From Phocaeicola dorei (GTDB lineage: Bacteria > Bacteroidota > Bacteroidia > Bacteroidales > Bacteroidaceae), in assembly GCF_013009555.1 (NCBI RefSeq), contig NZ_CP046176.1, positions 4,185,501 through 4,249,500 on the forward strand: DNA of 64,000 bases. The letters are read 5' to 3'. The translations under genes were made by a program, and so were the position numbers. Below, piece after piece: positions 1 through 64,000 of this stretch. Each line of letters starts with the position of its first letter. The first letter of the stretch is position 1. The notes under the pieces are model-generated. The model ran no database searches, had not been told where the DNA came from, and saw only the letters and a list, made by a program, of their open reading frames with translations.

Positions 1-640
1 CGGCTTCCTTCATTGCTTCCATAGTGCGCACTGTTTCTTTCATTAACGCCACATTCTGCTCGGTCACACTGACTTGACGGTCGAGCATCAATAAAGAATA
101 ATAAGCATTGGCTATACCACCAATCAACTGTGAACGCACTGCCTGCTGATAGGCCTTACTTTGCAAATAAGATGCTTTCTGGCCACGATGGGCATTCAGC
201 AATTTGCCGAACAAATCAACTTCCCAACTTGCAGAAGCAGGTAAAGTATAGTTCTTTACAGGAGTACTTTTGTCCACACTAGTCAACGAACCTTGTGGGG
301 CAAGGGCCAAAGAAGGGAGATAAGACAAGCGAGCTGATGTCAATAACGCCTTCGCCTCCTTCACACGCAGGATAGCAGCCTGCATATCTACATTGTTTGC
401 CAATCCCTCTTCAATCAGCATCTGCAATTTCGGATCACGGAAAATTTCCTTCCATGACAAGTTACCCATATTGGTTGTATCGTTAGCAGCCAATGTATCG
501 TTGGCGGCAACCGGGTCACGATAGATGCCTGTGGCATCTATCGACTCGGGGCGATCGTATGATTTATAGATGTGGCAACCGCTTAATAAAAACGTCGCGC
601 AACATAATCCTATTATCTTTTTCATTGTTCTTCTGTTCAT
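1..640 (-). CDS. RND efflux outer-membrane factor (OprM/NodT type), 3' end outside window
   Basis: This is the outer-membrane channel lipoprotein of a tripartite RND pump. My reverse-strand translation from 640 gives a short N-terminus, then MKKIIGLCC and the lipobox LSGC, followed by an outer-membrane-efflux-protein region (LQMLIEEGLANN.DMQAA, SWEVDLFGK). The reading frame is open to the window edge, so about 213 codons are present and the C-terminal half is missing. The ATG at 640-638 overlaps the TGA of the upstream pump gene (ATGA), which suggests translational coupling. An in-frame ATG at 625 would give a more typical signal peptide. It is the last gene of the adaptor/pump/channel operon that starts at 5116. 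The family is clear; the choice of start is not. Confidence 0.9.
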   Translation of the reverse strand, partial: MNRRTMKKIIGLCCATFLLSGCHIYKSYDRPESIDATGIYRDPVAANDTLAANDTTNMGNLSWKEIFRDPKLQMLIEEGLANNVDMQAAILRVKEAKALLTSARLSYLPSLALAPQGSLTSVDKSTPVKNYTLPASASWEVDLFGKLLNAHRGQKASYLQSKAYQQAVRSQLIGGIANAYYSLLMLDRQVSVTEQNVALMKETVRTMEAMKEA

Positions 641-3600
641 TTACGGGTGTATTGTTCAATTTCGGGTTCAACCTCTGTATTGTCCACACTTTCCCACTCA
701 ATCGGTTTGAATTTCTCTTGTAACCATTGGAATACCACAAACAATACGGGTACGATAAAGATCTGGAAAATCATGCCAATCAACATACCACCAATAGCCG
801 AAGCTCCCAAAGTACGGTTACCATGAGCACCAACTCCCATAGCCAACATCAACGGAATCAAACCTACAATCATGGCCAATGAGGTCATTAAGATCGGTCG
901 CAAACGGGCCGCCGCACCCAAGACCGCAGCCCAGGAAATACTCATTCCCTGCTTACGGCGATCCAAAGCAAACTCTACAATAAGAATGGCATTCTTCGCC
1001 AACAACCCCATCAACATGATCAATGCAATCTGCATATAAATATCATTTGACATGGTTCCTAAAATCATCTTCAAAGCCGGAATATTTCCCAATGCTGCAA
1101 ATCCGTTTACAAACAGGAAACTACCCAACAGACCGAACGGTACTGAAAGCAATACGGACAAGGGCAGAATGTAACTTTCATACTGTGCACTTAGCAACAA
1201 GTAAACGAATACAAAACACAGAATGAAGATGATACCTGTGGAACTGCCACTGGTAGATGCCTCTTCACGAGCCATACCTCCCAACTCATAACCATAACCG
1301 GTAGGCAAATTCTCTTTGGCAACTTCCGCAATAGCCTGCAAAGCCTGTCCGGAAGTATAGCCACTGGCAGGAGCCACCATCACTTTGATAGAAGTATAAA
1401 GATTGAAACGGCTGATAACATCCGGTCCATATACTTTCTTGACAGAAACGAACTGGGAAATAGGAGCCATCTCATTCCCATTACGTATCTTGATACTATT
1501 CAAAGATTCCAGATTCTTAGTTGCTTCGGGTTCCGCCTGAATCATAACACGATACATCTTACCGAAACGGTTGAAGTTAGAAGCATACAAACCACCGAAA
1601 TATCCCTGCATGGTAGTTAGAATATCACTGGGGCTGATACCTGCCTTTTTACAAGCAGCAGCATCAATATCCAACATATATTGGGGGAAGTTCGGGTTGA
1701 AGGTAGTCTGAGCCGAATTAATTTCGGGACGTGCCTTCAACGCATCCATATAGTCCAAAACGACGTCATAAAAATGATTCAAGTCTCCACCGGTCTTATC
1801 CTGCATATTCAACTCGATATCACTGGATGCCGAATAACCCGGAATCATAGGAGGAGCAAAGAACAATACCTGCGCATCCTTGATGATCTTCTGTGCACGC
1901 ATAAACAACGTACCTACCACAATATCCGAATTCTGCATCATGGAACGTTCTTCCCAATCTTTCAGTTTAATAATGATAGAACCGTAAGAAGGACCCTGAC
2001 CACCAATAAAACCGAAACCGGAAATCACCGTGCGGGAATCTACAGCCGGTTCGGCAGCCACCAAGCTGTCTACACGGTTTAAGATTTCCATTGCACGTTC
2101 CTGTGAAGTACCAGGAGGCAGCGTCACTGCACCCATAATGGTACCGGTATCTTCATTAGGCACCATGCCCGTCGGAGTAACCTTCATAAAGAATACCAAC
2201 AAAATGATAGAAGCGGTAACCAACCCGAATGACAACCATTTCTTATGGATAAAGAACACTACATGCTTCTTATACTTCTTCAATATAGAATCATAAGCCG
2301 CATTAAAGGCTGTATGGAATCGTTCCACACGAGTCATCTTCTTTGTTCCATGTCCTTCATCATGCGGTTTCAAGAAAATAGCGCACAATGCTGGTGACAA
2401 AGTCAACGCATTTAAAGCAGAGAAACCTATAGCGATAGCCATAGTGATACCAAACTGACGATAAAACGTACCAGCGGTACCTCCCATGAAACTTACCGGA
2501 ATGAACACAGACATCATGACTAATGTAATAGAAACGATAGCGCCACCCAATTCGCTCATGGCATCAATAGAAGCCTCACGGGAAGACTTATATCCCTGAT
2601 CCAACTTGGCATGAACCCCCTCGACGACGACAATGGCATCATCGACCACAATCGCAATGGCAAGCACCATCGCCGAAAGAGTCAGCAGGTTCACACTGAA
2701 ACCAATCAGTTTCAGCACAAAGAAAGTAGCCACCAGCGCCACCGGAATGGCAATAGCCGGAATCAGTGTTGAACGCATATCCTGCAAGAAGATATATACC
2801 ACAATAAACACCAAAATAAATGCTTCAATCAATGTCTTAATTACCTCATGGATAGAAGCGAACAAGAAGTCATTGGCATTTTGGGCAATATTGATATTCA
2901 AACCTGTCGGCAGTGATTCCTGTGCCTTTGCAAGCACTTCCTCCAAATTAGAAATAGTTTCGGTAGCATTAGTACCTGCCATCTGATAAACGATACAAGA
3001 TACAGCCTTGTGGCCATTTACCGTATTATTGAATGTATAAGCCAGACGCCCTAATTCTATATCGGCTACATCTCCCAAACGAAGTACATTACCATCCGGC
3101 AAGGCCTTGATAACAATATCTTCAAATTCATTTGTTTGCTGCAAACGTCCTTTATAACGGATCGTATATTGGAAAGTCTGATCACCACGTTCACCGAACT
3201 GTCCCGGAGCCGCCTCAATATTCTGTTCGGCCAATGCTGCCGAAACATCAGTAGGAACCAGTTTGTACTGTGCCATCACATCCGGTTTCAACCAGATACG
3301 CATAGAATAATCCTGTCCCAACACATTAGCGTCACCTACCCCCTTTACACGCTTGATTTCAGGAATCAAGTTAATATTAGCATAGTTTTCAATGAACTCG
3401 ATATTATACGAGTCGGTTTCATCATACAATGAAAAGACCATCAACATGGAGTTCTGGCGTTTCTGAGTAGTCACACCCACTTTGGTTACTTCAGCAGGCA
3501 ACAATCCTTGTGCCATAGAAACACGGTTCTGCACATTAACAGCCGCCATATCCGGATCTGTTCCCTGATTAAAGTAAACGTTAATATCGGCAGCACCGTT

Positions 3601-3855
3601 ATTGGATGCTGATGACTGGATATACATCATGTTCTCCACGCCGTTTATCTGGTCTTCCAACGGAGCAATGACCGAATTCAATACAGCTGTGGAGTTCGCA
3701 CCGGTATAGGTGGCACGTACCTGCACCGTAGGAGGTGCAATATCCGGATATTGCGTAACCGGCAATGTAGCAAGTCCGATGATACCCAGAATAACTATCA
3801 AGACGGAGATTACCGTTGATAGCACCGGACGGTTAATAAATCTATCTAGTTTCAT
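637..3855 (-). CDS. RND multidrug efflux pump, AcrB/MexB (HAE1) family
   Basis: This is an inner-membrane proton-driven drug exporter of 1072 aa, the normal length for AcrB-type pumps. The N-terminus (MKLDRFINRPVLSTVISVL) is the first transmembrane helix. Two large periplasmic loops separate two six-helix bundles. The proton-relay Asp-Asp pair is visible in VLAIAIVVDDAIVVVEG, and the conserved Lys of the second bundle in LLAKNAILIVEFA. It follows the adaptor gene by about 50 bp and overlaps the channel gene by ATGA, so the three genes form one operon. No TetR-type regulator gene lies beside it in this window. The substrate cannot be told from sequence. Confidence 0.97.
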   Translation of the reverse strand: MKLDRFINRPVLSTVISVLIVILGIIGLATLPVTQYPDIAPPTVQVRATYTGANSTAVLNSVIAPLEDQINGVENMMYIQSSASNNGAADINVYFNQGTDPDMAAVNVQNRVSMAQGLLPAEVTKVGVTTQKRQNSMLMVFSLYDETDSYNIEFIENYANINLIPEIKRVKGVGDANVLGQDYSMRIWLKPDVMAQYKLVPTDVSAALAEQNIEAAPGQFGERGDQTFQYTIRYKGRLQQTNEFEDIVIKALPDGNVLRLGDVADIELGRLAYTFNNTVNGHKAVSCIVYQMAGTNATETISNLEEVLAKAQESLPTGLNINIAQNANDFLFASIHEVIKTLIEAFILVFIVVYIFLQDMRSTLIPAIAIPVALVATFFVLKLIGFSVNLLTLSAMVLAIAIVVDDAIVVVEGVHAKLDQGYKSSREASIDAMSELGGAIVSITLVMMSVFIPVSFMGGTAGTFYRQFGITMAIAIGFSALNALTLSPALCAIFLKPHDEGHGTKKMTRVERFHTAFNAAYDSILKKYKKHVVFFIHKKWLSFGLVTASIILLVFFMKVTPTGMVPNEDTGTIMGAVTLPPGTSQERAMEILNRVDSLVAAEPAVDSRTVISGFGFIGGQGPSYGSIIIKLKDWEERSMMQNSDIVVGTLFMRAQKIIKDAQVLFFAPPMIPGYSASSDIELNMQDKTGGDLNHFYDVVLDYMDALKARPEINSAQTTFNPNFPQYMLDIDAAACKKAGISPSDILTTMQGYFGGLYASNFNRFGKMYRVMIQAEPEATKNLESLNSIKIRNGNEMAPISQFVSVKKVYGPDVISRFNLYTSIKVMVAPASGYTSGQALQAIAEVAKENLPTGYGYELGGMAREEASTSGSSTGIIFILCFVFVYLLLSAQYESYILPLSVLLSVPFGLLGSFLFVNGFAALGNIPALKMILGTMSNDIYMQIALIMLMGLLAKNAILIVEFALDRRKQGMSISWAAVLGAAARLRPILMTSLAMIVGLIPLMLAMGVGAHGNRTLGASAIGGMLIGMIFQIFIVPVLFVVFQWLQEKFKPIEWESVDNTEVEPEIEQYTRK

Positions 3856-3904
3856 TCTCTATATACCTTATTTATATAAACGAAGTTAATCTGTTTATTT
3901 TTGA

Positions 3905-5116
3905 TTATTTAAAGGCCGTGGCAATATTTCCTTCCTTCTGATCTTTCAGGTGTTGTTGATATTTCGCCTCTTTCTGTTCCGGAGTAATCGGAGTAATTGT
4001 TTGTCCGTCCTTCAACGTTTGTACACCTTCAACTACAATTTTATCGCCGGGCTTCAAACCACTGGTAACAATATAATTCTTACCGTCACTCAAATTCGAT
4101 ACCTTGATCTCAGTATGCTTCAATGTATTATCCGACTGAAGCACATAAACAAACTTTTTGTCCTGAATTTCCTGTGTAGCCGACTGAGGAATCAAAATAA
4201 TATCCTCCATAGTATAAGGGAAAATTACATTAGCCATACCACCACTACGCAATACAAGCTGTTTGTTCGGGAAAACGGCACGCATACTTACCGAACCGGT
4301 AGTCTGATCAATAACACCACTTACAGCGTCAATCTTACCTTCTTCAGTATACATCGTACCGTCAGCCAACTCCAATTTCACAGCCGGCATCTTCTCCAGT
4401 TGTTCTTTCAGTGTGCCACCGGCTCTTGTTAAACCCAACAACTGCTTTTCAGTCATAGAGAAATACACATACATTTCACCGATTTCACTCACGGTAGTTA
4501 ACGGTTGTGTAACCGAAGGACTCACCAAACTACCAATACGATACGGGAATGTACCCACCACACCATCTGAAGGACTGGTCACTGTACAGAAACCTAAATT
4601 CTGACGAGCGCTGGTCAACTGAGCCTCAGCTTGTGCCAAACTGGCTTTTGCAGAAAGCAATTGGTCTACTGCGCTTTGATACTCAAAATCACTGATAATT
4701 TTCTTATCATACAAATTTTTCTTCTGTTGTTCGTTCAAAGTCAGCGTATTGACATTCGATTTTGCCATCTCTACAGCAGCTTTTGCCTGACGTTCGGCAG
4801 CCGCATACTGTGTAGGATCGATCTGAAAGAGTGCCTGACCTTTCTTTACCGTTGCACCTTCGTCTACACAAAGCCTTACGATAAAGCCGGAAACCTGAGG
4901 ACGCACCTCGATATCCTGAACACCTTTGATGGTAGCGGGATAAGAAGTAGACTGCTGGCTGGCTGTAGACTGTACAGCCACGACGGTAAACTCGTCATCA
5001 CCCAACTTCATACCGCTCTGACCGCCTCCACAACTGCTTAAAACGGCCATTGCCGCCGTAAATATCGCGAGGCGGCTCCATGAAAAACATTTCATACTAT
5101 TTACTGTCATCTTCAT
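3905..5116 (-). CDS. RND efflux periplasmic adaptor (AcrA/MexA type lipoprotein)
   Basis: This membrane-fusion protein links the RND pump to its outer-membrane channel. It has 403 aa. After a short N-terminus comes a signal peptide with lipobox LSSC, so the mature protein is probably lipid-anchored. A biotinyl-lipoyl-like half (EVRPQVSGFIVRLCVDEG.TVKKGQALFQID), an alpha-helical hairpin (about residues 110-175), the second lipoyl half (VTSPSDGVVG) and a beta-barrel region follow. ATGs at 5116, 5110 and 5095 are all in frame; the last leaves the most typical signal peptide. It is the first gene of the efflux operon and has a -7 element about 90 bp upstream. Confidence 0.95.
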   Translation of the reverse strand: MKMTVNSMKCFSWSRLAIFTAAMAVLSSCGGGQSGMKLGDDEFTVVAVQSTASQQSTSYPATIKGVQDIEVRPQVSGFIVRLCVDEGATVKKGQALFQIDPTQYAAAERQAKAAVEMAKSNVNTLTLNEQQKKNLYDKKIISDFEYQSAVDQLLSAKASLAQAEAQLTSARQNLGFCTVTSPSDGVVGTFPYRIGSLVSPSVTQPLTTVSEIGEMYVYFSMTEKQLLGLTRAGGTLKEQLEKMPAVKLELADGTMYTEEGKIDAVSGVIDQTTGSVSMRAVFPNKQLVLRSGGMANVIFPYTMEDIILIPQSATQEIQDKKFVYVLQSDNTLKHTEIKVSNLSDGKNYIVTSGLKPGDKIVVEGVQTLKDGQTITPITPEQKEAKYQQHLKDQKEGNIATAFK

Positions 5117-5201
5117 AACTAATATTATTGAACTTTACTTATTTATCGAATTAACAGAGGTTTATAGAAAACTTTTTGAACCCAATTAGTTTTTACTGCC
5201 G

Positions 5202-5209
5202 CAAAATTA
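5202..5209 (-). promoter_or_regulatory. -7 element of the efflux operon promoter
   Basis: The reverse strand reads TAATTTTG, a match to the Bacteroides -7 consensus TAnnTTTG, about 85 bp upstream of the adaptor start. No perfect -33 TTTG is visible at the right spacing. Confidence 0.5.
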
Positions 5210-5517
5210 GTCATTTTTCCGGCATTTGTTCGCTTAGCCCATTAGCTTTAACTATAAATAACGTGCGCAATAGAAGGATACTGATTATGTAAAATATATT
5301 TCACATATATTCAATCTGTTTCCAGATCTAAACAAGTAAACCATACTATAACTCATACATAATACGGACATGAATGAAACTATTTTTTCACTATCTTTGT
5401 CCTACAAAACACGAAAGAATGAAATCTGATTTTCACACTGATCAAAACTAATACTTTAAAAATCATCAATTCGACATCATTTTACACTCTTTAGACTTCA
5501 AATTATAATTTTATTTG

Positions 5518-5525
5518 TATTTTTG
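5518..5525 (+). promoter_or_regulatory. -7 element of the malic enzyme promoter
   Basis: TATTTTTG matches TAnnTTTG 40 bp upstream of the malic enzyme ATG. The -33 box is weak. Confidence 0.5.
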
Positions 5526-5565
5526 CCACCAATTTAAAACGACATCTAATTAAAAGAAAAAGATT

Positions 5566-7851
5566 ATGGTCAAGATTACCAAAGAAGCTGCTTTGCTATA
5601 CCACTCGCAAGGCAAGCCCGGAAAGATTGAAGTTGTACCGACAAAACCGTACAGCACACAAACAGACCTGTCACTGGCTTACTCTCCCGGAGTAGCTGAG
5701 CCTTGTCTGGAAATAGAGAAAGACCCACAAACTGCATACGACTATACTGCGAAAGGCAACTTAGTAGCCGTTATTTCTAATGGTACAGCCGTTTTAGGAC
5801 TAGGCGACATAGGTGCATTGAGCGGAAAGCCTGTCATGGAAGGTAAAGGATTGCTTTTCAAAATCTATGCAGGTATTGATGTTTTTGACATCGAAGTGAA
5901 TGAGAAAGACCCTGAAAAATTTATTCAGGCAGTAAAGGCCATCGCTCCCACTTTCGGAGGTATCAATCTGGAAGATATCAAGGCTCCCGAATGTTTCGAG
6001 ATAGAAAACCGGCTGAAAGAAGAACTGGATATCCCAGTAATGCATGATGACCAACACGGTACAGCTATCATTTCATCCGCCGGCTTATTAAATGCATTGG
6101 AAGTTGCCGGAAAGAAAATTGAAAATGTAAGAATCGTAGTAAATGGTGCCGGAGCTTCAGCCACTTCCTGTACAAAACTGTACGTAGCATTAGGAGCACG
6201 GAAAGAAAACATTTTGATGCTAGACAGCAAAGGCGTGATTACCAGTGACCGTCCTAACTTGACAGAAAGTAAGAAATTTTTTGCTACTGACCGTCGCGAT
6301 GTACATACATTGGAAGAAGCCATCAAAGGCGCAGATGTATTTTTAGGACTATCAAAAGGTAATGTGTTGACTCAGGATATGGTCCGCAGCATGGCAGATC
6401 ATCCTATCGTATTCGCATTAGCCAATCCGACTCCGGAAATCTCTTACGAAGACGCCATGGCATCCCGCCCCGATGTACTGATGTCTACCGGACGTTCAGA
6501 CTATCCTAACCAGATCAATAACGTAATTGGTTTCCCCTATATTTTCCGCGGAGCTTTGGATACTCAGGCCAAAGCTATCAATGAAGAAATGAAGCTGGCT
6601 GCCGTGCATGCTATCGCCGATTTGGCAAAACAACCTGTTCCCGACGTAGTGAACGAAGCCTACCATGTGAATAATTTTACTTTCGGTCCTGATTATTTCA
6701 TCCCGAAACCGGTTGACCCTCGTTTAATTACCGAAGTTTCCATGGCTGTGGCAAAAGCAGCAATGGAATCAGGAGTGGCACGCAAAAACATCACCAACTG
6801 GGAAGCCTACAAGACCCGGCTGCGCGAATTGATGGGACAAGAAAGCAAATTAACCCGTCAACTTTACGAAACAGCCCGTCGCGCCCCACAGCGAGTAGTA
6901 TTTGCCGAAGGTATCCATCCTACCATGTTAAAAGCTGCAGTAGAAGCCAAAGCCGAAGGAATCTGCCATCCTATCCTATTAGGTAATGACGAGCGCATCG
7001 AGAAACTGGCAAAAGAACTGGATCTGAGCTTGGAAGGAATTGAAATCATCAACCTTCGTCATGACCGTGAAGCTGAACGTCGTGAACGTTATGCTCGCAT
7101 CCTCTCGGAAAAACGCGCACGCCAAGGAGCCAACCTCCAGGAATCCAACGACAAAATGTTCGAGCGTAACTACTTTGGTATGATGATGGTTGAAACGGGA
7201 GAGGCCGATGCATTCATCACCGGACTATATACCAAATATTCCAACACGATCAAGGTAGCGAAAGAAGTTATCGGCATCCAACCGGAATATAAACATTTCG
7301 GTACAATGCATATCTTGAATTCAAAGAAAGGTACTTACTTTGTAGCCGATACTCTGATTAACCGTCACCCGGACACCGACACGCTGATTGACATCGCTAA
7401 ATTGTCAAAGAAAACGGTAGAATTCTTTAATCACACTCCGACAATGGCCATGCTGTCTTACTCCAACTTCGGCTCAGATACAGAAGGCAGCCCGGCTAAA
7501 GTACATGATGCGGTGGACTACATGCAGAAAGAATATCCGGAACTGGCTATAGATGGTGAGATGCAGGTCAATTTTGCACTGAACACTAAATTACGTGATG
7601 AGAAATATCCCTTCACACGTTTGAAAGGTAAAGAAGTAAACACGTTAGTATTCCCGAATCTAAGTTCCGCCAATGCTACCTACCAGCTCATTCAGTCTAT
7701 GAGTGAAACTGAGGTAATCGGCCCGATACAAATGGGATTGAACAAACCTATCCATTTCACTGATTGTGAAGCTTCCGTACGCGATATCGTAAACATCACT
7801 GCGGTTGCGGTTATTGACGCTATCGTTGACAAGAAAAAGAAAGAAAAATAA
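5566..7851 (+). CDS. maeB: NADP-dependent malic enzyme with C-terminal phosphotransacetylase-like domain
   Basis: The enzyme decarboxylates malate to pyruvate with NAD(P)H formation. It has 761 aa, the length of MaeB-type fusions. The N-terminal malic domain (about 1-410) shows [12 protein letters not shown], the substrate/metal region ending in [10 protein letters not shown], and the Rossmann motif [11 protein letters not shown]. The C-terminal half (about 430-755, starting near [16 protein letters not shown]) is the phosphate acetyl/butyryl-transferase-like domain. In characterised MaeB enzymes this domain is regulatory (binding acetyl-CoA) rather than catalytic. Placement next to the glutamate dehydrogenases fits a role in NADPH and 2-oxoacid balance. 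It is transcribed alone and followed by a long inverted repeat. Confidence 0.96.
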
Positions 7852-7857
7852 ATAACA

Positions 7858-7946
7858 TTCACCACAGGTTGCATAGATTTACACAGATTATTAGTTATTA
7901 GTACCAGCAAATTCTATCTGTGTAAATCAATGCAATTTGTGGTGAA
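7858..7946. repeat. 31-bp imperfect inverted repeat after the malic enzyme gene
   Basis: The arms at 7858-7888 and 7916-7946 match at 28 of 31 positions around a 27-nt loop. Both contain GATTTACACAGAT. It could act as a transcription terminator or be a small dispersed element. It lacks the short GC stem plus T-run of a standard terminator. Confidence 0.8.
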
Positions 7947-7974
7947 ATTATATTCAATTCGTTAAAACAATACT

Positions 7975-8157
7975 ATGAGAAGAAAACCGCTTTCCCTCCC
8001 ACAAATCGTAATCCTAGCCCTATTATGGATTACCATTTGCTATATTATTCTAACAGGAAGCGAACATATTGACGGTCCTTTAATACTATCCATTATCATT
8101 TCGGGAGCTTTAGTCTTTATTCCACTATTAAAATATCTCAAGGAAAGAGAAAAATAA
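7975..8157 (+). CDS. Small two-helix membrane protein, function unknown
   Basis: This is a 60-aa protein with a basic start (MRRKPLSLPQ), a hydrophobic helix at about residues 10-27 and a second at about 35-53, ending in a charged KYLKEREK tail. I do not recognise a family. It lies in the same orientation between the malic enzyme and glutamate dehydrogenase genes. ATG initiation and clear membrane-protein composition argue that it is real. Confidence 0.6.
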   Translation: MRRKPLSLPQIVILALLWITICYIILTGSEHIDGPLILSIIISGALVFIPLLKYLKEREK

Positions 8158-8250
8158 TCTTTTATCCGCTTTTTAGCTTACATTTTGTACAGATTGATAT
8201 TTTTACATGCATTTTCTTTATAATTTGTTGCACATTTCAATTTTTATCTA

Positions 8251-8258
8251 TAATTTTG
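8251..8258 (+). promoter_or_regulatory. -7 element of the first glutamate dehydrogenase gene
   Basis: TAATTTTG matches TAnnTTTG. A TTTG at 8224-8227 is a possible -33 box with a slightly long 23-bp spacer. The 5' leader would be about 50 nt. Confidence 0.55.
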
Positions 8259-8312
8259 CGCCATCAAAAGAAACAAGAAGAATTAATTAACAATTATAAA
8301 AAGAAGTAGATT

Positions 8313-9647
8313 ATGAATGCAGCTAAGGTATTAGAAGATCTGAAAAGAAGATTCCCCAATGAGCCTGAATATCATCAAGCGGTAGAGGAAGTACTAAGTA
8401 CAATCGAAGAAGAATACAACAAACATCCCGAATTCGATAAGGTAAACCTGATTGAACGTTTGTGTATTCCTGATCGTGTGTATCAATTCCGTGTAACATG
8501 GATGGATGACAAAGGTAACATCCAGACAAACATGGGTTACCGCGTACAACATAATAATGCCATTGGTCCCTACAAAGGTGGTATCCGTTTTCACTCTTCT
8601 GTAAACTTGGGAATTTTGAAATTCCTTGCCTTCGAGCAGACATTCAAAAATTCACTAACTACTCTTCCGATGGGTGGTGGCAAAGGAGGTTCCGACTTCT
8701 CTCCGCGTGGCAAATCAAACGCTGAAGTAATGCGTTTCTGTCAGGCGTTCATGTTAGAATTATGGCGTCATATCGGTCCTGAGACTGACGTACCTGCAGG
8801 TGATATCGGTGTAGGTGGCCGTGAAGTAGGTTTCATGTTCGGCATGTACAAGAAACTCTCTCATGAATTCTCCGGTGTACTGACCGGCAAGGGTCGCGAA
8901 TTCGGTGGTTCTCTGATTCGCCCTGAAGCAACCGGATATGGTAATATCTATTTCTTGATGGAAATGCTGAAAACCAAAGGCACAGACCTGAAGGGAAAAA
9001 CTTGTTTGGTTTCAGGTTCAGGTAACGTAGCTCAATACACGGTAGAAAAAGTAATAGAGTTGGGCGGTAAAGTAGTTACCATGTCCGACTCAGATGGTTA
9101 CATCTATGATCCGGATGGAATAGACCGTGAAAAATTGGATTTCATCATGGAACTGAAAAATTTATACCGTGGACGTATTCGTGAATATGCTGAAAAATAT
9201 GGTTGCAAATATGTAGCAGGCGCTCGTCCTTGGAGTGAAAAGGCAGATATCGCATTACCCTCTGCCACTCAGAACGAATTGAACGGTGATGAAGCCAAAC
9301 AATTGGTTGCCAATGGTGTCATAGCTGTCAGCGAAGGTGCAAACATGCCTTCTACCCCTGAAGCTATCCGCGTATTCCAAGAAGCCAAAATCCTGTATGC
9401 CCCGGGCAAAGCAGCCAATGCAGGCGGCGTATCTGTATCTGGATTGGAAATGACTCAAAATTCTATCAAACTAAGCTGGAGTCAAGAAGAAGTAGATGAA
9501 AAATTGAAAAGTATCATGAAAAATATTCATGAAGCTTGTGTACAATATGGTACTGAAGCAGACGGTTATGTAAACTATGTGAAAGGTGCTAATGTAGCAG
9601 GATTCATGAAAGTAGCCAAAGCTATGATGGCTCAAGGTATTGTTTAA
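8313..9647 (+). CDS. gdhA: Glutamate dehydrogenase, hexameric family I, probably NADP-linked
   Basis: The enzyme interconverts 2-oxoglutarate plus ammonium and glutamate. It has 444 aa, normal for the small hexameric class. The catalytic region PMGGGKGGSDF carries the substrate lysines. The dinucleotide fold reads SGSGNVAQY followed by SDSDGYIYDPDG. This SGSGNVAQY/SDS pattern resembles E. coli NADP-dependent GdhA, whereas the paralog at 18562 resembles the NAD-dependent Clostridium symbiosum enzyme. I therefore infer NADP(H) or dual use here and ammonium assimilation as the main role. Own promoter and terminator. Cofactor preference is inference; the enzyme family is certain. Confidence 0.96.
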   Translation: MNAAKVLEDLKRRFPNEPEYHQAVEEVLSTIEEEYNKHPEFDKVNLIERLCIPDRVYQFRVTWMDDKGNIQTNMGYRVQHNNAIGPYKGGIRFHSSVNLGILKFLAFEQTFKNSLTTLPMGGGKGGSDFSPRGKSNAEVMRFCQAFMLELWRHIGPETDVPAGDIGVGGREVGFMFGMYKKLSHEFSGVLTGKGREFGGSLIRPEATGYGNIYFLMEMLKTKGTDLKGKTCLVSGSGNVAQYTVEKVIELGGKVVTMSDSDGYIYDPDGIDREKLDFIMELKNLYRGRIREYAEKYGCKYVAGARPWSEKADIALPSATQNELNGDEAKQLVANGVIAVSEGANMPSTPEAIRVFQEAKILYAPGKAANAGGVSVSGLEMTQNSIKLSWSQEEVDEKLKSIMKNIHEACVQYGTEADGYVNYVKGANVAGFMKVAKAMMAQGIV

Positions 9648-9686
9648 TAAAAACCATTCCTTTATTATTAAGTATATTTGCAGTTC

Positions 9687-9717
9687 AAGGTGCGGGAAAG
9701 ACAATTTTCCGCACCTT
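9687..9717 (+). terminator. Intrinsic terminator after gdhA
   Basis: The arms AAGGTGCGG (9687-9695) and CCGCACCTT (9709-9717) form a strong stem, with extra A-T pairs inside, followed by a T-rich stretch. Confidence 0.8.
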
Positions 9718-9753
9718 TCTATTTTGAATGCAAACACTTTCACGGAAAATCAG

Positions 9754-9761
9754 TACCTTTG
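9754..9761 (+). promoter_or_regulatory. -7 element upstream of the PCMD lipoprotein gene
   Basis: TACCTTTG matches TAnnTTTG about 40 bp before the ATG at 9803, directly after the gdhA terminator. Confidence 0.55.
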
Positions 9762-9802
9762 CAATCTGTTATGTATAAGAACAACTATTAAATTACAAAT
9801 TC

Positions 9803-10951
9803 ATGAAGCTGAAAAACTTATTCACCTGCACAGTAACAGGACTGCTCCTTTGCACCTCCTGTATCAAGGACGAAGCCCCCAATGCGGAAGCGGACATCTT
9901 GAGCTGCATCCTCCCTGCCGAGATGCTAACAGGTACAGACATTGACTATAACCGTCCTTACGACAAAAGCCTGAATGCTTACCCTATTTACATAGAAGTA
10001 AACAACGGCACCGACTTGACCCGACTAGCCCCCACTTTCGAGCTGACTGAAGGAGCATCTATCGAACCGGCCAGCGGAAGCACACAGAACTTCACCAACC
10101 CAGTGCGCTATACTGTAACATCTGAGGACAAGAATTGGCACCGCACCTACGCTATCAATATCCATTATCCAGAAACCAAAAGTATCCCGACGGTCTTTAA
10201 CTTTGAAAACGTAAAAACTGTACCTTATAATAAAAATGAATATTATGTGCTATACGAAGCAGCCTCTGGCTACTCCACACTGACATGGTCCAGTGGCAAT
10301 CAGGGATTTGCCTTAACCGGAAGCGGTTACGCTCCGAATGACTTCCCCACCAGCATCAGTCCAAACGGCCGCACAGGTAACTGCTTGCAACTGATTACTC
10401 GCGAGACAGGAAGCTTGGGGACTCTGGTAGGTATGCCCATTGCAGCAGGTAACCTGTTCATTGGCAGTTTCGACATAGGCTCCGCCATGAGCGATGCGTT
10501 GTCTGCAACCAAATTCGGAACAACCTTCTATTACGAACCCATTAAATTGGTCGGCTACTACAAATACAAGGCAGGACCAAAATTCTATGAGAACGGAGAA
10601 TATACTAACCGAAAAGACGTTTTCAATATCTATGCCCTGTTTTACGAAAAGACCAAAGATGTGCAGATGCTGGACGGTCATATCACAAAGAACAATTACG
10701 AGCATGAAAACATGGTAGCCGCTGCTGTCATAACCGACACGCATGAAACAAGCGAATGGACCCGCTTTGAACTGGAATTCGACTATGAGCATTATGGAAA
10801 AACAATAGATCCTCAAAAATTGGCAAACGGAGGATACAACGTCAGCATTGTCCTGTCGGCAAGCAAGGACGGTGATGTATTCCAAGGCGCACCGGGTAGC
10901 ACCCTGCTTATTGATGACCTGGAACTGGTATGCAAACAACCACTTAGATAA
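9803..10951 (+). CDS. PCMD-domain surface/periplasmic lipoprotein
   Basis: This 382-aa lipoprotein has a signal peptide and lipobox (LLLCTSC). An Ig-like segment (about 25-125, ending TSEDKNWHRTYAINIHYPE) resembles the N-terminal domains that precede PCMD modules. The rest (about 130-380) matches the putative carbohydrate-metabolism domain pattern: FNFENV, the aromatic-rich WSSGN..FALTG, TGNCLQLITRETG and a terminal LLIDDLELVC. PCMD domains are common in Bacteroidetes lipoproteins and are thought to bind or process glycans; no activity is proven. The gene sits 8 bp upstream of a barrel gene, so the two probably act together at the outer membrane. Confidence 0.8.
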   Translation: MKLKNLFTCTVTGLLLCTSCIKDEAPNAEADILSCILPAEMLTGTDIDYNRPYDKSLNAYPIYIEVNNGTDLTRLAPTFELTEGASIEPASGSTQNFTNPVRYTVTSEDKNWHRTYAINIHYPETKSIPTVFNFENVKTVPYNKNEYYVLYEAASGYSTLTWSSGNQGFALTGSGYAPNDFPTSISPNGRTGNCLQLITRETGSLGTLVGMPIAAGNLFIGSFDIGSAMSDALSATKFGTTFYYEPIKLVGYYKYKAGPKFYENGEYTNRKDVFNIYALFYEKTKDVQMLDGHITKNNYEHENMVAAAVITDTHETSEWTRFELEFDYEHYGKTIDPQKLANGGYNVSIVLSASKDGDVFQGAPGSTLLIDDLELVCKQPLR

Positions 10952-10959
10952 AAACAGAT

Positions 10960-11736
10960 ATGAAAAAATATACATTAACCCTGATACTGGCTTTGGTAAG
11001 CCTCGGACTGTATGCGCAGACAAACAGAAACAAAACAATCATCAATGCAGCATTGCATGGTTGGGAGTACGAAATCAAAGCGGGAGTCAACCTAGGAGGT
11101 ACCGCCCCATTGCCTTTCCCCGAAGAAATACGCAGCATAGACGGATATAATCCAACCCTGTCTATCACTATCGAGGGAAACATGACCAAGTGGCTGGACT
11201 CGAAAAAAAAATGGGGGATCATCACTGGACTGCGTTTGGAAAATAAAGGCATGCGTACCAAAGCAACTGTGAAGAATTACAATATGGAAATCATAGGCTA
11301 TGACGGAAACCGCCTAAAAGGAAACTGGACCGGAGGAGTACGCACCAAAGTACAGAACTCTTACATCACCATCCCCGTACTAGCAGCCTACAAACTGAAT
11401 CCACGCACCACGCTGAAACTCGGTCCGTACTTTTCTTATCTGATGGACGGAGATTTCAGTGGTCATGTATATGAAGGCTATTTACGTGAAACCAATCCCA
11501 CCGGAGACAAGATAAATTTCACCAACGGAGCCATTGCTACTTACGACTTCTCCGGCGATCTACGCAAGTTCCAATGGGGAGTTCAGGCAGGTGTGGATTG
11601 GAAAGCGTTCAAGCACCTGAAGGTACACGCCGACCTGAATTGGGGCCTGAACGATATATTCAACAAAGATTTCAAGACCGTTACTTTTGATATGTATGCC
11701 ATCTACCTGAATGTAGGATTCGGGTATGCGTTCTAA
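10960..11736 (+). CDS. Outer-membrane beta-barrel protein (porin-like)
   Basis: This 258-aa protein has a cleavable signal peptide ending in LGLYAQ. Alternating amphipathic strands follow, typical of the small Bacteroidetes outer-membrane barrel families (GVNLGG, WGIITGLRLENKG, YITIPVLAAYKL, LKLGPYFSYLM, FQWGVQAGVDW). The final strand ends in aromatic residues (YLNVGFGYAF), as expected for a BAM substrate. It is the second gene of a two-gene operon with the PCMD lipoprotein and is followed by a long hairpin. The specific function is unknown. Confidence 0.8.
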   Translation: MKKYTLTLILALVSLGLYAQTNRNKTIINAALHGWEYEIKAGVNLGGTAPLPFPEEIRSIDGYNPTLSITIEGNMTKWLDSKKKWGIITGLRLENKGMRTKATVKNYNMEIIGYDGNRLKGNWTGGVRTKVQNSYITIPVLAAYKLNPRTTLKLGPYFSYLMDGDFSGHVYEGYLRETNPTGDKINFTNGAIATYDFSGDLRKFQWGVQAGVDWKAFKHLKVHADLNWGLNDIFNKDFKTVTFDMYAIYLNVGFGYAF

Positions 11737-11770
11737 TCCAAAAGTTTTCCACCACTGAAGATTTGTTATT

Positions 11771-11840
11771 CTACTCCCCCTTATCTTACTTCAATTTCCC
11801 GATAAACAACACATTTCTGAAGTAGGATAAGGAGGAGTAG
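11771..11840 (+). terminator. Long inverted repeat after the barrel gene, probable terminator
   Basis: The arms at 11771-11793 and 11818-11840 match at 21 of 23 positions around a 24-nt loop. It begins about 35 bp after the barrel stop codon and is followed by a T-rich stretch. Confidence 0.55.
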
Positions 11841-12235
11841 TGGTTTATTTACAAAATCATGAGGGAAGACTTTTACTCTTAAAGGATCATTTTGTTCTCC
11901 GGCAACTTTTAGAAGTGTTCTTGACATATCAGTTTTTTTCTCTAGAAAGTTGGGGACGTTTATACCCTCATGCTCTCACTACATGTATAATATGTTAATT
12001 ATAAATGACTTATACATAAGTAGTAATAATATATGCTCTCACTTATACTCTCATGCCCTCATTACGTTCCGAAACAGATATTCTCGTAATCTACTTGTTT
12101 TCAGCTATATATTCTTTTTTATAAGTTGTTTCGACTTGATACAAAGTAGATATTTTCAGGATTTTTCCTCGCAATAATACGCATAAAGACTTTGTACTTC
12201 CACAGAATGATAGCTTACAAAGTCCCAGTAGTAGT

Positions 12236-12308
12236 AAAAAAGATCAAGACGTTTTTAAAAAAGCTCTTTGTCTTTTTTTAAAAGCTCTTGATCTTTTTAA
12301 AAAACGTC
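12236..12308. repeat. Nested A/T-rich palindromes
   Basis: AAAAAGATCAAGA at 12237-12249 is the exact inverse complement of 12286-12298. GACGTTTTTAAAAAA at 12248-12262 nearly inverts TTTTTAAAAAACGTC at 12294-12308. AAAGCTCTT-type pieces lie between. The segment could fold into alternative hairpins on either strand. Confidence 0.7.
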
Positions 12309-12530
12309 CTTATCTTTGATGTAGAATTTTATTTGAGACATATAAGATTTCACATACGTCTATATAATTCTATACAGATATACGTACAAAAATCCATTTT
12401 CTGATATGAGAAAAACAGTGTGTCCATTACACTTCTCATATTTTTACAGGTGATCCTAGTTGTAGTAGAAAATAAAAAAACTTTGCTCAGGTAATCGAAG
12501 GTGAAATACAAAAATAAAAATAACTATGAA

Positions 12531-12562
12531 AAAAGGCGAAGAGAGGTAGCTCTCTTCGCCTT
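12531..12562 (-). terminator. Intrinsic terminator of the DUF4925 lipoprotein gene
   Basis: A perfect 13-bp stem (AAGGCGAAGAGAG) with a 4-nt loop. On the minus strand it is followed by a run of T, 32 bp after the stop codon. Confidence 0.9.
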
Positions 12563-12594
12563 ACTACTATACAAATAATTTCAGCTTTTCTTCT

Positions 12595-13797
12595 TTACTT
12601 AACAAAGTTCAAACCAATCTCCACTTTAGTAGTAGATTCTATGATCTCAGGAAAAGCTTTCAACATTGGCTCAGCTAAACCAGCCATATCACCGAAATCA
12701 GGGTCTTTTTTCATCAATTCCACCAGCATAGCAACCACTTCTTCGTCTGACAGCAAAGGAACAACTAGTGTTTTCAACAAAGGCAACAGTAATTCTGTAT
12801 TCAGATATACACTTAAAGCATCCTCTGTTTGTTCAAAAGCTACAGGTACACCATTCACTAACATAGGATACAACATTTGAATGGCCTGCTGGATAACTGT
12901 CTGAATATCAACAGCTCTCCCTGCATTATTGACAGCAGCGATGATAGCAGCAGGATTCAGAAACACCTTTATCTGATTGTCATTCTCTACTACGTATTGA
13001 GCCAAGTTTACAGGAGACTTCGTCCATTCTGTACCACCATTAGCAGCATCTTTATAAGTAGCCACGATGTTACCGTCTTCCATGAAAGTGACATCCTGCA
13101 AAACTGTTCCCAACATATCAGTAGCGGAAACTTTATTTTCTGCTCCAACAGCAATCAGCGGCATGCGTAATGCGATTTTCAAAACCGACTCAACCGGTAT
13201 TTCAAAAGAACCGAAAAGAGGAATTCCTTTTTCTGACTCCCATACCAGACGAACAGGATCCGACTCTTCTACTTCCTGGTTATACGGTTTCAACTTCCAA
13301 GTCATTCCAGCCAGTTTCGCATTCTTCAATTTCACTTCACTCAAAGCCAGCTCCATAGCTCCGGCTGAAACCTCACCTTTATAAGAGAAAGTACAATAAT
13401 CTGTTTCTGATGTACCGGCAAAAGAACATTGATCACCATTGATAGTCAAATCAACCGGCAAGGTAACCACCGGACTTCCTGGTAACACACCGGGAGCAGT
13501 AGGCATCGATACCTCTTCACGAGCTGCAGCACTCTTTGCTTTCCCCAAGATGCCATTTAAGTCAAATTCCCCTTCCAAACGTAGAGTTGCCTTCTGAGCA
13601 TTGGTTGCATCGGGAGTAAAAGTAACTTTCTTACCCAGCATCGGCGCACCATTATATGTAAGTTGCAAACCGTTTTCACCAGTAAAAGTTGTCTGAGGCA
13701 CAGGATTTACCACTTTTTCATCATCATCACTACACGATGCAAACAATGTCACCGAACAAATCACTGTAAACAGGTAATAAAATAAATTTTTTTTCAT
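12595..13797 (-). CDS. DUF4925-type lipoprotein, promoter region interrupted by an IS
   Basis: This 400-aa predicted lipoprotein has signal peptide MKKNLFYYLFTVICSVTLFA and lipobox FASC followed by acidic SDDDE. The body is rich in beta-strand segments (LQLTYNGAPMLGKKVTFTP, ATLRLEGEFDLNGI) and resembles the DUF4925 family of Bacteroides lipoproteins. Its signal peptide nearly duplicates that of the gene at 14799-15260, so the two are probably an old tandem pair. The insertion sequence ends 7 bp upstream of the ATG, so the native promoter and leader are separated from the gene. Expression now would depend on the IS end or on read-through. Function unknown. Confidence 0.75.
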   Translation of the reverse strand: MKKNLFYYLFTVICSVTLFASCSDDDEKVVNPVPQTTFTGENGLQLTYNGAPMLGKKVTFTPDATNAQKATLRLEGEFDLNGILGKAKSAAAREEVSMPTAPGVLPGSPVVTLPVDLTINGDQCSFAGTSETDYCTFSYKGEVSAGAMELALSEVKLKNAKLAGMTWKLKPYNQEVEESDPVRLVWESEKGIPLFGSFEIPVESVLKIALRMPLIAVGAENKVSATDMLGTVLQDVTFMEDGNIVATYKDAANGGTEWTKSPVNLAQYVVENDNQIKVFLNPAAIIAAVNNAGRAVDIQTVIQQAIQMLYPMLVNGVPVAFEQTEDALSVYLNTELLLPLLKTLVVPLLSDEEVVAMLVELMKKDPDFGDMAGLAEPMLKAFPEIIESTTKVEIGLNFVK

Positions 13798-13804
13798 TGT
13801 CTAA

Positions 13805-14704
13805 GAAACTGTTTTGAATTGATTTAAGAATAATGTTATAGGGCTACATACAATTCAGAATCAGCCGGTCAATTGGAAAAATGTTATATCTTTAAAGGTA
13901 CCAAACAATAAAGTTATGACACAGTATCCAACCGACCTGACTGAAAAACAGTGGCAAGTTATAAAAAATATTTTAGAGCCGCAAGCGAGGAACCGAAAAC
14001 ATTCGCTTAAAGAGATAATGAATGCCATCCTTTATATCAACAAGACCGGCTGCCAGTGGCGTATGCTTCCTTCTGACTTCGCCCCTTGGCAAACCGTCTA
14101 TTACTACTTCCGTAAATGGAAGCTTGAAGGCGTGTTTGAAGAAGTGATGGATACCTTGCACGCTTTCATCCGTAAACAGGCAGGACGGCAGGAAAGTCCC
14201 AGTCTTGGCATCATGGATTCCAGAAGCGTAAAGACTTCCCATCATGTTGATTCAGACCGTGGTATAGACGGGAACAAGAAAATCAAAGGACGGAAAGAGC
14301 ACATCATTGTCGATACGCTTGGCCTTCCGTTAGCCGTCGCAATCCATGAGGCCAACCTGCATGACAGCAAGGGCGCCCCACAAGCCATAGAAAAACTCGC
14401 TTATAAATTTCCGCGTTTGGTGAAAATCCTGGCGGACGGAGGCTACAGGGGAGATTTGGCTGATTGGGTCAAGAAGAAATTCGGATGGATATTGGAGGTC
14501 GTACTCAGACCGGACGAATGTCCATCCAAATTTCAGGTACTGCCCAAACGCTGGATTGTGGAACGCTCTTTCTCATGGCTGGAAAACTTCAGAAGGCTGA
14601 CCATCGATTACGAATTCCTTGCTGAAACCGCAGAAGCTATGGTACAGATTGCATTCATCCAAATCATGCTTAACAGATTTATCGAATGAAATCAAAACAG
14701 CTTC
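13805..14704 (+). mobile_element. Complete IS5-family insertion sequence (IS1031-like), 900 bp
   Basis: The ends are imperfect inverted repeats: GAAACTGTTTTGAATTGATT at 13805-13824 against the complement of 14685-14704, matching at 17 of 20 positions. A TAA triplet abuts both ends (13802-13804 and 14705-14707), which fits the 3-bp TNA target duplication of the IS1031 subgroup. One intact transposase gene fills it. It lies between two lipoprotein genes with near-identical signal peptides. Confidence 0.85.
13916..14689 (+). CDS. IS5-family transposase (DDE)
   Basis: This is a 257-aa single-frame transposase. An N-terminal DUF4096-like helix-turn-helix segment (YPTDLTEKQWQVI..., GCQWRMLPSDFAPWQTVYYYF) precedes the RNase H-fold catalytic core. 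The catalytic triad is visible: Asp101 in IMDSRSVKTS, Asp174 in LADGGYRGD and Glu216 in VERSFSWLENFRR. The frame is intact and both ends of the element are present, so the copy may still be active. Confidence 0.95.
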   Translation: MTQYPTDLTEKQWQVIKNILEPQARNRKHSLKEIMNAILYINKTGCQWRMLPSDFAPWQTVYYYFRKWKLEGVFEEVMDTLHAFIRKQAGRQESPSLGIMDSRSVKTSHHVDSDRGIDGNKKIKGRKEHIIVDTLGLPLAVAIHEANLHDSKGAPQAIEKLAYKFPRLVKILADGGYRGDLADWVKKKFGWILEVVLRPDECPSKFQVLPKRWIVERSFSWLENFRRLTIDYEFLAETAEAMVQIAFIQIMLNRFIE

Positions 14705-14740
14705 TAATTATTCTTTAAATAGTATTTGTCATCAACAAAC

Positions 14741-14781
14741 AAAAGGCAGAACCTTTCCTTGCAAGCTCCTACCTTTTTTTT
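14741..14781. terminator. Terminator hairpin between the IS and the calycin-like gene
   Basis: AAAAGGCAG at 14741-14749 pairs with CTACCTTTT at 14769-14777 with one wobble position, and T-runs lie on both sides. It probably ends the minus-strand gene at 14799. Confidence 0.55.
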
Positions 14782-14798
14782 ATTTTTCCTTAACCCGA

Positions 14799-15260
14799 TT
14801 ATTTAGTTCCTTCAAATTCCACTTTCAACGTGTTAAGTGCCGGTACATTGGTGATATTGATATCAATATCCAGTTCTTTGGCATCCACCTCACCTGTAAT
14901 AGAAATAGGCAATTCAATGTTCCCCAAAGCTGCCACAGTCAAAGTAGCCTGTCCATTCAGGTCAAAATCATCCCCTTCTCTATCCAAAGCAACTTTGCAC
15001 TCTGCACTAATGTCACCAATTGTCAATCCACTGAATTTAAAATCTTTCAATTCCACTTTCACTGTATTGGCATCTACCTTAGTTACAAAGATAGAAGTGC
15101 CAGGAATTGATTGATTCAACACTTCCAATTGGCCAGTGAAAGTACCCACCACCTGATCAATAGTCAATCCTGTTACCTCATCGTCATCATCGCTACAAGA
15201 TGCGAACAATGCCACTGAGCAGATCATTGCAAACAGGTAATAAAACAAATTCTTTTTCAT
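14799..15260 (-). CDS. Calycin-like lipoprotein
   Basis: This 153-aa lipoprotein has signal peptide MKKNLFYYLFAMICSVALFA and lipobox FASC followed by SDDDDE, almost the same as the gene at 12595-13797. The mature part follows the Bacteroides calycin-like beta-barrel pattern: VVGTFTGQLEV near its start, then TVKVELKDFKFSGLTIGDI. Such proteins are small lipid-anchored barrels of unknown ligand. It keeps its own promoter (-7 element 37 bp upstream), unlike the neighbour behind the IS. The two genes probably arose by duplication of at least the signal-peptide region. Confidence 0.8.
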   Translation of the reverse strand: MKKNLFYYLFAMICSVALFASCSDDDDEVTGLTIDQVVGTFTGQLEVLNQSIPGTSIFVTKVDANTVKVELKDFKFSGLTIGDISAECKVALDREGDDFDLNGQATLTVAALGNIELPISITGEVDAKELDIDINITNVPALNTLKVEFEGTK

Positions 15261-15296
15261 TGTTTAGTTAATTTAATTTATACTCGAAAAATCGTG

Positions 15297-15304
15297 CAAA
15301 TATA
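15297..15304 (-). promoter_or_regulatory. -7 element of the calycin-like lipoprotein gene
   Basis: The reverse strand reads TATATTTG, matching TAnnTTTG, 37 bp upstream of the ATG. Confidence 0.6.
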
Positions 15305-15369
15305 ATAAAAAGTTAAGCGTATAACTATTTTTATCGAAAATTAGGACACATTTTACGTAATTTAGAACA

Positions 15370-18327
15370 TTATTCCGGCAACATCACTACCCCCAGCTTC
15401 TTCTTTCCATCCATCTTCACTATCAATGGTTTATCAAACCGTACATGACGAATGAACCTGGTTTCTTCAATAGCCGGCCGGGTATCCAGTACCTCTTGGT
15501 TATAGATACCATCCTTCATATAGGCATTGATTGTGAAATAACCGACTCCGAAGGAAGTCAGATTCTGAAAGAAGTGAGTTCCCTGACTAGGATCCACACG
15601 ATAATTAGTCAGCCCCGCCTCCACAATGACACGTGCGGCCGAAATATGGGGCCATTTCACAGGAATGCCCAGCCACGAATCGCTGCTTCCCCAGCGTCCC
15701 GGACCTACCAATATATAATGTTTCCCTTCATCCAAGAATTTACGGTTCATCTTTTCTATTTCATAAGCAATGGTCGGATTATTGGAAGCAGTATAACCAT
15801 CTGTTTTCACATAAATCACATCCTGAATGTCCTCCATAATGCCATGTCCCAGTGAATTATTACTCTTTAAAAGAACATCCTTATCCTTAATAAGGTTCAA
15901 ATCCTCCTCAAGATTGGCTTTCACATCGACCATCGGACGAATCTGCAATAAATAGAAAGTACCATTCTTCTTTTGCTGGTTCAATGTCACAGCAAACTCT
16001 ATCTCAACAGGACGCCTCATCTCACTTTGCCCGTATTCCTGTACCAATTGCAAAATACGAGGCAAAGGAAATACATCATGTTGCAACACATTGGCAAATG
16101 TTATCACCTTCCGGCCTCCCGGATAAATTCCGTCACGGATAATCATATCATACGGATCATACGTGGAAGCAATGAAAGTTAAGGCTCCATCATTATCAGC
16201 TTCTTTCACCGGAAGCTTCAACAAATTAAAACCGTCATCCAAAGAAAAGTTATGCCCCGTATTCTTCAAATCAAGCGCATAAAACTGAGTCTGCGTCTCA
16301 CGAAGAGCAATTTCCATCTCACTGGTCTGCAACACTTGGTTAGGATGATAAGGACACACCCTCAGAGTCAGACCTCCGTCTACAATATATTTACCCAGCC
16401 CCAAAGCAAGACTCACAGTTCCCTCTTCGGCTTTTTCATCTCCTATGGGGTAGTAGTTGAGCGAACGTGCCACCCCCGAAATAGAAGGATAAAAACGGTC
16501 ACCATACTGTGTACCGACCACCTGTTGCAAAATAACAGCCATCTTCTCCTGGTCTATCACATTGCTGGTTGCCTGCATATACGCCTTGCTGTCTCTGAAG
16601 AAAACAGAAGCATACACCCCTTTTATGGCATCGCTCAACATACGGAGCATCTCATATTTATCATCTAAATAAGGAATCATATAAGTAGAATATATTCCAG
16701 CAAAAGGCTGATAATGAGAATCTTCAAGCAAGCTAGAGGAACGGATGGCTATAGGCGATTTCACCACATCAAAGAAAGCAAAGAAATCTTCCACCAGACG
16801 GTCGGGCAACTTGGCACGAAGAAAAGCCTTCAATATCGTGTCATCATCCGCATCACTCAATGCTACTTGATATAGGCTGTTGGTATCCATGAATTCATCA
16901 AAGATATCTGTACAAAGCACCACCGTTTTAGGAATGACTACCGTCGCATTTTCAAACTCATCAAATTCCACGTGACGCTTTACCATATTGTCTATAAAAG
17001 CCAAACCACGTCCTTTCCCCCCCAATGACCCCTCACCGATACGGGCAAAATTAGAATAACGGTCAAAACGATCACGTTGGAACACAGCCACCACACCTTG
17101 ATTCTTCATCTTACGATACTTCACAATAGCCTCAAAGATTATACGGCGATGAGCATCAATATCCTGCAAAGAATCCCAAGTTATCTGCTTTAAAAACTCG
17201 GCAGGTGGAAACATGGCACGAGAATACAGCCAGCGGGATACGTGATTACGACTGATATGGTAAAGAAGAGATTCTTTAGGAATAGCAAAAATAACATTCT
17301 GTAATTCCTTCAAATTATGAACACGGGCCACTTCTTCCAATGTATCGGGATTACGGAAAATGAAATCCCCGAAACCAAAATCATCAGACACAATTTCACG
17401 CAAGTCTATATTCATCTTCTTGGAATTCTTATCCACAAAGCTAGCACCATACCGGGAAGCATACACCTTGTTATCTACCTCGGCCGACTGTAAAATAAGA
17501 GGAACAAACGGATCCCTGGAACGTATCTCCGCCAGCAATTTAATACCTGCCATTGGATCCACCACACCACCACGTGGGTAACGTGCATCCGTAATCACAC
17601 CTAATACATTATTCTGATATTTATTATATAAATCCATCGCCTCCTCGTAAGTACGTGCCAATACAATTTTGGGACGTCCCCGCATACGCAATGTACGCTG
17701 GTGAGCATTCAAAGCCTCTGTGGCAAATTCCTGACTTTGCTTCAACACAAATTTATATAAGTTAGGCAACACGGAAGAATAGAACCGGATGGAATCTTCC
17801 ACCAATAAAATCATCTGCACTCCCACCTCTTTAATATCATGTTCCAAATTCATCTTATCTTCTATCAGCTTGATGATAGATACTAACAGGTCCGTATTCC
17901 CCAACCAGCAAAACACATATTCAAAAATGCTCAGATCCTCATGCTCCATACGTGCCGTAATACCATGCGAGAACGGGGTCAGTACCACCAGCGGAATATG
18001 AGGGTATTGTTCTTTTATGCTGCGTGCAATTTCAAATGTATCACTGTTATCAGATCCGGGCATACAAATCACCAAATCAAATGTAGTATTCTCCAATTGC
18101 TTCCAGGCAGCCTCCTCAGTAGAAACTTGTGTAAAACGCGGCGGATAGCGAAGACTGAGGTTCATATATTCATTAAATATCTTCTCATCTATACGCCCGT
18201 CATCCTCCAACATAAAAGCATCATACGGATTTGCTACCAAAAGAACATTAAAAATCCGTTTGGTCATGAGGTTTACAAACGAGGTATCCTTGAAATACAA
18301 CTGATTTAATTTTAACTTGCTGAGCAT
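15370..18327 (-). CDS. PEP-synthase-like ATP-binding protein with N-terminal receiver-like domains
   Basis: This is a 985-aa cytoplasmic protein. Residues about 27-160 and 170-320 look like two receiver-type folds (FNVLLVANPYDAF, DLVICMPGSD; then QMILLVEDSIRFY and GVITDARYPRGG). From about 430 a pyruvate-phosphate-dikinase-type nucleotide-binding domain begins (GEGSLGGKGRGLAFIDNM, then SPIAIRSSSLLEDS, and RPVEIEFAV followed by LLQIRPM). There is no TGG-type phosphohistidine motif and no PEP-binding TIM barrel, so it cannot be a complete PEP synthase. It probably phosphorylates or senses something else. It is divergent from the second glutamate dehydrogenase gene, and I recall the same neighbourhood in other Bacteroides. 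Confidence 0.85.
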   Translation of the reverse strand: MLSKLKLNQLYFKDTSFVNLMTKRIFNVLLVANPYDAFMLEDDGRIDEKIFNEYMNLSLRYPPRFTQVSTEEAAWKQLENTTFDLVICMPGSDNSDTFEIARSIKEQYPHIPLVVLTPFSHGITARMEHEDLSIFEYVFCWLGNTDLLVSIIKLIEDKMNLEHDIKEVGVQMILLVEDSIRFYSSVLPNLYKFVLKQSQEFATEALNAHQRTLRMRGRPKIVLARTYEEAMDLYNKYQNNVLGVITDARYPRGGVVDPMAGIKLLAEIRSRDPFVPLILQSAEVDNKVYASRYGASFVDKNSKKMNIDLREIVSDDFGFGDFIFRNPDTLEEVARVHNLKELQNVIFAIPKESLLYHISRNHVSRWLYSRAMFPPAEFLKQITWDSLQDIDAHRRIIFEAIVKYRKMKNQGVVAVFQRDRFDRYSNFARIGEGSLGGKGRGLAFIDNMVKRHVEFDEFENATVVIPKTVVLCTDIFDEFMDTNSLYQVALSDADDDTILKAFLRAKLPDRLVEDFFAFFDVVKSPIAIRSSSLLEDSHYQPFAGIYSTYMIPYLDDKYEMLRMLSDAIKGVYASVFFRDSKAYMQATSNVIDQEKMAVILQQVVGTQYGDRFYPSISGVARSLNYYPIGDEKAEEGTVSLALGLGKYIVDGGLTLRVCPYHPNQVLQTSEMEIALRETQTQFYALDLKNTGHNFSLDDGFNLLKLPVKEADNDGALTFIASTYDPYDMIIRDGIYPGGRKVITFANVLQHDVFPLPRILQLVQEYGQSEMRRPVEIEFAVTLNQQKKNGTFYLLQIRPMVDVKANLEEDLNLIKDKDVLLKSNNSLGHGIMEDIQDVIYVKTDGYTASNNPTIAYEIEKMNRKFLDEGKHYILVGPGRWGSSDSWLGIPVKWPHISAARVIVEAGLTNYRVDPSQGTHFFQNLTSFGVGYFTINAYMKDGIYNQEVLDTRPAIEETRFIRHVRFDKPLIVKMDGKKKLGVVMLPE

Positions 18328-18483
18328 GGTTATTCGATTTACATGGATAATGTAATAGCAAAATACGTCAATAATATTGTTTTATGCAACTTATTCGCAA
18401 TAAAAAAGAACTTTTGGGTAGAGTGGTCTTACCACAACGATTAACTTTTTATCACCACCAAACTAAAATTTAGCCCAAAATAT

Positions 18484-18513
18484 TTTGCCAATTCACCAAA
18501 AAACATACCTTTG
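18484..18513 (+). promoter_or_regulatory. Promoter of the second glutamate dehydrogenase gene
   Basis: TTTG at 18484-18487 (-33) and TACCTTTG at 18506-18513 (-7) are separated by 18 bp, close to the Bacteroides consensus spacing. Confidence 0.65.
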
Positions 18514-18561
18514 CATCAGAAATGATTTTCATTTTGTCAAAACCTTAAATGCATAATAATT

Positions 18562-19899
18562 ATGGATATTAATCAAATCATGACCTCCCTGGAGGCAAAA
18601 CACCCTGGTGAATCAGAGTACTTGCAGGCTGTAAAAGAAGTCCTGCTTTCTATTGAGGATATATACAATCAACATCCGGAATTTGAGAAAGCGTCCTTGA
18701 TTGAGAGATTGGTGGAACCCGACCGTATCTTTACATTTAAGGTGCCTTGGGTAGATGATAAAGGAAAAGTACAGGTAAACTTAGGTTACCGCGTTCAATT
18801 CAATAATGCAATCGGTCCGTACAAAGGCGGTATCCGTTTCCATGCTTCTGTAAACCTCTCCATTCTGAAATTCTTAGGATTTGAGCAAACATTCAAAAAT
18901 GCACTGACCACATTGCCTATGGGCGGTGGTAAAGGTGGCTCCGATTTCTCACCACGTGGTAAGAGCGATGCTGAGATCATGCGTTTCTGCCAAGCATTCA
19001 TGCTTGAATTGTGGCGCCACGTAGGTCCTGATATGGATGTTCCTGCCGGTGACATCGGTGTAGGTGGCCGTGAAGTAGGATATATGTTCGGTATGTATAA
19101 AAAGTTAACCCGTGAATTTACAGGTACCTTCACTGGTAAAGGCTTGGAATTTGGCGGTTCGTTAATTCGGCCTGAAGCAACCGGTTTTGGTGGTCTTTAC
19201 TTCGTAAACCAAATGCTGAAAGCAAAAGGAATTGATATTAAAGGTAAAACGGTAGCTGTTTCCGGTTTCGGTAATGTAGCTTGGGGTGCCGTGACTAAAG
19301 CAACTGAATTAGGCGCAAAAGTAGTCACGATCTCCGGACCCGACGGCTATATTTATGATCCGGACGGTGTAAGTGGCGATAAAATTGATTATATGTTGGA
19401 ATTACGTGCGTCAGGCAATGATATCGTAGCTCCATACGCAGAGAAATATCCAAACTCAACATTCGTTGCCGGACGTCGTCCGTGGGAAGTTAAAGTAGAT
19501 ATTGCACTTCCGTGTGCAACTCAAAACGAATTAAATGGCGAAGATGCTTGTAATTTAATAAAAAATTCCGTTCTTTGCATTGGAGAAATTTCTAATATGG
19601 GTTGTACTCCGGAAGCAATTGATGCGTTTATTGAAAACAAACTAATGTATGCACCAGGTAAAGCCGTAAATGCCGGAGGTGTAGCTACCTCAGGTTTGGA
19701 AATGAGTCAAAATGCGATGCATATGAGTTGGAGTGCACAAGAAGTAGATGATAAGTTACATCAAATTATGTATGGTATTCATGAACAATGTGTGAAATAT
19801 GGTACTGAACCTGATGGATATATCAACTATGTAAAAGGAGCAAATATTGCAGGCTTTATGAAAGTAGCTCATGCCATGATGGCCCAAGGAATTGTTTAA
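18562..19899 (+). CDS. gdhB: Glutamate dehydrogenase, hexameric family I, probably NAD-linked
   Basis: This is the 445-aa paralog of the gene at 8313. The catalytic segment PMGGGKGGSDF and the C-terminus (VKGANIAGFMKVAHAMMAQGIV) are shared. The cofactor region differs: SGFGNVAWG and then SGPDGYIYDPDG, followed by YMLELRASG. This matches the pattern I recall for the NAD-specific Clostridium symbiosum enzyme (GFGNVAWG, SGPDGYIYDPEG). I infer an NAD(H) preference and a role in glutamate catabolism or nitrogen-status switching. The gene has its own -33/-7 promoter and a strong terminator. Its codon use looks more AT-rich toward the 3' end than the first copy. Confidence 0.95.
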   Translation: MDINQIMTSLEAKHPGESEYLQAVKEVLLSIEDIYNQHPEFEKASLIERLVEPDRIFTFKVPWVDDKGKVQVNLGYRVQFNNAIGPYKGGIRFHASVNLSILKFLGFEQTFKNALTTLPMGGGKGGSDFSPRGKSDAEIMRFCQAFMLELWRHVGPDMDVPAGDIGVGGREVGYMFGMYKKLTREFTGTFTGKGLEFGGSLIRPEATGFGGLYFVNQMLKAKGIDIKGKTVAVSGFGNVAWGAVTKATELGAKVVTISGPDGYIYDPDGVSGDKIDYMLELRASGNDIVAPYAEKYPNSTFVAGRRPWEVKVDIALPCATQNELNGEDACNLIKNSVLCIGEISNMGCTPEAIDAFIENKLMYAPGKAVNAGGVATSGLEMSQNAMHMSWSAQEVDDKLHQIMYGIHEQCVKYGTEPDGYINYVKGANIAGFMKVAHAMMAQGIV

Positions 19900-19961
19900 A
19901 AGCATTCTATTAGCATAAAAATATCTCGTTTAGTTGTATTTGTATTTTGTATTGTAGCTTG

Positions 19962-19997
19962 CGCTGCCCGCCTGTGAAGGTATGGCAGCGTTTTTTT
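19962..19997 (+). terminator. Intrinsic terminator of gdhB
   Basis: CGCTGCC (19962-19968) and GGCAGCG (19984-19990) form a stem followed by seven T. Confidence 0.9.
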
Positions 19998-20019
19998 ATG
20001 GTATATCCAATCTTTTTTA

Positions 20020-20027
20020 TACATTTG
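20020..20027 (+). promoter_or_regulatory. -7 element of the GNAT/ibrA/ibrB-like operon
   Basis: TACATTTG matches TAnnTTTG 34 bp before the first ATG. Confidence 0.6.
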
Positions 20028-20060
20028 TAGCTTCAAGTAAACGTATGTAAAATTTAAGTT

Positions 20061-20453
20061 ATGGAAATATTACAACTAGATGGCCTTGAACCTCAATTAT
20101 TTAATTTAATTGGACCATTGGCTATGAATCCTAAAGTCCTGAGGGCAAATAACAATTATCCCTTTAAAACGACCGAACGTTTTCAATGGTACATTGCTGT
20201 CGAAGATAGTGACGTAACCGGTTTTGTCCCTGTAGAGCAGAAAAGTGGCGGTTATGTTATTAACAACTACTATGTCCATAACGATGATCAGGAAGTGTTA
20301 GCTGGATTGTTGGAAGCAGTAAAGCCTAAAAACAATTTGTATGCAATTGTTCAAACCAAACACGAAGCAATTTTTTCCAACTGTGGTTTTCAAACCGAAC
20401 ACCGCTGGACTAATTATATTAAAATGATTTACAACACGAACAAAAATGAATAA
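20061..20453 (+). CDS. GNAT-like protein, first gene of an ibrAB-like operon
   Basis: This is a 130-aa soluble protein. The central strands (WYIAVEDSDVTGFVPVEQ, YVINNYYV) and the end (FSNCGFQTEHRWTNYIKM) have the layout of a small GNAT acetyltransferase, with a beta-bulge region followed by a late GF-x-xxxxW motif. The canonical acetyl-CoA loop (Q/R-x-x-G-x-G/A) is not evident, so it may not be catalytic. It overlaps the next gene by 8 bp, so it is translated with the IbrA-like protein and probably serves the same pathway. The family assignment is tentative. Confidence 0.6.
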   Translation: MEILQLDGLEPQLFNLIGPLAMNPKVLRANNNYPFKTTERFQWYIAVEDSDVTGFVPVEQKSGGYVINNYYVHNDDQEVLAGLLEAVKPKNNLYAIVQTKHEAIFSNCGFQTEHRWTNYIKMIYNTNKNE

Positions 20454-21747
20454 TAAAAGAACTAAAGGGGAAAATGTTTATCAACTCGTTCAAAAGAGGC
20501 TCAAATTCTTATTCAACGAATTTGATAATATCTATGTTTCTTTTTCTGGAGGAAAAGATAGTGGTGTCTTGCTCAATTTATGTATCCAATATATCAGAGA
20601 GCATAATCTGGACAGGAAAATCGGAGTATACCACATGGACTATGAAGCACAGTATCAAATGACCACAGAGTATGTGGAACAAACGTTCAGAGAAAATCAG
20701 GATATATTGGAAATCTACCATGTCTGTGTCCCTTTCAAAGTAGTGACTTGTGCTTCTATGTTCCAAACTTATTGGCGCCCTTGGGACGAAAGCATGCACG
20801 CCCACTGGGTAAGGCCTATGCCTAAAAACTGTTATAAGAAAGAAGATTTCCCATTCTACAATGAGGAAATGTGGGACTACACCTTCCAAACTTCATTCGC
20901 CTCGTGGTACCATAAAAAGCATGATGCAGTACGCACTTGCTGCCTGGTTGGCATCCGAACTCAAGAGAGCCTAGACCGATGGAGAACTATTCACGGTAAC
21001 AATCGTCTGAACAGCTATCACAACCTGATGTGGACCCGCAGACTAGGATACGATTTATACAATGCCTACCCTATCTATGACTGGACTACCGAAGATATAT
21101 GGACAGCATACGCCCGTTTCAAATGGCCATTCAACCAAATGTACGAGCTTTATTATAAAGCCGGAGTACCTTTGGACAGACAACGTGTAGCCAGTCCGTT
21201 CCTCAGCACAGCACAGGAAACCTTGAAATTGTACAAAGCCATCGATCCCAATACTTGGGGGAGAATGTTAGGCCGAGTAAACGGAGTAAACTTTACCGGA
21301 ATCTATGGTGGAACCCGTGCCATGGGATGGCAAAACATCAAATTACCAGAAGGCTACACATGGAAAGAGTATATGTACTTCCTGTTAGATACGTTACCCG
21401 AAGAAACCAAACAGTCTTATTTGGAAAAACTAAGAGTAAGCCGGGAATTCTGGAAATACAAGGGAGGATGCCTAGATTTATCAACTATACGCAAGTTAAC
21501 TGATTTGGGCATAAAATTCTACGTACAAAAGAAAACAAACTACAAGACAGACAAACTTCCTGTTCAAATGGATTATCTAGACGATATAGACATCGCAGAG
21601 TTCAAAGAAATCCCCACTTATAAACGTATGTGTATTTGCATTCTGAAAAATGACCATGTATGTAAATATATGGGATTTGCCCTAACTAAAAAAGAAAAGT
21701 TAAGAAGAGACAGAGTGATGCAGAAATATAAAAACATTATCAGATGA
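20446..21747 (+). CDS. IbrA-like PAPS-reductase-family protein (DUF3440)
   Basis: This 433-aa protein has a PP-loop ATP-binding motif (SFSGGKDSGVLLNL) near residue 33, the hallmark of the adenine-nucleotide alpha-hydrolase / PAPS-reductase fold. The C-terminal region (about 240-430) matches the DUF3440 layout (ASPFLSTAQETLKLYKAIDP, YKRMCICILKNDHVCKYMGF). E. coli IbrA, paired with a ParB-like IbrB, is the best-known relative and affects expression of immunoglobulin-binding surface proteins; its chemistry is unknown. Related PP-loop proteins include DndC (DNA phosphorothioation). Overlaps with both neighbours (8 bp and 4 bp) show a tightly coupled operon. Confidence 0.88.
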   Translation: MNNKRTKGENVYQLVQKRLKFLFNEFDNIYVSFSGGKDSGVLLNLCIQYIREHNLDRKIGVYHMDYEAQYQMTTEYVEQTFRENQDILEIYHVCVPFKVVTCASMFQTYWRPWDESMHAHWVRPMPKNCYKKEDFPFYNEEMWDYTFQTSFASWYHKKHDAVRTCCLVGIRTQESLDRWRTIHGNNRLNSYHNLMWTRRLGYDLYNAYPIYDWTTEDIWTAYARFKWPFNQMYELYYKAGVPLDRQRVASPFLSTAQETLKLYKAIDPNTWGRMLGRVNGVNFTGIYGGTRAMGWQNIKLPEGYTWKEYMYFLLDTLPEETKQSYLEKLRVSREFWKYKGGCLDLSTIRKLTDLGIKFYVQKKTNYKTDKLPVQMDYLDDIDIAEFKEIPTYKRMCICILKNDHVCKYMGFALTKKEKLRRDRVMQKYKNIIR

Positions 21748-22256
21748 AAGAAGAATTCGAAAGTCCTGTGTATCACGTGCACAGAGTACCGGTGGAAAAG
21801 GTACGTGCCAACAGTTATAATCCAAACCACGTAGCTGCTCCTGAAATGAAGTTGCTGGAATTAAGCATTTGGGAAGATGGCTATACTATGCCTTGTGTAT
21901 GTTATTATATTCCCGATGAAGATATATATGAACTGGTAGACGGGTATCATCGTTATTGTGTGCTTAAAACTTCAAAACGTGTGTTCGAACGAGAAAAAGG
22001 TTTACTTCCCGTGGTCGTTATAGAAAAAGACCTTTCAAACAGAATGGCAAGCACTATCCGCCACAACCGCGCCCGCGGCACTCACAGCATTGAATTGATG
22101 GTAGATATCGTGGCAGAACTGACCAAAGCCGGAATGAGTGACGAATGGATAAAAAAGAATATTGGTATGGATGCCGACGAACTTTTACGACTCAAACAGA
22201 TATCCGGCTTAATGGAACTCTTTGCTGACAGGGAATTCACAATACCTGAACCATAA
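21744..22256 (+). CDS. IbrB-like ParB/Srx-fold protein
   Basis: This 170-aa protein has the ParB N-terminal fold: VHRVPVEKVRANSYNPN at residues 8-24, then the signature LVDGYHRYCVLK near 68-79 (the G-x-HR motif), and a helical C-terminus (KKNIGMDADELLRLKQISGL). Its ATG overlaps the stop of the IbrA-like gene (ATGA). ParB-fold domains bind CTP or act as nucleases or phosphotransferases; partnership with a PAPS-reductase-like protein is the conserved IbrAB arrangement. I infer a two- or three-protein complex. Confidence 0.88.
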   Translation: MKEEFESPVYHVHRVPVEKVRANSYNPNHVAAPEMKLLELSIWEDGYTMPCVCYYIPDEDIYELVDGYHRYCVLKTSKRVFEREKGLLPVVVIEKDLSNRMASTIRHNRARGTHSIELMVDIVAELTKAGMSDEWIKKNIGMDADELLRLKQISGLMELFADREFTIPEP

Positions 22257-22283
22257 AGCAATTTTCATTAATACATTATTCAG

Positions 22284-24071
22284 TTGAAATATAACTCATT
22301 AATAATAGGATTGTCGGTCCTAGCTTTGCAAAGCTGCACCGACAATCTTGTTTATACAGGGGCCGATATCGAGGTAGTACTCACAGGCAATACATACAAA
22401 GCAGCTTTCACAGAAAGCTCCCCTGTTTCCACTTTTAACTCCGGCAATCAAATCCTGCTGAATGCTTCCGGCAGTCTTCAAATAGACAACAGAATTCTGA
22501 CTTATATGGACAACCAATGGAAAGCAGAAAATGAATTTAGCTGGAGTGACATAACAGGAAAAACAAATATTACGGCGCTATATCCTGTCTATCCTGATTT
22601 GGACTATATCCAAGAAAATCTTTATAAAAACAATTCGTTGGAAGACATACTGTATGTCAAGGATGAATTTCCAACCGGAAATTCCATCCATTTACAGTTC
22701 AAACATTTATTTTCTCTTCTGACACTGTATTTGGACAGAGATTTACAGACCAATCTTCAGAAAATAGAAATAACATGTCCTGCTGTTTCCTCTATTATCC
22801 CAAAATCCGCTGAAATAGTTCCAGCGGATAATGAAACACATACGACTACTATTGCCCAAGTTTCTCCTTCCGGAAATTATTCGTTTATAGTCCCTCCTGT
22901 CAAAAACATGGTCATCGCCATAAATATGGTGACGAATGGAAAGAAATATACAACACAACTAGAAACAAAGTCTTTTACTGGTAACAAAGAATATACTTAT
23001 CACTTAAAGACATCTGAAAAAACTCCGGGAATTATTACTGCTGAAGATTGGATTGCGTTCAGCCAACTTATTAATAGCAATACATTTACCCAATACAAAG
23101 GAAAAACATTGGACGATTTCGGAGAAACGATGAATGGAATAACCATTTATTATTTATTGAATGACATTGATTTTAAAGATGTGGATTGTACTGAGTTAAA
23201 GCAAATAGGATATGCCCAAACAAACTATTACTTTTCCCAAATCTTTGACGGACAAAATCACACCCTTTACAATATACCTATCAATTCCAGCAATGGCACC
23301 ACAGGTGTATTCGGAGCTGTCAATATCACCGGCATAGTTAAAAATCTTCATATCGAATCCAGCAAAGTATCTATCACATCAAAAAGCAAGAGCACAGCAG
23401 AAGGTACAAGCATTTTAGTCGGACGCAATAAAGGCAAAATACTAAATTGTTTCGTTAAAGAGTGCCAAATTACAGCCAATCCAACCAAAACGAACCAATC
23501 AGCCAATACAGGAGGCATAGCAGGAACTTCAACAGGGGAAATCACCAATTGCTATGTTACCAACACCCAAATCGTTTATGACGCAGATTCAAAAATAAAA
23601 GCAGAACCAGCCGGCGGAATAGCAGGTTCCATCCAAACTCAAGGTTTGATAACAAACTGCTACTCTGCCAACAACATAATAAAGAACAGAGAAAGTTACA
23701 ATGGTGGAATATGCGGAAAGGCTTTGGATGGAGCGCACATTGAAAATTGTTATGTCTATAACATAGATCTAATTACGACCAAAGGATTATTTGCAGGTAT
23801 AGCTGCCAACTCTTTCTTCATCCACAACTACTATGATAATGCAAAAATAACCTTTATCGGAAAAAATAACAGTGGGAATCAGTTGTCTAAAAATGCCCAA
23901 TACACAGGTACTTTTATGAATAAGGAAAACATTCCTATCTACCAGCTTCTCAACCAATGGATAAATGAAACCGCTCCTACCCTTTATCCCGGTTACCTCT
24001 TTACCCGATGGACTGATGGAGGAGAAAATCTTCCTGCCGTTTTCATTTCAGAAACACAAAAAAGTAAGTGA
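22284..24071 (+). CDS. Fimbrillin-like lipoprotein with GLUG-type repeats
   Basis: This is a 595-aa surface lipoprotein. I use the TTG at 22284 because it leads straight into a signal peptide with lipobox LQSC near residue 18; no ATG is suitably placed. Residues about 25-240 follow the fimbrillin/Mfa-like N-terminal pattern (tryptophan-rich W.....YP segment, LQFKHLFSLLTLYLD). Residues about 340-500 contain repeated GLUG-type units of the form G-x-x-x-G-x-I-x-NC-[FY]-V (GRNKGKILNCFV, GTSTGEITNCYV, GLITNCYS, GAHIENCYVY), probably a beta-helix stalk or adhesin. It starts 27 bp after the IbrB-like gene and may be co-transcribed. That would parallel the link between IbrAB and surface proteins in E. 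coli, but this is inference. Confidence 0.82.
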   Translation: MKYNSLIIGLSVLALQSCTDNLVYTGADIEVVLTGNTYKAAFTESSPVSTFNSGNQILLNASGSLQIDNRILTYMDNQWKAENEFSWSDITGKTNITALYPVYPDLDYIQENLYKNNSLEDILYVKDEFPTGNSIHLQFKHLFSLLTLYLDRDLQTNLQKIEITCPAVSSIIPKSAEIVPADNETHTTTIAQVSPSGNYSFIVPPVKNMVIAINMVTNGKKYTTQLETKSFTGNKEYTYHLKTSEKTPGIITAEDWIAFSQLINSNTFTQYKGKTLDDFGETMNGITIYYLLNDIDFKDVDCTELKQIGYAQTNYYFSQIFDGQNHTLYNIPINSSNGTTGVFGAVNITGIVKNLHIESSKVSITSKSKSTAEGTSILVGRNKGKILNCFVKECQITANPTKTNQSANTGGIAGTSTGEITNCYVTNTQIVYDADSKIKAEPAGGIAGSIQTQGLITNCYSANNIIKNRESYNGGICGKALDGAHIENCYVYNIDLITTKGLFAGIAANSFFIHNYYDNAKITFIGKNNSGNQLSKNAQYTGTFMNKENIPIYQLLNQWINETAPTLYPGYLFTRWTDGGENLPAVFISETQKSK

Positions 24072-24148
24072 ACTTCGCGAGACAAGTAAGTCCACTTGCT
24101 TTGCCATTTAAGCCCACTTACTTTGCTCACGAAGTTCACTTACTTTTT
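24059..24148 (+). terminator. Long hairpin overlapping the fimbrillin-like stop codon
   Basis: The arms at 24059-24081 and 24126-24148 match at 22 of 23 positions. The left arm contains the TGA stop (24069-24071). Shorter copies of the same words (AAGTAAGTCCACTT, CCACTTACTTTG) lie in the loop, and a T-run ends the right arm. Confidence 0.75.
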
Positions 24149-24168
24149 CAAAGATTCTATACAAATTA

Positions 24169-24204
24169 AAAGCCGCTTTCTCATTTCACAGAAAAAACGG
24201 CTTT
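24169..24204 (-). terminator. Intrinsic terminator of mdh
   Basis: AAAGCCG (24169-24175) pairs with CGGCTTT (24198-24204), about 25 bp after the mdh stop on the minus strand and followed there by a short T-rich stretch. Confidence 0.65.
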
Positions 24205-24229
24205 CATATAAAATTATAGTTTGTTCTTA

Positions 24230-25171
24230 TTAAAGAGCACCTACTTCATGCAAAGCAGCATTAGTCTTGCGAACAGCAGCAGCACTTGCAGCAAATTTAG
24301 CTTTTTCTTCTTCGTTCAAAGGCAATTCAACGATCTTTTCAATACCGTTCTTACCCAAGATTACAGGCACACCACAGCAAATATCTGATTCCCCATATTC
24401 ACCTTCCAAATAAACTGAACAAGGAACCATCTTACCTTGGTTGTGGATAATAGATTCAACAACAAATGCACCAGCTGCACCCGGAGCATACCATGCAGAA
24501 GTACCCAGCAACTTAGTCAAAGTAGCACCGCCTACCATAGTAGCAGAAGCAACTTCCTGCAATTTTTCTTCAGACAAGAAGTTAGAAACAGGCATACCTT
24601 TGTAAGTAGCAAAACGAGTCAAAGGAATCATAGTAGTATCACCGTGACCACCGATAACCATACCTTCCACTTCATTAGCGTTGCAACCCAAAGCTTGAGA
24701 CAAGAAATATTTGAAACGTGAACTATCCAAAGCACCACCCATACCGATGATTCTATTCTTAGGCAAGCCCAAAGCTTTCAATGACAAATAAGTCATGGTA
24801 TCCATCGGGTTAGAGATAACTACGATGATAGCATTAGGAGAATACTTTAAGATATTCTGAGCAACTGACTTAACGATGCCTGCATTAACACCAATCAGTT
24901 CTTCACGGGTCATACCCGGCTTACGGGGAATACCTGAAGTGATAACCACAACGTCAGAGTTAGCTGTTTTTTCATAATCGTTAGTGCAACCTACAATGTT
25001 TGTGTCGAAGCCCAACAACTGAGCAGTCTGCATCATATCCATTGCCTTACCTTCTGATACGCCTTCTTTAACGTCCAGCATTACTACTTCGTCTGCTACT
25101 TCGTTAAAAGCAAGAACATTTGCACATGTAGCACCTACGTTACCTGCGCCTACTACGGTTACTTTTGACAT
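24230..25171 (-). CDS. mdh: Malate dehydrogenase (LDH-like type)
   Basis: The enzyme interconverts malate and oxaloacetate with NAD(H). In Bacteroides it serves the reductive branch from oxaloacetate to fumarate and succinate. It has 313 aa. The N-terminal Rossmann motif is VVGAGNVGATCA and the adenine-binding Asp follows in MLDVKEG. The substrate loop carries VITSGIPRKPGMTREEL, and the catalytic region shows NPMDTMTY, then ALDSSRFK and the catalytic His in GGHGDTTMIPLTR. The PRKPGMTR loop fits malate rather than lactate specificity. It is a single-gene unit with its own promoter and terminator. Confidence 0.97.
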   Translation of the reverse strand: MSKVTVVGAGNVGATCANVLAFNEVADEVVMLDVKEGVSEGKAMDMMQTAQLLGFDTNIVGCTNDYEKTANSDVVVITSGIPRKPGMTREELIGVNAGIVKSVAQNILKYSPNAIIVVISNPMDTMTYLSLKALGLPKNRIIGMGGALDSSRFKYFLSQALGCNANEVEGMVIGGHGDTTMIPLTRFATYKGMPVSNFLSEEKLQEVASATMVGGATLTKLLGTSAWYAPGAAGAFVVESIIHNQGKMVPCSVYLEGEYGESDICCGVPVILGKNGIEKIVELPLNEEEKAKFAASAAAVRKTNAALHEVGAL

Positions 25172-25225
25172 AATCTCTATATTTTGTTTAAAGTTGATAA
25201 TAAAATCGCCTTCTTAAAAGCACCG

Positions 25226-25233
25226 CAAAGTTA
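25226..25233 (-). promoter_or_regulatory. -7 element of mdh
   Basis: The reverse strand reads TAACTTTG, matching TAnnTTTG, 55 bp upstream of the mdh ATG. Confidence 0.6.
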
Positions 25234-25298
25234 CAATGATATTCCGAATTAAAGAAAAATTTCCATAATATTTTTCGAGCAGTCTACATAAATTATTG

Positions 25299-25306
25299 TA
25301 CTTTTG
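25299..25306 (+). promoter_or_regulatory. -7 element of the coiled-coil protein gene
   Basis: TACTTTTG matches TAnnTTTG 22 bp before the ATG at 25328. It overlaps a TTG (25304) that could otherwise be mistaken for a start, which supports the ATG. Confidence 0.6.
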
Positions 25307-25327
25307 TCCAAAATTCAATGTAACACT

Positions 25328-26200
25328 ATGGATAAGAGCAAAAAACTGATTATTGTCATTATTCTGCTGGTTGTGATTATCGGCGGAGTTTCTTTTTATG
25401 CTTTTCATCAAGCAAAAGAAAATAAAGAAATGAGCGAACTCTTCGCTGTGGAAAAACTGGAAATGGAAAACGAATATACAACTTTCGCCACCCAATATGA
25501 TGAACTTCAGATACAGATAAACAATGATTCCTTGCGCGAAAAGCTGGAGAGTGAGAAGCTGAAAACACAGCGGCTGCTAGAAGAATTACGACAAGTAAAG
25601 ACCAGTAACGCAGCTGAAATCATGCGTTTGAAGAAAGAACTGAAAACAGTGCGTGCCGTACTACGCACCTATGTTATCCAAATAGATTCACTGAACAAAC
25701 TCAACCAAGCACTAGCTGAAGAAAATCAAGAAGTGAAACAAAAATATACGCAGGCAACCCGCCAAATCAATAATTTATCTCAAGAGAAAAAAAATCTGAA
25801 TGAAAAGGTCACCTTGGCAGCTCAATTGGATGCCACAGCAATTAGTGTAGAGCCTAGAAACAAACGCGGTAAAACAGCCAAGAAGGTAAAAGATGTAAAA
25901 AAGATAGCTATCTCGTTCACCATTGTCAAGAATATTACTGCCAAAACAGGTGAACGTACTTTATATATACGTATTGCCAAACCGGACAATGACATACTAA
26001 CCAAAAACCCTTCAAACACATTCCCATACGAAAACCGTAGTTTGGTTTATTCCATCAAGAAATACATAGAATACACCGGAGAAGAACAAAATGTAACCGT
26101 ATATTGGGATGTAGAAGAATATTTGCCTGCCGGAACTTATCATGTTTATATCTTCGCTGATGGAACCATGATAGGACAACAAGCTTTCAGCATGAAATAA
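25328..26200 (+). CDS. Single-pass coiled-coil envelope protein, function unknown
   Basis: This 290-aa protein starts at the ATG 25328 (MDKSKKLIIVI). A strong N-terminal transmembrane anchor (about 6-25) is followed by a long coiled coil (about 35-165) rich in Glu, Lys and Leu heptads (KLESEKLKTQRLLEELRQVK, LNKLNQALAEENQEVKQKY). A globular beta-rich C-terminus follows (about 190-290: IAISFTIVKNITAKTGERTLYIRI, then VYWDVEEYLPAGTYHVYIFADG). The topology is type II with the bulk in the periplasm. The family resembles coiled-coil periplasmic proteins seen in many Bacteroides, but I know no function. Own promoter and a strong terminator. Confidence 0.75.
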   Translation: MDKSKKLIIVIILLVVIIGGVSFYAFHQAKENKEMSELFAVEKLEMENEYTTFATQYDELQIQINNDSLREKLESEKLKTQRLLEELRQVKTSNAAEIMRLKKELKTVRAVLRTYVIQIDSLNKLNQALAEENQEVKQKYTQATRQINNLSQEKKNLNEKVTLAAQLDATAISVEPRNKRGKTAKKVKDVKKIAISFTIVKNITAKTGERTLYIRIAKPDNDILTKNPSNTFPYENRSLVYSIKKYIEYTGEEQNVTVYWDVEEYLPAGTYHVYIFADGTMIGQQAFSMK

Positions 26201-26240
26201 CAAGGAACATTCTCCCCCAAATATATTTAATTAAAAAAAT

Positions 26241-26271
26241 CAGCCGGTTGAAAACGAACCGGCTGTTTTTT
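26241..26271 (+). terminator. Intrinsic terminator after the coiled-coil protein gene
   Basis: CAGCCGGTT (26241-26249), a 7-nt loop, AACCGGCTG (26257-26265) and six T. Confidence 0.92.
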
Positions 26272-26366
26272 CTCCACATAAACAAAAGCAGTGAACATAC
26301 AGATTGCAGAATTATAAAAATATTTTAAAATAACATCTAGAATATGGCTTTCTTAAAGATTTGTCT

Positions 26367-26374
26367 TATTTTTG
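26367..26374 (+). promoter_or_regulatory. -7 element of the TolC/HlyD/ABC-2 operon
   Basis: TATTTTTG matches TAnnTTTG about 40 bp before the TolC-like ATG. Confidence 0.5.
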
Positions 26375-26415
26375 TTGCATAAACAACTTAAAAACAACAA
26401 AACAAGAACACTATA

Positions 26416-27879
26416 ATGAAAAAGATTGCAGCTTTTATCCTATTTATCGGTGTTTTAGATAGTATTTCAGCCCAAAGCACACTCACCTTAGATAGTTGTC
26501 GTGCTTTAGCATTATCCAACAATAAAGAGTTGCGCATTTCAGCTGAAAAGATTACAGCTGCACATTATGAAAAGAAAGCGGCTTTTACCAATTATCTTCC
26601 TAAGATTGCAGCTATAGGAACGTATATGCGCACTCAGAAAGAAATCTCTTTATTAAGTGACGAACAAAAGGGAGTTATCAGTCAGATAGGGACTACCGCC
26701 CAAGGCTCTATACAGGAAACTTTCCAACAACTGGCAGCTTCCAATCCCGAACTCGCACAAATACTGCAACCACTTGCTCCCCTCATCCCAGGTATTGGAA
26801 ATGCACTGAACAAGGTCGGACAAGGTTTGGTAGATGCGCTGCGCACCGACACACGCAATATGTATGCAGGAGCTGTAACCCTTACCCAACCCATCTTCAT
26901 GGGAGGAAAAATTGTTGCCTACAATAAAATCACCCAATACGCAGAACAGCTGGCCGAATCACAGCACGCCACCGGTATGCAGGATATCATTTTGAATACA
27001 GACCAAGCTTACTGGCAAGTCATCTCACTGATAAACAAGAAAAAACTAGCCCAAAGCTATCTGCAACTGGTCAGCCAACTGGACAGTGATGTAGATAAAA
27101 TGATAACCGAAGGTGTCGCCACCAAAGCCGACGGACTAAGTGTAAAAGTAAAAGTGAATGAAGCCGAAATGAAGCTCACACAAGTAGACAACGGATTAAG
27201 CCTATCTAAAATGGTACTATGCCAATTATGCGGTCTGCCTTTAAATGATGAAATACGTTTAGCAGATGAAGACGTAGAAAGCTTAACTCTCCCTGAATAT
27301 CATGTAGGTGATAATGTAGCCACCGCTTTGGCAAATCGCGAAGAATTACGAAGTTTGGATCTAGCTAATAAAATTTATGACCAAAAAGTCAATATCACCC
27401 GCGCGGGATTTCTTCCTACAGTGGCTCTGACCGCCAACTACATGGTAACCAATCCCTCATTGGTAAACGGCTTTGAACGCAAATTCCGTGGCATGTGGGC
27501 TGTTGGCGCTATGGTACAAATTCCAATATGGAACTGGGGCGAAGGAATGTATAAGGTAAAAGCTGCCAAAGCGGAAGCAAACATTGCCCGCTATCAACTG
27601 GCAGATGCAAAAGAAAAGGTAGAATTGCAGGTAAGCCAAGCCAGCTATAAAGTAAATGAAGCAGCCAAACGCCTGAGCATGGCCGAAAAAAATCTGGAAA
27701 AAGCAGACGAGAATCTGCGCTATGCCAAACTGGGATTCATGGAAGGAGTCATTCCCACCAGTAATGTATTGGAAGCGCAAACCGCTTGGTTATCTGCCCA
27801 ATCAGACAAAATAGACGCTCAGATTGATGTAAAACTGACTGAAGTCTATTTGCGCAAGTCAATGGGAGTGCTTAAATAA
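26416..27879 (+). CDS. TolC-family outer-membrane channel
   Basis: This 487-aa protein has a cleavable signal peptide ending in ISAQS. The first repeat opens with LTLDSCRALALSNNKELRIS and the second half has long amphipathic helices (KEKVELQVSQASYKVNEAAKRLSMAEKNLEKADENL, GVIPTSNVLEAQTAW), the duplicated TolC layout. An insert of about 60 residues (about 85-145, rich in Ala/Gln/Pro) is typical of Bacteroidetes members. It starts a four-gene export operon with a HlyD-type adaptor and two ABC-2 permeases. Confidence 0.93.
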   Translation: MKKIAAFILFIGVLDSISAQSTLTLDSCRALALSNNKELRISAEKITAAHYEKKAAFTNYLPKIAAIGTYMRTQKEISLLSDEQKGVISQIGTTAQGSIQETFQQLAASNPELAQILQPLAPLIPGIGNALNKVGQGLVDALRTDTRNMYAGAVTLTQPIFMGGKIVAYNKITQYAEQLAESQHATGMQDIILNTDQAYWQVISLINKKKLAQSYLQLVSQLDSDVDKMITEGVATKADGLSVKVKVNEAEMKLTQVDNGLSLSKMVLCQLCGLPLNDEIRLADEDVESLTLPEYHVGDNVATALANREELRSLDLANKIYDQKVNITRAGFLPTVALTANYMVTNPSLVNGFERKFRGMWAVGAMVQIPIWNWGEGMYKVKAAKAEANIARYQLADAKEKVELQVSQASYKVNEAAKRLSMAEKNLEKADENLRYAKLGFMEGVIPTSNVLEAQTAWLSAQSDKIDAQIDVKLTEVYLRKSMGVLK

Positions 27880-27905
27880 AAATTAAAGATTAAAAACGAA
27901 AAGAT

Positions 27906-28892
27906 ATGGCAGAAAGATCACAACACAGCAATATTTTGCTGGCATTTATTTCACTGACAGCAGTCATCGTTATTGTATCGCTGATAGGTTTCTTCACATT
28001 GGGAAAAGGCCCGGAAATCATTCAGGGACAAGCAGAAGCTGACGAATATCGGGTTTCCAGCAAAGTACCGGGACGCATTCTGGAATTTCGTGTGAAAGAA
28101 GGAGACAAAGTAAAAGCCGGTGACACACTGGCTATCCTTGAAGCCCCCGATGTAAAAGCCAAACTTTCTCAAGCACAAGCTGCCGAACAAGCAGCACAAG
28201 CCTTGAATGAAAAAGCACAACGAGGTACCCGCCAAGAGCAACTGCAAGCTGCCTACGAAATATGGCAGAAAGCTAAAGCCGGAGTAGAAATTGCTGAAAA
28301 GTCATACAACCGTGTCAACCGACTCTTTGAAGAAGGCGTAATGTCCGCGCAAAAACGTGATGAAGCCAAAGCACAATTTGATGCCATGAGTGCTACAGAA
28401 AAAGCTGCACGCTCCCAATACGAAATGGCAAAGAACGGTGCACAACGTGAAGACAAAGCCGCAGCCGCAGCCCAAGTAGAACGTGCCAAAGGTGCTGTAG
28501 CCGAAGTTTCTTCCTACATAGACGAAACGATACTGACCGCGTCAGCTGATGGAGAAGTAACCGAAATCTTTCCCAAAGCAGGCGAACTGGTAGGTACCGG
28601 TGCCCCCATTATGAACGTGGCCCGCTTGAATGACATGTGGGTAACATTCAATGTACGCGAAGATTTCCTAAAAGACTTTACCGTAGGAAATGAGATTAAC
28701 GCATTTATTCCTGCCTTTGACAAAGAAATAAAATTCAAGATTACTTATATGAAAGATCTGGGTACATATGCCGCCTGGAAAGCAACCAAGACTACGGGGC
28801 AATTCGACCTGAAGACCTTCGAGGTAAAAGCTGTTCCTGTAGAGAGAACAGACGGATTGCGTCCGGGAATGAGTGCCATCATCGAGAAATAA
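27906..28892 (+). CDS. HlyD/EmrA-family membrane-fusion adaptor
   Basis: This 328-aa protein has one N-terminal transmembrane helix (LAFISLTAVIVIVSLIGFFTLG). Two lipoyl-like halves (VSSKVPGRILEFRVKEGDKVKAGDTLAIL and ILTASADGEVTEIFPKAGELVGTGAPIM) flank a helical hairpin (about 75-190). The C-terminal beta-barrel ends in RPGMSAIIEK. This is the periplasmic adaptor joining the ABC-2 permeases downstream to the TolC-like channel upstream; it begins 26 bp after that gene. Confidence 0.93.
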   Translation: MAERSQHSNILLAFISLTAVIVIVSLIGFFTLGKGPEIIQGQAEADEYRVSSKVPGRILEFRVKEGDKVKAGDTLAILEAPDVKAKLSQAQAAEQAAQALNEKAQRGTRQEQLQAAYEIWQKAKAGVEIAEKSYNRVNRLFEEGVMSAQKRDEAKAQFDAMSATEKAARSQYEMAKNGAQREDKAAAAAQVERAKGAVAEVSSYIDETILTASADGEVTEIFPKAGELVGTGAPIMNVARLNDMWVTFNVREDFLKDFTVGNEINAFIPAFDKEIKFKITYMKDLGTYAAWKATKTTGQFDLKTFEVKAVPVERTDGLRPGMSAIIEK

Positions 28893-28898
28893 CAAACA

Positions 28899-30074
28899 AT
28901 GAACAATACTGTCCATAACCGTATATTCCGCATAGCCCGGCGTGAAGTGTTCCGCATCGCCACAAGACCGCTATATCTGTTCTGCATGATCATAGCTCCC
29001 TTGTTCTGTTACCTCTTCTTTACTACATTAATGTGGAACGGACTCCCTACGGATATGCCGGCAGGTGTGGTCGATTTGGACAACACAGCTACCACACGCA
29101 GCATCATCCGTAATCTGGACGCTTTTCAGCAGACTAAAATCATAGCGCATTACCCCAGTTTCGCAGATGCCCGCAAAGCCATGCAGCAAGGGAAAATCTA
29201 TGCTTTCTACTATATTCCAAAAGGAACTACCGACAAGGCATTAGCAAGCCGCCAACCCAAGGTTTCTTTTTATACCAACTATTCCTATCTGGTAGCTGGT
29301 TCATTACTCTATAAAGACCAGCGCACCATGTCCGAGCTGGCGGGTGGAGCCATCGGCCGTGCCACCTTATATGCCAAAGGAGCTACAGAAGACCAAGCCA
29401 TGACGTTCCTGCAGCCCATAGTCATCGACTCCCATGTATTAAACAACCCATGGCTCAACTATTCAGTATATTTGAGTAACACTATCATACCAGGTATTCT
29501 AATGCTGCTTATCTTTATGACCACCGTCTATACCATTGGAAGTGAAATGAAAACCAACACCCAAAAAGAATGGATGGGTATGGCAGGCAATTCCATCACC
29601 GTAGCTCTGACCGGCAAATTGCTGCCTCAGACTTTAGTTTTCTTTGTCATGGGCACCTTCTATAATGTTTATCTATACGGTTTCCTGCACTATCCCTGTA
29701 ATAGCGGTATACTGCCCATGCTGTTTGCCGGTCTGTTATTAGTACTGGCTTCACAGGCTTTCGGAGTATTTCTGTTCGGATTGTTTACAACAGTCCGATT
29801 GGCACTGAGCACTGCCTCCCTATGGGGAGTGATTTCTTTCTCCATATCGGGTATGAGTTTTCCAGTTATGGCAATGAATCCTGTGTTACAGGCACTGGCC
29901 AATCTATTCCCGTTACGCCACTACTTCCTGATTTATGTAGATTTGGCGCTTAACGGATATCCGCTGATTTACGCATGGCATTCAATAGTCGCGTTGATGT
30001 TATTCATGCTGTTGCCTTTCTTTATACTGAAAAGACTGCGCACAATACTATTACATTATGTATATATTCCCTAA
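28899..30074 (+). CDS. ABC-2-type permease, first of two
   Basis: This 391-aa integral membrane protein has an N-terminal transmembrane helix (LYLFCMIIAPLFCYLFFTTLMW) followed by a large periplasmic domain (about 45-190: PAGVVDLDNTATTRSIIRNLD, KIYAFYYIPKGTTDKAL). Five C-terminal helices follow, including the GMSFPVMAMNPVLQALANLFPLRHYF segment typical of ABC-2 exporters of the YhiI/YbhR type. It starts 6 bp after the adaptor gene. Its partner is the next gene. No ATP-binding subunit is encoded in the operon. Confidence 0.92.
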   Translation: MNNTVHNRIFRIARREVFRIATRPLYLFCMIIAPLFCYLFFTTLMWNGLPTDMPAGVVDLDNTATTRSIIRNLDAFQQTKIIAHYPSFADARKAMQQGKIYAFYYIPKGTTDKALASRQPKVSFYTNYSYLVAGSLLYKDQRTMSELAGGAIGRATLYAKGATEDQAMTFLQPIVIDSHVLNNPWLNYSVYLSNTIIPGILMLLIFMTTVYTIGSEMKTNTQKEWMGMAGNSITVALTGKLLPQTLVFFVMGTFYNVYLYGFLHYPCNSGILPMLFAGLLLVLASQAFGVFLFGLFTTVRLALSTASLWGVISFSISGMSFPVMAMNPVLQALANLFPLRHYFLIYVDLALNGYPLIYAWHSIVALMLFMLLPFFILKRLRTILLHYVYIP

Positions 30075-30088
30075 AACGGCAAGCAGTT

Positions 30089-31339
30089 ATGAGAGCATAT
30101 AAACTCAAAGATATCATCTCACAAGGAACTAAAGACCTTTTCTACATCTGGTGGCAAGAGCTGAAAGCAGTTGTGAAGGATCAGGGTGTACTTATCTTCT
30201 TCATTCTGGTACCACTAGGCTATCCGCTTCTCTATACCTTTATATATACCAATGAAACAGTGCGTGAAGTTCCTGCTGCTGTAGTAGATAATAACCGTTC
30301 CAGCCTCAGCCGTGAATACCTGCGTCTGGTAGATGCAGGTGCCGACTTGGAAATAGTATCTCATTGCAGTGATATGGAAGAAGCAAAAACTTTATTGAAG
30401 AACGGCAAAGTGTATGGCATCATCTATATTCCTGAAAGCTTCAGCCGCGACATTACTAAAGGAGTTCAAACCCATGTTACCATCTACTGTGACATGAGCG
30501 GTATGCTATACTACAAAGCCATGCTGACAGCCAACACCAATGCCTCGCTGATGATGAACAAACAGATAAAGATAGAACGCTCCGGCAACACAACCATCCG
30601 ACAAGATGAAGTGAGCACGTCTCCCATAGCGTATGAGGATATTTCCATTTTCAATCCGCAGAACGGTTTTGCCAGCTTCCTGATACCCGCCGTACTGATA
30701 TTGATTATCCAACAAACTTTACTGCTAGGAGTAGGTCTATCTGCCGGAACTGCTCGTGAGAACAACCGTTTTCGAGACCTTATCCCCATGAGCCGCCATT
30801 ATCATGGCACGCTGCGCATTGTTTTAGGCAAATCACTGACTTACCTTATGATATATGCTGTCATGGCTACCTATATGCTCTGCCTTGTTCCCAAAATGTT
30901 CAGCCTGGTACAAATAGCTCAAGCCGGAACCCTAGCGGCATTCATGTTTCCTTACATACTGGCATGCATTTTTTTCGCGATGACTTGTTCTATCTTTATT
31001 CACCATCGGGAAGCCTGTATGATGATCTACGTATTTACCTCAGTGCCGTTACTATTTATCTCAGGTATCTCGTGGCCAGGTACTGCCATTCCTAAATTCT
31101 GGGAGGTGATTTCATGGCTGTTCCCTTCCACTTTCGGCATCAACGGTTTTGTACGCATCAACAATATGGGTGCCACACTGACCGATGTACTGACAGAGTA
31201 CCGGATATTGTGGATACAAACAGGCGTTTATTTCCTTACCACCTGCATCGTATACCGTCGTCAGATCACCTTAAGCCGCAGACATGTATACGAAAGATTA
31301 AAAGAGATTAAGAAAAGACGCAAAACAAATATCGTCTGA
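30089..31339 (+). CDS. ABC-2-type permease, second of two
   Basis: This 416-aa integral membrane protein has the same plan as the preceding permease: a helix near residue 40 (VLIFFILVPLGYPLLYTFIY), a periplasmic domain (VPAAVVDNNRSSLSREYLRLVD) and five C-terminal helices. I use the ATG at 30089, which begins MRAYKLKDIISQGTKDL 14 bp after the previous stop; the open frame extends upstream to 29975, but that would overlap the first permease by 100 bp. The two permeases probably form a heterodimer fed by an ATPase encoded elsewhere. Confidence 0.92.
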   Translation: MRAYKLKDIISQGTKDLFYIWWQELKAVVKDQGVLIFFILVPLGYPLLYTFIYTNETVREVPAAVVDNNRSSLSREYLRLVDAGADLEIVSHCSDMEEAKTLLKNGKVYGIIYIPESFSRDITKGVQTHVTIYCDMSGMLYYKAMLTANTNASLMMNKQIKIERSGNTTIRQDEVSTSPIAYEDISIFNPQNGFASFLIPAVLILIIQQTLLLGVGLSAGTARENNRFRDLIPMSRHYHGTLRIVLGKSLTYLMIYAVMATYMLCLVPKMFSLVQIAQAGTLAAFMFPYILACIFFAMTCSIFIHHREACMMIYVFTSVPLLFISGISWPGTAIPKFWEVISWLFPSTFGINGFVRINNMGATLTDVLTEYRILWIQTGVYFLTTCIVYRRQITLSRRHVYERLKEIKKRRKTNIV

Positions 31340-31377
31340 ATTTGTTTATAAATTAAAAACCAAATGAATTATTTAGG

Positions 31378-31803
31378 ATGAAAAAACTTTTTATTCTGGC
31401 ATGCGTATGCCTACTGATTACTTCATGTAACAGTAACCCCAAAAACACTAACGATTCTGCAACCTCCACCGAAACAACGGATATGCACAATGCAGAAAAT
31501 TCATTGGATTATGACGGTACTTACACCGGAACCTTTCCAGCTGCCGACTGTCCGGGTATCAACATGGCCCTGACTATTAAAAAAGACAAGACTTTTGAGT
31601 TGATATCAGAATACATTGACCGGCAGGATGCTACTTTCAAAGAATATGGAACTTACTCCGTTGAAGGTAATATTATGACTTTAATTAATGGAGAGGATAA
31701 GCAATATTATAAAGTCGGTGAGAATACCTTGACCGCTCTCAATCAAGACAAACAGGCAATAACAGGAGAGTTAGCAGACCATTATATCCTACACAAAAAA
31801 TAA
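31378..31803 (+). CDS. NlpE-like lipoprotein
   Basis: This 141-aa lipoprotein has signal peptide MKKLFILACVCLL and lipobox ITSC. The mature domain (about 48-140) is NlpE N-terminal-like: YDGTYTGTFPAADCPGINMALTI, then TYSVEGNIMTL. In the usual NlpE motif the segment reads CADC; here the first Cys is Ala, so only one of the CxxC pair remains. E. coli NlpE reports envelope and copper stress to CpxA; Bacteroides has many NlpE-like lipoproteins of unknown role. It starts 38 bp after the second permease gene and may belong to that operon. Confidence 0.83.
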   Translation: MKKLFILACVCLLITSCNSNPKNTNDSATSTETTDMHNAENSLDYDGTYTGTFPAADCPGINMALTIKKDKTFELISEYIDRQDATFKEYGTYSVEGNIMTLINGEDKQYYKVGENTLTALNQDKQAITGELADHYILHKK

Positions 31804-31830
31804 ACTTTACTTCATCTGTCATTTTCATGC

Positions 31831-31879
31831 CAAAGTGAAGAGTCCGCTTCAATCTATCACAGCTGGATTCTTCACTTTG
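31831..31879 (+). terminator. Terminator after the NlpE-like gene
   Basis: The arms at 31831-31845 and 31865-31879 match at 14 of 15 positions (CAAAGTGAAGA core), followed by a T-rich stretch. Confidence 0.75.
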
Positions 31880-31930
31880 TTCTTTTATTTGTCCACAATC
31901 TGTATTCACACTAATTAACTTCCATTCCTT

Positions 31931-31973
31931 TTGTTTATTACGAAAATTTCGTAGATTTGCGAAAACATCGTAA
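31931..31973 (+). promoter_or_regulatory. blaI promoter with two BlaI-type operators
   Basis: TTTG at 31931-31934 and TAGATTTG at 31953-31960 form a Bacteroides promoter (18-bp spacer). Between them, TACGAAAATTTCGTA (31940-31954) is a perfect dyad of 7-bp arms around one base. A second copy with 12 of 15 matches lies at 31959-31973, just after the -7 box. This is the layout expected for autorepression by a BlaI/MecI dimer. Confidence 0.75.
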
Positions 31974-31988
31974 TCAATTCATTTTCTT

Positions 31989-32354
31989 ATGGAAAAGCTA
32001 ACGATACAAGAAGAAGAAGTGATGCTTCATATTTGGAGCATGGGAGAATGTTTCGTGAAAGACATAGTTGCTAAATTTCCCGAACCTAAACCACCTTACA
32101 CTACGGTAGCGTCTATAGTGACCAACCTGAAAAGAAAAGGTTATGTTACAGCCAAGCGCTTCGGTAACACCTATCAATACACCCCTGTAGTGAAACAAAG
32201 TGAATACAAACGCACATTTGTAAGTGGTGTGGTCCGAAACTATTTTGCCGACTCGTATAAGGAAATGGTATCTTTCTTCGCTAAAGAGCAAAAAATCTCC
32301 GCAACCGACTTGAAAGACATTATTGACCTGATAGAAAAAGAAGAAGATAAATAA
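31989..32354 (+). CDS. BlaI/MecI/CopY-family repressor
   Basis: This 121-aa winged-helix protein follows the penicillinase-repressor pattern: LTIQEEEVMLHIWSMGECFVKDI at the start, then the recognition helix YTTVASIVTNLKRKGYV and the wing RFGNTYQYTPVV. The C-terminal helices mediate dimerisation and normally carry the protease-sensitive site. It is followed 22 bp later by a BlaR1-like sensor peptidase, so it is the DNA-binding half of a two-gene antirepressor system. It should bind the two dyads upstream. Confidence 0.93.
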   Translation: MEKLTIQEEEVMLHIWSMGECFVKDIVAKFPEPKPPYTTVASIVTNLKRKGYVTAKRFGNTYQYTPVVKQSEYKRTFVSGVVRNYFADSYKEMVSFFAKEQKISATDLKDIIDLIEKEEDK

Positions 32355-32376
32355 CCTTGCTAAATTCATAAATATT

Positions 32377-34224
32377 ATGATAACTACAGCTCCCGAACTC
32401 ATTTACATGCTGAAAGTAAATATAGGCATCGCCTTATTCTATGCTTTCTATAAGCTGTTCTGCTGTCGCGACACTTTCTTCCAATGGCGTCGTATCGCAC
32501 TGCTGAGTTTTCTTGCACTCTCTTTTCTTTATCCGCTAATGGATATGCAAGCATGGGTGAAAGAACAACCTGCCATCAATGAACTGGCAGATTACTACAC
32601 ACTGATGATGCTAACAGAAACAAATACTTCCACTGCCACAGTAGTCACAACTCCTGTTGCTATTCCCACACCCGGCCTGCTTGATATAATAAAGTTCATC
32701 TATTGGATTGGAATCCTTTTATTATCCGCACGATTTATGATCCAACTAAGTAGTATTTTCCACCTTGTCTTAAAAAGCAAGAGTATAAATGTAGACCAAA
32801 TATCCATACGCAGTCTATCAGAACCTGCCAATCCATTCTCTTTCTGGCAATGGATTTTCGTCTATCTGCCCGAACTGAAAGAAGATGAAAAACAAGAAAT
32901 CCTGACGCACGAACAGACCCACGTCCGCCAATGGCATTCCATAGATGTCATTATCAGTGAAATAGTAAATATCATTTGCTGGATGAATCCTTTTGCATGG
33001 CTAATGAAAACAGAGATCAGACTCAATCTAGAATACCTTGCCGATCATAAAGTAATGGAATCCGGCACAAATAAGAAAGCATATCAATATCACCTTTTGG
33101 GATTAGCCAACCAGAACAGACAAACCGGTTTATATAATAATTTCAACTTATCACACTTAAAAAACAGAATTAAAATGATGAACAAAAAAAGAACCCGCAC
33201 CACAGGGCATATCAAATATGCCTTGTTTGCACCGCTGACTGCTGCTCTACTCTTGGTCAGCAACATTGAAACCGTGGCACGGACAGCCGAAAGGTTAATC
33301 TATTCCACGGAAGAAAGCACCCCACGCCCCGAAAGGGAAGAAGTGGCATCTTTTGTCAACACAGTACAAGGTCTAGTGACTTTCACTATTACCGTAACCA
33401 ATAGTGAAGGTAAGCCTCAACCTAATGTTACTCTGCAAATCAAACCGAGTGATGAAGTGAAAACTTTCAAAACCAATGCAGAAGGAAAAGCTACCATAGA
33501 AGTGGATATGACGACTCCCAAGTATGTTTCCCTAGACGTTTCCTCTCCTAAAAGTTCCAAACATCAATCACTTCTACTTTCAGCAAACAAACCAAATGTT
33601 ACTGCCATCTTTGATACTGATGATGATATTGCCGCTTACATCAAAGCCGGCAAACAAATACGGGTCAAGTTACAAATATCTAATAATGATAACCAACAAC
33701 TGGCAGGAGCAGAACTTATTTCTTCTTCAACAAATGCCAAAGCCACGACAAACGCTCATGGAGAAGCTCAGTTAACAGTAGGAGTAGGCGAAACCATTGC
33801 CATTAACCATAAAGGTTATCAGGAAGGAAAATTCACGGTAAAAGAACTCTGTCCCATCAAAGATATGGAAAATCCGGAACTAGTAAGATTACTTCTTGTC
33901 GGAGAAGATCCCGTATACCAGATAGCAGACAATATGCCTGAATTCCCCGGAGGTATGGCAGCTTGCTTACAACATTTGGCACGAAACATAAAATATCCCA
34001 CAACAGCTCAAAAGGAGGGAACGCAAGGTAAAGTAATCGTACAGATGGTTATTGAAAAAGATGGTTCGGTAGATCATGTAAGCATTGTACGCAGCATTAG
34101 CCCCGAACTAGATGCTGAAGCAGCACGAGTTGTAAAATCCATGCCGAAATGGAAGCCGGCAACTGTAAAAGACAAAACAGTACGTTGCAGATATACTGTT
34201 CCTGTAACTTTCAAACTGCAATAA
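32377..34224 (+). CDS. BlaR1-like M56 sensor metallopeptidase with C-terminal TonB domain
   Basis: This is a 615-aa membrane protein. Four transmembrane segments surround the M56 zinc-peptidase domain with HEQTH at residues 178-182 and the downstream ENLEYLADHKV-type helix (NLEYLADHKVME). After a further helix (about 285-305) come two carboxypeptidase-D-like Ig modules (about 330-390 and 420-490: NSEGKPQPNVTLQIKP, NAHGEAQLTVGVGETI). The C-terminal TonB-type domain covers about 515-615 (GKVIVQMVIEKDGSVDHVSIV, MPKWKPATV). Instead of a beta-lactam-binding sensor, the periplasmic part is Ig plus TonB_C, so the signal is probably envelope-related. It forms a pair with the BlaI-like repressor. Confidence 0.9.
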   Translation: MITTAPELIYMLKVNIGIALFYAFYKLFCCRDTFFQWRRIALLSFLALSFLYPLMDMQAWVKEQPAINELADYYTLMMLTETNTSTATVVTTPVAIPTPGLLDIIKFIYWIGILLLSARFMIQLSSIFHLVLKSKSINVDQISIRSLSEPANPFSFWQWIFVYLPELKEDEKQEILTHEQTHVRQWHSIDVIISEIVNIICWMNPFAWLMKTEIRLNLEYLADHKVMESGTNKKAYQYHLLGLANQNRQTGLYNNFNLSHLKNRIKMMNKKRTRTTGHIKYALFAPLTAALLLVSNIETVARTAERLIYSTEESTPRPEREEVASFVNTVQGLVTFTITVTNSEGKPQPNVTLQIKPSDEVKTFKTNAEGKATIEVDMTTPKYVSLDVSSPKSSKHQSLLLSANKPNVTAIFDTDDDIAAYIKAGKQIRVKLQISNNDNQQLAGAELISSSTNAKATTNAHGEAQLTVGVGETIAINHKGYQEGKFTVKELCPIKDMENPELVRLLLVGEDPVYQIADNMPEFPGGMAACLQHLARNIKYPTTAQKEGTQGKVIVQMVIEKDGSVDHVSIVRSISPELDAEAARVVKSMPKWKPATVKDKTVRCRYTVPVTFKLQ

Positions 34225-34239
34225 AGAGTATAAAAACAG

Positions 34240-34268
34240 AAAAGAGGCTGTTTCGAACAGCCTCTTTT
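34240..34268. terminator. Bidirectional terminator between blaR1-like and mrp
   Basis: A perfect 13-bp stem AAAAGAGGCTGTT with a 3-nt loop, A/T-rich on both flanks, serving the convergent genes on each side. Confidence 0.92.
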
Positions 34269-34290
34269 CATCCCAAAAACATATTTCAAA

Positions 34291-35394
34291 TTATTTCTTC
34301 ATTTCCACAATGTGCGTCGGCGCTTGCTCCGCATTACGCTTCTCAGTCTGCTTCACAACATTTTCAGCCAACTCTATGAATGCACGTCCGGTAATGCTGT
34401 TCTCATTCAAAGCAGCGGGAGTACCCTTATCACCATTCTCACAAATACTCTGTACAATAGGGATTTGTCCCAACAAAGGCACATTCATTTCTTCCGCCAA
34501 TTGCTTGGCTCCTTCTTTTCCAAAGATAAAATATTTATTTTCAGGAAGTTCGGCAGGAGTAAACCATGACATATTCTCCACCAGTCCCAAAATAGGTACA
34601 TTTACTTTGTCATTGGTGTACATATTGATTCCTTTGCGTGCATCAGCCAAAGCTACCTGTTGGGGGGTGCTGACAATAACAGCTCCTGTAATAGCCAAAG
34701 TCTGCACCAAAGTAAGATGAATATCACTAGTACCCGGAGGAGTATCAAGAATAAAATAATCCAACTCGCCCCAGTCCGCATCTCCGATTAATTGCTTCAA
34801 TGCATTACTAGCCATACCACCACGCCATAAAGTTGCTTGATCAGGATCAACAAAGAAACCAATGGAAAGCAATTTGATACCATACTTTTCAATCGGAATA
34901 ATCAAATCACGACCATCAATCTGTTCGGCATAGGGACGAGCATCTTCCACTTGAAACATTTTAGGTACAGAAGGACCGAAAATATCAGCATCCAACAACC
35001 CCACTTTATAGCCCAATTTAGCCAGAGCCACTGCCAGATTAGCCGCCACAGTAGACTTTCCTACCCCACCCTTTCCGGATGAAACAGCAATCACATTTTT
35101 AACAAACGGGAGTAGCTTGCCCGGTTCGGGACGCGCCGCTTGGCGGCTCTCTGTCGCAATAGTTACCTGTACATCAGGTGAAACATAAGTATGAATAGCT
35201 GTTTCGGCAGCCTTTATCATAGATTTCATAAACGGATCGGTCGGTTTCTCAAAAATCAACGAAAAGCTTACCGACATGCCGTCAATGCGAAGATTATCGG
35301 CAACCATCTCCGCTTCCACCAAATTCTTTCCCGTTCCAGGATAACGCACTGTTGCCAAAGCGTCCAAAATCAATTTCGGATATAAAGTCATCAT
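34291..35394 (-). CDS. mrp: Mrp/NBP35-family Fe-S cluster carrier ATPase
   Basis: This 367-aa protein has an N-terminal MIP18/DUF59-like domain (about 1-95) followed by a deviant Walker A P-loop ATPase (SSGKGGVGKSTVAANLAVALA) and the LLDADIFGPSVP and DTPPGTSDIHLT motifs of the Mrp group. Mrp proteins carry and deliver Fe-S clusters. The CPxC motif of many homologs is not obvious here. It lies 7 bp downstream of trmB in one operon and ends at a bidirectional terminator. Confidence 0.94.
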   Translation of the reverse strand: MMTLYPKLILDALATVRYPGTGKNLVEAEMVADNLRIDGMSVSFSLIFEKPTDPFMKSMIKAAETAIHTYVSPDVQVTIATESRQAARPEPGKLLPFVKNVIAVSSGKGGVGKSTVAANLAVALAKLGYKVGLLDADIFGPSVPKMFQVEDARPYAEQIDGRDLIIPIEKYGIKLLSIGFFVDPDQATLWRGGMASNALKQLIGDADWGELDYFILDTPPGTSDIHLTLVQTLAITGAVIVSTPQQVALADARKGINMYTNDKVNVPILGLVENMSWFTPAELPENKYFIFGKEGAKQLAEEMNVPLLGQIPIVQSICENGDKGTPAALNENSITGRAFIELAENVVKQTEKRNAEQAPTHIVEMKK

Positions 35395-35401
35395 TCTGTT
35401 A

Positions 35402-36160
35402 TTATTTACTTGTTTTCAACCCGCTTCGTTTACTGCGGTTGTAACTGCGATACTCATCCAATTCTATTTCCACATCGGGTTCATGCAACTCCTTCTCATG
35501 CGGCAGACGGAACTTCATATATTTTATATTCAAACCACGATCCAACCATTGTTGTTCATAATAGGTACGGATGCCTAGTATGTCATCCACCAAACCGGAA
35601 TGATACAAATCTTCGGTCATAAACTCTACCGGCAATTTGTTTTCCTCTACCATATAGCGGGTGTAAGTAAACATAAAATTACTGTCGGTCTTCAAGTGAA
35701 TTAGCCCATCCGGCTTCAAAAACTTGCGATAACGTTCCATAAAGTATGTGGAAGTAAGACGTTTAGTCACTTTCTTCATCTGTGGATCAGAGAAAGTCAG
35801 CCATATCTCACTCACCTCGCTCGGAGCAAAAAAACGATCGATGATTTCGATATTGGTACGCAAAAAAGCCACATTCTTCATGCCATTTTTCAGCGCTTCC
35901 GTCGCACCGGTCCACATACGGGCCCCTTTTATATCTACACCGATAAAGTTTTTATCGGAATACATACCTCCCAGCCCTACGGTATATTCACCTCGTCCAC
36001 ATCCCAGTTCCAGAACTATCGGATTATCGTTCTTAAAAAAGTCACGGTTCCAATTCCCCTTCATATCGAACGTAACGTTATCGGCCACCGAATAAGGGTA
36101 TTCAAACACGTGCGGATACTCCCGCATATCAGCAAATTTCTCCAGTTTTCCTTTTCCCAT
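35402..36160 (-). CDS. trmB: tRNA (guanine-N7)-methyltransferase
   Basis: The SAM-dependent enzyme makes m7G46 in tRNA. I use the ATG at 36160 ([20 protein letters not shown]), giving 252 aa. The open frame continues upstream to 36301, but that extension would run through the terminator of the preceding operon and the -7 element at 36194. The SAM-binding motif is [15 protein letters not shown], followed by [10 protein letters not shown]. The TrmB signature [13 protein letters not shown] is present, as is the C-terminal tRNA-binding segment. It is the first gene of the trmB-mrp operon. Confidence 0.94.
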
Positions 36161-36193
36161 GAAAATTAGTCTATCATTATTTGTTTCCACAGG

Positions 36194-36201
36194 CAAAGGT
36201 A
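36194..36201 (-). promoter_or_regulatory. -7 element of trmB-mrp
   Basis: The reverse strand reads TACCTTTG, matching TAnnTTTG, 34 bp upstream of the chosen ATG. Confidence 0.65.
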
Positions 36202-36223
36202 GGAATATCCTGTGAAAGAGAAA

Positions 36224-36260
36224 AAAAATAGACCTGCAATTCACTTGCAGGTCTATTTTT
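36224..36260 (-). terminator. Terminator of the ilvE operon
   Basis: A perfect 16-bp stem (core ATAGACCTGCAA) with a 5-nt loop and flanking A/T runs, 22 bp after the DUF975 stop codon. Confidence 0.93.
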
Positions 36261-36281
36261 CTTCTCTTTCTATTTTCTATA

Positions 36282-36908
36282 TTATTCAGAAATTGCCTCA
36301 ACGGACTCTCCCAATTCTTTCTTCAAATCTTCATAGAAGGCAGCATGTGATGCTTCTACATAGGGAGCCAAGAACAAGAAACCGATACCCAAAGTAAAAC
36401 AGCACAAAATAGCCCAACCAATGAAGCTCAAATCCAACAAGAACATCTTCATCTTATGACCGGACATCATCGCCATACTTTTCTCTATGGCAGCATTGTA
36501 CTGCAACTCCGGATAATCTTTCAGAATAAAGAGCGTCATGGCATATGAATAGGACTTCATGATGCCCGGAATGACAAGCAGCAACGTCCACAGGAATGTA
36601 TAGACTGTAGTCAGTAGCATTGTACCCAATATCCGTCCGTAGTCTTTAAACCCGTCGAAAAGACGGGCAAAATCCAGCTTTATTCCACGAATCACATCCA
36701 AAAAAAGGACAGTATAGCCGAATCCCAAGGGTAGGAGCAACAAAGCAATGAGACTAAAGGAGGACGAAGCCACCGACTCCATAATACGATAGGGCAGCGT
36801 AGGGGTATTCATCACCAGTCCATAAACCAAGGTAATAACCGCACCCAATCCCCAATTACCGGTCAACGCATCGATTGCCCGATTCTTCAATTCTGAATTT
36901 GTTTTCAT
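36282..36908 (-). CDS. DUF975-family integral membrane protein
   Basis: This 208-aa membrane protein has several hydrophobic segments ([98 protein letters not shown]). The signature [12 protein letters not shown] with KDYPEL and the terminal [13 protein letters not shown] match the DUF975 family. Function is unknown. It lies 17 bp downstream of ilvE in the same transcription unit. Confidence 0.85.
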
Positions 36909-36925
36909 AAGAATCTATTTTTCTA

Positions 36926-37945
36926 TTAGTCTAAAACTGTCACCCAATTATGTGTATCAGGTTCATCACCATACTGGATAGCACGCAGTTTGTTATACAG
37001 TTTTGTACAAACAGGACCCGGCTTTCCATCTTTAGAGATAATGTACGATTTCTTGTTTTCCAAATCATCAATACGCTGGATAGGACTGATAACAGCCGCC
37101 GTACCGCAAGCCCCTGCTTCCTCGAAGGTTTCCAGTTCTTCTTCAGGAACCGGACGACATTCCACCTTTATACCCAAATCCTCGGCCAGCTGCATCAAAC
37201 TCTTATTCGTTATAGAAGGCAGAATAGAAGATGATTTTGGTGTAATGTAAGTATTATTTTTAATGCCGAAGAAATTAGCCGCACCACACTCGTCAATGTA
37301 CTTCTTTTCTTTGGCGTCTAGATAGAATTCGCACGAATATCCCAAATCATGGGCTTTCTTATTGGCACGCAGGCTGGCAGCATAGTTACCGCCCACCTTA
37401 AAGCGTCCGGTTCCATAAGGCGCGGCACGGTCGAACTCACGGATAATAACATAAGGATTAGTAGAAAAACCACCTTTGAAATAAGGACCTACCGGAGTTA
37501 CGAATACCACAAACAGATATTCATTGGCAGGGTGAACCCCCACCTGAGCACCTGTACCAATCAGTAAAGGACGAATATAAAGAGCCGCACCACTTTCGTA
37601 TGGAGGAATGAAACGCTCGTTGGCTTTCACCACCTTCTTTATAGCGGCCACAAACTTTTCTGTAGGAAGTTCCGGCATCAGGATACCGTCACAAGTACTT
37701 TGCAAACGCTCCGCGTTGGCTTCAGGACGGAAAATACGAATTTTACCGTCTTTTCCACGATAAGCTTTCAACCCTTCAAACGCTTCTTGTCCATAGTGTA
37801 GACAAGTGGCAGCCATGTGAATATTCAACGTTTCCTCCGAACAAAGTTCCAACTCTCCCCATGCACCATCACGATAGTAGCAACGTACATTATAGTCTGT
37901 CTTCATATAGCCGAAGGACAGATTTGCCCAATCAATCTCTTTCAT
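36926..37945 (-). CDS. ilvE: Branched-chain amino acid aminotransferase
   Basis: This PLP-dependent enzyme transaminates the ketoacids of Val, Leu and Ile with glutamate. It has 339 aa. Fold-type IV features are visible: GQEAFEGLKAYRGKDG, FRPEANAERLQ, the PLP lysine in GRFKVGGNYAAS, and YIDECGAANFFGIK. Its length and the ITPKSSSILPSITNKSLMQLA segment fit the larger BCAT class. It depends on glutamate, the product of the glutamate dehydrogenases elsewhere in the window. First gene of a two-gene operon. Confidence 0.95.
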   Translation of the reverse strand: MKEIDWANLSFGYMKTDYNVRCYYRDGAWGELELCSEETLNIHMAATCLHYGQEAFEGLKAYRGKDGKIRIFRPEANAERLQSTCDGILMPELPTEKFVAAIKKVVKANERFIPPYESGAALYIRPLLIGTGAQVGVHPANEYLFVVFVTPVGPYFKGGFSTNPYVIIREFDRAAPYGTGRFKVGGNYAASLRANKKAHDLGYSCEFYLDAKEKKYIDECGAANFFGIKNNTYITPKSSSILPSITNKSLMQLAEDLGIKVECRPVPEEELETFEEAGACGTAAVISPIQRIDDLENKKSYIISKDGKPGPVCTKLYNKLRAIQYGDEPDTHNWVTVLD

Positions 37946-37982
37946 AGTGTATCTTAATTATGTTATTATTTACGAATGAGAG

Positions 37983-37990
37983 CAAAATTA
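37983..37990 (-). promoter_or_regulatory. -7 element of ilvE
   Basis: The reverse strand reads TAATTTTG, matching TAnnTTTG, 38 bp upstream of the ilvE ATG. Confidence 0.6.
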
Positions 37991-38119
37991 CGTTTTATAT
38001 TTGCAAATTCCAATCAAAATAGCTTTTTTATTTATAGCTTTTATAATTTGCCTATATGTCTCAATGTACAAATATGCCATGCGGAATATAACGCAGCCAA
38101 TTGCCACATTAGTATATTG

Positions 38120-38323
38120 TCACATTGATACATTATTATCTAACATTTTCTTTATCTCCTCATCGGCTTTATAAAGTTTATCCCGGCAAAACTTAATTAA
38201 CTCTTGTGCCTCTTTCAGATTTACACTTAAACTGTCTATATCCAACTCATTACTATCTATGCGTGATACGATTTCTTCCAGACGTTTCATTGCCTGCTCA
38301 TAGGTTTGTTTCTTTGCTGCCAT
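38120..38323 (-). CDS. xseB: Exodeoxyribonuclease VII small subunit
   Basis: This 67-aa protein has the XseB helical pattern (YEQAMKRLEEIVSRIDSNELDIDSLSVNLKEA...). It binds XseA to form the nuclease that degrades single-stranded DNA. Typical length for the family. It starts 8 bp after the xseA stop and is the last gene of the S8 peptidase-xseA-xseB operon. Confidence 0.94.
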   Translation of the reverse strand: MAAKKQTYEQAMKRLEEIVSRIDSNELDIDSLSVNLKEAQELIKFCRDKLYKADEEIKKMLDNNVSM

Positions 38324-38331
38324 ACTTCGTT

Positions 38332-39639
38332 TTATTTTTTAGTTACTATACTCTTTATTTCTCCTTTGGCAAAACGAGTGGTAAGTTCATCCCCCGGCTG
38401 CAATGCAGAAGCATCGATCACCGCTTTGCCATTTTTCAGCGTGATACTATATCCCCTTTTCAACAAATTTTCGGGAGATGCCGCCTTCAATTCCTGCTCC
38501 AAAAGTTGGAGCCGATGCTTTTCCTTTACCAGACGACGCTGTGAAACGATGCCCAACTGAGTCTCCACCATTTTCAAACAATGGGTCTCTTTTGTCAGAC
38601 GGGATTGCAGGCCTACTTCCAAATGCTTCATGATTCGTTCCTGGCGATAATGTTCCTCTTTCAGCCTCATCCGCGTCTGCATGGGAATACGTTCTACCAT
38701 CCGGTTCAGCCGGGTATTTTCCCGTTCCATACGGGTAGAGATAGTATGAAGTACAGCCGATGCATAATCTTCAAGAACCTTGGCAGTGTCATGCAAATGA
38801 TTTATAAGATACTCGGCAGCAGCAGTAGGTGTCTTGACACGAGTATGAGAAACACAGTCCAACACCGTATCGTCACGCTCATGCCCTATACCGGTTATAA
38901 TAGGTATAGGAAACTGAGCACAATTAGTCGCCAACTCATATGTATCGAACCCCGAAAGGTCGGACGTGGCGCCTCCGCCACGGATAATAACCACGACATC
39001 CCAATCATCACGACAGGCATGGATAGCATCCAATGCGGTAATGACAGATTGTTCTACCCGTTCTCCCTGCATAATAGCAGGAAACAAACGCGGATAAAAG
39101 ACAAAACCGTAGGGATTCTGTTCCAGTTGATTACAAAAATCACCATAACCGGCAGCCGTAGCCGAGGAAATAACGGCTATGCGTTGCGCCAGCAAAGGAA
39201 TCTCCAGTTCCTTATTCAAAGTCAGCACACCTTCTTCTTCCAGTTGTTTCAAGATTTCGCGACGGCGACGCGCCATATCCCCCAATGTATAAGTAGGATC
39301 TATATCTTGCACAGTAAGCGAGTAACCATATAATTCATGAAACTCCACAGTCACTTTCACCATCACTTTAATACCCGCAACAAAAGCCTGTCCGGTTTCC
39401 TCTTCAAAATAAGGCTTCAGCAGACGGTAGACATTGCTCCAAATAGTCCCCCTTGCCTTAGCTATCAGATTATTCCCCCGTGGCTCTTTCTGTACAAATT
39501 CCAAATAGCAATGACCGGAATAATTGGAACGTACATCACTCAGCTCTGCCTGAACCCAATAAGTATCGGGCAGACAAGCATGAATGCTGCGCTTAACCAA
39601 CGCATTCAGTTCATATAAAGAAAGAGGATGTTCTTCCAT
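38332..39639 (-). CDS. xseA: Exodeoxyribonuclease VII large subunit
   Basis: This 435-aa catalytic subunit has an N-terminal OB-fold (LSLYELNALVKRSI, YWVQAELSDVRSNYSGHCYLEFV) and then the catalytic domain (AVISSATAAGYGDF, VVIIRGGGATSDLSGFD, IITGIGHERDDTVLD). A long coiled coil follows (about 290-390). I use the ATG at 39639-39637, which overlaps the stop of the upstream peptidase gene (TAATG). A TTG 30 bp further up is possible but less likely. Confidence 0.95.
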   Translation of the reverse strand: MEEHPLSLYELNALVKRSIHACLPDTYWVQAELSDVRSNYSGHCYLEFVQKEPRGNNLIAKARGTIWSNVYRLLKPYFEEETGQAFVAGIKVMVKVTVEFHELYGYSLTVQDIDPTYTLGDMARRRREILKQLEEEGVLTLNKELEIPLLAQRIAVISSATAAGYGDFCNQLEQNPYGFVFYPRLFPAIMQGERVEQSVITALDAIHACRDDWDVVVIIRGGGATSDLSGFDTYELATNCAQFPIPIITGIGHERDDTVLDCVSHTRVKTPTAAAEYLINHLHDTAKVLEDYASAVLHTISTRMERENTRLNRMVERIPMQTRMRLKEEHYRQERIMKHLEVGLQSRLTKETHCLKMVETQLGIVSQRRLVKEKHRLQLLEQELKAASPENLLKRGYSITLKNGKAVIDASALQPGDELTTRFAKGEIKSIVTKK

Positions 39640-41012
39640 TATTTTTTCTTCTCTAATTCTATTTGACAAGCTTTCCAGATATCAGGCACACCATAACCGT
39701 AAATATTATCCGGATACTCTTTACGGTCTCCTGCATTCCGCACCGCCTCCACCACCTGCTTGGCAGTAAGCCAGGGACAAGCCTGCCAGAAACAGGCTAC
39801 CAACCCGCACAATGTAGGCGATGCGAAAGAAGTACCATTGGCATGAGAAACCGTTCCATCATTACCCGCTACGGCCGAAGCAACTCCCACCGCCATCACA
39901 TCCGGTTTTACACGGCCATCTGTAGTATTTCCCACAGAAGAGAAATCAGCATTAACCAGATTCCGGTCTGCCGCCCCCACTGTAATAACATTTTCCGCAT
40001 CTCCCGGAGGTGTGATTTTTTTCCATGTGCCACGCCCCGAATTTCCGGCACTGCATACCAACACCAATCCTTTATCGGCAGCCAAAGAAGCGGAATGAGA
40101 CATCAATGAATAATGCCCGTCCAAATCACGGTACCGGTAATTCATGGTCGTATCATCAAACTCATAATATCCCAATGAAGTATTAACCACATCCACTCCC
40201 ACACTATCGGCAAATTCCAAAGCTTCCGCCCAATAATCCTCTTCCACTGGCTGTTCCGTATCATCATCCTCACTACGGAGAAGCCAATACGAAGCTTCAG
40301 GAGCTGTGCCGACCAATACATTCGGCTTATTGGCAGCCATACAAGATAACACTTTCATGCCATGATAGTTCTCGGCATAAATATCCGAGTGAGAATTTAC
40401 AAAATCGCGTGTTCCCAACAAGTCCATTCCCTTGAAAACACTGATCTCATCAGCATTATAAAAACCGGCATCAATGACCGCTATTTGCATCCCCTTCCCA
40501 CGAAAACCTGCAGCGTGAAGACTGTCCCCATGATGAACAGCAATCTGCCGCCACGCATCCCCATAATAGTTATTACTCTTTGTCACCTTATTGGTCACCT
40601 CTTTTTTACGGTCGGCATTGCGGGCAGGGATACTGTCGGGAGCTGTCCACACTTTCCGGACAGCTGCCACAAAAGGCAATGCCGCCACTTTATCAATAAC
40701 CGATGTGTCAGATACCTGCACCACCACTGTATTGTTCCACTTACTTTTGGATACAGGACATACTCCTTTTCCGACCAGCATATCTATATAGCTCTGACAT
40801 ACAGGAAGATCTGTAGAATCAACGGGCAATCTCTGCCTCATGCGACGCTCCAAAGCACGTTCGGACAAATAAGCCGAAGGATTGTCCAATGTATAGGTTG
40901 TTTCTGCCTTATCGCGAAAGTTTACACGATACTTATACGTTTTTACTTGTGCCGGCATTTGTAAGGTGCATGCCAATAGCAAGCAGCCCACTATTCCTTT
41001 TTGACTATTCAT
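39639..41012 (-). CDS. Secreted S8 (subtilisin) family serine peptidase
   Basis: This 457-aa protein has a signal peptide ending near MPAQ. A propeptide-like region covers about 25-150. The subtilase domain has Asp181 (IAVIDAGF), His217 (ENYHGMKV), the oxyanion Asn324 (CSAGNSG) and Ser395 (NGTSFASPT), so it should be active. It is a periplasmic or surface protease. It is translationally coupled to xseA by TAATG, an operon of no obvious functional logic. Confidence 0.93.
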   Translation of the reverse strand: MNSQKGIVGCLLLACTLQMPAQVKTYKYRVNFRDKAETTYTLDNPSAYLSERALERRMRQRLPVDSTDLPVCQSYIDMLVGKGVCPVSKSKWNNTVVVQVSDTSVIDKVAALPFVAAVRKVWTAPDSIPARNADRKKEVTNKVTKSNNYYGDAWRQIAVHHGDSLHAAGFRGKGMQIAVIDAGFYNADEISVFKGMDLLGTRDFVNSHSDIYAENYHGMKVLSCMAANKPNVLVGTAPEASYWLLRSEDDDTEQPVEEDYWAEALEFADSVGVDVVNTSLGYYEFDDTTMNYRYRDLDGHYSLMSHSASLAADKGLVLVCSAGNSGRGTWKKITPPGDAENVITVGAADRNLVNADFSSVGNTTDGRVKPDVMAVGVASAVAGNDGTVSHANGTSFASPTLCGLVACFWQACPWLTAKQVVEAVRNAGDRKEYPDNIYGYGVPDIWKACQIELEKKK

Positions 41013-41040
41013 TAATTCTATTCCGTTTATTTTTTAGATG

Positions 41041-41048
41041 CAAAGATA
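41041..41048 (-). promoter_or_regulatory. -7 element of the S8 peptidase-xseAB operon
   Basis: The reverse strand reads TATCTTTG, matching TAnnTTTG, 29 bp upstream of the ATG. Confidence 0.6.
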
Positions 41049-41080
41049 AACAAACTTTTCCCTCACACTCATTTTTTGTG

Positions 41081-41088
41081 TACCTTTG
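41081..41088 (+). promoter_or_regulatory. -7 element of the MATE transporter gene
   Basis: TACCTTTG matches TAnnTTTG 45 bp upstream of the ATG. It is divergent from the S8 peptidase promoter 33 bp away. Confidence 0.6.
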
Positions 41089-41132
41089 CAGCCAAATTCA
41101 GTTTAAACAGGTAAAAAGACAGAAAATAAAGT

Positions 41133-42503
41133 ATGGCAAAAACAGGAACCCCCACAGAATTGGGAACACAACCAATCGGAAAATTACTTTTACAATATGC
41201 AATTCCCGCCATTATCGCTATGACGGCATCTTCCCTATACAATATGGTAGACAGCATCTTCATCGGTCACGGTGTAGGTCCTTTGGCTATTTCAGGACTG
41301 GCTATTACCTTCCCACTGATGAATCTGGCGGCTGCATTCGGTTCACTGGTCGGTGTGGGTGCCTCCACATTAGTTTCCGTAAAATTAGGACAGAAAGATT
41401 ATGCCACCGCCCAAAATATTTTGGGCAATGTAGTTACGCTGAACTTTATTATAGGTATAGGATTCAGTATATTAACCTTGCTTTTCCTCGATCCTATTCT
41501 CTACTTCTTCGGAGCAAGCCCGGATACCATCTCCTATGCACGAGACTACATGGTCATTATCCTGCTGGGCAATGTTATAACCCATATGTATTTGGGACTG
41601 AATGCCTTACTACGCGCTTCGGGGCATCCACAAAAAGCAATGATAGCCACCATCACCACAGTAATTATCAATACCATCCTTGACCCTATTTTTATCTATC
41701 TATTCCATTGGGGTATTCAGGGAGCCGCCATTGCCACCATTCTGGCTCAAATCATCGCACTGGTGTGGCAATTCAAAACCTTCACAAACAAGAACGAATT
41801 GCTCCATCTCCACCGAGGCATTTACAAACTGCGCGGTACAATTGTAAAAAACACCATCGCTATCGGTATGTCTCCGTTCCTGATGAATCTGGCAGCATGC
41901 TTCATTGTAATTTTCATTAACAAAGGTTTGAAAGAATATGATGGCGATCTGGCCATTGGCGCATTTGGTATTGTAAACCGGATTGTTTTCCTATTCGTCA
42001 TGATCGTGATGGGGCTGAATCAAGGTATGCAACCCATAGCCGGTTATAATTTTGGCGCCCAACAATATCATCGTGTAAACCAAGTATTAAAACTTACCAT
42101 TTATGGTGCCACCACCGTTACAACAACCGGTTTTCTAGTAGGTGAACTGATGCCCGAATTGGCCGTATCCGCTTTTACCACTCATGAGGGACTGATACAG
42201 CTATCAGCTACCGGTTTACGCATTGTGGTCATATTTTTTCCCATTATCGGGTTTCAGATGGTAACGTCCAATTTTTTTCAAAGTATCGGCATGGCTGGTA
42301 AAGCCATCTTCCTATCATTAACCCGGCAGTTATTATTCTTGCTCCCCTGCATCATCCTGCTCCCTCTTTTCTGGGGATCGGCAGGAATTTGGTGGAGTAT
42401 GCCAATATCAGACTTGGCGGCAAGTATTGTCGCAGGAGTCATGCTTTACCGCCAGTTCAAGATTTTTAATACCCACGGTAACAAATTAAAAGTTGAAAAT
42501 TAA
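41133..42503 (+). CDS. MATE-family multidrug/Na+ antiporter
   Basis: This 456-aa integral membrane protein has the two six-helix halves of the MATE family: IGKLLLQYAIPAIIAMTASSLYNMVDSIFIGHGVGPLAISGLAI begins the first, with VGVGASTLVSVKLGQ. IAIGMSPFLMNLAACFIVIFINKGL and MGLNQGMQPIAGYNFGA begin the second. The presumed role is export of drugs or organic cations driven by Na+ or H+. Substrate unknown. Confidence 0.95.
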   Translation: MAKTGTPTELGTQPIGKLLLQYAIPAIIAMTASSLYNMVDSIFIGHGVGPLAISGLAITFPLMNLAAAFGSLVGVGASTLVSVKLGQKDYATAQNILGNVVTLNFIIGIGFSILTLLFLDPILYFFGASPDTISYARDYMVIILLGNVITHMYLGLNALLRASGHPQKAMIATITTVIINTILDPIFIYLFHWGIQGAAIATILAQIIALVWQFKTFTNKNELLHLHRGIYKLRGTIVKNTIAIGMSPFLMNLAACFIVIFINKGLKEYDGDLAIGAFGIVNRIVFLFVMIVMGLNQGMQPIAGYNFGAQQYHRVNQVLKLTIYGATTVTTTGFLVGELMPELAVSAFTTHEGLIQLSATGLRIVVIFFPIIGFQMVTSNFFQSIGMAGKAIFLSLTRQLLFLLPCIILLPLFWGSAGIWWSMPISDLAASIVAGVMLYRQFKIFNTHGNKLKVEN

Positions 42504-42523
42504 GAATTAAAAATTAGTTTCCT

Positions 42524-42531
42524 TATATTTG
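42524..42531 (+). promoter_or_regulatory. -7 element of the cytidylate-kinase-like gene
   Basis: TATATTTG matches TAnnTTTG 25 bp before the ATG; it is followed by TCCACAT. Confidence 0.55.
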
Positions 42532-42556
42532 TCCACATAATCAATAGACAACGACT

Positions 42557-43186
42557 ATGAACGAGCATTATGTTATCAACCTAGGACGCCAACTAGGCAG
42601 CGGAGGAAAAGAGATAGGCGAAAAACTGGCTCAAGAGTTTGGTATCGCCTTTTACGATAAAGAATTAATCAAGCTAGCTTCAGAAGAGAGCGGCCTGTGC
42701 AAGGAATTCTTTGAAAAAGCAGATGAAAAAGCTTCTCAAAGCATCATCGGCGGTCTATTCGGAACACGTTTTCCTTTTATCAGCGATGGAGCCATTCCCT
42801 ATGGCAGTTGTCTGAGCAATGACGCTTTGTTCAAAATACAAAGCGATGTAATACGTGAACTGGCAGAAAAACAATCGTGTCTGTTTGTCGGCCGATGTGC
42901 CGACTACATTTTGCGTGACCATCCCCGTTGCGTCAATATATTCGTTTCTGCCTCCAAAGAAGCACGCATAGAAAGATTGATGCATATCCATCATATTTCT
43001 ACAGAAGCCGCTGAGGAATTGATGGAAAAAGCAGATAAAAAACGGTCAGCTTACTATAATTATTATAGTTACAAAACGTGGGGAGCTGCCGAAACTTATC
43101 ACTTATGTATTGATTCGTCCGTATTGGGGATTGACGGAACAGTACAATTCATCAAACAGTTTGTAAAATTAAAGTTAGGATTTTAA
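42557..43186 (+). CDS. Cytidylate-kinase-like family protein
   Basis: This 209-aa protein opens with a P-loop variant (INLGRQLGSGGKEIGEKLAQEFG) and continues with FYDKELIKLASEESG, a pattern of the cytidylate-kinase-like family (distinct from the housekeeping Cmk). VGRCADYILRDHPRCVNIFVSA and the NYYSYKTWG lid region also match. It is a nucleoside-phosphate-type kinase by fold; the substrate is unproven. Confidence 0.9.
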   Translation: MNEHYVINLGRQLGSGGKEIGEKLAQEFGIAFYDKELIKLASEESGLCKEFFEKADEKASQSIIGGLFGTRFPFISDGAIPYGSCLSNDALFKIQSDVIRELAEKQSCLFVGRCADYILRDHPRCVNIFVSASKEARIERLMHIHHISTEAAEELMEKADKKRSAYYNYYSYKTWGAAETYHLCIDSSVLGIDGTVQFIKQFVKLKLGF

Positions 43187-43238
43187 CTACTTTTAAAATG
43201 GTATACCGGCAATTCAAAGGGTTACCTCAACTGTAATG

Positions 43239-43295
43239 AAGGGATATGTCTGATTTTTTTAATTCTATATTTCAAATAATTCAGACACATTCCTT
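43239..43295 (+). terminator. Probable terminator after the cytidylate-kinase-like gene
   Basis: The arms at 43239-43253 and 43281-43295 match at 13 of 15 positions (TGTCTGA core) around a T-rich loop. It is weak by terminator standards. Confidence 0.4.
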
Positions 43296-43417
43296 TATAT
43301 TATCCCATGGCAGGATAAATCAAAAAATATCAACCTTCAAACTTTTCCTATAAAATCAACAAATTCATTCACTTACGCAACATATCCTATAAGATTCCTA
43401 TCACCAATAATATAGAA

Positions 43418-45274
43418 ATGATTACTATGAGCAGCTTCAAACATGCAGGGCTAATAATTAGCATAATTACCAGTCTGATATCCTGTACACACAATAAGAA
43501 CTACACCACAACCTTCCAACCCGAATTGGCAAAAGCAGAAGCAATAATGTACAGATATCCCGACAGCGCACTGCATATATTACAGGGCATACAACCTGAC
43601 AATCCTTCTGACAATGAACAATATGCCACATGGGCATTATTGATGACACAAGCTCAATATAAAAACCAAATTGAACAATCCGATTCTTTAATAAATATCG
43701 CTTATTCTTATTTCATTAATCAAGATAATGCACAAAGAAAGGCATTGGCACTATATTATAAAGGTATCTTGTGCCATGAAAGTCATCATGCCGAAGATGC
43801 ATTGTCATTTTATCTAGAAGCAACAACTGAAATAGAGAAAACAAATGATTATCAATTAGGCTTTCTTATCAATTCAGAGATAGGGCTAATGTATCTATAT
43901 CGAAAACTAAATGATTATGCTATGGAATATTTTGAAAAAGCACATCATAATGCCGAATTATCCAACAACCAAACATACATAGCTTTCTCTTTCATCTATA
44001 TCGCTAGAGCATTTTCACAGAAAAAACAATATAATAAAGCGATAGAATATTATGAAAAAGCCATAAAAATAGGACAAGTGAATAACTATCCTACCATATT
44101 GGCAAGCGCCATGAACGAAACCAGTTTTTTATTTCTTAAAACAGGAGATAATAAAAAGGCTCTTCAGTATGCAAAAGATTGTATTAAAATAAAAAAGACT
44201 GATCAAAGAATATTTTCATTGGGAGATACTTATCGCTATTTAAAAATGTACGATTCTGCATATTTTTACCTAAACCAAGCTTGCCTGTCACCTAATATCC
44301 ATACAGCCCGTAGCGCCTATCAAGCACTATATTATATTAGTCAAGAAGAAAAAGATTACAAAAAGGCAGTAGAGTACAGTAATAAACTATGGTTCTATCA
44401 AGATTCAATAGGTAAAACTGATCGCAATAAAGCATTAATAGAGATGCAAGAAAAATATGATCAGCAAAAAATAATTAATGAAAATAATCTGTCACAAATA
44501 AAGAAAGACCGGATCATACGCAATGTGCTCATCGCCTTAATCATTTTGTCTTTCATCATAGCAATAACAAACTATCTATACCAACGAAAAATAGTCTCTC
44601 AAAAACAAGAGATATTGGAGAAAGAAGAAAAAATTCGTTATTTCACTATGAAAATACATGAAAATGAGACATTGATAAACCGCAACAAAATGCGGATAGA
44701 AGAACTTACGATCCAAATGGAAGGAAGCCAAGAGATAAAAGAACAATGGAAAGAACAAAATAAAATACGACAAGAAATACAACAACAGAATGAAATGCTG
44801 AAACTGGAGAACAATAAACTGCAAAATCATATAAGCAATTATGCCCAATCATTAAAAGAAAAGTCGAAAGAACTGGAAGCAATGGAACATCTATCAGAGG
44901 AAAACCAGTATCTACATAAACGCGAGGCTTTTTTATGTAACCAACTCATTAATCAGACAGAATTATTCAATAAACTAAAAACAACAAAGTATATAGACGA
45001 CCAACTATGGCAAGAAATAAAAGAAAAAATAGATTTATTATTCGATAACTATACTAAAAGACTATACCATCAAATACCTTCCTTAACAGATGGTGATATA
45101 CAAATATGCTGTTTGATAAAACTACGATTCAGCAACGGTGACATCGCCAACATGTTAGCCATCTCGCCCACATCTGTGTCCAAAAGGAAGTTAAGATTAA
45201 AAGAACGCATCGTACAAGAAATAGGTTCATTAGGCGAAAATCAAAGCCTTGATTTATGGCTTATGGAATACTAA
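43418..45274 (+). CDS. Membrane-anchored TPR / coiled-coil / HTH regulator, copy 1
   Basis: This 618-aa protein starts with a signal sequence and lipobox-like SLISC. TPR-type repeats fill about 30-340 (CHESHHAEDALSFYLEA, YNKAIEYYEKAIKIG). A transmembrane helix lies at about 368-388 (NVLIALIILSFIIAITNYLY), then a coiled coil (about 390-510). The C-terminal domain (about 556-605) reads LTDGDIQICCLIKLRFSNGDIAN followed by ISPTSVSKRKLRLKER, a LuxR-type helix-turn-helix. I infer outward TPR sensing coupled to cytoplasmic DNA binding. It is paralogous to the gene at 61249; both are followed by a terminator and a DUF3244 gene. ATGs at 43418 and 43427 are both possible. Confidence 0.85.
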   Translation: MITMSSFKHAGLIISIITSLISCTHNKNYTTTFQPELAKAEAIMYRYPDSALHILQGIQPDNPSDNEQYATWALLMTQAQYKNQIEQSDSLINIAYSYFINQDNAQRKALALYYKGILCHESHHAEDALSFYLEATTEIEKTNDYQLGFLINSEIGLMYLYRKLNDYAMEYFEKAHHNAELSNNQTYIAFSFIYIARAFSQKKQYNKAIEYYEKAIKIGQVNNYPTILASAMNETSFLFLKTGDNKKALQYAKDCIKIKKTDQRIFSLGDTYRYLKMYDSAYFYLNQACLSPNIHTARSAYQALYYISQEEKDYKKAVEYSNKLWFYQDSIGKTDRNKALIEMQEKYDQQKIINENNLSQIKKDRIIRNVLIALIILSFIIAITNYLYQRKIVSQKQEILEKEEKIRYFTMKIHENETLINRNKMRIEELTIQMEGSQEIKEQWKEQNKIRQEIQQQNEMLKLENNKLQNHISNYAQSLKEKSKELEAMEHLSEENQYLHKREAFLCNQLINQTELFNKLKTTKYIDDQLWQEIKEKIDLLFDNYTKRLYHQIPSLTDGDIQICCLIKLRFSNGDIANMLAISPTSVSKRKLRLKERIVQEIGSLGENQSLDLWLMEY

Positions 45275-45306
45275 AAATAAACAATTGTCTATATCACCTC
45301 CCTATA

Positions 45307-45347
45307 AAAAAAGGTAATAAGCTAGTTATTAACTTATTACCTTTTTT
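45307..45347 (+). terminator. Terminator after regulator copy 1
   Basis: A perfect 15-bp stem (AAAAAAGGTAATAAG, 45307-45321 with 45333-45347) followed by the right-arm T-run. Confidence 0.92.
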
Positions 45348-45350
45348 CAT

Positions 45351-45398
45351 TTGTCCACATGATATCTGCACGTTTTTAAAATTTATCCTCTAACTTTG
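45351..45398 (+). promoter_or_regulatory. Promoter of DUF3244 gene 1 with shared upstream motif
   Basis: TAACTTTG at 45391-45398 is the -7 element. TTGTCCACAT at 45351-45360, just after the terminator, recurs as TTGTCCATAT before the second DUF3244 gene and is a candidate regulator site. Confidence 0.5.
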
Positions 45399-45428
45399 CC
45401 TCAAACAAAACAATTAAAACATAAAATT

Positions 45429-45833
45429 ATGAAGTTAAAAAGTATAAAGAAAAGGATATGGAGTATAGTTATTATCATAACTACATTAATAGGTATTTTG
45501 CCTGCACAGGCCAATACAACAGAAACTCCTGTTAAAGATGTAGAATTGGATGGCAGATGGGATGATCCTATTAGAAGTGCGACTACCAATTGCCCCATAA
45601 CTGTATTTACCGATGGCTATCTCCTTACTGTCAAGAACGTATCACCCGACCGTGATATGACCATCCGCATTACAGATATGGCAAAAGGGAGCGTCGTTTA
45701 TGAAAATAATATTCCTGAAGTACAGAGCGCTTACATCACAATTTCTATTGCAAATTTCCCTGCAGGAGAATATAAACTAGAAATAACAGGTACACCTTCC
45801 GGACATTTAACGGGATATTTCACTCAAGAGTGA
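45429..45833 (+). CDS. DUF3244 secreted protein, copy 1
   Basis: This 134-aa protein starts at the ATG 45429 (MKLKSIKKRIW) with a signal peptide ending ILPAQA. The mature part is a small Ig-like beta-sandwich of the DUF3244 family: PITVFTDGYLLTVKNVSPDRDMTIRITD, then GSVVYENNIPE and the closing FPAGEYKLEITGTPSGHLTGYF. It has its own promoter downstream of the TPR regulator and is the likely target of that regulator. It is a paralog of the protein at 63308. Function unknown. Confidence 0.85.
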   Translation: MKLKSIKKRIWSIVIIITTLIGILPAQANTTETPVKDVELDGRWDDPIRSATTNCPITVFTDGYLLTVKNVSPDRDMTIRITDMAKGSVVYENNIPEVQSAYITISIANFPAGEYKLEITGTPSGHLTGYFTQE

Positions 45834-45883
45834 CAGACCTGTTTTCATAACCCGACTAAAATATACCTAAACCGCTAACTTGA

Positions 45884-45924
45884 TTCATTAGAAATTGGAA
45901 CTTTCATGTTCCAATTTCTATGAA
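45884..45924 (+). terminator. Hairpin after DUF3244 gene 1
   Basis: AGAAATTGGAAC (45890-45901) and its exact complement (45908-45919) enclose a 6-nt loop; TTCAT/ATGAA extends the stem with one bulge. It lacks a T-run, so it may be a stability or attenuator element rather than a terminator. Confidence 0.6.
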
Positions 45925-45976
45925 TATAATTTGTCCAAAAAGTTCATTAAACAAATCCATATTAGCGCAATAATAT

Positions 45977-46903
45977 ATGCTGAATTTCCTTCTTGACATA
46001 ACACCAGACAAAAGCCAGCTATTGATAACCATCAAATTAGCAGGGATATTGCGGGAAAAGAAACAAGAGGTATACTATACCTATACCTCAAACCCTGCTT
46101 TTACGCCTGTACTATATAATAAAGGAATAAGCAACTGCGTACTTTATCCAGATGATTTCCGTTGGTTAAAGCCCGACCTAACGCTTCTAGATTGTCGGCA
46201 TGCAGCACATGCCTCCCTTTATCGGCAGCTAGCCATTGACTATATTTTCATAGCCATGCAGTTGCCTGACCAAAAAAACATACAGGACAAAGATATTTCT
46301 ATACTTTATCTGCCACCCACTCCCTACCTGTCATCCGATTCCGGACCACGTTTGGAAACATTGACAAAGAGATTGCAGGATATTAAAAAAGACAAAGAAA
46401 GAAATATTATTGTCGGATTATTAGGAAAAGGAAATAAAAATTCAAAGATACTAGAAGATTTTTATAGAGTTATAAAAAGAAGTTCCATCAGAAATCCCCG
46501 GTACCAATTCATATTATTGACCGACATACCAAATGTATATCAATCGTCTGAATTGCCCGACAACATGGAATTATTCCGCACGCTGAACCTTAACACCATA
46601 TTACCATTATGCGATTTGGCTTTGACCGATTCACATTCTGACGCATGGCTGGATTGTACCTTTGCTCAAATACCGGTACTGAAATATTCGCCTAAAGATA
46701 TGATAAACATAACTCCGATGAAATTGGAGCAACAAATAGAATATGCATTACAAAATAAAACAACACTAACACAAAAGGCGAAAGAGTTATGCGATTTCTT
46801 TGAGCGTAAGAATCGGGAAATAAACAAAATAGCCGATATGTTAATAGAAAGAGCAGGACGTAACAGATATAACTCATGCAGACTCCGGCCGCACACTTAT
46901 TAA
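45977..46903 (+). CDS. GT-B-fold glycosyltransferase-like protein
   Basis: This 308-aa cytoplasmic protein lacks a signal peptide. Its N-terminal half looks like a GT1-type acceptor domain (LLITIKLAGILREKKQEVYYTYT, DFRWLKPDLTLLDC). Its C-terminal half looks like the donor domain (IIVGLLGKG, YQFILLTDIP, ILPLCDLALTDSHSDAWLDCTFAQIPVLKYS), where UDP-glucuronosyl/macrolide transferases have a similar ADL..TH....T..E....GVP segment. The conserved H and G-rich loop are degenerate, so activity is uncertain. It lies between the DUF3244 gene and a C39-like gene, same strand. Confidence 0.6.
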   Translation: MLNFLLDITPDKSQLLITIKLAGILREKKQEVYYTYTSNPAFTPVLYNKGISNCVLYPDDFRWLKPDLTLLDCRHAAHASLYRQLAIDYIFIAMQLPDQKNIQDKDISILYLPPTPYLSSDSGPRLETLTKRLQDIKKDKERNIIVGLLGKGNKNSKILEDFYRVIKRSSIRNPRYQFILLTDIPNVYQSSELPDNMELFRTLNLNTILPLCDLALTDSHSDAWLDCTFAQIPVLKYSPKDMINITPMKLEQQIEYALQNKTTLTQKAKELCDFFERKNREINKIADMLIERAGRNRYNSCRLRPHTY

Positions 46904-46999
46904 AGTAATTCAGCGTTCATACCTACTTCCACGTCCAAATGAACGTTAATCGCTCCAATGAATTTCTTTTTTTAAGTGATTGCGGCCGCTCCATGAGTT
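46871..46999 (+). other. Nested inverted repeats between the GT-like and C39-like genes
   Basis: AACTCATG (46871-46878) pairs with CATGAGTT (46992-46999) and CGGCCGCA (46886-46893) with TGCGGCCG (46981-46988), leaving a 7/3 internal loop. Inside, CGTTCAT (46914-46920) pairs with ATGAACG (46939-46945). The left arm overlaps the end of the GT-like coding region. The right arm contains the only GC-rich stretch nearby (GCGGCCGC). This is a possible structured mRNA element before the C39-like gene. Confidence 0.5.
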
Positions 47000-47023
47000 T
47001 TCTCTTATAAAACAAACCGGGTT

Positions 47024-47611
47024 ATGACAGAATACGAACTTGATAAAATAAAGAAATCATTTGTCCGTTCCAATGCTAAGTGCCCTGTAGAGGTAGCTTG
47101 CCTGCTCACTGTTATAAAATATTACAACGGAAAAGAAACGGACATACATGCATTGACCGAATGGTGCAAAATAAATGGAAAGCTTACCTTGGCAGGAATG
47201 AAACAAGGGGCTATATATTCCGGCATGAAAGCCGAAATATGTTTGCAAAACATTCATCAATTAACACAAAGAAAACTTCCCATCATCCTTTTCACTCTCA
47301 ATGATTTCAATGTACCGGGATATGTAGTCTGTTACGGCATTCATGAATCCCGATTCATTATCTGGGAACCGGAATTCGGACTCATGCAATATTGGGCGGA
47401 CGAAATGAAAACATTATGGATAAAAGGAATAGCCCTGACCCTCTTTCCCACACAAGATTTTATGAATTCGGCAAATCTCCATCTAAAATGGTGGGAAATA
47501 TATAGCTGGAGCAAACTATGGAAAAGAAAGGTAGAACATTGGTACGAATATATATGGTTAAACGTACCTTTATTCCGCCAAATGGTATATAAGCTGGGTA
47601 AGAACAAATGA
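47024..47611 (+). CDS. C39-peptidase-like protein with degenerate active site
   Basis: This 195-aa protein is laid out like a C39 (bacteriocin-processing) peptidase domain: VEVACLLTVIKYYNGK at 22-37, then the GKLTLAGMKQGAIYSGMKAE repeat and PIILFTLNDFNVPGYVVCYGI and IIWEPEFGLMQYW. The catalytic His position (H-[FY]-VV in active enzymes) is Gly99, the Asp position is Glu115, and the Cys of DCG-x-x-C is shifted (Cys20 lies six residues before Cys26 instead of four). It is therefore probably a non-proteolytic C39-like domain. It ends 18 bp from a convergent barrel gene. Confidence 0.6.
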   Translation: MTEYELDKIKKSFVRSNAKCPVEVACLLTVIKYYNGKETDIHALTEWCKINGKLTLAGMKQGAIYSGMKAEICLQNIHQLTQRKLPIILFTLNDFNVPGYVVCYGIHESRFIIWEPEFGLMQYWADEMKTLWIKGIALTLFPTQDFMNSANLHLKWWEIYSWSKLWKRKVEHWYEYIWLNVPLFRQMVYKLGKNK

Positions 47612-47629
47612 GATGTGAAAAGTAGGCAC

Positions 47630-49937
47630 TCATAATCTTTCCTTCTCACTCTCTCCGGCACCACTACCCTTATATTTATTACGCGTAGCATTAAATTTAT
47701 AGCGTACCGTCAGCATCACTTTCCTACTATCATAGTTATTAATTTGCAAAGAAGATGCCCGGTTATAATACATACGGTTTCCCGACTTCATGCCATGGAA
47801 CAAATCCGTACCACTCAGTTTCACAGACATCCTATCCCCCCAAAAGAACTTTGTAACCCCGGCATCCACATAAAAAATATTCTTGGTTTCCGAGTAATTC
47901 TCCATATCGCCTTTACTTTGATAATTCATTTCCACCGAAGCTATCCAACCGTGATTAAAATTAAATGTATTATTAAAAGCCCCCGTAAACATCGGTTTGT
48001 TCATCTTCAGCAATCCATCGGTAGTCTCCAGATCCAGCCATTGTTTCTGCACTCCCCAATTCAATTGCGGCGACCAGATTCCAAACTTAGGCGCCAATGA
48101 CAAGAATGCCGAAACAGATTTCAAGCTATGGAGATTTTTGAAAGAAATAAGCGTTACCGCCGGATTATACTCCATTTGTTCCCCCCAGTAAATGATTGCA
48201 TTTCTTCTGTCATTATAATCCACACTGAACTGCATAAACTTCCATGCCCCCATCAAAGAAACGTTATGCACCACCTCATGTTCCAATAACGGATTGCCGG
48301 ACTGAAGCGTGAACCTATTGGCATACGTCACATTATTGCTCAACTGCTGGTAGGACGGACGACGCGTCTTCGCCGCATAACTAAGCTGCAACTGCACTCC
48401 GCCTATTTCAGAACCCAATGAAACACTCGGAAAGAAATTACTGAAATTCCGGCTTTGTCCTTCCATATATTTCCCATCCTCATAATAATTAAAGTTCACC
48501 CACTCATAACGTCCCCCCACGGAAAGTTGCCCTATGGGGGTATTGCGGCTATACTCTAAAAACGGACTGATATTCTGCTCTTTCAGTTCACTGAATGAAG
48601 TCGGCACATAACCTTCCGGATTCACATAATCATCCTGCCGCTCCGTATGACTGTATTCAGCCCCTATCATGACATTTCCTCCAAGCAGCGGACGGCTCAG
48701 CACCAGTTTGGCAGCAAAGAGTTCACTTCTCAATGTATTGGTAGAAGTGACAACCCTATCTTCCTTATTGCTGCTTTCTTCACGTTGTATCGTATTGTCT
48801 CCGTTTTTGTCAAACAGATAATCCGCATTAAAATCAATCTCCGTTTTTCCCGCCATCCCCTTTATAATAAACATTTACCGAATGCGAGGGATTATAATAC
48901 GCAGTGGCATTGATATCATTCGCCAGATAGTCATAATGCGTGCCGTCGGTATATACATCCGAATTAAATATAGTGTGATAGCGGGCATCCGGATTGGCTT
49001 TCAATGTATATTTTACTCCGATTGAATTATTTTCATCGAATGCATAGTTCACACCTGCGATATTGGTAAATGCCTGTTGATTCGTTTTTGCGAACTGATA
49101 ATTGTCCTGATGCCAAAGCGTATCAACATGCACATCTTGAGTAAACCGGCTTTCGTCAAACCCTTCACTTTTTCTATAATACACGGTGCCGAACACATCC
49201 AATTTATCACGCCGGTAATTCCAGTTCAACTGTTCCACGAAACCGGCATACTCCCACTGATTATAACCGGAACGCACATCAAATCCAAATCCTTCCCCTT
49301 TTATGGGGCGGGTAGTAATCTTCACCACTGCTTTCACAGACGCATCATATCTTGCACCGGGGCTGGTAATCAGTTCTACATTCTTAATATCTTCTGACTT
49401 CAGCTGGTCCAGTTCCGACAAATCACGCAGCAATCTTCCATTCACATAGATTATCGGGCTCCCTTTTCCAAATACCTCATACGCATCATTTTTCTTCTGA
49501 AGTCCCGGTATATGCTTCAACACATCCTCCGCCGTACCCATTATGCTAAGCACTGTTCCTTGCACATGGGTCTGCAACCCTTCGGAAGTAAGTTTATATG
49601 ACGGGCGATTCCCCTTTACCACGACTTCCCCCAACAGATTAACATCTTCATGCATCACAATCGTTACCGGAAATTGAGCATAGGCTTTTGTCACCGGAAT
49701 AAAGCCAAGACAAGAAATTCTGAGTATATTGTTACCGCTTGTTTGGTCTATGCTGAAAATTCCTTGTTCATTGCTAATTGTACCTTGCACAAAAGATGAA
49801 TCTTTGGAAGATAGCAATACCACATTAGCAAAACTGACAGGATTTCCTTTTTCATCAACTAATAAGCCGGAAACACTCTGTGCGTCAATAACAATAGAAT
49901 TTAATAATAATCCGAGCAATAAAATCAGTGTCCTCAT
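47630..49937 (-). pseudogene. Outer-membrane beta-barrel receptor-like gene with a frameshift
   Basis: Two adjacent frames together encode one protein of about 768 aa, matching its paralogs (769 and 771 aa). The N-terminal frame (49937-48834) has a signal peptide (IDAQS), a carboxypeptidase-D-like domain (VSGLLVDEKGNPVSFANVVL), a plug-like region (VFGKGSPIIYVNGRLLRDLSELDQL) and the first strands. The C-terminal frame (48874-47630) finishes the barrel (RYKFNATRNKYKG). The frames join at a CCCC tract (48857-48860): removing one base gives YYKG followed by MAGKTEIDFN, which aligns with YYNGTVGDLNIDF in the paralog. It may be a true pseudogene, a phase-variable tract or a sequencing error. Confidence 0.8.
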
Positions 49938-49984
49938 AGCATTTTCTTTTTACGATTATTTATCCGGCATATTTCCTATCTTAT

Positions 49985-52315
49985 TCATCTTGCAATACCA
50001 GTTTCACGATCCACATTATTCATTAACTTTTCCTCTGTCTTATGTTTTAGTCCAGAATTAAAATTCCAAGAGAATGTCAGCACCACCATGTTTGCATTAT
50101 TTTTGATGTAAGTCCAACTCTTTTTCTGCACCCGTTCACTCATCAGTTTCCAACCGGCACTCCAACCAGCAGGAGTAAAAGGATACAGCACTCCAATACC
50201 GGCACTCATATTTTTCCATTTATAAGAACATTGTATAACAGAATTTTTTTCTCCATAATCTATTGATTCTCCGTACAGTGAATTATATCGGTTTCCTATA
50301 GACCCATATAAAGAAAAATTCTTATAGTTCAAAGAAGCGTCTCCACCAACATACCAAGCTGTATAGTGATGTAAATAAGAATTTCCTTTGCTCTCAAAAC
50401 TGTTGAACCCACCATACAAACTAATAGATAATAAATCCGGTATCACATTTATATTAGTATAAAGTCTTCCATTCCATTGAGTAAAGCGTTTCTGATTGTC
50501 TATTCCATACTCAATAATATAGCTCCCGTCCGGTTGAGATACACACTCTATCTGTTCCATGATAGGATTTTTGCTAATGCGATGTCCTCCACTTAGCTGG
50601 AAACTTACTCTCTTGTTCCCCCATGATAATTGCAGACGATTAATGTATGAACGATAAGGCTTCAAATTCCGGTTTCCTCTGTTTACCTCCAAATCCGTTG
50701 TTTGCTGGCGAATATCACTCAATGCTGACAGGCTGGGGACAGAAGGTGAGCAAGTGAAATTATATCGCAGACTTGCCCCTTTAAAAACAGGATAAGAAAG
50801 TGACAACATAGGACGAAACATATAGAAAGTAAACCCTTCCTCCGATTCATCAAAATCCTGACGAGATGCACCTATACCCAATGAATAATTTAATTTCGCC
50901 CATTTCCCTTGCGCCTGTACGTAACCGTAAAGACTTGAATTATGCATTTCCGCAGATTCATTTACATCACCTGTATAACGATTATGGGTATATGCCTGCA
51001 TATATTTAATCCCACCTGTCAAAGTTATTTTATCAAATGTTTTTTGATAGATGCCCTCACCAATTAATGAATATCTGGAGCCGTCCGTACCATAATCATA
51101 AGAAGACACAGGCGCACCGGCCTCACTATGTGCTTCACTATATTCACGTTCATAATCAGAGCCTATATAAGTCCCTACCACATTTAAGGCAAGAAACTGG
51201 TCGTGAGGCAAAAACTTTTTATAATATAAATCAAGTGAAGGAGAATGATAATTATATTCGGAACGTGTGTAATTATATAAATCCTTCTGCTCCGTTTCTT
51301 TTATCAATTGTCCATAATCTCCATGAGGTGAATTATAAATATTTTCCGTAAAGACAGCATTAAATATATACTTTTCTGGTTTTGTAAGATTATAACTTGC
51401 CTCAATCGAATGGTCTTGGTAACTGAAAGGAGTGGAGATACCAATCAGTTCACGCCGACGTTCCTTTGCTTCGGTAAAAGAAAACATTTGCTCTTCATCC
51501 ACCTTTCGGTCATCATAATCCCGATAACTTAAATAATAATTCAGCCCGAATTGTGACAATTTATGAGTTGCACGAATATACACATTATCATCCCCAAACC
51601 CGGTAGTCACAGCATTTGTAAAGCTAACACCCCCGGATATGCCCGACTCTGCCCGACGGACTATATAGTTAATCACAGCCTCAACTTCAGTATCTGCATA
51701 ACGCACTCCTGGATTATCAATATACTCCACTCTTAAGACTTCGTCCGGTCTTAATGCTTGTACCTGAGCTGTGCTTGCTACAATATCATTAATGCGCAGC
51801 TGCACACTTCCTCCGCTGACCGTAGTAATTTTTCGTTCAATACTATTCACTTTCAATCCCGCCAGTTGCATGTGGCTCAACAATTCATACCCCGAAGTAG
51901 ATGATTTTACCTGTTTGTCGGTAGGCAAAATTATCTGTCGGTCTACCCGTTTCATCACATTCGATGCTTTTACAGTAACCCCTTGCAGCATTATTGCCTC
52001 ATCAGCAAGTTGGATAGTACCTATATCCAACGGGCGGCTCAAATTATCCAGTCTGATTACTTGGGTGATGTAGCCCACAAAAGAGATTTGAAGCAAGTAA
52101 TTGTCTGCTTCCAGCTTACTTATGACAAACTTACCTTTCTCATCTGAAGTACATCCGGTGACAAATGTAGAATCAACGCGCTGCAATGTGATATTGGCAT
52201 AAGAAACAGGCTGTCCTTTGACATCTGATACCTTACCGGAAATTCCTGCTTCTCCCTGAGCATACAGAGTTAAAAAGCTACCTAGAATAAAGGTTATGCA
52301 AACAAGTATTTTCAT
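49985..52315 (-). CDS. Outer-membrane beta-barrel / TonB-receptor-like protein, divergent member
   Basis: This 776-aa protein has a signal peptide ending LTLYAQ. The carboxypeptidase-D-like domain covers about 22-110 (ISGKVSDVKGQPVSYANITLQ, YLLQISFVGYITQ). The plug-like region (TVSGGSVQLRINDIVASTAQVQALRPDEVLRVEYIDNPGVRY) is followed by a barrel of about 600 residues. It differs most from the other barrels here in the plug and C-terminus (NFNSGLKHKTEEKLMNNVDRETGIAR extends past the last strand). It lies 47 bp upstream of the frameshifted barrel gene on the same strand. Confidence 0.88.
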   Translation of the reverse strand: MKILVCITFILGSFLTLYAQGEAGISGKVSDVKGQPVSYANITLQRVDSTFVTGCTSDEKGKFVISKLEADNYLLQISFVGYITQVIRLDNLSRPLDIGTIQLADEAIMLQGVTVKASNVMKRVDRQIILPTDKQVKSSTSGYELLSHMQLAGLKVNSIERKITTVSGGSVQLRINDIVASTAQVQALRPDEVLRVEYIDNPGVRYADTEVEAVINYIVRRAESGISGGVSFTNAVTTGFGDDNVYIRATHKLSQFGLNYYLSYRDYDDRKVDEEQMFSFTEAKERRRELIGISTPFSYQDHSIEASYNLTKPEKYIFNAVFTENIYNSPHGDYGQLIKETEQKDLYNYTRSEYNYHSPSLDLYYKKFLPHDQFLALNVVGTYIGSDYEREYSEAHSEAGAPVSSYDYGTDGSRYSLIGEGIYQKTFDKITLTGGIKYMQAYTHNRYTGDVNESAEMHNSSLYGYVQAQGKWAKLNYSLGIGASRQDFDESEEGFTFYMFRPMLSLSYPVFKGASLRYNFTCSPSVPSLSALSDIRQQTTDLEVNRGNRNLKPYRSYINRLQLSWGNKRVSFQLSGGHRISKNPIMEQIECVSQPDGSYIIEYGIDNQKRFTQWNGRLYTNINVIPDLLSISLYGGFNSFESKGNSYLHHYTAWYVGGDASLNYKNFSLYGSIGNRYNSLYGESIDYGEKNSVIQCSYKWKNMSAGIGVLYPFTPAGWSAGWKLMSERVQKKSWTYIKNNANMVVLTFSWNFNSGLKHKTEEKLMNNVDRETGIAR

Positions 52316-52509
52316 ATATCTAAAATTATAATTTAATTACAATATTTTTTCTTCAAACAACCAAGATATTGGCATAGTTTATTCTATCCGCATAGCATGA
52401 TATTCCACTAAATTCATTATAATTTGTATTAACAGACAAATTAAACCCTTCTTTTTTCAATTAAAAAAAATTCTCATCAAGATATCTTTTAACTATTTCA
52501 TCATTACTT

Positions 52510-52701
52510 TCATTCTGATATGTTTGCCATATTCTTTGAGATAGTCCCAGCCACAAAAGAGGAATCTTTAGAAGATAACAATACCACATTAGCAAAACTG
52601 ACAGGATTTCCTTTTTCATCAACTAATGAGCCGGAAACACTCTGTGCATTAACAATAATCACTTGTAACACTAATCCGAGTAGTAAAATCACTTTCCTCA
52701 T
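52510..52701 (-). pseudogene. 5' remnant of a barrel gene
   Basis: These 63 codons encode a signal peptide (VIIVNAQSVSG) and the first half of a carboxypeptidase-D-like domain (SLVDEKGNPVSFANVVLLSS), then stop. Bases 52553-52647 match 49789-49883 in the frameshifted barrel gene at 91 of 95 positions. It is therefore a truncated copy of that gene's beginning, left by duplication or recombination. Confidence 0.85.
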
Positions 52702-52730
52702 GTTCTATACTTTTTATTTTTTTGAAATTA

Positions 52731-55040
52731 TCACAAACGTCTTAGCTCATCATTTGCCGCTCCTGTCCCTTTATACTTGCTCTTTGTTGTATTAAACTTA
52801 TAGCGCAAAGTAATAGAAAATTCACGAGTATCCCATTGATTAGTCTGCTCCCAAATAATACTGCCAAAATATGTTTGCCAATAATTACGTGAACCATGAA
52901 AAAGATCGTTCCCTCGAAGTTCCAGACTTAAGGCATCCCTTAAAAATGACTTACGGACAGAGATGTCAACTGTACCATAATTTTTGAACTGATACAAATT
53001 CTGATAATTTCCTTTTCCCATAAAAAGCCCATCCAAACTGACAAGAAAATCACCAGGAAGTTCAAATGTATTGTTGAACCTTATTGTAGGACGAGGTTTA
53101 TTAAACTCTATGCCATCTATTGTCATCCATTGTTTCTTCACGCCGATATTTAGGTTAGGATGCCAAAAGCCAATAGCCGGTGAAATAGAGAAAGAAACAT
53201 TCAAAGTCGGACGATTATGATAATTGAGGTAAGTCATCATCATTGAATTGCCATTATCTATCGGATCTCCCCAATAAATGATTTCCTTACGCCACTGCTG
53301 ATAGCTGACAAGTAACTGTAAAAAACGCCATGTACCGACCAATGAAATATCGTGAATGGTGCACGGCTCCAGCAATGGGTTACCACGTTGCATAGTGAAA
53401 CGGTCTACATAGGTGACATTGTTGCTTAACTGGCTATAAGTAGGTCGTTGCGTTTTAGCAGTATAACTCAACTGTGCCCGGACAGAACCTAGTTTTCTTG
53501 AAAAAGAAAGATTAGGAAACCAGTTTCCATACATACGGCTCTGTTCATCCATGTGCACACCATCCTTATAATAATCAAAAGTTACATGCTCATATCTTAC
53601 ACCCAATGAAAGGTTACCTATCGGGAACTGACGGCTGTATTCGGCAAAGCCACTCAATCCATCTTCCTCTACACGACTGATGGTACTTTCCACATATTTC
53701 TCCGGATTACGGTACTCGTCATTGCGACGGGTATCCGTATATTCTCCGCCTACCGAAAGATTACCTCCAAACAACGGATAAGAAAGTACCAATTTAGAAG
53801 CTAGCAATTTATTTCTGATGTAACTCTGTGTATGCACATCCCGACTTTCTTGCTCTTGACTGACTTCGTGATAAAGACCTTTTCCTGTAGAAGTATTAGT
53901 ATAATAGTCTGTATTAAAATCAATATTCAAATCTCCCACAGTACCATTATAATAAACATTTAGTTGATGAGTAGGCTTACCGGAAGTAGAAGAATACTCT
54001 TGATTTTCCAAGTGGTCATAAAACTGATTGTTGGCTGTAATATCATTAGAGGTAAATACATCCGACTTCGTATTTGGACGGGAAGTAAGAGTATAGCGGA
54101 ATCCCAGTGAATGTTTATCATTCAGGCTATAATTAGCTCCTATTTCACCTCGTAAAGACTTGTCTACTACAGTTCCATCCAATAGATTCTGATATTTCCA
54201 TAAAGAATCAGACTCCAAGGTATGTACAATATCATTTTTCATGATATATTCGTTCTTTAAATAACGGAATATACCAAAAATATCAAGTCCATTATGGCGG
54301 TAGTTTACATTCAATTGCTCTATCAAGTCTACATTCTGGCTCTGATAGTAACTGGAACGGAGATCGAAGCCGAAACCATCTCCGGCACGCCGGATAGTCT
54401 GTATACGGATAACGGCAGTTACAGTTGCATCATAACGTGCACCGGGATTAGTAACAACTTCTACGCTCTTAATATCTTCCGAATTTAGTTGATCCAATTC
54501 CGAATCATCACGTACCTGCCGCCCATTGATATAAATAAGAGGTGTTCCTTTGCCAAGTACTTCATAGGAATTCCTCTCTTTTATTACACCCGGTACTTTT
54601 CCCAATACATCGCTTGCTGATCCGGCTTTAGAGAGTACACTATTTTGTATATTAGTCACCAGTGCGTCGCCTCTCATGCGAGTAACAGGCATATCAGCTT
54701 TTACCACAACTTCAGCCAATATCTGTGTGTCTGAAGCGAGACAGATAATTCCAAGATCTGTACTTCTGTTATCTAATGGACGATAAACAGTAGCATAGCC
54801 AATAGATGAGATGCGAAGCACATCCTTTGTTTCTTTGACATTGAGACTAAACGCGCCTTCTTCATTACTGATACTTCCTGCCACGAAAGTAGAATCGGGC
54901 AAAGAAAGTAACACTATATTGGCATAAGGGACAGGTTGTTGTTGCTCATCAATTACTTTACCTGTTACCGTAACCTGTGCTTGCAGCTGCACTGCCACCC
55001 CCATAAAGAAGTATAAACAAAAAAGTATATTCGCTCTCAT
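52731..55040 (-). CDS. Outer-membrane beta-barrel receptor-like protein
   Basis: This 769-aa protein has a signal peptide ending VQLQAQ. The carboxypeptidase-D-like domain (VTGKVIDEQQQPVPYANIVLLSLPD) is followed by a plug-like segment (VVVKADMPVTRMRGDALVTNIQNSVLSKAGSASDVLGKVPGV, GKGTPLIYINGRQVRDDSELDQLNSEDIKSVEVVTNPGARYDATV) and a barrel of the outer-membrane beta-barrel family 3 type. The last 24 residues (ending SKYKGTGAANDELRRL) are identical to those of the barrel at 55565 except for one position, so the two are recent paralogs with diverged extracellular parts. Ligand unknown. Confidence 0.9.
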   Translation of the reverse strand: MRANILFCLYFFMGVAVQLQAQVTVTGKVIDEQQQPVPYANIVLLSLPDSTFVAGSISNEEGAFSLNVKETKDVLRISSIGYATVYRPLDNRSTDLGIICLASDTQILAEVVVKADMPVTRMRGDALVTNIQNSVLSKAGSASDVLGKVPGVIKERNSYEVLGKGTPLIYINGRQVRDDSELDQLNSEDIKSVEVVTNPGARYDATVTAVIRIQTIRRAGDGFGFDLRSSYYQSQNVDLIEQLNVNYRHNGLDIFGIFRYLKNEYIMKNDIVHTLESDSLWKYQNLLDGTVVDKSLRGEIGANYSLNDKHSLGFRYTLTSRPNTKSDVFTSNDITANNQFYDHLENQEYSSTSGKPTHQLNVYYNGTVGDLNIDFNTDYYTNTSTGKGLYHEVSQEQESRDVHTQSYIRNKLLASKLVLSYPLFGGNLSVGGEYTDTRRNDEYRNPEKYVESTISRVEEDGLSGFAEYSRQFPIGNLSLGVRYEHVTFDYYKDGVHMDEQSRMYGNWFPNLSFSRKLGSVRAQLSYTAKTQRPTYSQLSNNVTYVDRFTMQRGNPLLEPCTIHDISLVGTWRFLQLLVSYQQWRKEIIYWGDPIDNGNSMMMTYLNYHNRPTLNVSFSISPAIGFWHPNLNIGVKKQWMTIDGIEFNKPRPTIRFNNTFELPGDFLVSLDGLFMGKGNYQNLYQFKNYGTVDISVRKSFLRDALSLELRGNDLFHGSRNYWQTYFGSIIWEQTNQWDTREFSITLRYKFNTTKSKYKGTGAANDELRRL

Positions 55041-55075
55041 ATTCTATATTTTTAAAGTTTCAAAAGTACATTATA

Positions 55076-55330
55076 TTACAAAGCTATAGAATAATCAACG
55101 GCACATTCTATCGGTTTATTATAGAAGCTATTACCTTGATCATAATTCCTTAGACGACAAGTCATCAGTGAACACTTTTTGTTTAATGTACAAGTAGAAC
55201 AAGTATCTATATTTTCCAAACTAAATCCTCCTCGGAACATTCTCCATTTATCTCTATTTTCCCAAAGTTCTTTCAAATTTTCTTTTGTAAGATCTCCTAC
55301 AAGCAATTCTTCATGTCCAAAGCATAAGAG
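55076..55330 (-). pseudogene. Orphan C-terminal piece of a SPASM domain
   Basis: The frame from 55330 reads LLCFGHEELLVGDLTKENLKELW and then CSTCTLNKKCSLMTCRLRNYDQG, the end of a radical SAM SPASM domain with its auxiliary-cluster cysteines. There is no radical SAM core attached and no proper start. The gene at 60246-61049 is a radical SAM enzyme lacking exactly this end, so the two may be parts of one broken ancestor. Confidence 0.65.
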
Positions 55331-55564
55331 CCTGTTAAAAAATGGCTGAAATCCTTTTCTAACAAAGTTTCCATATCAGTCGGATAGTTTCTTTCTTTAA
55401 AGTGACCAAACTTAAAAAAAAAGATATATCAGACTAATTTAATGGAAACAGAGTGGAATATATAGCAAGAGTGTTGAGTCTGCAAAAAAGAAAGCAGAAA
55501 TATGATTTACATTAAAGTCAGGATCTAATCTTACTCTGCATTTCATTCTATAAACACAGTTTCC
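55331..55564. other. Spacer with no intact gene between two barrel genes
   Basis: It holds short broken frames. One, in a shifted frame leading into the SPASM remnant, reads FGHFKERNYPTDMETLLEKD, followed by HFLTGSYALDMKNC, and I cannot assign it. A -7-like TAAGTTTG lies on the minus strand at 55407-55414. It looks like rearrangement debris. Confidence 0.4.
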
Positions 55565-57880
55565 CTACAAGCGCCTCAACTCATCATTGGCCGCCCCTGT
55601 ACCTTTATACTTGCTCTTTGTTGTATTAAACCTATAGCGCAATGAAATAGAGAACTCGCGCGAGTCATATCTATGATCTTTTGAGAAGGAATATGCTCCA
55701 CTGCGAAGAAGCGTTTTACTTTTTTGCTGGCGGAACAAATCATCTCCCCTTACCTCTATACTCAAAGCATCATTCAAGAATGATTTTCGCAGTGAAATAT
55801 CAACATAGCTATTAAAACGATCAAAATATACATTGCGCAAATCCCCCTTACTCCTGAATTGCATATCCAAACTAAGAAGGAAATTTTCTGGCAATGTAAA
55901 TGAATTAGACAGCACACCCGTAAATCTGGGTTCATTCAATTTTAATTGTTGCCCATCACTATCAATAGTCAGCCATTGTTTAGTTATTCCAAGACTTAAA
56001 CGGGATTCCCATATACCAATATGAGGCGAAGCCGAAATAAAGGCATTCAGCATAGGCAGACTTTTATTCAAATTAATACTTTTCAGTAAAATGGTATATT
56101 CATTCGGATTCAATGGCTCACCCCAATAGATTATAGCATTTTTAGTCTGCTGATAACCTAAGCTGAGTTGCAGAAACTTCCAAGAAGCAATCCAGTTAAG
56201 ATTATGAGTGATTTCGGACTTCAATGTAGGATTTCCCTGCTGTATGCTGAAACGGTCTATATATAATGAACTATTGCTCAACAGCCTGTATGAAGGACGT
56301 TGCGTCTTTACCGTATAACTAATTTGCGTCTTAACCTTTCCAATCCGAGTATTGAAGGAAACATTCGGATAGATATTATCATAGCTACGGCTCTGGTCAT
56401 CTATATGCAGATCATCTTTATAATAATCAAATTTTATTTGCTCATAGCGTGCACCAAGTATAAAGTCGCCTATGGAAATAGATCTGCTATATTCGGCAAA
56501 AGCCGTTATATTCATTTCATTCATCTTGCTGTTGGATGAAGGCACATAATTTTCAACATTCAGATAATTGTCTTTGCGATGGGTATAAGTCCATTCTCCG
56601 CCTACTGAAAATTTTCCTTTCCACACAGGATAGGACAACACCAGTTTGGCTGCTGCCAAATTATTTGCCACATCACTTGCAGCATGTACATCCCGGTCCT
56701 CCTGCTCTTCACTTTCCTCGCCAGTAATGTCCTCCTGTAAATAACCGCTTTGATAGTAGTCGGCATTGAAGTCTATTTCCAGATTACCCACGCGCCCCGT
56801 ATAGTAAGCATTCAACTGATGATTTAATTCATTATCTGTTTCTGAGCTTGTAAAATTCTGTAAACGATCAAATACCTTACCGTCTAAACTGACTTTACTA
56901 GTTGTATAAAGCTTACTATCATATCTGGGGCTTCCCTGAATAGAGTATTTTATTCCGATAGAATTATTTTCATCAAACATATAGTTCATTCCGATATTTC
57001 CTCGCAGCCATTGCTTATTATCATTATATTTCAATTGATTTTCCAAGTCCAGCTGTTTCTTTGAAATTAAAGTCTGATGTACATTGGTGCGTTCACGAAA
57101 TTCCATCTTATCATATCTGAACATGGCAAACATATCCAGCCCATTATGGCGATAGTTCACATCTGCCTGTTCCACTAAGTCTACATTTTCACTTTGATAA
57201 TAACTGGAATTTAGATTGAATCCGAATCCATCGCCAGTGCGGCGGATAGTCTGAATGCGCACCACAGCATTTACAGTGGCATCATAGCGCGCACCGGGAT
57301 TAGTTATCAATTCTACATGCTTAATATCTTCCGAACTGAGTTGCTCCAGCTCAGACTTGTCGCGTACTTCCCTGCCATTGATATAGATAAGAGGCGTTCC
57401 TTTGCCGAATACTTCAAAGGAATCTTTATCCTTCAATATACCGGGCACTTTTCCCAGTACATCGTTTGCCGATCCTGCCTTTGCTAATACGCTGTTCTGC
57501 ACACTTGTTACCAATGCATCGCCTTTCATGCGAGTTACAGGCAAATTGCCTTTCACTACTACTTCACCCAGCAGTTGTGTATCCGAGTGCAACAAGATAG
57601 TGCCTATATTCCTGTCCTTACATTCCTTATATGTTGTAGCATAACCTACAGATGAAATGCGTAATATCCCTTTAGATGAATTTTCGGGTATGGTAAATTT
57701 TCCATCCTGGTCACTGATAGTTCCATATATAAAAGTAGAATCAGGCAATGATAAACATACGATATTAGCAAATTCTATCGGCTGATTACTTTCATCAACA
57801 ATTTTTCCAGCTACTGTCTGTGAATATATAGAAGTAGTAGAAACTACCCAAATCAACATAATATAAAGTAACTTTTCCAT
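55565..57880 (-). CDS. Outer-membrane beta-barrel receptor-like protein, in operon with radical SAM enzyme
   Basis: This 771-aa protein has a signal peptide (TTSIYSQT) and a carboxypeptidase-D-like domain (VAGKIVDESNQPIEFANIVCLSLPD). The plug-like region is close to that of the barrel at 52731 (LPVTRMKGDALVTSVQNSVLAKAGSANDVLGKVPGI, GKGTPLIYINGREVRDKSELEQL). The barrel ends in the same SKYKGTGAANDELRRL tail. It starts 11 bp after the radical SAM/SPASM gene, so the two are almost certainly co-transcribed, which makes this barrel the likely transporter or receptor for that enzyme's product. Confidence 0.9.
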   Translation of the reverse strand: MEKLLYIMLIWVVSTTSIYSQTVAGKIVDESNQPIEFANIVCLSLPDSTFIYGTISDQDGKFTIPENSSKGILRISSVGYATTYKECKDRNIGTILLHSDTQLLGEVVVKGNLPVTRMKGDALVTSVQNSVLAKAGSANDVLGKVPGILKDKDSFEVFGKGTPLIYINGREVRDKSELEQLSSEDIKHVELITNPGARYDATVNAVVRIQTIRRTGDGFGFNLNSSYYQSENVDLVEQADVNYRHNGLDMFAMFRYDKMEFRERTNVHQTLISKKQLDLENQLKYNDNKQWLRGNIGMNYMFDENNSIGIKYSIQGSPRYDSKLYTTSKVSLDGKVFDRLQNFTSSETDNELNHQLNAYYTGRVGNLEIDFNADYYQSGYLQEDITGEESEEQEDRDVHAASDVANNLAAAKLVLSYPVWKGKFSVGGEWTYTHRKDNYLNVENYVPSSNSKMNEMNITAFAEYSRSISIGDFILGARYEQIKFDYYKDDLHIDDQSRSYDNIYPNVSFNTRIGKVKTQISYTVKTQRPSYRLLSNSSLYIDRFSIQQGNPTLKSEITHNLNWIASWKFLQLSLGYQQTKNAIIYWGEPLNPNEYTILLKSINLNKSLPMLNAFISASPHIGIWESRLSLGITKQWLTIDSDGQQLKLNEPRFTGVLSNSFTLPENFLLSLDMQFRSKGDLRNVYFDRFNSYVDISLRKSFLNDALSIEVRGDDLFRQQKSKTLLRSGAYSFSKDHRYDSREFSISLRYRFNTTKSKYKGTGAANDELRRL

Positions 57881-57891
57881 AATATATAATT

Positions 57892-59001
57892 TTAATTATT
57901 CATTTTCTGAATGAGTAAAGACCATAATTGAGGGTCCTTGCGGATAGATGCAATTATTAATAATATTTGTTCTATACAAAGAAGCGTTATTTTACAAAAG
58001 TCTTCATTAGGGTATGCTTCAAATTGATTTATTTTATGATTGAAAAATCTATGTACAGTACATCCTCCACATAATCTTTGTGCCCAACATTTTTCACACT
58101 TTTCATTTGATCTAAAATCTATTTCATGATCAAATGGTTTATATAATTCTGGATAATTATAAACATTATAGCCATCAATACTACCTAACTTACATTCTTT
58201 AATACCATTTATTGTATGACATGCGTATATAGTTCCATCAGTGCTTACAGCTAAATACTGATCTATAACAGGGCATATATTAGTAGATGTATTATGAACA
58301 ATAGCATGTAGAAGTAACCAAAAATCTTTAGGCAAATATTTCAGTTCTGTTCTTTTTAAATATTCCAAATCAATGGAGTTCCATAAATCAAGCAATAATT
58401 GCAGACTAAGTTCTTGATCATTGACCACTACACCTTCAATTCCAAAAGTCTGATCCATAAATTTTGAAATATCTTCATGACTATAATTATGATCAATATG
58501 TAACTGCGTATAGGTTGCTTCGTACTGTATTTTTACATTGGTTTTTTCTTGTATAGTATGGATAAAATGAGCTATCCTTTCATAACTTCCTTTTCCATTT
58601 TTATATATTCTCTGAATATCATTAATTTCTTTAGGACCATCTATACTGATAGTCATTGCTGAAATATTTCTCTTGATAAATGCCAGCATCCTATCTGTTA
58701 ATATTGTCCCATTAGTAATAATTACGAAATTAGGCAAAATATCTATTTTCCCTTCTTCTTTATAATATTTAAAGCGATTGCACACTATCTCCATTCCTTT
58801 AAGATTAAGCATCGGTTCGCCTCCAAAAAAGACAATCTTTTCAACTCTTTCAAATTGTTCTACACAAAAATCTACAAACTCTATTGCTGTTTGCTCTGTC
58901 ATTAGGTTACGTTCTTGATTATAACTTCCACCTCCACCAAAACAATACTTACATCTTAAATTACAATCATTAGATATATGTAAAGTGATTCGCCTTATCA
59001 C
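57892..59001 (-). CDS. Radical SAM/SPASM peptide-maturase-like enzyme
   Basis: The radical SAM motif is CNLRCKYCFGGGGSYNQERN (CxxxCxxC) and is followed by FFGGEPMLNLKG and ITNGTILTDRML. A C-terminal SPASM domain holds CPVIDQYLAVSTDGTIYACHT, then the CEKCWAQRLCGGCTVH cluster and a final Cys (EDFCKITLLC). CxxxCxxCFGGGGSYG-type motifs are seen in enzymes that crosslink ribosomal peptides. I use a GTG at 59001, giving 369 aa; it overlaps the TGA of a 35-codon ORF (GTGA). The frame is open to a TTG at 59130 (412 aa), which is the alternative. It heads an operon with the barrel gene at 55565. Confidence 0.88.
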   Translation of the reverse strand: MIRRITLHISNDCNLRCKYCFGGGGSYNQERNLMTEQTAIEFVDFCVEQFERVEKIVFFGGEPMLNLKGMEIVCNRFKYYKEEGKIDILPNFVIITNGTILTDRMLAFIKRNISAMTISIDGPKEINDIQRIYKNGKGSYERIAHFIHTIQEKTNVKIQYEATYTQLHIDHNYSHEDISKFMDQTFGIEGVVVNDQELSLQLLLDLWNSIDLEYLKRTELKYLPKDFWLLLHAIVHNTSTNICPVIDQYLAVSTDGTIYACHTINGIKECKLGSIDGYNVYNYPELYKPFDHEIDFRSNEKCEKCWAQRLCGGCTVHRFFNHKINQFEAYPNEDFCKITLLCIEQILLIIASIRKDPQLWSLLIQKMNN

Positions 59002-59105
59002 TTTTCTTTTATTTCCATTTTGAATATTTGTGCTATGCTCGCCTTTATTTGAAGCATATATAGATCTAATACTACTTCCTGCTTTTTTAATTCGTCGTCT
59101 TTCAT
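58998..59105 (-). CDS. 35-codon ORF upstream of the radical SAM gene
   Basis: The ATG at 59105 starts MKDDELKKQEVVLDLYMLQ and the frame ends in KMEIKEK with TGA at 59000-58998, overlapping the proposed GTG start of the radical SAM gene. It starts about 60 bp after the -7 element. The product is charged and helical with no Cys or GG leader, so it is not a typical radical SAM substrate. It could be a leader peptide, a diverged precursor, or chance. Confidence 0.3.
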   Translation of the reverse strand: MKDDELKKQEVVLDLYMLQIKASIAQIFKMEIKEK

Positions 59106-59164
59106 GATCGTTAAATTTTAAAATTAACAAACTAGTAAACTATTGTGATTTCTTAATTACATTG

Positions 59165-59201
59165 CAAATGTAATCTCCCACAGTCCGACACCTCCGGACT
59201 G
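59165..59201 (-). promoter_or_regulatory. Radical SAM operon promoter with dyad operator
   Basis: The reverse strand has TACATTTG (59165-59172) as -7 element. Eight bp further upstream, CAGTCCG-N7-CGGACTG (59181-59201) is a perfect 7-bp dyad occupying the -33 region, where a regulator dimer could bind. Confidence 0.55.
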
Positions 59202-59250
59202 AACAAAAAAAAGATTTTCATTTAACATTCTTTCGTATTCTCATAGAAAA

Positions 59251-59292
59251 ACTGCCTTAAATAAAAGTAACCACACTTTTATTTAAGGCAGT
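59251..59292 (-). terminator. Terminator before the radical SAM operon
   Basis: A perfect 17-bp stem (ACTGCCTTAAATAAAAG, 59251-59267 with 59276-59292), 8-nt loop, with a T-run on the minus strand. It separates the DUF6261-like ORFs from the radical SAM promoter. Confidence 0.92.
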
Positions 59293-59339
59293 CTTATAGA
59301 ATCACTTATACAAGTAGCAGATCAATTCATTGCCGCACC

Positions 59340-59762
59340 TTAGTTATTGATAACCGGCAATAATTTTAGGCCCTTTCTCTCATTCTTTTTACGCTTGGCA
59401 TCTGCCTTACGGTTATTGATAACCAATTGATAAGATTCAGCCACAGCATTCAGTTCATCGGCAAAGGCAATAAACAGTTCATTATCATAATAAAAGAACA
59501 TATCATTTACCAATGAATATAGCTGATTCAATAATCCATTACAGTTCTTATGCAGACTAGTAGCCGAAAGACCTTTCTGTTCTTTCACAATACCACGCTG
59601 TGTATCTAAGTCCAAATAAAGATTATTTGCCTTTTCCACTTCAGTGATGCGATCAGCCAGATTCAGTCGTTCTACTGAATCATGGTTTTTCTCTGATTGC
59701 AGAATCAAAATGTAACCTGCAATACGGGCAGACATATCGGAACGGGTAATTATCTTATTCAT
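59340..59762 (-). CDS. DUF6261-like protein, C-terminal part
   Basis: This 140-aa helical protein (ADRITEVEKANNLYLDLDTQRG, LLNQLYSLVNDMFFYYDNELFIAFADELNAVAESY) ends in a basic tail and KLLPVINN. The helical pattern resembles the C-terminal half of DUF6261-family proteins, which are usually about 240 aa. The preceding ORF looks like the N-terminal half, so the gene may be split. An ATG at 59762 is available, so separate translation is also possible. Function unknown. Confidence 0.55.
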   Translation of the reverse strand: MNKIITRSDMSARIAGYILILQSEKNHDSVERLNLADRITEVEKANNLYLDLDTQRGIVKEQKGLSATSLHKNCNGLLNQLYSLVNDMFFYYDNELFIAFADELNAVAESYQLVINNRKADAKRKKNERKGLKLLPVINN

Positions 59763-59781
59763 TTTATAATTTCCAGTCTGA

Positions 59782-60165
59782 TCAATAAGGCTTTTTGCAG
59801 CATCTTGATCTTCTTTTGTTCCTATATCTCTTGCTCTTGATGTTCATCTGTAATGCGCTGAAACATTTGCGACGAATATCATGGGCTTCGGACAGACCGA
59901 CTGTTTCAGAATAAAGATGGCTTTTATTTAACTTTTGACCATATTCAGCTAATATAGCCTGTAATGCCAAATGCTTGTTGGTTAAATCCACTTTATCGTT
60001 TGCTGATTCAGGTATCTTTCCAGATCCGTCTTTTACAACTACATCCGACGAACCTTTCAATAGCTTTGCATATTTATCATATACACCTAACCAACGTGAC
60101 ATAAAATCATAGTTTTCTGACAAATTCAGAAAATTAATAGAAACTAATGCTCTTGCTTCAATCAT
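59782..60165 (-). CDS. DUF6261-like protein, N-terminal part
   Basis: This 127-aa ORF begins MIEARALVSINFLNLSENYDF and is helical to about residue 110. It then degenerates into a basic run (SKRYRNKRRSRCCKKPY), which suggests that the frame has been lost. In the shifted frame the end reads EHQEQEI, a stop, then EQKKIKMLQKALLIRLEIIK, which looks more protein-like. It lies about 80 bp after the truncated radical SAM gene. Confidence 0.5.
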   Translation of the reverse strand: MIEARALVSINFLNLSENYDFMSRWLGVYDKYAKLLKGSSDVVVKDGSGKIPESANDKVDLTNKHLALQAILAEYGQKLNKSHLYSETVGLSEAHDIRRKCFSALQMNIKSKRYRNKRRSRCCKKPY

Positions 60166-60245
60166 TTGTTACAAATATTTATAAGTTTAATCCTCATTTT
60201 TATTTGCGAATTATAATTTTCTTATCAATCTGACCACAGATTGGA

Positions 60246-61049
60246 TTAAGAATACTCAAACATTTGCTTCACATTATCTATATAGTCTTCTTTTACACGT
60301 ACCATTGTCTGTAATGTAGAGGGAAATATAGAATCCAATGAAAACTGCAAGAATTTAATTCCAGACTCTTTTAAAAAGTAAATATCATCCTCTTTTAGCG
60401 GTATTTTTGTACTCAATAAAGGTGTGAATCCATATTGCCCCACTTTTCGTATCACCTCTTTCCAATCAGGGAAAGCAAAAATATCACCTCCTGTCAAAGC
60501 CAGATTCCCCCCCATATCATGAGCTTCATCTATCACCTTTATAATTTGCCAACTTGTCAAATCGTTCTTCCTGTTTCTATCCGCATAGCAATACATACAA
60601 TCCGTCCTGCATTGGGTTGTAATCATAAAGTTAAGATTCAGCGGAACAGAAGGACGTTTAGGTATAAAGTCTGTAGTATAAAATAATTCATTATCCGTAT
60701 AAACACTTCCCTCCGATTCTTCCTTAACAGAAGTCAGCAGATACGGGGGAAAAGAAATCGTCACTCCTTTATAATTCCATCCTACTTTTACTGGATTATC
60801 GATTATTTTTCGAATAAACTTATCTATCAGGTCTGGTTTTATATTTAGGGTATTTGCTATATTTTCTATTGAAGCATTTAATTCTCCTTCTCCAATATGT
60901 GACAAGATATATCCAATAGAAGGTGGAACTACGCTTGCAAAAGCCATGGCATATTCTAGCTTAGCAGTAATTAAAGCTGATTTAGCAATGATATAAGAAC
61001 AATTATTTTCGTTTCTAATCACATATTGTGGATTCAAATAGATATACAT
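60246..61049 (-). CDS. Truncated radical SAM enzyme lacking its C-terminal domain
   Basis: From the ATG at 61049 (MYIYLNPQYVIRNENN) it is 268 aa; the open frame reaches a TTG at 61199. The first about 140 residues form an N-terminal domain of the PqqD/winged-helix type found on peptide-modifying radical SAM enzymes. The core follows: CRTDCMYCYADRN (Cys147, 151, 154), LALTGGDIFAFPDW. It stops at about 120 residues after the Cys motif (DNVKQMFEYS), so the end of the barrel and any SPASM domain are absent. It is probably inactive or a pseudogene. I prefer the downstream ATG because a hairpin lies between the two starts. Confidence 0.7.
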   Translation of the reverse strand: MYIYLNPQYVIRNENNCSYIIAKSALITAKLEYAMAFASVVPPSIGYILSHIGEGELNASIENIANTLNIKPDLIDKFIRKIIDNPVKVGWNYKGVTISFPPYLLTSVKEESEGSVYTDNELFYTTDFIPKRPSVPLNLNFMITTQCRTDCMYCYADRNRKNDLTSWQIIKVIDEAHDMGGNLALTGGDIFAFPDWKEVIRKVGQYGFTPLLSTKIPLKEDDIYFLKESGIKFLQFSLDSIFPSTLQTMVRVKEDYIDNVKQMFEYS

Positions 61050-61074
61050 AATACAGCCGTTTTTATACATAAAA

Positions 61075-61101
61075 TAGTAAGGAGGGCATGCCTCCTTACT
61101 A
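61075..61101 (-). terminator. Hairpin just upstream of the truncated radical SAM gene
   Basis: A perfect 11-bp stem TAGTAAGGAGG with a 5-nt loop, followed on the minus strand by TTTTATG. It could be an attenuator or the terminator of a short transcript starting near 61200. Confidence 0.6.
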
Positions 61102-61215
61102 AATTGAATATTTAAGATCCATAATACTTCTATCAACACTGGATGCAAACTATAATCAATCACTCTTTTTTTGTAAATAGTGATATAAAATCTTTTCAAG
61201 ATCGTTTTTAATTTC

Positions 61216-61223
61216 TATATTTG
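61216..61223 (+). promoter_or_regulatory. -7 element of regulator copy 2
   Basis: TATATTTG matches TAnnTTTG 26 bp upstream of the ATG at 61249. Confidence 0.6.
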
Positions 61224-61248
61224 TTCGCTATACATAAATGCAAATACT

Positions 61249-63144
61249 ATGAAAAAAACAATTGGAATAAAAAGAAACTTTATTATTATAATAATAAGTA
61301 TACTCCTTTCTGCCTGCACAAAAAAAGAAAATGCTTCTCAACAAGCGTTGTTGCTTGAATTGGTTCAAGCGGAAGCGGTGATGTATGAACATCCGGATAG
61401 TGCACTGGGTGTATTGCAAGGGATGAAAGTTCCGGCATCATCGGACAAATTGCAAAATGCTACTTGGGCGTTGCTAACAGTGCAAGCCAAGTATAAGAAT
61501 TATAAAGAAGAACTTGCTGACTCTACCTTAATTAATATAGCCTATGATTACTTTATGAAGCAAGACAATCCCCAACGGAAAGCAATGGTACTTTATTATA
61601 AAGGTGTATTATATGAAAAAGCTGATAAAAAGAATGAAGCACAAGAATCCTATTTAAAAGCAATAGAAGAAGTAGAAAAGACGAAAGACTATCAACTGGC
61701 ACATTTGATTTATAGCAGTATAGGAAATATATACCTATATAATTCGCTGAATGAATATGCATTGCAAATGTTTAAACAGTCATTGCACTATGCGAAGCTA
61801 TCCGAAAATAAGAATTATATATGTTCTGCATATTATGATTTGGGAAAAGTATATTCCGTATTATTTGATTTTGATAATAGCATCAAATATTATAAAGAAG
61901 CTATACAAATGGCAGAAACTCTACATAATAATGGTATATTAATAAATGGAATGAACGAATTAGCAGGAGTATATACCGAAACAAAAGATTATCAACCTGC
62001 CCTATCCTATGCCCAAAAAGCTTTAATACTTAAAGAAACAAGCGAATTACCCCTAAAAAAAAGGCTAGAACAAAGTTACTTGGTAATTGGTGACATATAT
62101 AGACGCATTAATAAAACAGATTCTGCCTATTATTATCTGAATAAAACATTATCCTCCAATCGCATGGAAACGATTTGTGCAACTTATGAAATTTTATATA
62201 ATCTAAGCAAAGAGAAAAAAGACTATGAAAAAATGAGCCTATATTGCGATAGTATGGTAGTTTATCAAGATTCTGTCTGGAAATTGCATAAAAATAAAGA
62301 GCTTATGAATATGCAGGAAAAGTATAACCAGCAAAAACTATTGAATGAAAAGAACCAGCTAAAAATAGAAAATAATACTATCATCCGTAATGTACTAATC
62401 ATATTGGTAGTGGTATTCTGCCTGATAGCTATCCTTATCTATATATACCAGCGAAAATTAATCCGTAAAGAGCATATCATACAAAGACATGAAGAAGAAA
62501 TACAGCTGAATACCTTAAAAAGACAAGAGAATGAGAGAATAATCAGTCGTAACCAAAGCCGCATGAAGGAACTGGCAGAACAAATGGAGGCGAATAAAGA
62601 TGCGCAGGAACAGTTGGAGGAGCAAAAGAATGTACTATCTGAAATAAAATGCCAAAATGAAGCCCTGCAACAAGAGAATAAAATGTTGCAGCAACATATT
62701 GATAAATATTCTTCTTCGCTGAATGAAAAGTCCAAAGAACTTGAAAGATTGGGACTTTTAGGAGAAGAAAACCAACGATTGCATGATCGTGAAAGATTCC
62801 TGTGCAACCAACTGATAAAAAAGACAGATGTCCTTTACCGGCTAAAGACAAAGCCCCAATACATGAAAGACGAGCAATGGGAAGAGGTAAAGGAAACAAT
62901 GAATCTATTATTCGATAATTATATAGTAAGGCTTTCCACTCTTGTACCTTCATTGACAGAAAGCGATTTGCAGATATGCTGCTTCATCAAGTTGGGAATA
63001 GCCAATCCGGGAATAGCTGATTTGCTGGGGATAGAATCGACTTCGGTATCTAAAAGAAAATTAAGATTGAAAGAACGTATCACTCAAAAGATAGGAGCAT
63101 TCGGCAAAGGACAGACACTGGATCTGTGGCTATGGGAGTTCTAG
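61249..63144 (+). CDS. Membrane-anchored TPR / coiled-coil / HTH regulator, copy 2
   Basis: This 631-aa protein has the same plan as the gene at 43418. It has a basic start, signal segment and lipobox LSAC, then TPR repeats (about 35-345: KNEAQESYLKAIEEVEK, FDNSIKYYKEAIQMAETL). A transmembrane helix (about 381-401, NVLIILVVVFCLIAILIYIYQ) precedes a long coiled coil and a C-terminal helix-turn-helix (about 568-618, LTESDLQICCFIKLGIANPGIADLLGIESTSVSKRKLRLKER). The end of the protein (KLRLKER...LDLWL) is nearly identical to copy 1, so both may bind similar DNA. It is divergent from the truncated radical SAM gene and upstream of the second DUF3244 gene. Confidence 0.87.
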   Translation: MKKTIGIKRNFIIIIISILLSACTKKENASQQALLLELVQAEAVMYEHPDSALGVLQGMKVPASSDKLQNATWALLTVQAKYKNYKEELADSTLINIAYDYFMKQDNPQRKAMVLYYKGVLYEKADKKNEAQESYLKAIEEVEKTKDYQLAHLIYSSIGNIYLYNSLNEYALQMFKQSLHYAKLSENKNYICSAYYDLGKVYSVLFDFDNSIKYYKEAIQMAETLHNNGILINGMNELAGVYTETKDYQPALSYAQKALILKETSELPLKKRLEQSYLVIGDIYRRINKTDSAYYYLNKTLSSNRMETICATYEILYNLSKEKKDYEKMSLYCDSMVVYQDSVWKLHKNKELMNMQEKYNQQKLLNEKNQLKIENNTIIRNVLIILVVVFCLIAILIYIYQRKLIRKEHIIQRHEEEIQLNTLKRQENERIISRNQSRMKELAEQMEANKDAQEQLEEQKNVLSEIKCQNEALQQENKMLQQHIDKYSSSLNEKSKELERLGLLGEENQRLHDRERFLCNQLIKKTDVLYRLKTKPQYMKDEQWEEVKETMNLLFDNYIVRLSTLVPSLTESDLQICCFIKLGIANPGIADLLGIESTSVSKRKLRLKERITQKIGAFGKGQTLDLWLWEF

Positions 63145-63175
63145 GGAAGCAACTGTCCACATTCCGCATTCGCAC

Positions 63176-63214
63176 AAAGAGGTAATATTCTAATTATTAG
63201 CATATTATCTCTTT
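63176..63214 (+). terminator. Terminator after regulator copy 2
   Basis: AAAGAGGTAATAT (63176-63188) pairs with ATATTATCTCTTT (63202-63214) with one G-U pair, followed by T. It corresponds to the terminator at 45307 in module 1. Confidence 0.8.
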
Positions 63215-63219
63215 TTTAA

Positions 63220-63278
63220 TTGTCCATATAACGTACATATCCGGTCTATCTGTTTTTCATTCTAAATCCATAACTTTG
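63220..63278 (+). promoter_or_regulatory. Promoter of DUF3244 gene 2 with shared upstream motif
   Basis: TAACTTTG at 63271-63278 is the -7 element, identical to module 1. TTGTCCATAT at 63220-63229 matches TTGTCCACAT of module 1 at 9 of 10 positions; its distance to the -7 box is 11 bp longer, about one helical turn. Confidence 0.5.
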
Positions 63279-63307
63279 CAGCATAACAATCAATCAATAA
63301 TATTATT

Positions 63308-63721
63308 ATGAAAACAACTAAAGAATTAAAGATTTGGAGTTTGCGTATGGTATTATTCACCATATTGCTTAGTGGTTTATCGGTGCAGAAAGTGTATTCT
63401 TTTTGTAATAGTACAGAAATTATTATAAATGGGAAGTGGTATAGCAATCAAGAAAAAGTTAATACACGAAGCCTGCCATCTATTCCCATCACAGCCTGCA
63501 CCGATGGCCAGAACATCTACATTGAAAACACATCTCCGGACTGTGACATACAAATTACCATCACCGGTAATCAAACAGGAGAAGTGATGTATGAACAGTT
63601 AGTGCCCCAAGCACAAACAAGCTATATTATCATTTCCATAGCCAGTTTCCCATCCGGAGAATATACATTAGAACTAACTAGTGAAGATGGGAAATACTTG
63701 GTTGGAGCTTTTAAAAGATAA
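63308..63721 (+). CDS. DUF3244 secreted protein, copy 2
   Basis: This 137-aa protein has a signal peptide (MVLFTILLSGLSVQKVYS) and a DUF3244 Ig-like domain: PITACTDGQNIYIENTSPDCDIQITITG, GEVMYEQLVPQAQTSYIIIS and FPSGEYTLELTSEDGKYLVGAF. It shares the order of motifs with the protein at 45429 (TDG...N.SPD.D..I.I, then FP.GEY.LE.T...G.YL.G.F). It follows regulator copy 2 with its own promoter. Function unknown; a secreted or periplasmic effector or ligand of the TPR sensor is possible. Confidence 0.85.
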   Translation: MKTTKELKIWSLRMVLFTILLSGLSVQKVYSFCNSTEIIINGKWYSNQEKVNTRSLPSIPITACTDGQNIYIENTSPDCDIQITITGNQTGEVMYEQLVPQAQTSYIIISIASFPSGEYTLELTSEDGKYLVGAFKR

Positions 63722-63755
63722 CCCTAATTATTCATCCTAAAAAACTACAAAGACC

Positions 63756-63995
63756 ATGAAACGAGTAGACCTTAAGAAAATCCTCTATATGGATTTTCTT
63801 ATCCGGCACAAGTGCACAGGCACATCCAAGGAATTTGCAGCAAAGATGGATATGTCACGTTCCACTCTCTTTGAGTACATTGCCTATATGCGCGATGAAC
63901 TGGAAGTGTGCATCCTTTTCGATAAATTCTTAGGAACATATTATTATGATGGCAAAAATCTATATACGTCATTAGGCTTTAAAGTAGTAGGATAA
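63756..63995 (+). CDS. Small HTH-domain protein
   Basis: This 79-aa protein has a DeoR/HTH_11-like helix-turn-helix: ILYMDFLIRHKCTGTSKEFAAKM, then SRSTLFEYIAYMRDELEV and a short wing (YYYDGKNLY). It lies 34 bp after the second DUF3244 gene on the same strand and may be co-transcribed. It is complete within the window. Similar stand-alone HTH proteins in Bacteroides have no assigned role; it may regulate this module. Confidence 0.7.
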   Translation: MKRVDLKKILYMDFLIRHKCTGTSKEFAAKMDMSRSTLFEYIAYMRDELEVCILFDKFLGTYYYDGKNLYTSLGFKVVG

Positions 63996-64000
63996 TACGA

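Follow-up and report, generated by a model that had tools for sequence, protein, structure and literature searches.

In membrane-integrated one-component regulators of the ToxR/CadC type, a single protein senses in the periplasm and binds DNA in the cytoplasm, with a TM helix in between. The pho box of PhoB, a winged-helix response regulator of the two-component class, consists of head-to-tail 11-bp repeats at the promoter. Related gene clusters have been described in the Bacteroidales. A RiPP cluster of P. vulgatus, BGC2, includes a TPR gene, and on regulation the accessible text notes only that expression can be under the control of TPR domains in other systems (Fernandez-Cantos et al. 2023; PMC10352776). 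In B. thetaiotaomicron, BT_3442-BT_3433 form a TPR-DUF3244-MACPF cluster (PMC2954219). Putative staphostatin-like inhibitors, Bti/Bfi, are small secreted beta proteins encoded beside cysteine-peptidase genes (PMC3462683, PMC2873492).

The DNA analyzed here, a 64-kb stretch from Phocaeicola dorei (hereafter the window), carries two modules in which a regulator gene (REG) is followed by a DUF3244 gene (table 1). BGC2, from P. vulgatus, resembles this locus in having radical SAM only, and in its C39-type exporter, membrane fusion protein, distant outer-membrane gene, and TPR gene. Judged from its description, it is very likely a fuller form of the present locus; it differs in that the accessible text treats the TPR gene as possibly regulatory and describes no HTH, TM, DUF3244, or operator. 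The BT_3442-BT_3433 cluster likewise encodes secreted proteins and begins with a TPR gene and, behind it, one for a DUF3244-type protein homologous to BVU_0276 (PDB 3d33), but the cargo is MACPF and trefoil-like, and the cluster was read, in the text accessible, as a possible transport system. For Bti/Bfi, the available parts of both papers describe no regulator or operator, whereas the cargo of the window is a RiPP pathway. Window proteins score far below the cut-offs of both corresponding NCBIfam families: the two REG copies reach 95.8 and 129.3 bits against 940 for BT3442_fam (NF053779), and for BT3441_fam (NF053775; cut-off 210) the second DUF3244 copy reaches 22.1 bits and the first has no match at E<=0.1. 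Relative to ToxR/CadC, the order of REG is reversed (sensor N-terminal, HTH C-terminal), with a lipobox TPR sensor, a coiled coil, and a predicted 11-bp direct-repeat site. Candidate REG sites, like the pho box, are head-to-tail 11-bp repeats. A preliminary description of this DNA knew of no described system with such a composition, a claim that must be narrowed. In the accessible text, neither PMC10352776 nor PMC2954219 gives the pair a regulatory role or an operator, but both describe related clusters. Our literature search (subscription papers and preprints lay outside its scope) found no paper that assigns the REG-DUF3244 pair a regulatory function or reports the repeats, and the main text of a B. 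thetaiotaomicron transcriptome atlas (PMC10994844), as far as accessible, mentions no DUF3244, BT_2221, or BT_3441.

Table 1. Features of the window, with positions counted from its first nucleotide.
Feature	Coordinates	Strand	Remarks
REG1, lipobox-TPR-TM-coiled-coil-HTH regulator	43418..45274	+	618 aa; orthologue-like to P. faecalis REG (63% identical)
Terminator-like perfect hairpin and T-run, REG1/DUF3244-1 gap	45313..45341	+	sequence
Decayed candidate operator, copy 1	45342..45374	+	-49 to -17 from -7 box; score 5.3
-7 box TAACTTTG of DUF3244-1	45391..45398	+	sequence
DUF3244-1, secreted Ig-like protein	45429..45833	+	134 aa; PF11589 103.7 bits (cut-off 25; scanned from 45396)
GTx, 308-aa protein	45977..46903	+	no Pfam score reaches cut-off; relatives in RiPP loci of this type
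Stand-alone C39-like peptidase domain protein	47024..47611	+	195 aa; PF03412, 46.6 bits
Outer-membrane barrel gene, split in two frames (47630-48874, 48834-49937)	47630..49937	-	
Outer-membrane barrel protein	49985..52315	-	776 aa; carboxypeptidase-regulatory-like N-terminal domain only
Barrel N-terminal fragment	52510..52701	-	match below cut-off
Outer-membrane barrel protein	52731..55040	-	PF14905
SPASM fragment, tail of radical SAM protein	55076..55306	-	20.9 of 21.5 bits; 22.9 bits in genome search
Outer-membrane barrel protein	55565..57880	-	PF14905
Radical SAM/SPASM maturase without N-terminus	57892..59130	-	neighbouring precursor also missing relative to P. vulgatus
Two ORFs	59340..60165	-	59340-59762 DUF6261 just above cut-off; second no Pfam match
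Truncated second-type radical SAM protein	60246..61199	-	317 aa; without C-terminal part of 500-527 aa relatives
REG2, regulator	61249..63144	+	631 aa; one open frame here
Near-perfect hairpin and T-run, REG2/DUF3244-2 gap	63178..63212	+	sequence
Candidate operator, three 11-bp direct repeats GTCCATATAAC GTACATATCCG GTCTATCTGTT	63222..63254	+	-49/-38/-27 from -7 box; score 23.9
-7 box TAACTTTG of DUF3244-2	63271..63278	+	sequence
DUF3244-2, secreted Ig-like protein	63308..63721	+	137 aa; PF11589 100.4 bits (cut-off 25); heads RiPP operon continuing beyond window
Small HTH-like protein	63756..63995	+	79 aa; weak AcpB/EbpR/MafR match below cut-off

Both modules have the claimed order of regulator, terminator, identical -7 sequence, and DUF3244 gene; gene order, hairpins, TAACTTTG, and PF11589 scores agree. 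TAACTTTG occurs three times on the + strand of the window, and two of these are the DUF3244 promoters. An Rfam scan of 43000-64000 gave no match. DUF3244 is a small secreted beta-sandwich, and a model of DUF3244-2 matches structures 3d33, 3sd2, and 4g5a. Both copies are consistent with the architecture described for the regulators: each has an N-terminal lipobox (LISC in REG1, LSAC in REG2; Cys 23 in both), TPRs with Pfam scores above cut-off, and a single hydrophobic segment (about 363-389 in REG1, about 373-405 in REG2), and the REG2 model (pLDDT 85) shows a TPR superhelix, a long helix, and a helical C-terminal domain. The counterpart of REG2 in P. vulgatus ATCC 8482 is in two frames. For the C-terminal HTH, which we take to resemble LuxR/GerE, nothing in Pfam exceeded its cut-off in either copy, the best HTH match being HTH_Crp_2 in REG1 only (E 0.01, 16.2 of 27 bits). 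The two copies were said to end in the same HTH sequence, which applies to SVSKRKLRLKERI, identical in both, but only 46 of the last 75 residues match.

The preliminary description suggested searching many genomes for the regulator next to DUF3244. In a first set, 53 of 62 DUF3244 genes have a REG gene on their own strand no more than 600 bp upstream, and in a second set, among the matches listed, 80 of 84 do (84 loci examined, from a longer list of matches). Outside Bacteroidaceae, REG is beside a recognised DUF3244 gene in 8 of 10 loci, chosen from 28 fetched and represented by short open frames only; L195 ends at a contig edge and L203 is without a recognised DUF3244 ORF. The pair is common and also precedes secreted cargo other than RiPP, with other pairs heading operons for C10 proteases or pore-former-like proteins. 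C10-like genes are in 12 of 144 loci examined, and C25, C13, and C39 peptidases are also among the cargo (best 25 of 51 cargo families). That scan covered 85 proteins, with up to two from each locus; proteins >900 aa or <110 aa, at locus edges, or already labelled by the custom profiles of this analysis were excluded.

Tandem 11-bp direct repeats are located upstream of the -7 box in REG-DUF3244 intergenic regions. They were first noticed on visual inspection of some first-set regions. After near-identical regions were collapsed (68 to 60 in the first set, 74 to 55 in the second), the first set had a mean period-11 score of 5.22 in 60 non-redundant regions versus 2.06 in 292 control intergenic regions (width 16; Mann-Whitney p 1.4e-8); the next highest was period 10, at 2.98 versus 2.01. 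The second set consists of further Bacteroides loci whose regions are unlike one another and unlike the first set. Among the matches listed, period 11 was again raised there (3.87 in 55 regions versus 1.85 in 102 controls; p 5.5e-4), with p>0.05 for the other 18 periods tested; period 22, which longer arrays should show, was not raised. Strong repeats are in a minority of promoters, period 11 being best in 20 of 60 and 11 of 55, respectively. Repeat sequences differ between loci (GTCYATA, CCGCACA, GCGTACT, GTGAA), but the period mostly keeps a comparable position. When a register model built on the first set was applied to the second, it peaked at zero shift (0.1 versus at most -2.04 at 22 other shifts), and the zero-shift score exceeded that of control promoters (p 0.009). 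In the 10 intergenic regions from outside Bacteroidaceae, there is no period-11 excess (3.07; period 12, 4.49). A -33 element was rejected as a sign of activation; TTG near -33 is about as common in DUF3244 promoters (36 of 81) as in controls (31 of 96) and does not tell activation from repression. In L193, a locus from outside Bacteroidaceae, two look-alike units are present at -50.

Within the window, the candidate site is at copy 2. In 12 of 12 loci of the CGLGC group, the best repeat offset is -49 on a hand-made GT-core score allowing offsets of 44-55. A site model built from these 12 loci, leaving out the window and its near-twin L101, has one strong match, in the same register, at the DUF3244-2 promoter; it is the sole position above 16.5 among 127,936 scored. 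At the corresponding position of copy 1, only GTCCACAT at -38 is still recognisable.

The DUF3244-2 operon reaches past the window edge and is the most likely target of REG2. It encodes, in order, DUF3244-2, the small HTH-like protein, an unknown protein, a C39 ABC exporter, an HlyD-like protein, a CGLGC precursor, a radical SAM protein, and a C39-like protein, and so includes the GG-leader precursor, maturase, and C39 exporter by which RiPP loci were recognised. In locus L045, which contains this operon, the precursor is at 5884-6087, the radical SAM gene at 5993-7576, and the C39 ABC gene at 2439-4640. TIGR04149 (cut-off 25 bits) did not match the CGLGC precursor of L048 or the second precursor of L046, and gave 22.8 bits for L065. 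Across genomes, a C39 peptidase is within 10 kb of 22 of 67 DUF3244 matches versus 1.0 expected under uniform placement (28 of the 58 genomes that have a DUF3244 match were used, and 67 of their 75 matches, with 8 weak or partial rows left out). The radical SAM family PF13186 has 69 matches in 28 genomes, and DUF3244 is in 16 of 19 CGLGC-precursor loci versus 9 of 61 other loci. Copy 1 (43418-47611) has no GG-leader peptide in a pattern search, and no exporter or maturase.

The minus-strand barrel/radical SAM block is part of the RiPP locus whose exporter, CGLGC precursor, and full-length radical SAM gene lie to the right of the window. Four barrels, two radical SAM genes, and fragments are present there as reported, but one barrel is split and both radical SAM genes are incomplete. 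The maturase at 57892-59130 lacks its N-terminus because 451 bp found in P. vulgatus are absent here. The protein at 49985..52315 has no PF14905 match at E<=0.01 and is called a barrel because it is related to the neighbouring barrels. Control of this block by the regulator, raised as a possibility in the preliminary description, is not supported, and control through a repeat site like that of DUF3244-2 was rejected: the site model finds no strong match there.

Operator similarity correlates with HTH similarity (Mantel r 0.57, p<=5e-4; 27 of 31 loci, four with a short REG left out). When each of 15 second-set loci was matched to its nearest HTH among 21 first-set loci, its repeats were predicted better than with permuted pairs (p 2e-4). 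Operator similarity also correlates with the TPR (r 0.56) and DUF3244 (0.54), so much of the HTH link reflects common descent; in partial tests, the values were 0.21 for HTH given TPR (p 0.005), 0.18 for TPR given HTH (p 0.01), and 0.31 for DUF3244 given HTH (p 5e-4). TPR-specific coevolution of DUF3244 with REG, for which a first partial Mantel test (TPR versus DUF3244 given HTH) gave 0.57, was dropped because correlations are about equal along the whole REG (flat at 0.52-0.66 in equal-length sliding windows over 62 pairs).

Anatomy, adjacency, repeats, register, HTH-repeat association, and RiPP context are established computationally. Direct control of the DUF3244 gene by a one-component transmembrane regulator, as initially proposed, is the best reading because an 11-bp site at a near-fixed distance from the promoter recurs, replicates, and tracks the HTH. 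We put the probability at roughly 0.7 that REG is a membrane-spanning regulator whose HTH binds these repeats and controls the DUF3244-led operon, with copy 2 the working unit. In the predicted topology, a lipobox N-terminus and periplasmic TPR sensor would be joined by one TM helix to a cytoplasmic coiled coil and the C-terminal HTH. REG would more likely act as an activator, and each REG lineage would read its own repeat sequence. Copy 2 would drive the RiPP pathway just rightward. Copy 1 would be an older orthologous unit with a decayed site; exporter, precursor, and maturase are missing from its operon. The barrels and radical SAM genes on the minus strand would be a degrading second arm of the RiPP locus that has no such site. 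DUF3244 directly follows the site in every cargo context; its product most likely acts as the secreted partner in the circuit, which may feed back on the sensor or protect against the cargo.

Alternatively, DUF3244 could be secreted to inhibit a cysteine peptidase (C10, C25, C13, or C39) whose gene lies behind its own, with REG a plain pathway regulator and the pair kept since peptidase operons need an inhibitor. The presence of these peptidases among the cargo and the small secreted beta-sandwich fold are consistent with this role, as is BT2221 (btiZ), which shares a transcript with the C10 gene btpZ and was proposed to be a staphostatin-like inhibitor (PMC3462683), and which PMC10434189 lists as a DUF3244 protein. 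However, many DUF3244 operons are without any of the peptidase families sought, BtpZ is without a catalytic Cys (PMC3462683), and the proposal of an inhibitor drew on size, predicted fold, and low identity (PMC3462683, PMC2873492), with no assay of inhibition found in the accessible text of these two papers. We consider this role rather doubtful, and favor the circuit partner.

The repeats could instead be bound by another regulator while REG acts elsewhere. The obvious candidate is the small HTH-like protein of the operon, which is present in 14 of 19 CGLGC loci, mostly directly behind DUF3244. But strong repeats are also present in L054, L055, L060, L066, and L067, whose listed cargo is without the cluster of that protein, and REG, the HTH of which predicts the repeats, is the only regulator that all members of the set share, making binding by another protein improbable. 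If whole loci simply descended together, with REG and the promoter functionally unconnected, operator similarity could track the identity of TPR and DUF3244 almost as closely as that of the HTH, as it does. Near-identical regions were collapsed, however, control regions of the same loci are without the period, and the period recurs, mostly at a comparable position, with repeats of different sequence, a pattern that descent alone would not maintain; we regard shared descent without a functional link as very unlikely.

A recent duplication that placed two copies of a module around an inserted barrel/radical SAM block, which two same-order modules on one strand might suggest, is scarcely credible. 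The REG tree rejects a recent tandem event: REG1 pairs, fully supported, with the P. faecalis REG, and REG2, whose own branch is not firmly placed, is outside that pair. The slot between the same neighbours (a cytidylate kinase-like gene and a 684-689 aa gene) is filled by a single locus in P. faecalis, and P. vulgatus ATCC 8482 holds both copies. Both copies are considered old because REG1 groups with the P. faecalis REG and REG2 does not. The module is thus present twice, as described, but as diverged copies (REG1 and REG2 are 47-48% identical overall) rather than as a fresh duplication.

New here are the tandem 11-bp repeats in REG-DUF3244 regions and an HTH that predicts repeat sequence better than chance. 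We tentatively suggest that the pair could be a portable Bacteroidaceae control cassette for secreted competition factors, in which the periplasmic TPR might read an envelope or peptide cue, the HTH might activate through a lineage-private 11-bp repeat code, and DUF3244 might be an exported feedback partner, with RiPP pathways, cysteine peptidases, and pore-former-like proteins as interchangeable cargo. DUF3244 has solved structures and no tested role found in the literature, and gains two opposed hypotheses, circuit partner and peptidase inhibitor. The predicted regulator adds a sensor layout of periplasmic TPR, TM, coiled coil, and HTH, with sites that are lineage-specific and partly predictable. 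How gut Bacteroidaceae control the production of RiPPs, MACPF proteins, and C10 proteases is largely unanswered in the literature found, and a predicted regulator, a candidate DNA site, and a partner protein make the question of control directly testable across many species.

Both modules of a lipobox, TPR, transmembrane, coiled-coil, and HTH regulator (REG) followed by a gene for a secreted DUF3244 protein are present in the window as the preliminary description had claimed, on the evidence of sequence and profile searches. REG1 and REG2 each have a lipobox, TPRs, and one hydrophobic segment, and a hairpin with a T-run and a TAACTTTG box lie between each and its own DUF3244 gene. In the AlphaFold model of REG2 (mean pLDDT of 85), the TPRs form a superhelix, accompanied by a long helix and a C-terminal domain that is also helical; solved structures near the model include the TPR protein LGN and peptide-binding Rap proteins. 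The two regulators share 46 of their last 75 residues, so describing them as ending in the same HTH suits the recognition region but overstates the likeness of the whole.

The pairing of regulator and DUF3244, which the preliminary description had proposed to look for in many genomes, is common. Among 151 genomes of the family searched with PF11589, 58 have a match. In a first set of loci around chosen matches, REG is upstream, on the same strand, and within 600 bp of 53 of 62 DUF3244 genes. In a second set, taken from a longer list of loci in Bacteroides genomes that the first draw did not include, REG is upstream of 80 of 84. In other families of the order, REG is beside a recognized DUF3244 in eight of ten loci.

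The DUF3244-2 operon continues beyond the right edge of the window (L045) and is a RiPP-type operon. In a radical SAM family scan of genome contigs, a GG...CGLGC peptide occurs in 19 of the 80 loci used (the best 80 of 131). DUF3244 is in 16 of these 19 CGLGC loci versus 9 of the remaining 61, and REG is in 15 of the 19. Each of the three without DUF3244 (L112, L113, and L150) starts at a contig end, 3.7–7.0 kb before the peptide. Six loci (L104, L106, L108, L110, L118, and L138) have a second Cys-rich GG-leader peptide besides the CGLGC peptide and also carry a radical SAM gene and a barrel close by, a layout that suggests a putative two-peptide product. In L120 (Ancylomarina), three near-identical tandem GG-leader precursors precede the radical SAM gene. 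L103 is a Bacteroides-type locus in a metagenome-assembled genome labeled Lachnospiraceae, reflecting a binning error or transfer.

Features of the modules, the L045 operon in gene order, and related loci
Feature	Location	Coordinates	Length (aa)
REG1	window	43418-45274	
REG2	window	61249-63144	
DUF3244-2	window; start of L045 operon	63308-63721	
Small HTH-like protein	L045		
Protein without Pfam match	L045		304
C39 peptidase/ABC exporter	L045		733
HlyD-like protein	L045		
GG-leader precursor, core CGLGC	L045		67
Radical SAM protein	L045		527
C39-like protein	L045		193
REG2 homologue in two frames	L101, P. vulgatus ATCC 8482	2755-4651	
Third REG-DUF3244 pair	L041, window genome	G000:C1:5563301-5583300	
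REG-like stretch with in-frame TAG	L004, L006, L042, window genome	G000:C1:5607211-5609424	

Tandem repeats were noticed by eye in REG-DUF3244 regions first, and statistical tests came afterwards. Period 11 stands out, at 5.22 in 60 nonredundant regions versus 2.06 in 292 control regions from the same loci and 2.23 after shuffling (Mann–Whitney p of 3e-9 to 2e-7 over four widths); neighboring periods 9, 10, and 12 reach 2.7–3.0. In a second set of 55 regions filtered against the first, period 11 scores 3.87 versus 1.85 (p = 5.5e-4); of the 19 periods compared, no other reaches p < 0.05. In most individual promoters, the best period is not 11 (40 of 60 in the first set and 44 of 55 in the second). 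When a register model derived from the first set is applied to the second, its score is highest at zero shift. In 12 of 12 loci of the CGLGC group, a hand-made core score gives −49 relative to the −7 box as the best register, with GTCYATATNNN at −49, −38, and −27. Using a site model built from these 12 loci, window left out, the copy 2 site scores 23.9 and is the sole position above 16.5 among 127,936 scored; copy 1 scores 5.3 at the equivalent position and P. vulgatus copy 1 scores 5.1. Other lineages have different repeats, among them CCGCACAAAAA, GCGTACTNNNN, and GTGAANNNNNN, mostly in a similar place. In several CGLGC loci, a lone GTCCA-like unit, possibly a distal half-site, often lies between the REG stop codon, which it directly follows, and the hairpin.

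REG is likely, as predicted from sequence comparisons, to bind these repeats because it is the regulator common to the locus set, loci with more nearly identical HTHs have more similar repeats (r = 0.57, p ≤ 5e-4, 27 loci), and the HTH predicts repeats in new loci. Across the same 27 loci, repeat similarity also correlates with TPR (0.56) and DUF3244 (0.54); partial correlations are 0.21 for HTH given TPR (p = 0.005), 0.18 for TPR given HTH (p = 0.01), and 0.31 for DUF3244 given HTH (p = 5e-4). Prediction is the stronger test: for 15 second-set loci, predicting the repeats from whichever of 21 first-set loci has the closest HTH gives a mean similarity of 0.59 versus 0.47 for all (permutation p = 2e-4), best for L299 (1.00), L294 (0.91), L283 (0.75), and L229 (0.73), with failures including L278, L265, L304, and L298.

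The suggestion that REG also controls the barrel/radical SAM block is not upheld, as the site-model scan of the window found no operator upstream of the minus-strand block; none was found upstream of REG itself. In the block, both radical SAM genes are incomplete; of the barrels, three are single ORFs and one is split, and there are fragments besides. Missing from it are 451 bp in which P. vulgatus ATCC 8482 carries the beginning of the first radical SAM gene, together with most of a GG-leader precursor that ends in GVGCVC. Identity to that strain is 96.5%, 98.9%, and 99.5% in the three aligned stretches longer than 150 bp, which points to P. vulgatus or a close relative as the host. In the REG tree, REG1 pairs with full support with the REG of P. 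faecalis, and REG2 falls outside this pair, its own place unresolved. In P. faecalis (L048; L102 is the same locus), a single locus occupies the corresponding chromosomal slot and includes an exporter, a precursor, and a radical SAM gene. In P. vulgatus ATCC 8482, REG1 is at 96% and REG2 is split over two frames, although its operator and downstream genes seem whole. The two units are thus old neighbors, and in every strain one of them or the other has lost parts. Elsewhere in the window genome is what looks like a decayed module, made up of a REG-like stretch, another REG-like fragment, and a short DUF3244-like ORF, the last in L042.

DUF3244 proteins are secreted and have an Ig-like fold (structures 3d33, 3sd2, and 4g5a). 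We tentatively favor a role as feedback partner of the TPR sensor because DUF3244 leads its operon no matter which cargo follows. Peptidase inhibition, proposed in PMC3462683 for BtiZ (BT2221), which PMC10434189 lists as a DUF3244 protein, is a less likely role; coevolution analysis did not help in choosing. The DUF3244-2 model is also like the type IX secretion C-terminal domain 8gl6_D (TM of 0.76 by target, rank 46, E = 0.038), and Por_Secre_tail matches it weakly. Outside Bacteroidaceae, many of the PF11589 matches listed are in long open frames and are possibly type IX-like sorting domains.

The RiPP cluster of P. vulgatus described in PMC10352776, which includes a TPR gene, is very likely this locus. 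In the parts available, neither this description nor that of the BT_3442-BT_3433 cluster (PMC2954219) gives a regulatory role for the REG-DUF3244 pair or a DNA site. NCBIfam families are named for BT3442 and BT3441, but window proteins score under both cut-offs.

Cargo varies among loci and includes GG-leader peptides, LanC-like proteins, C10, C25, and C13 peptidases, MACPF and thiol-cytolysin-like proteins, and many unassigned or other secreted or surface proteins. A C39 peptidase is within 10 kb of 22 of 67 DUF3244 matches (1.0 expected), and 27 of 59 C39 matches are near a DUF3244. Behind the third pair of the window genome are three proteins related to one another, one of which matches a thiol-activated-cytolysin family in Pfam. 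In L050, L051, and L079, pairs precede clusters that share radical SAM genes and, from protein clustering, seemingly LanC-like and glycosyltransferase genes of the GG-Bacteroidales kind. Competition factors, a label with no count behind it, is our reading of this cargo. In the window, the predicted target of control is the DUF3244-2 operon and therefore the RiPP pathway.
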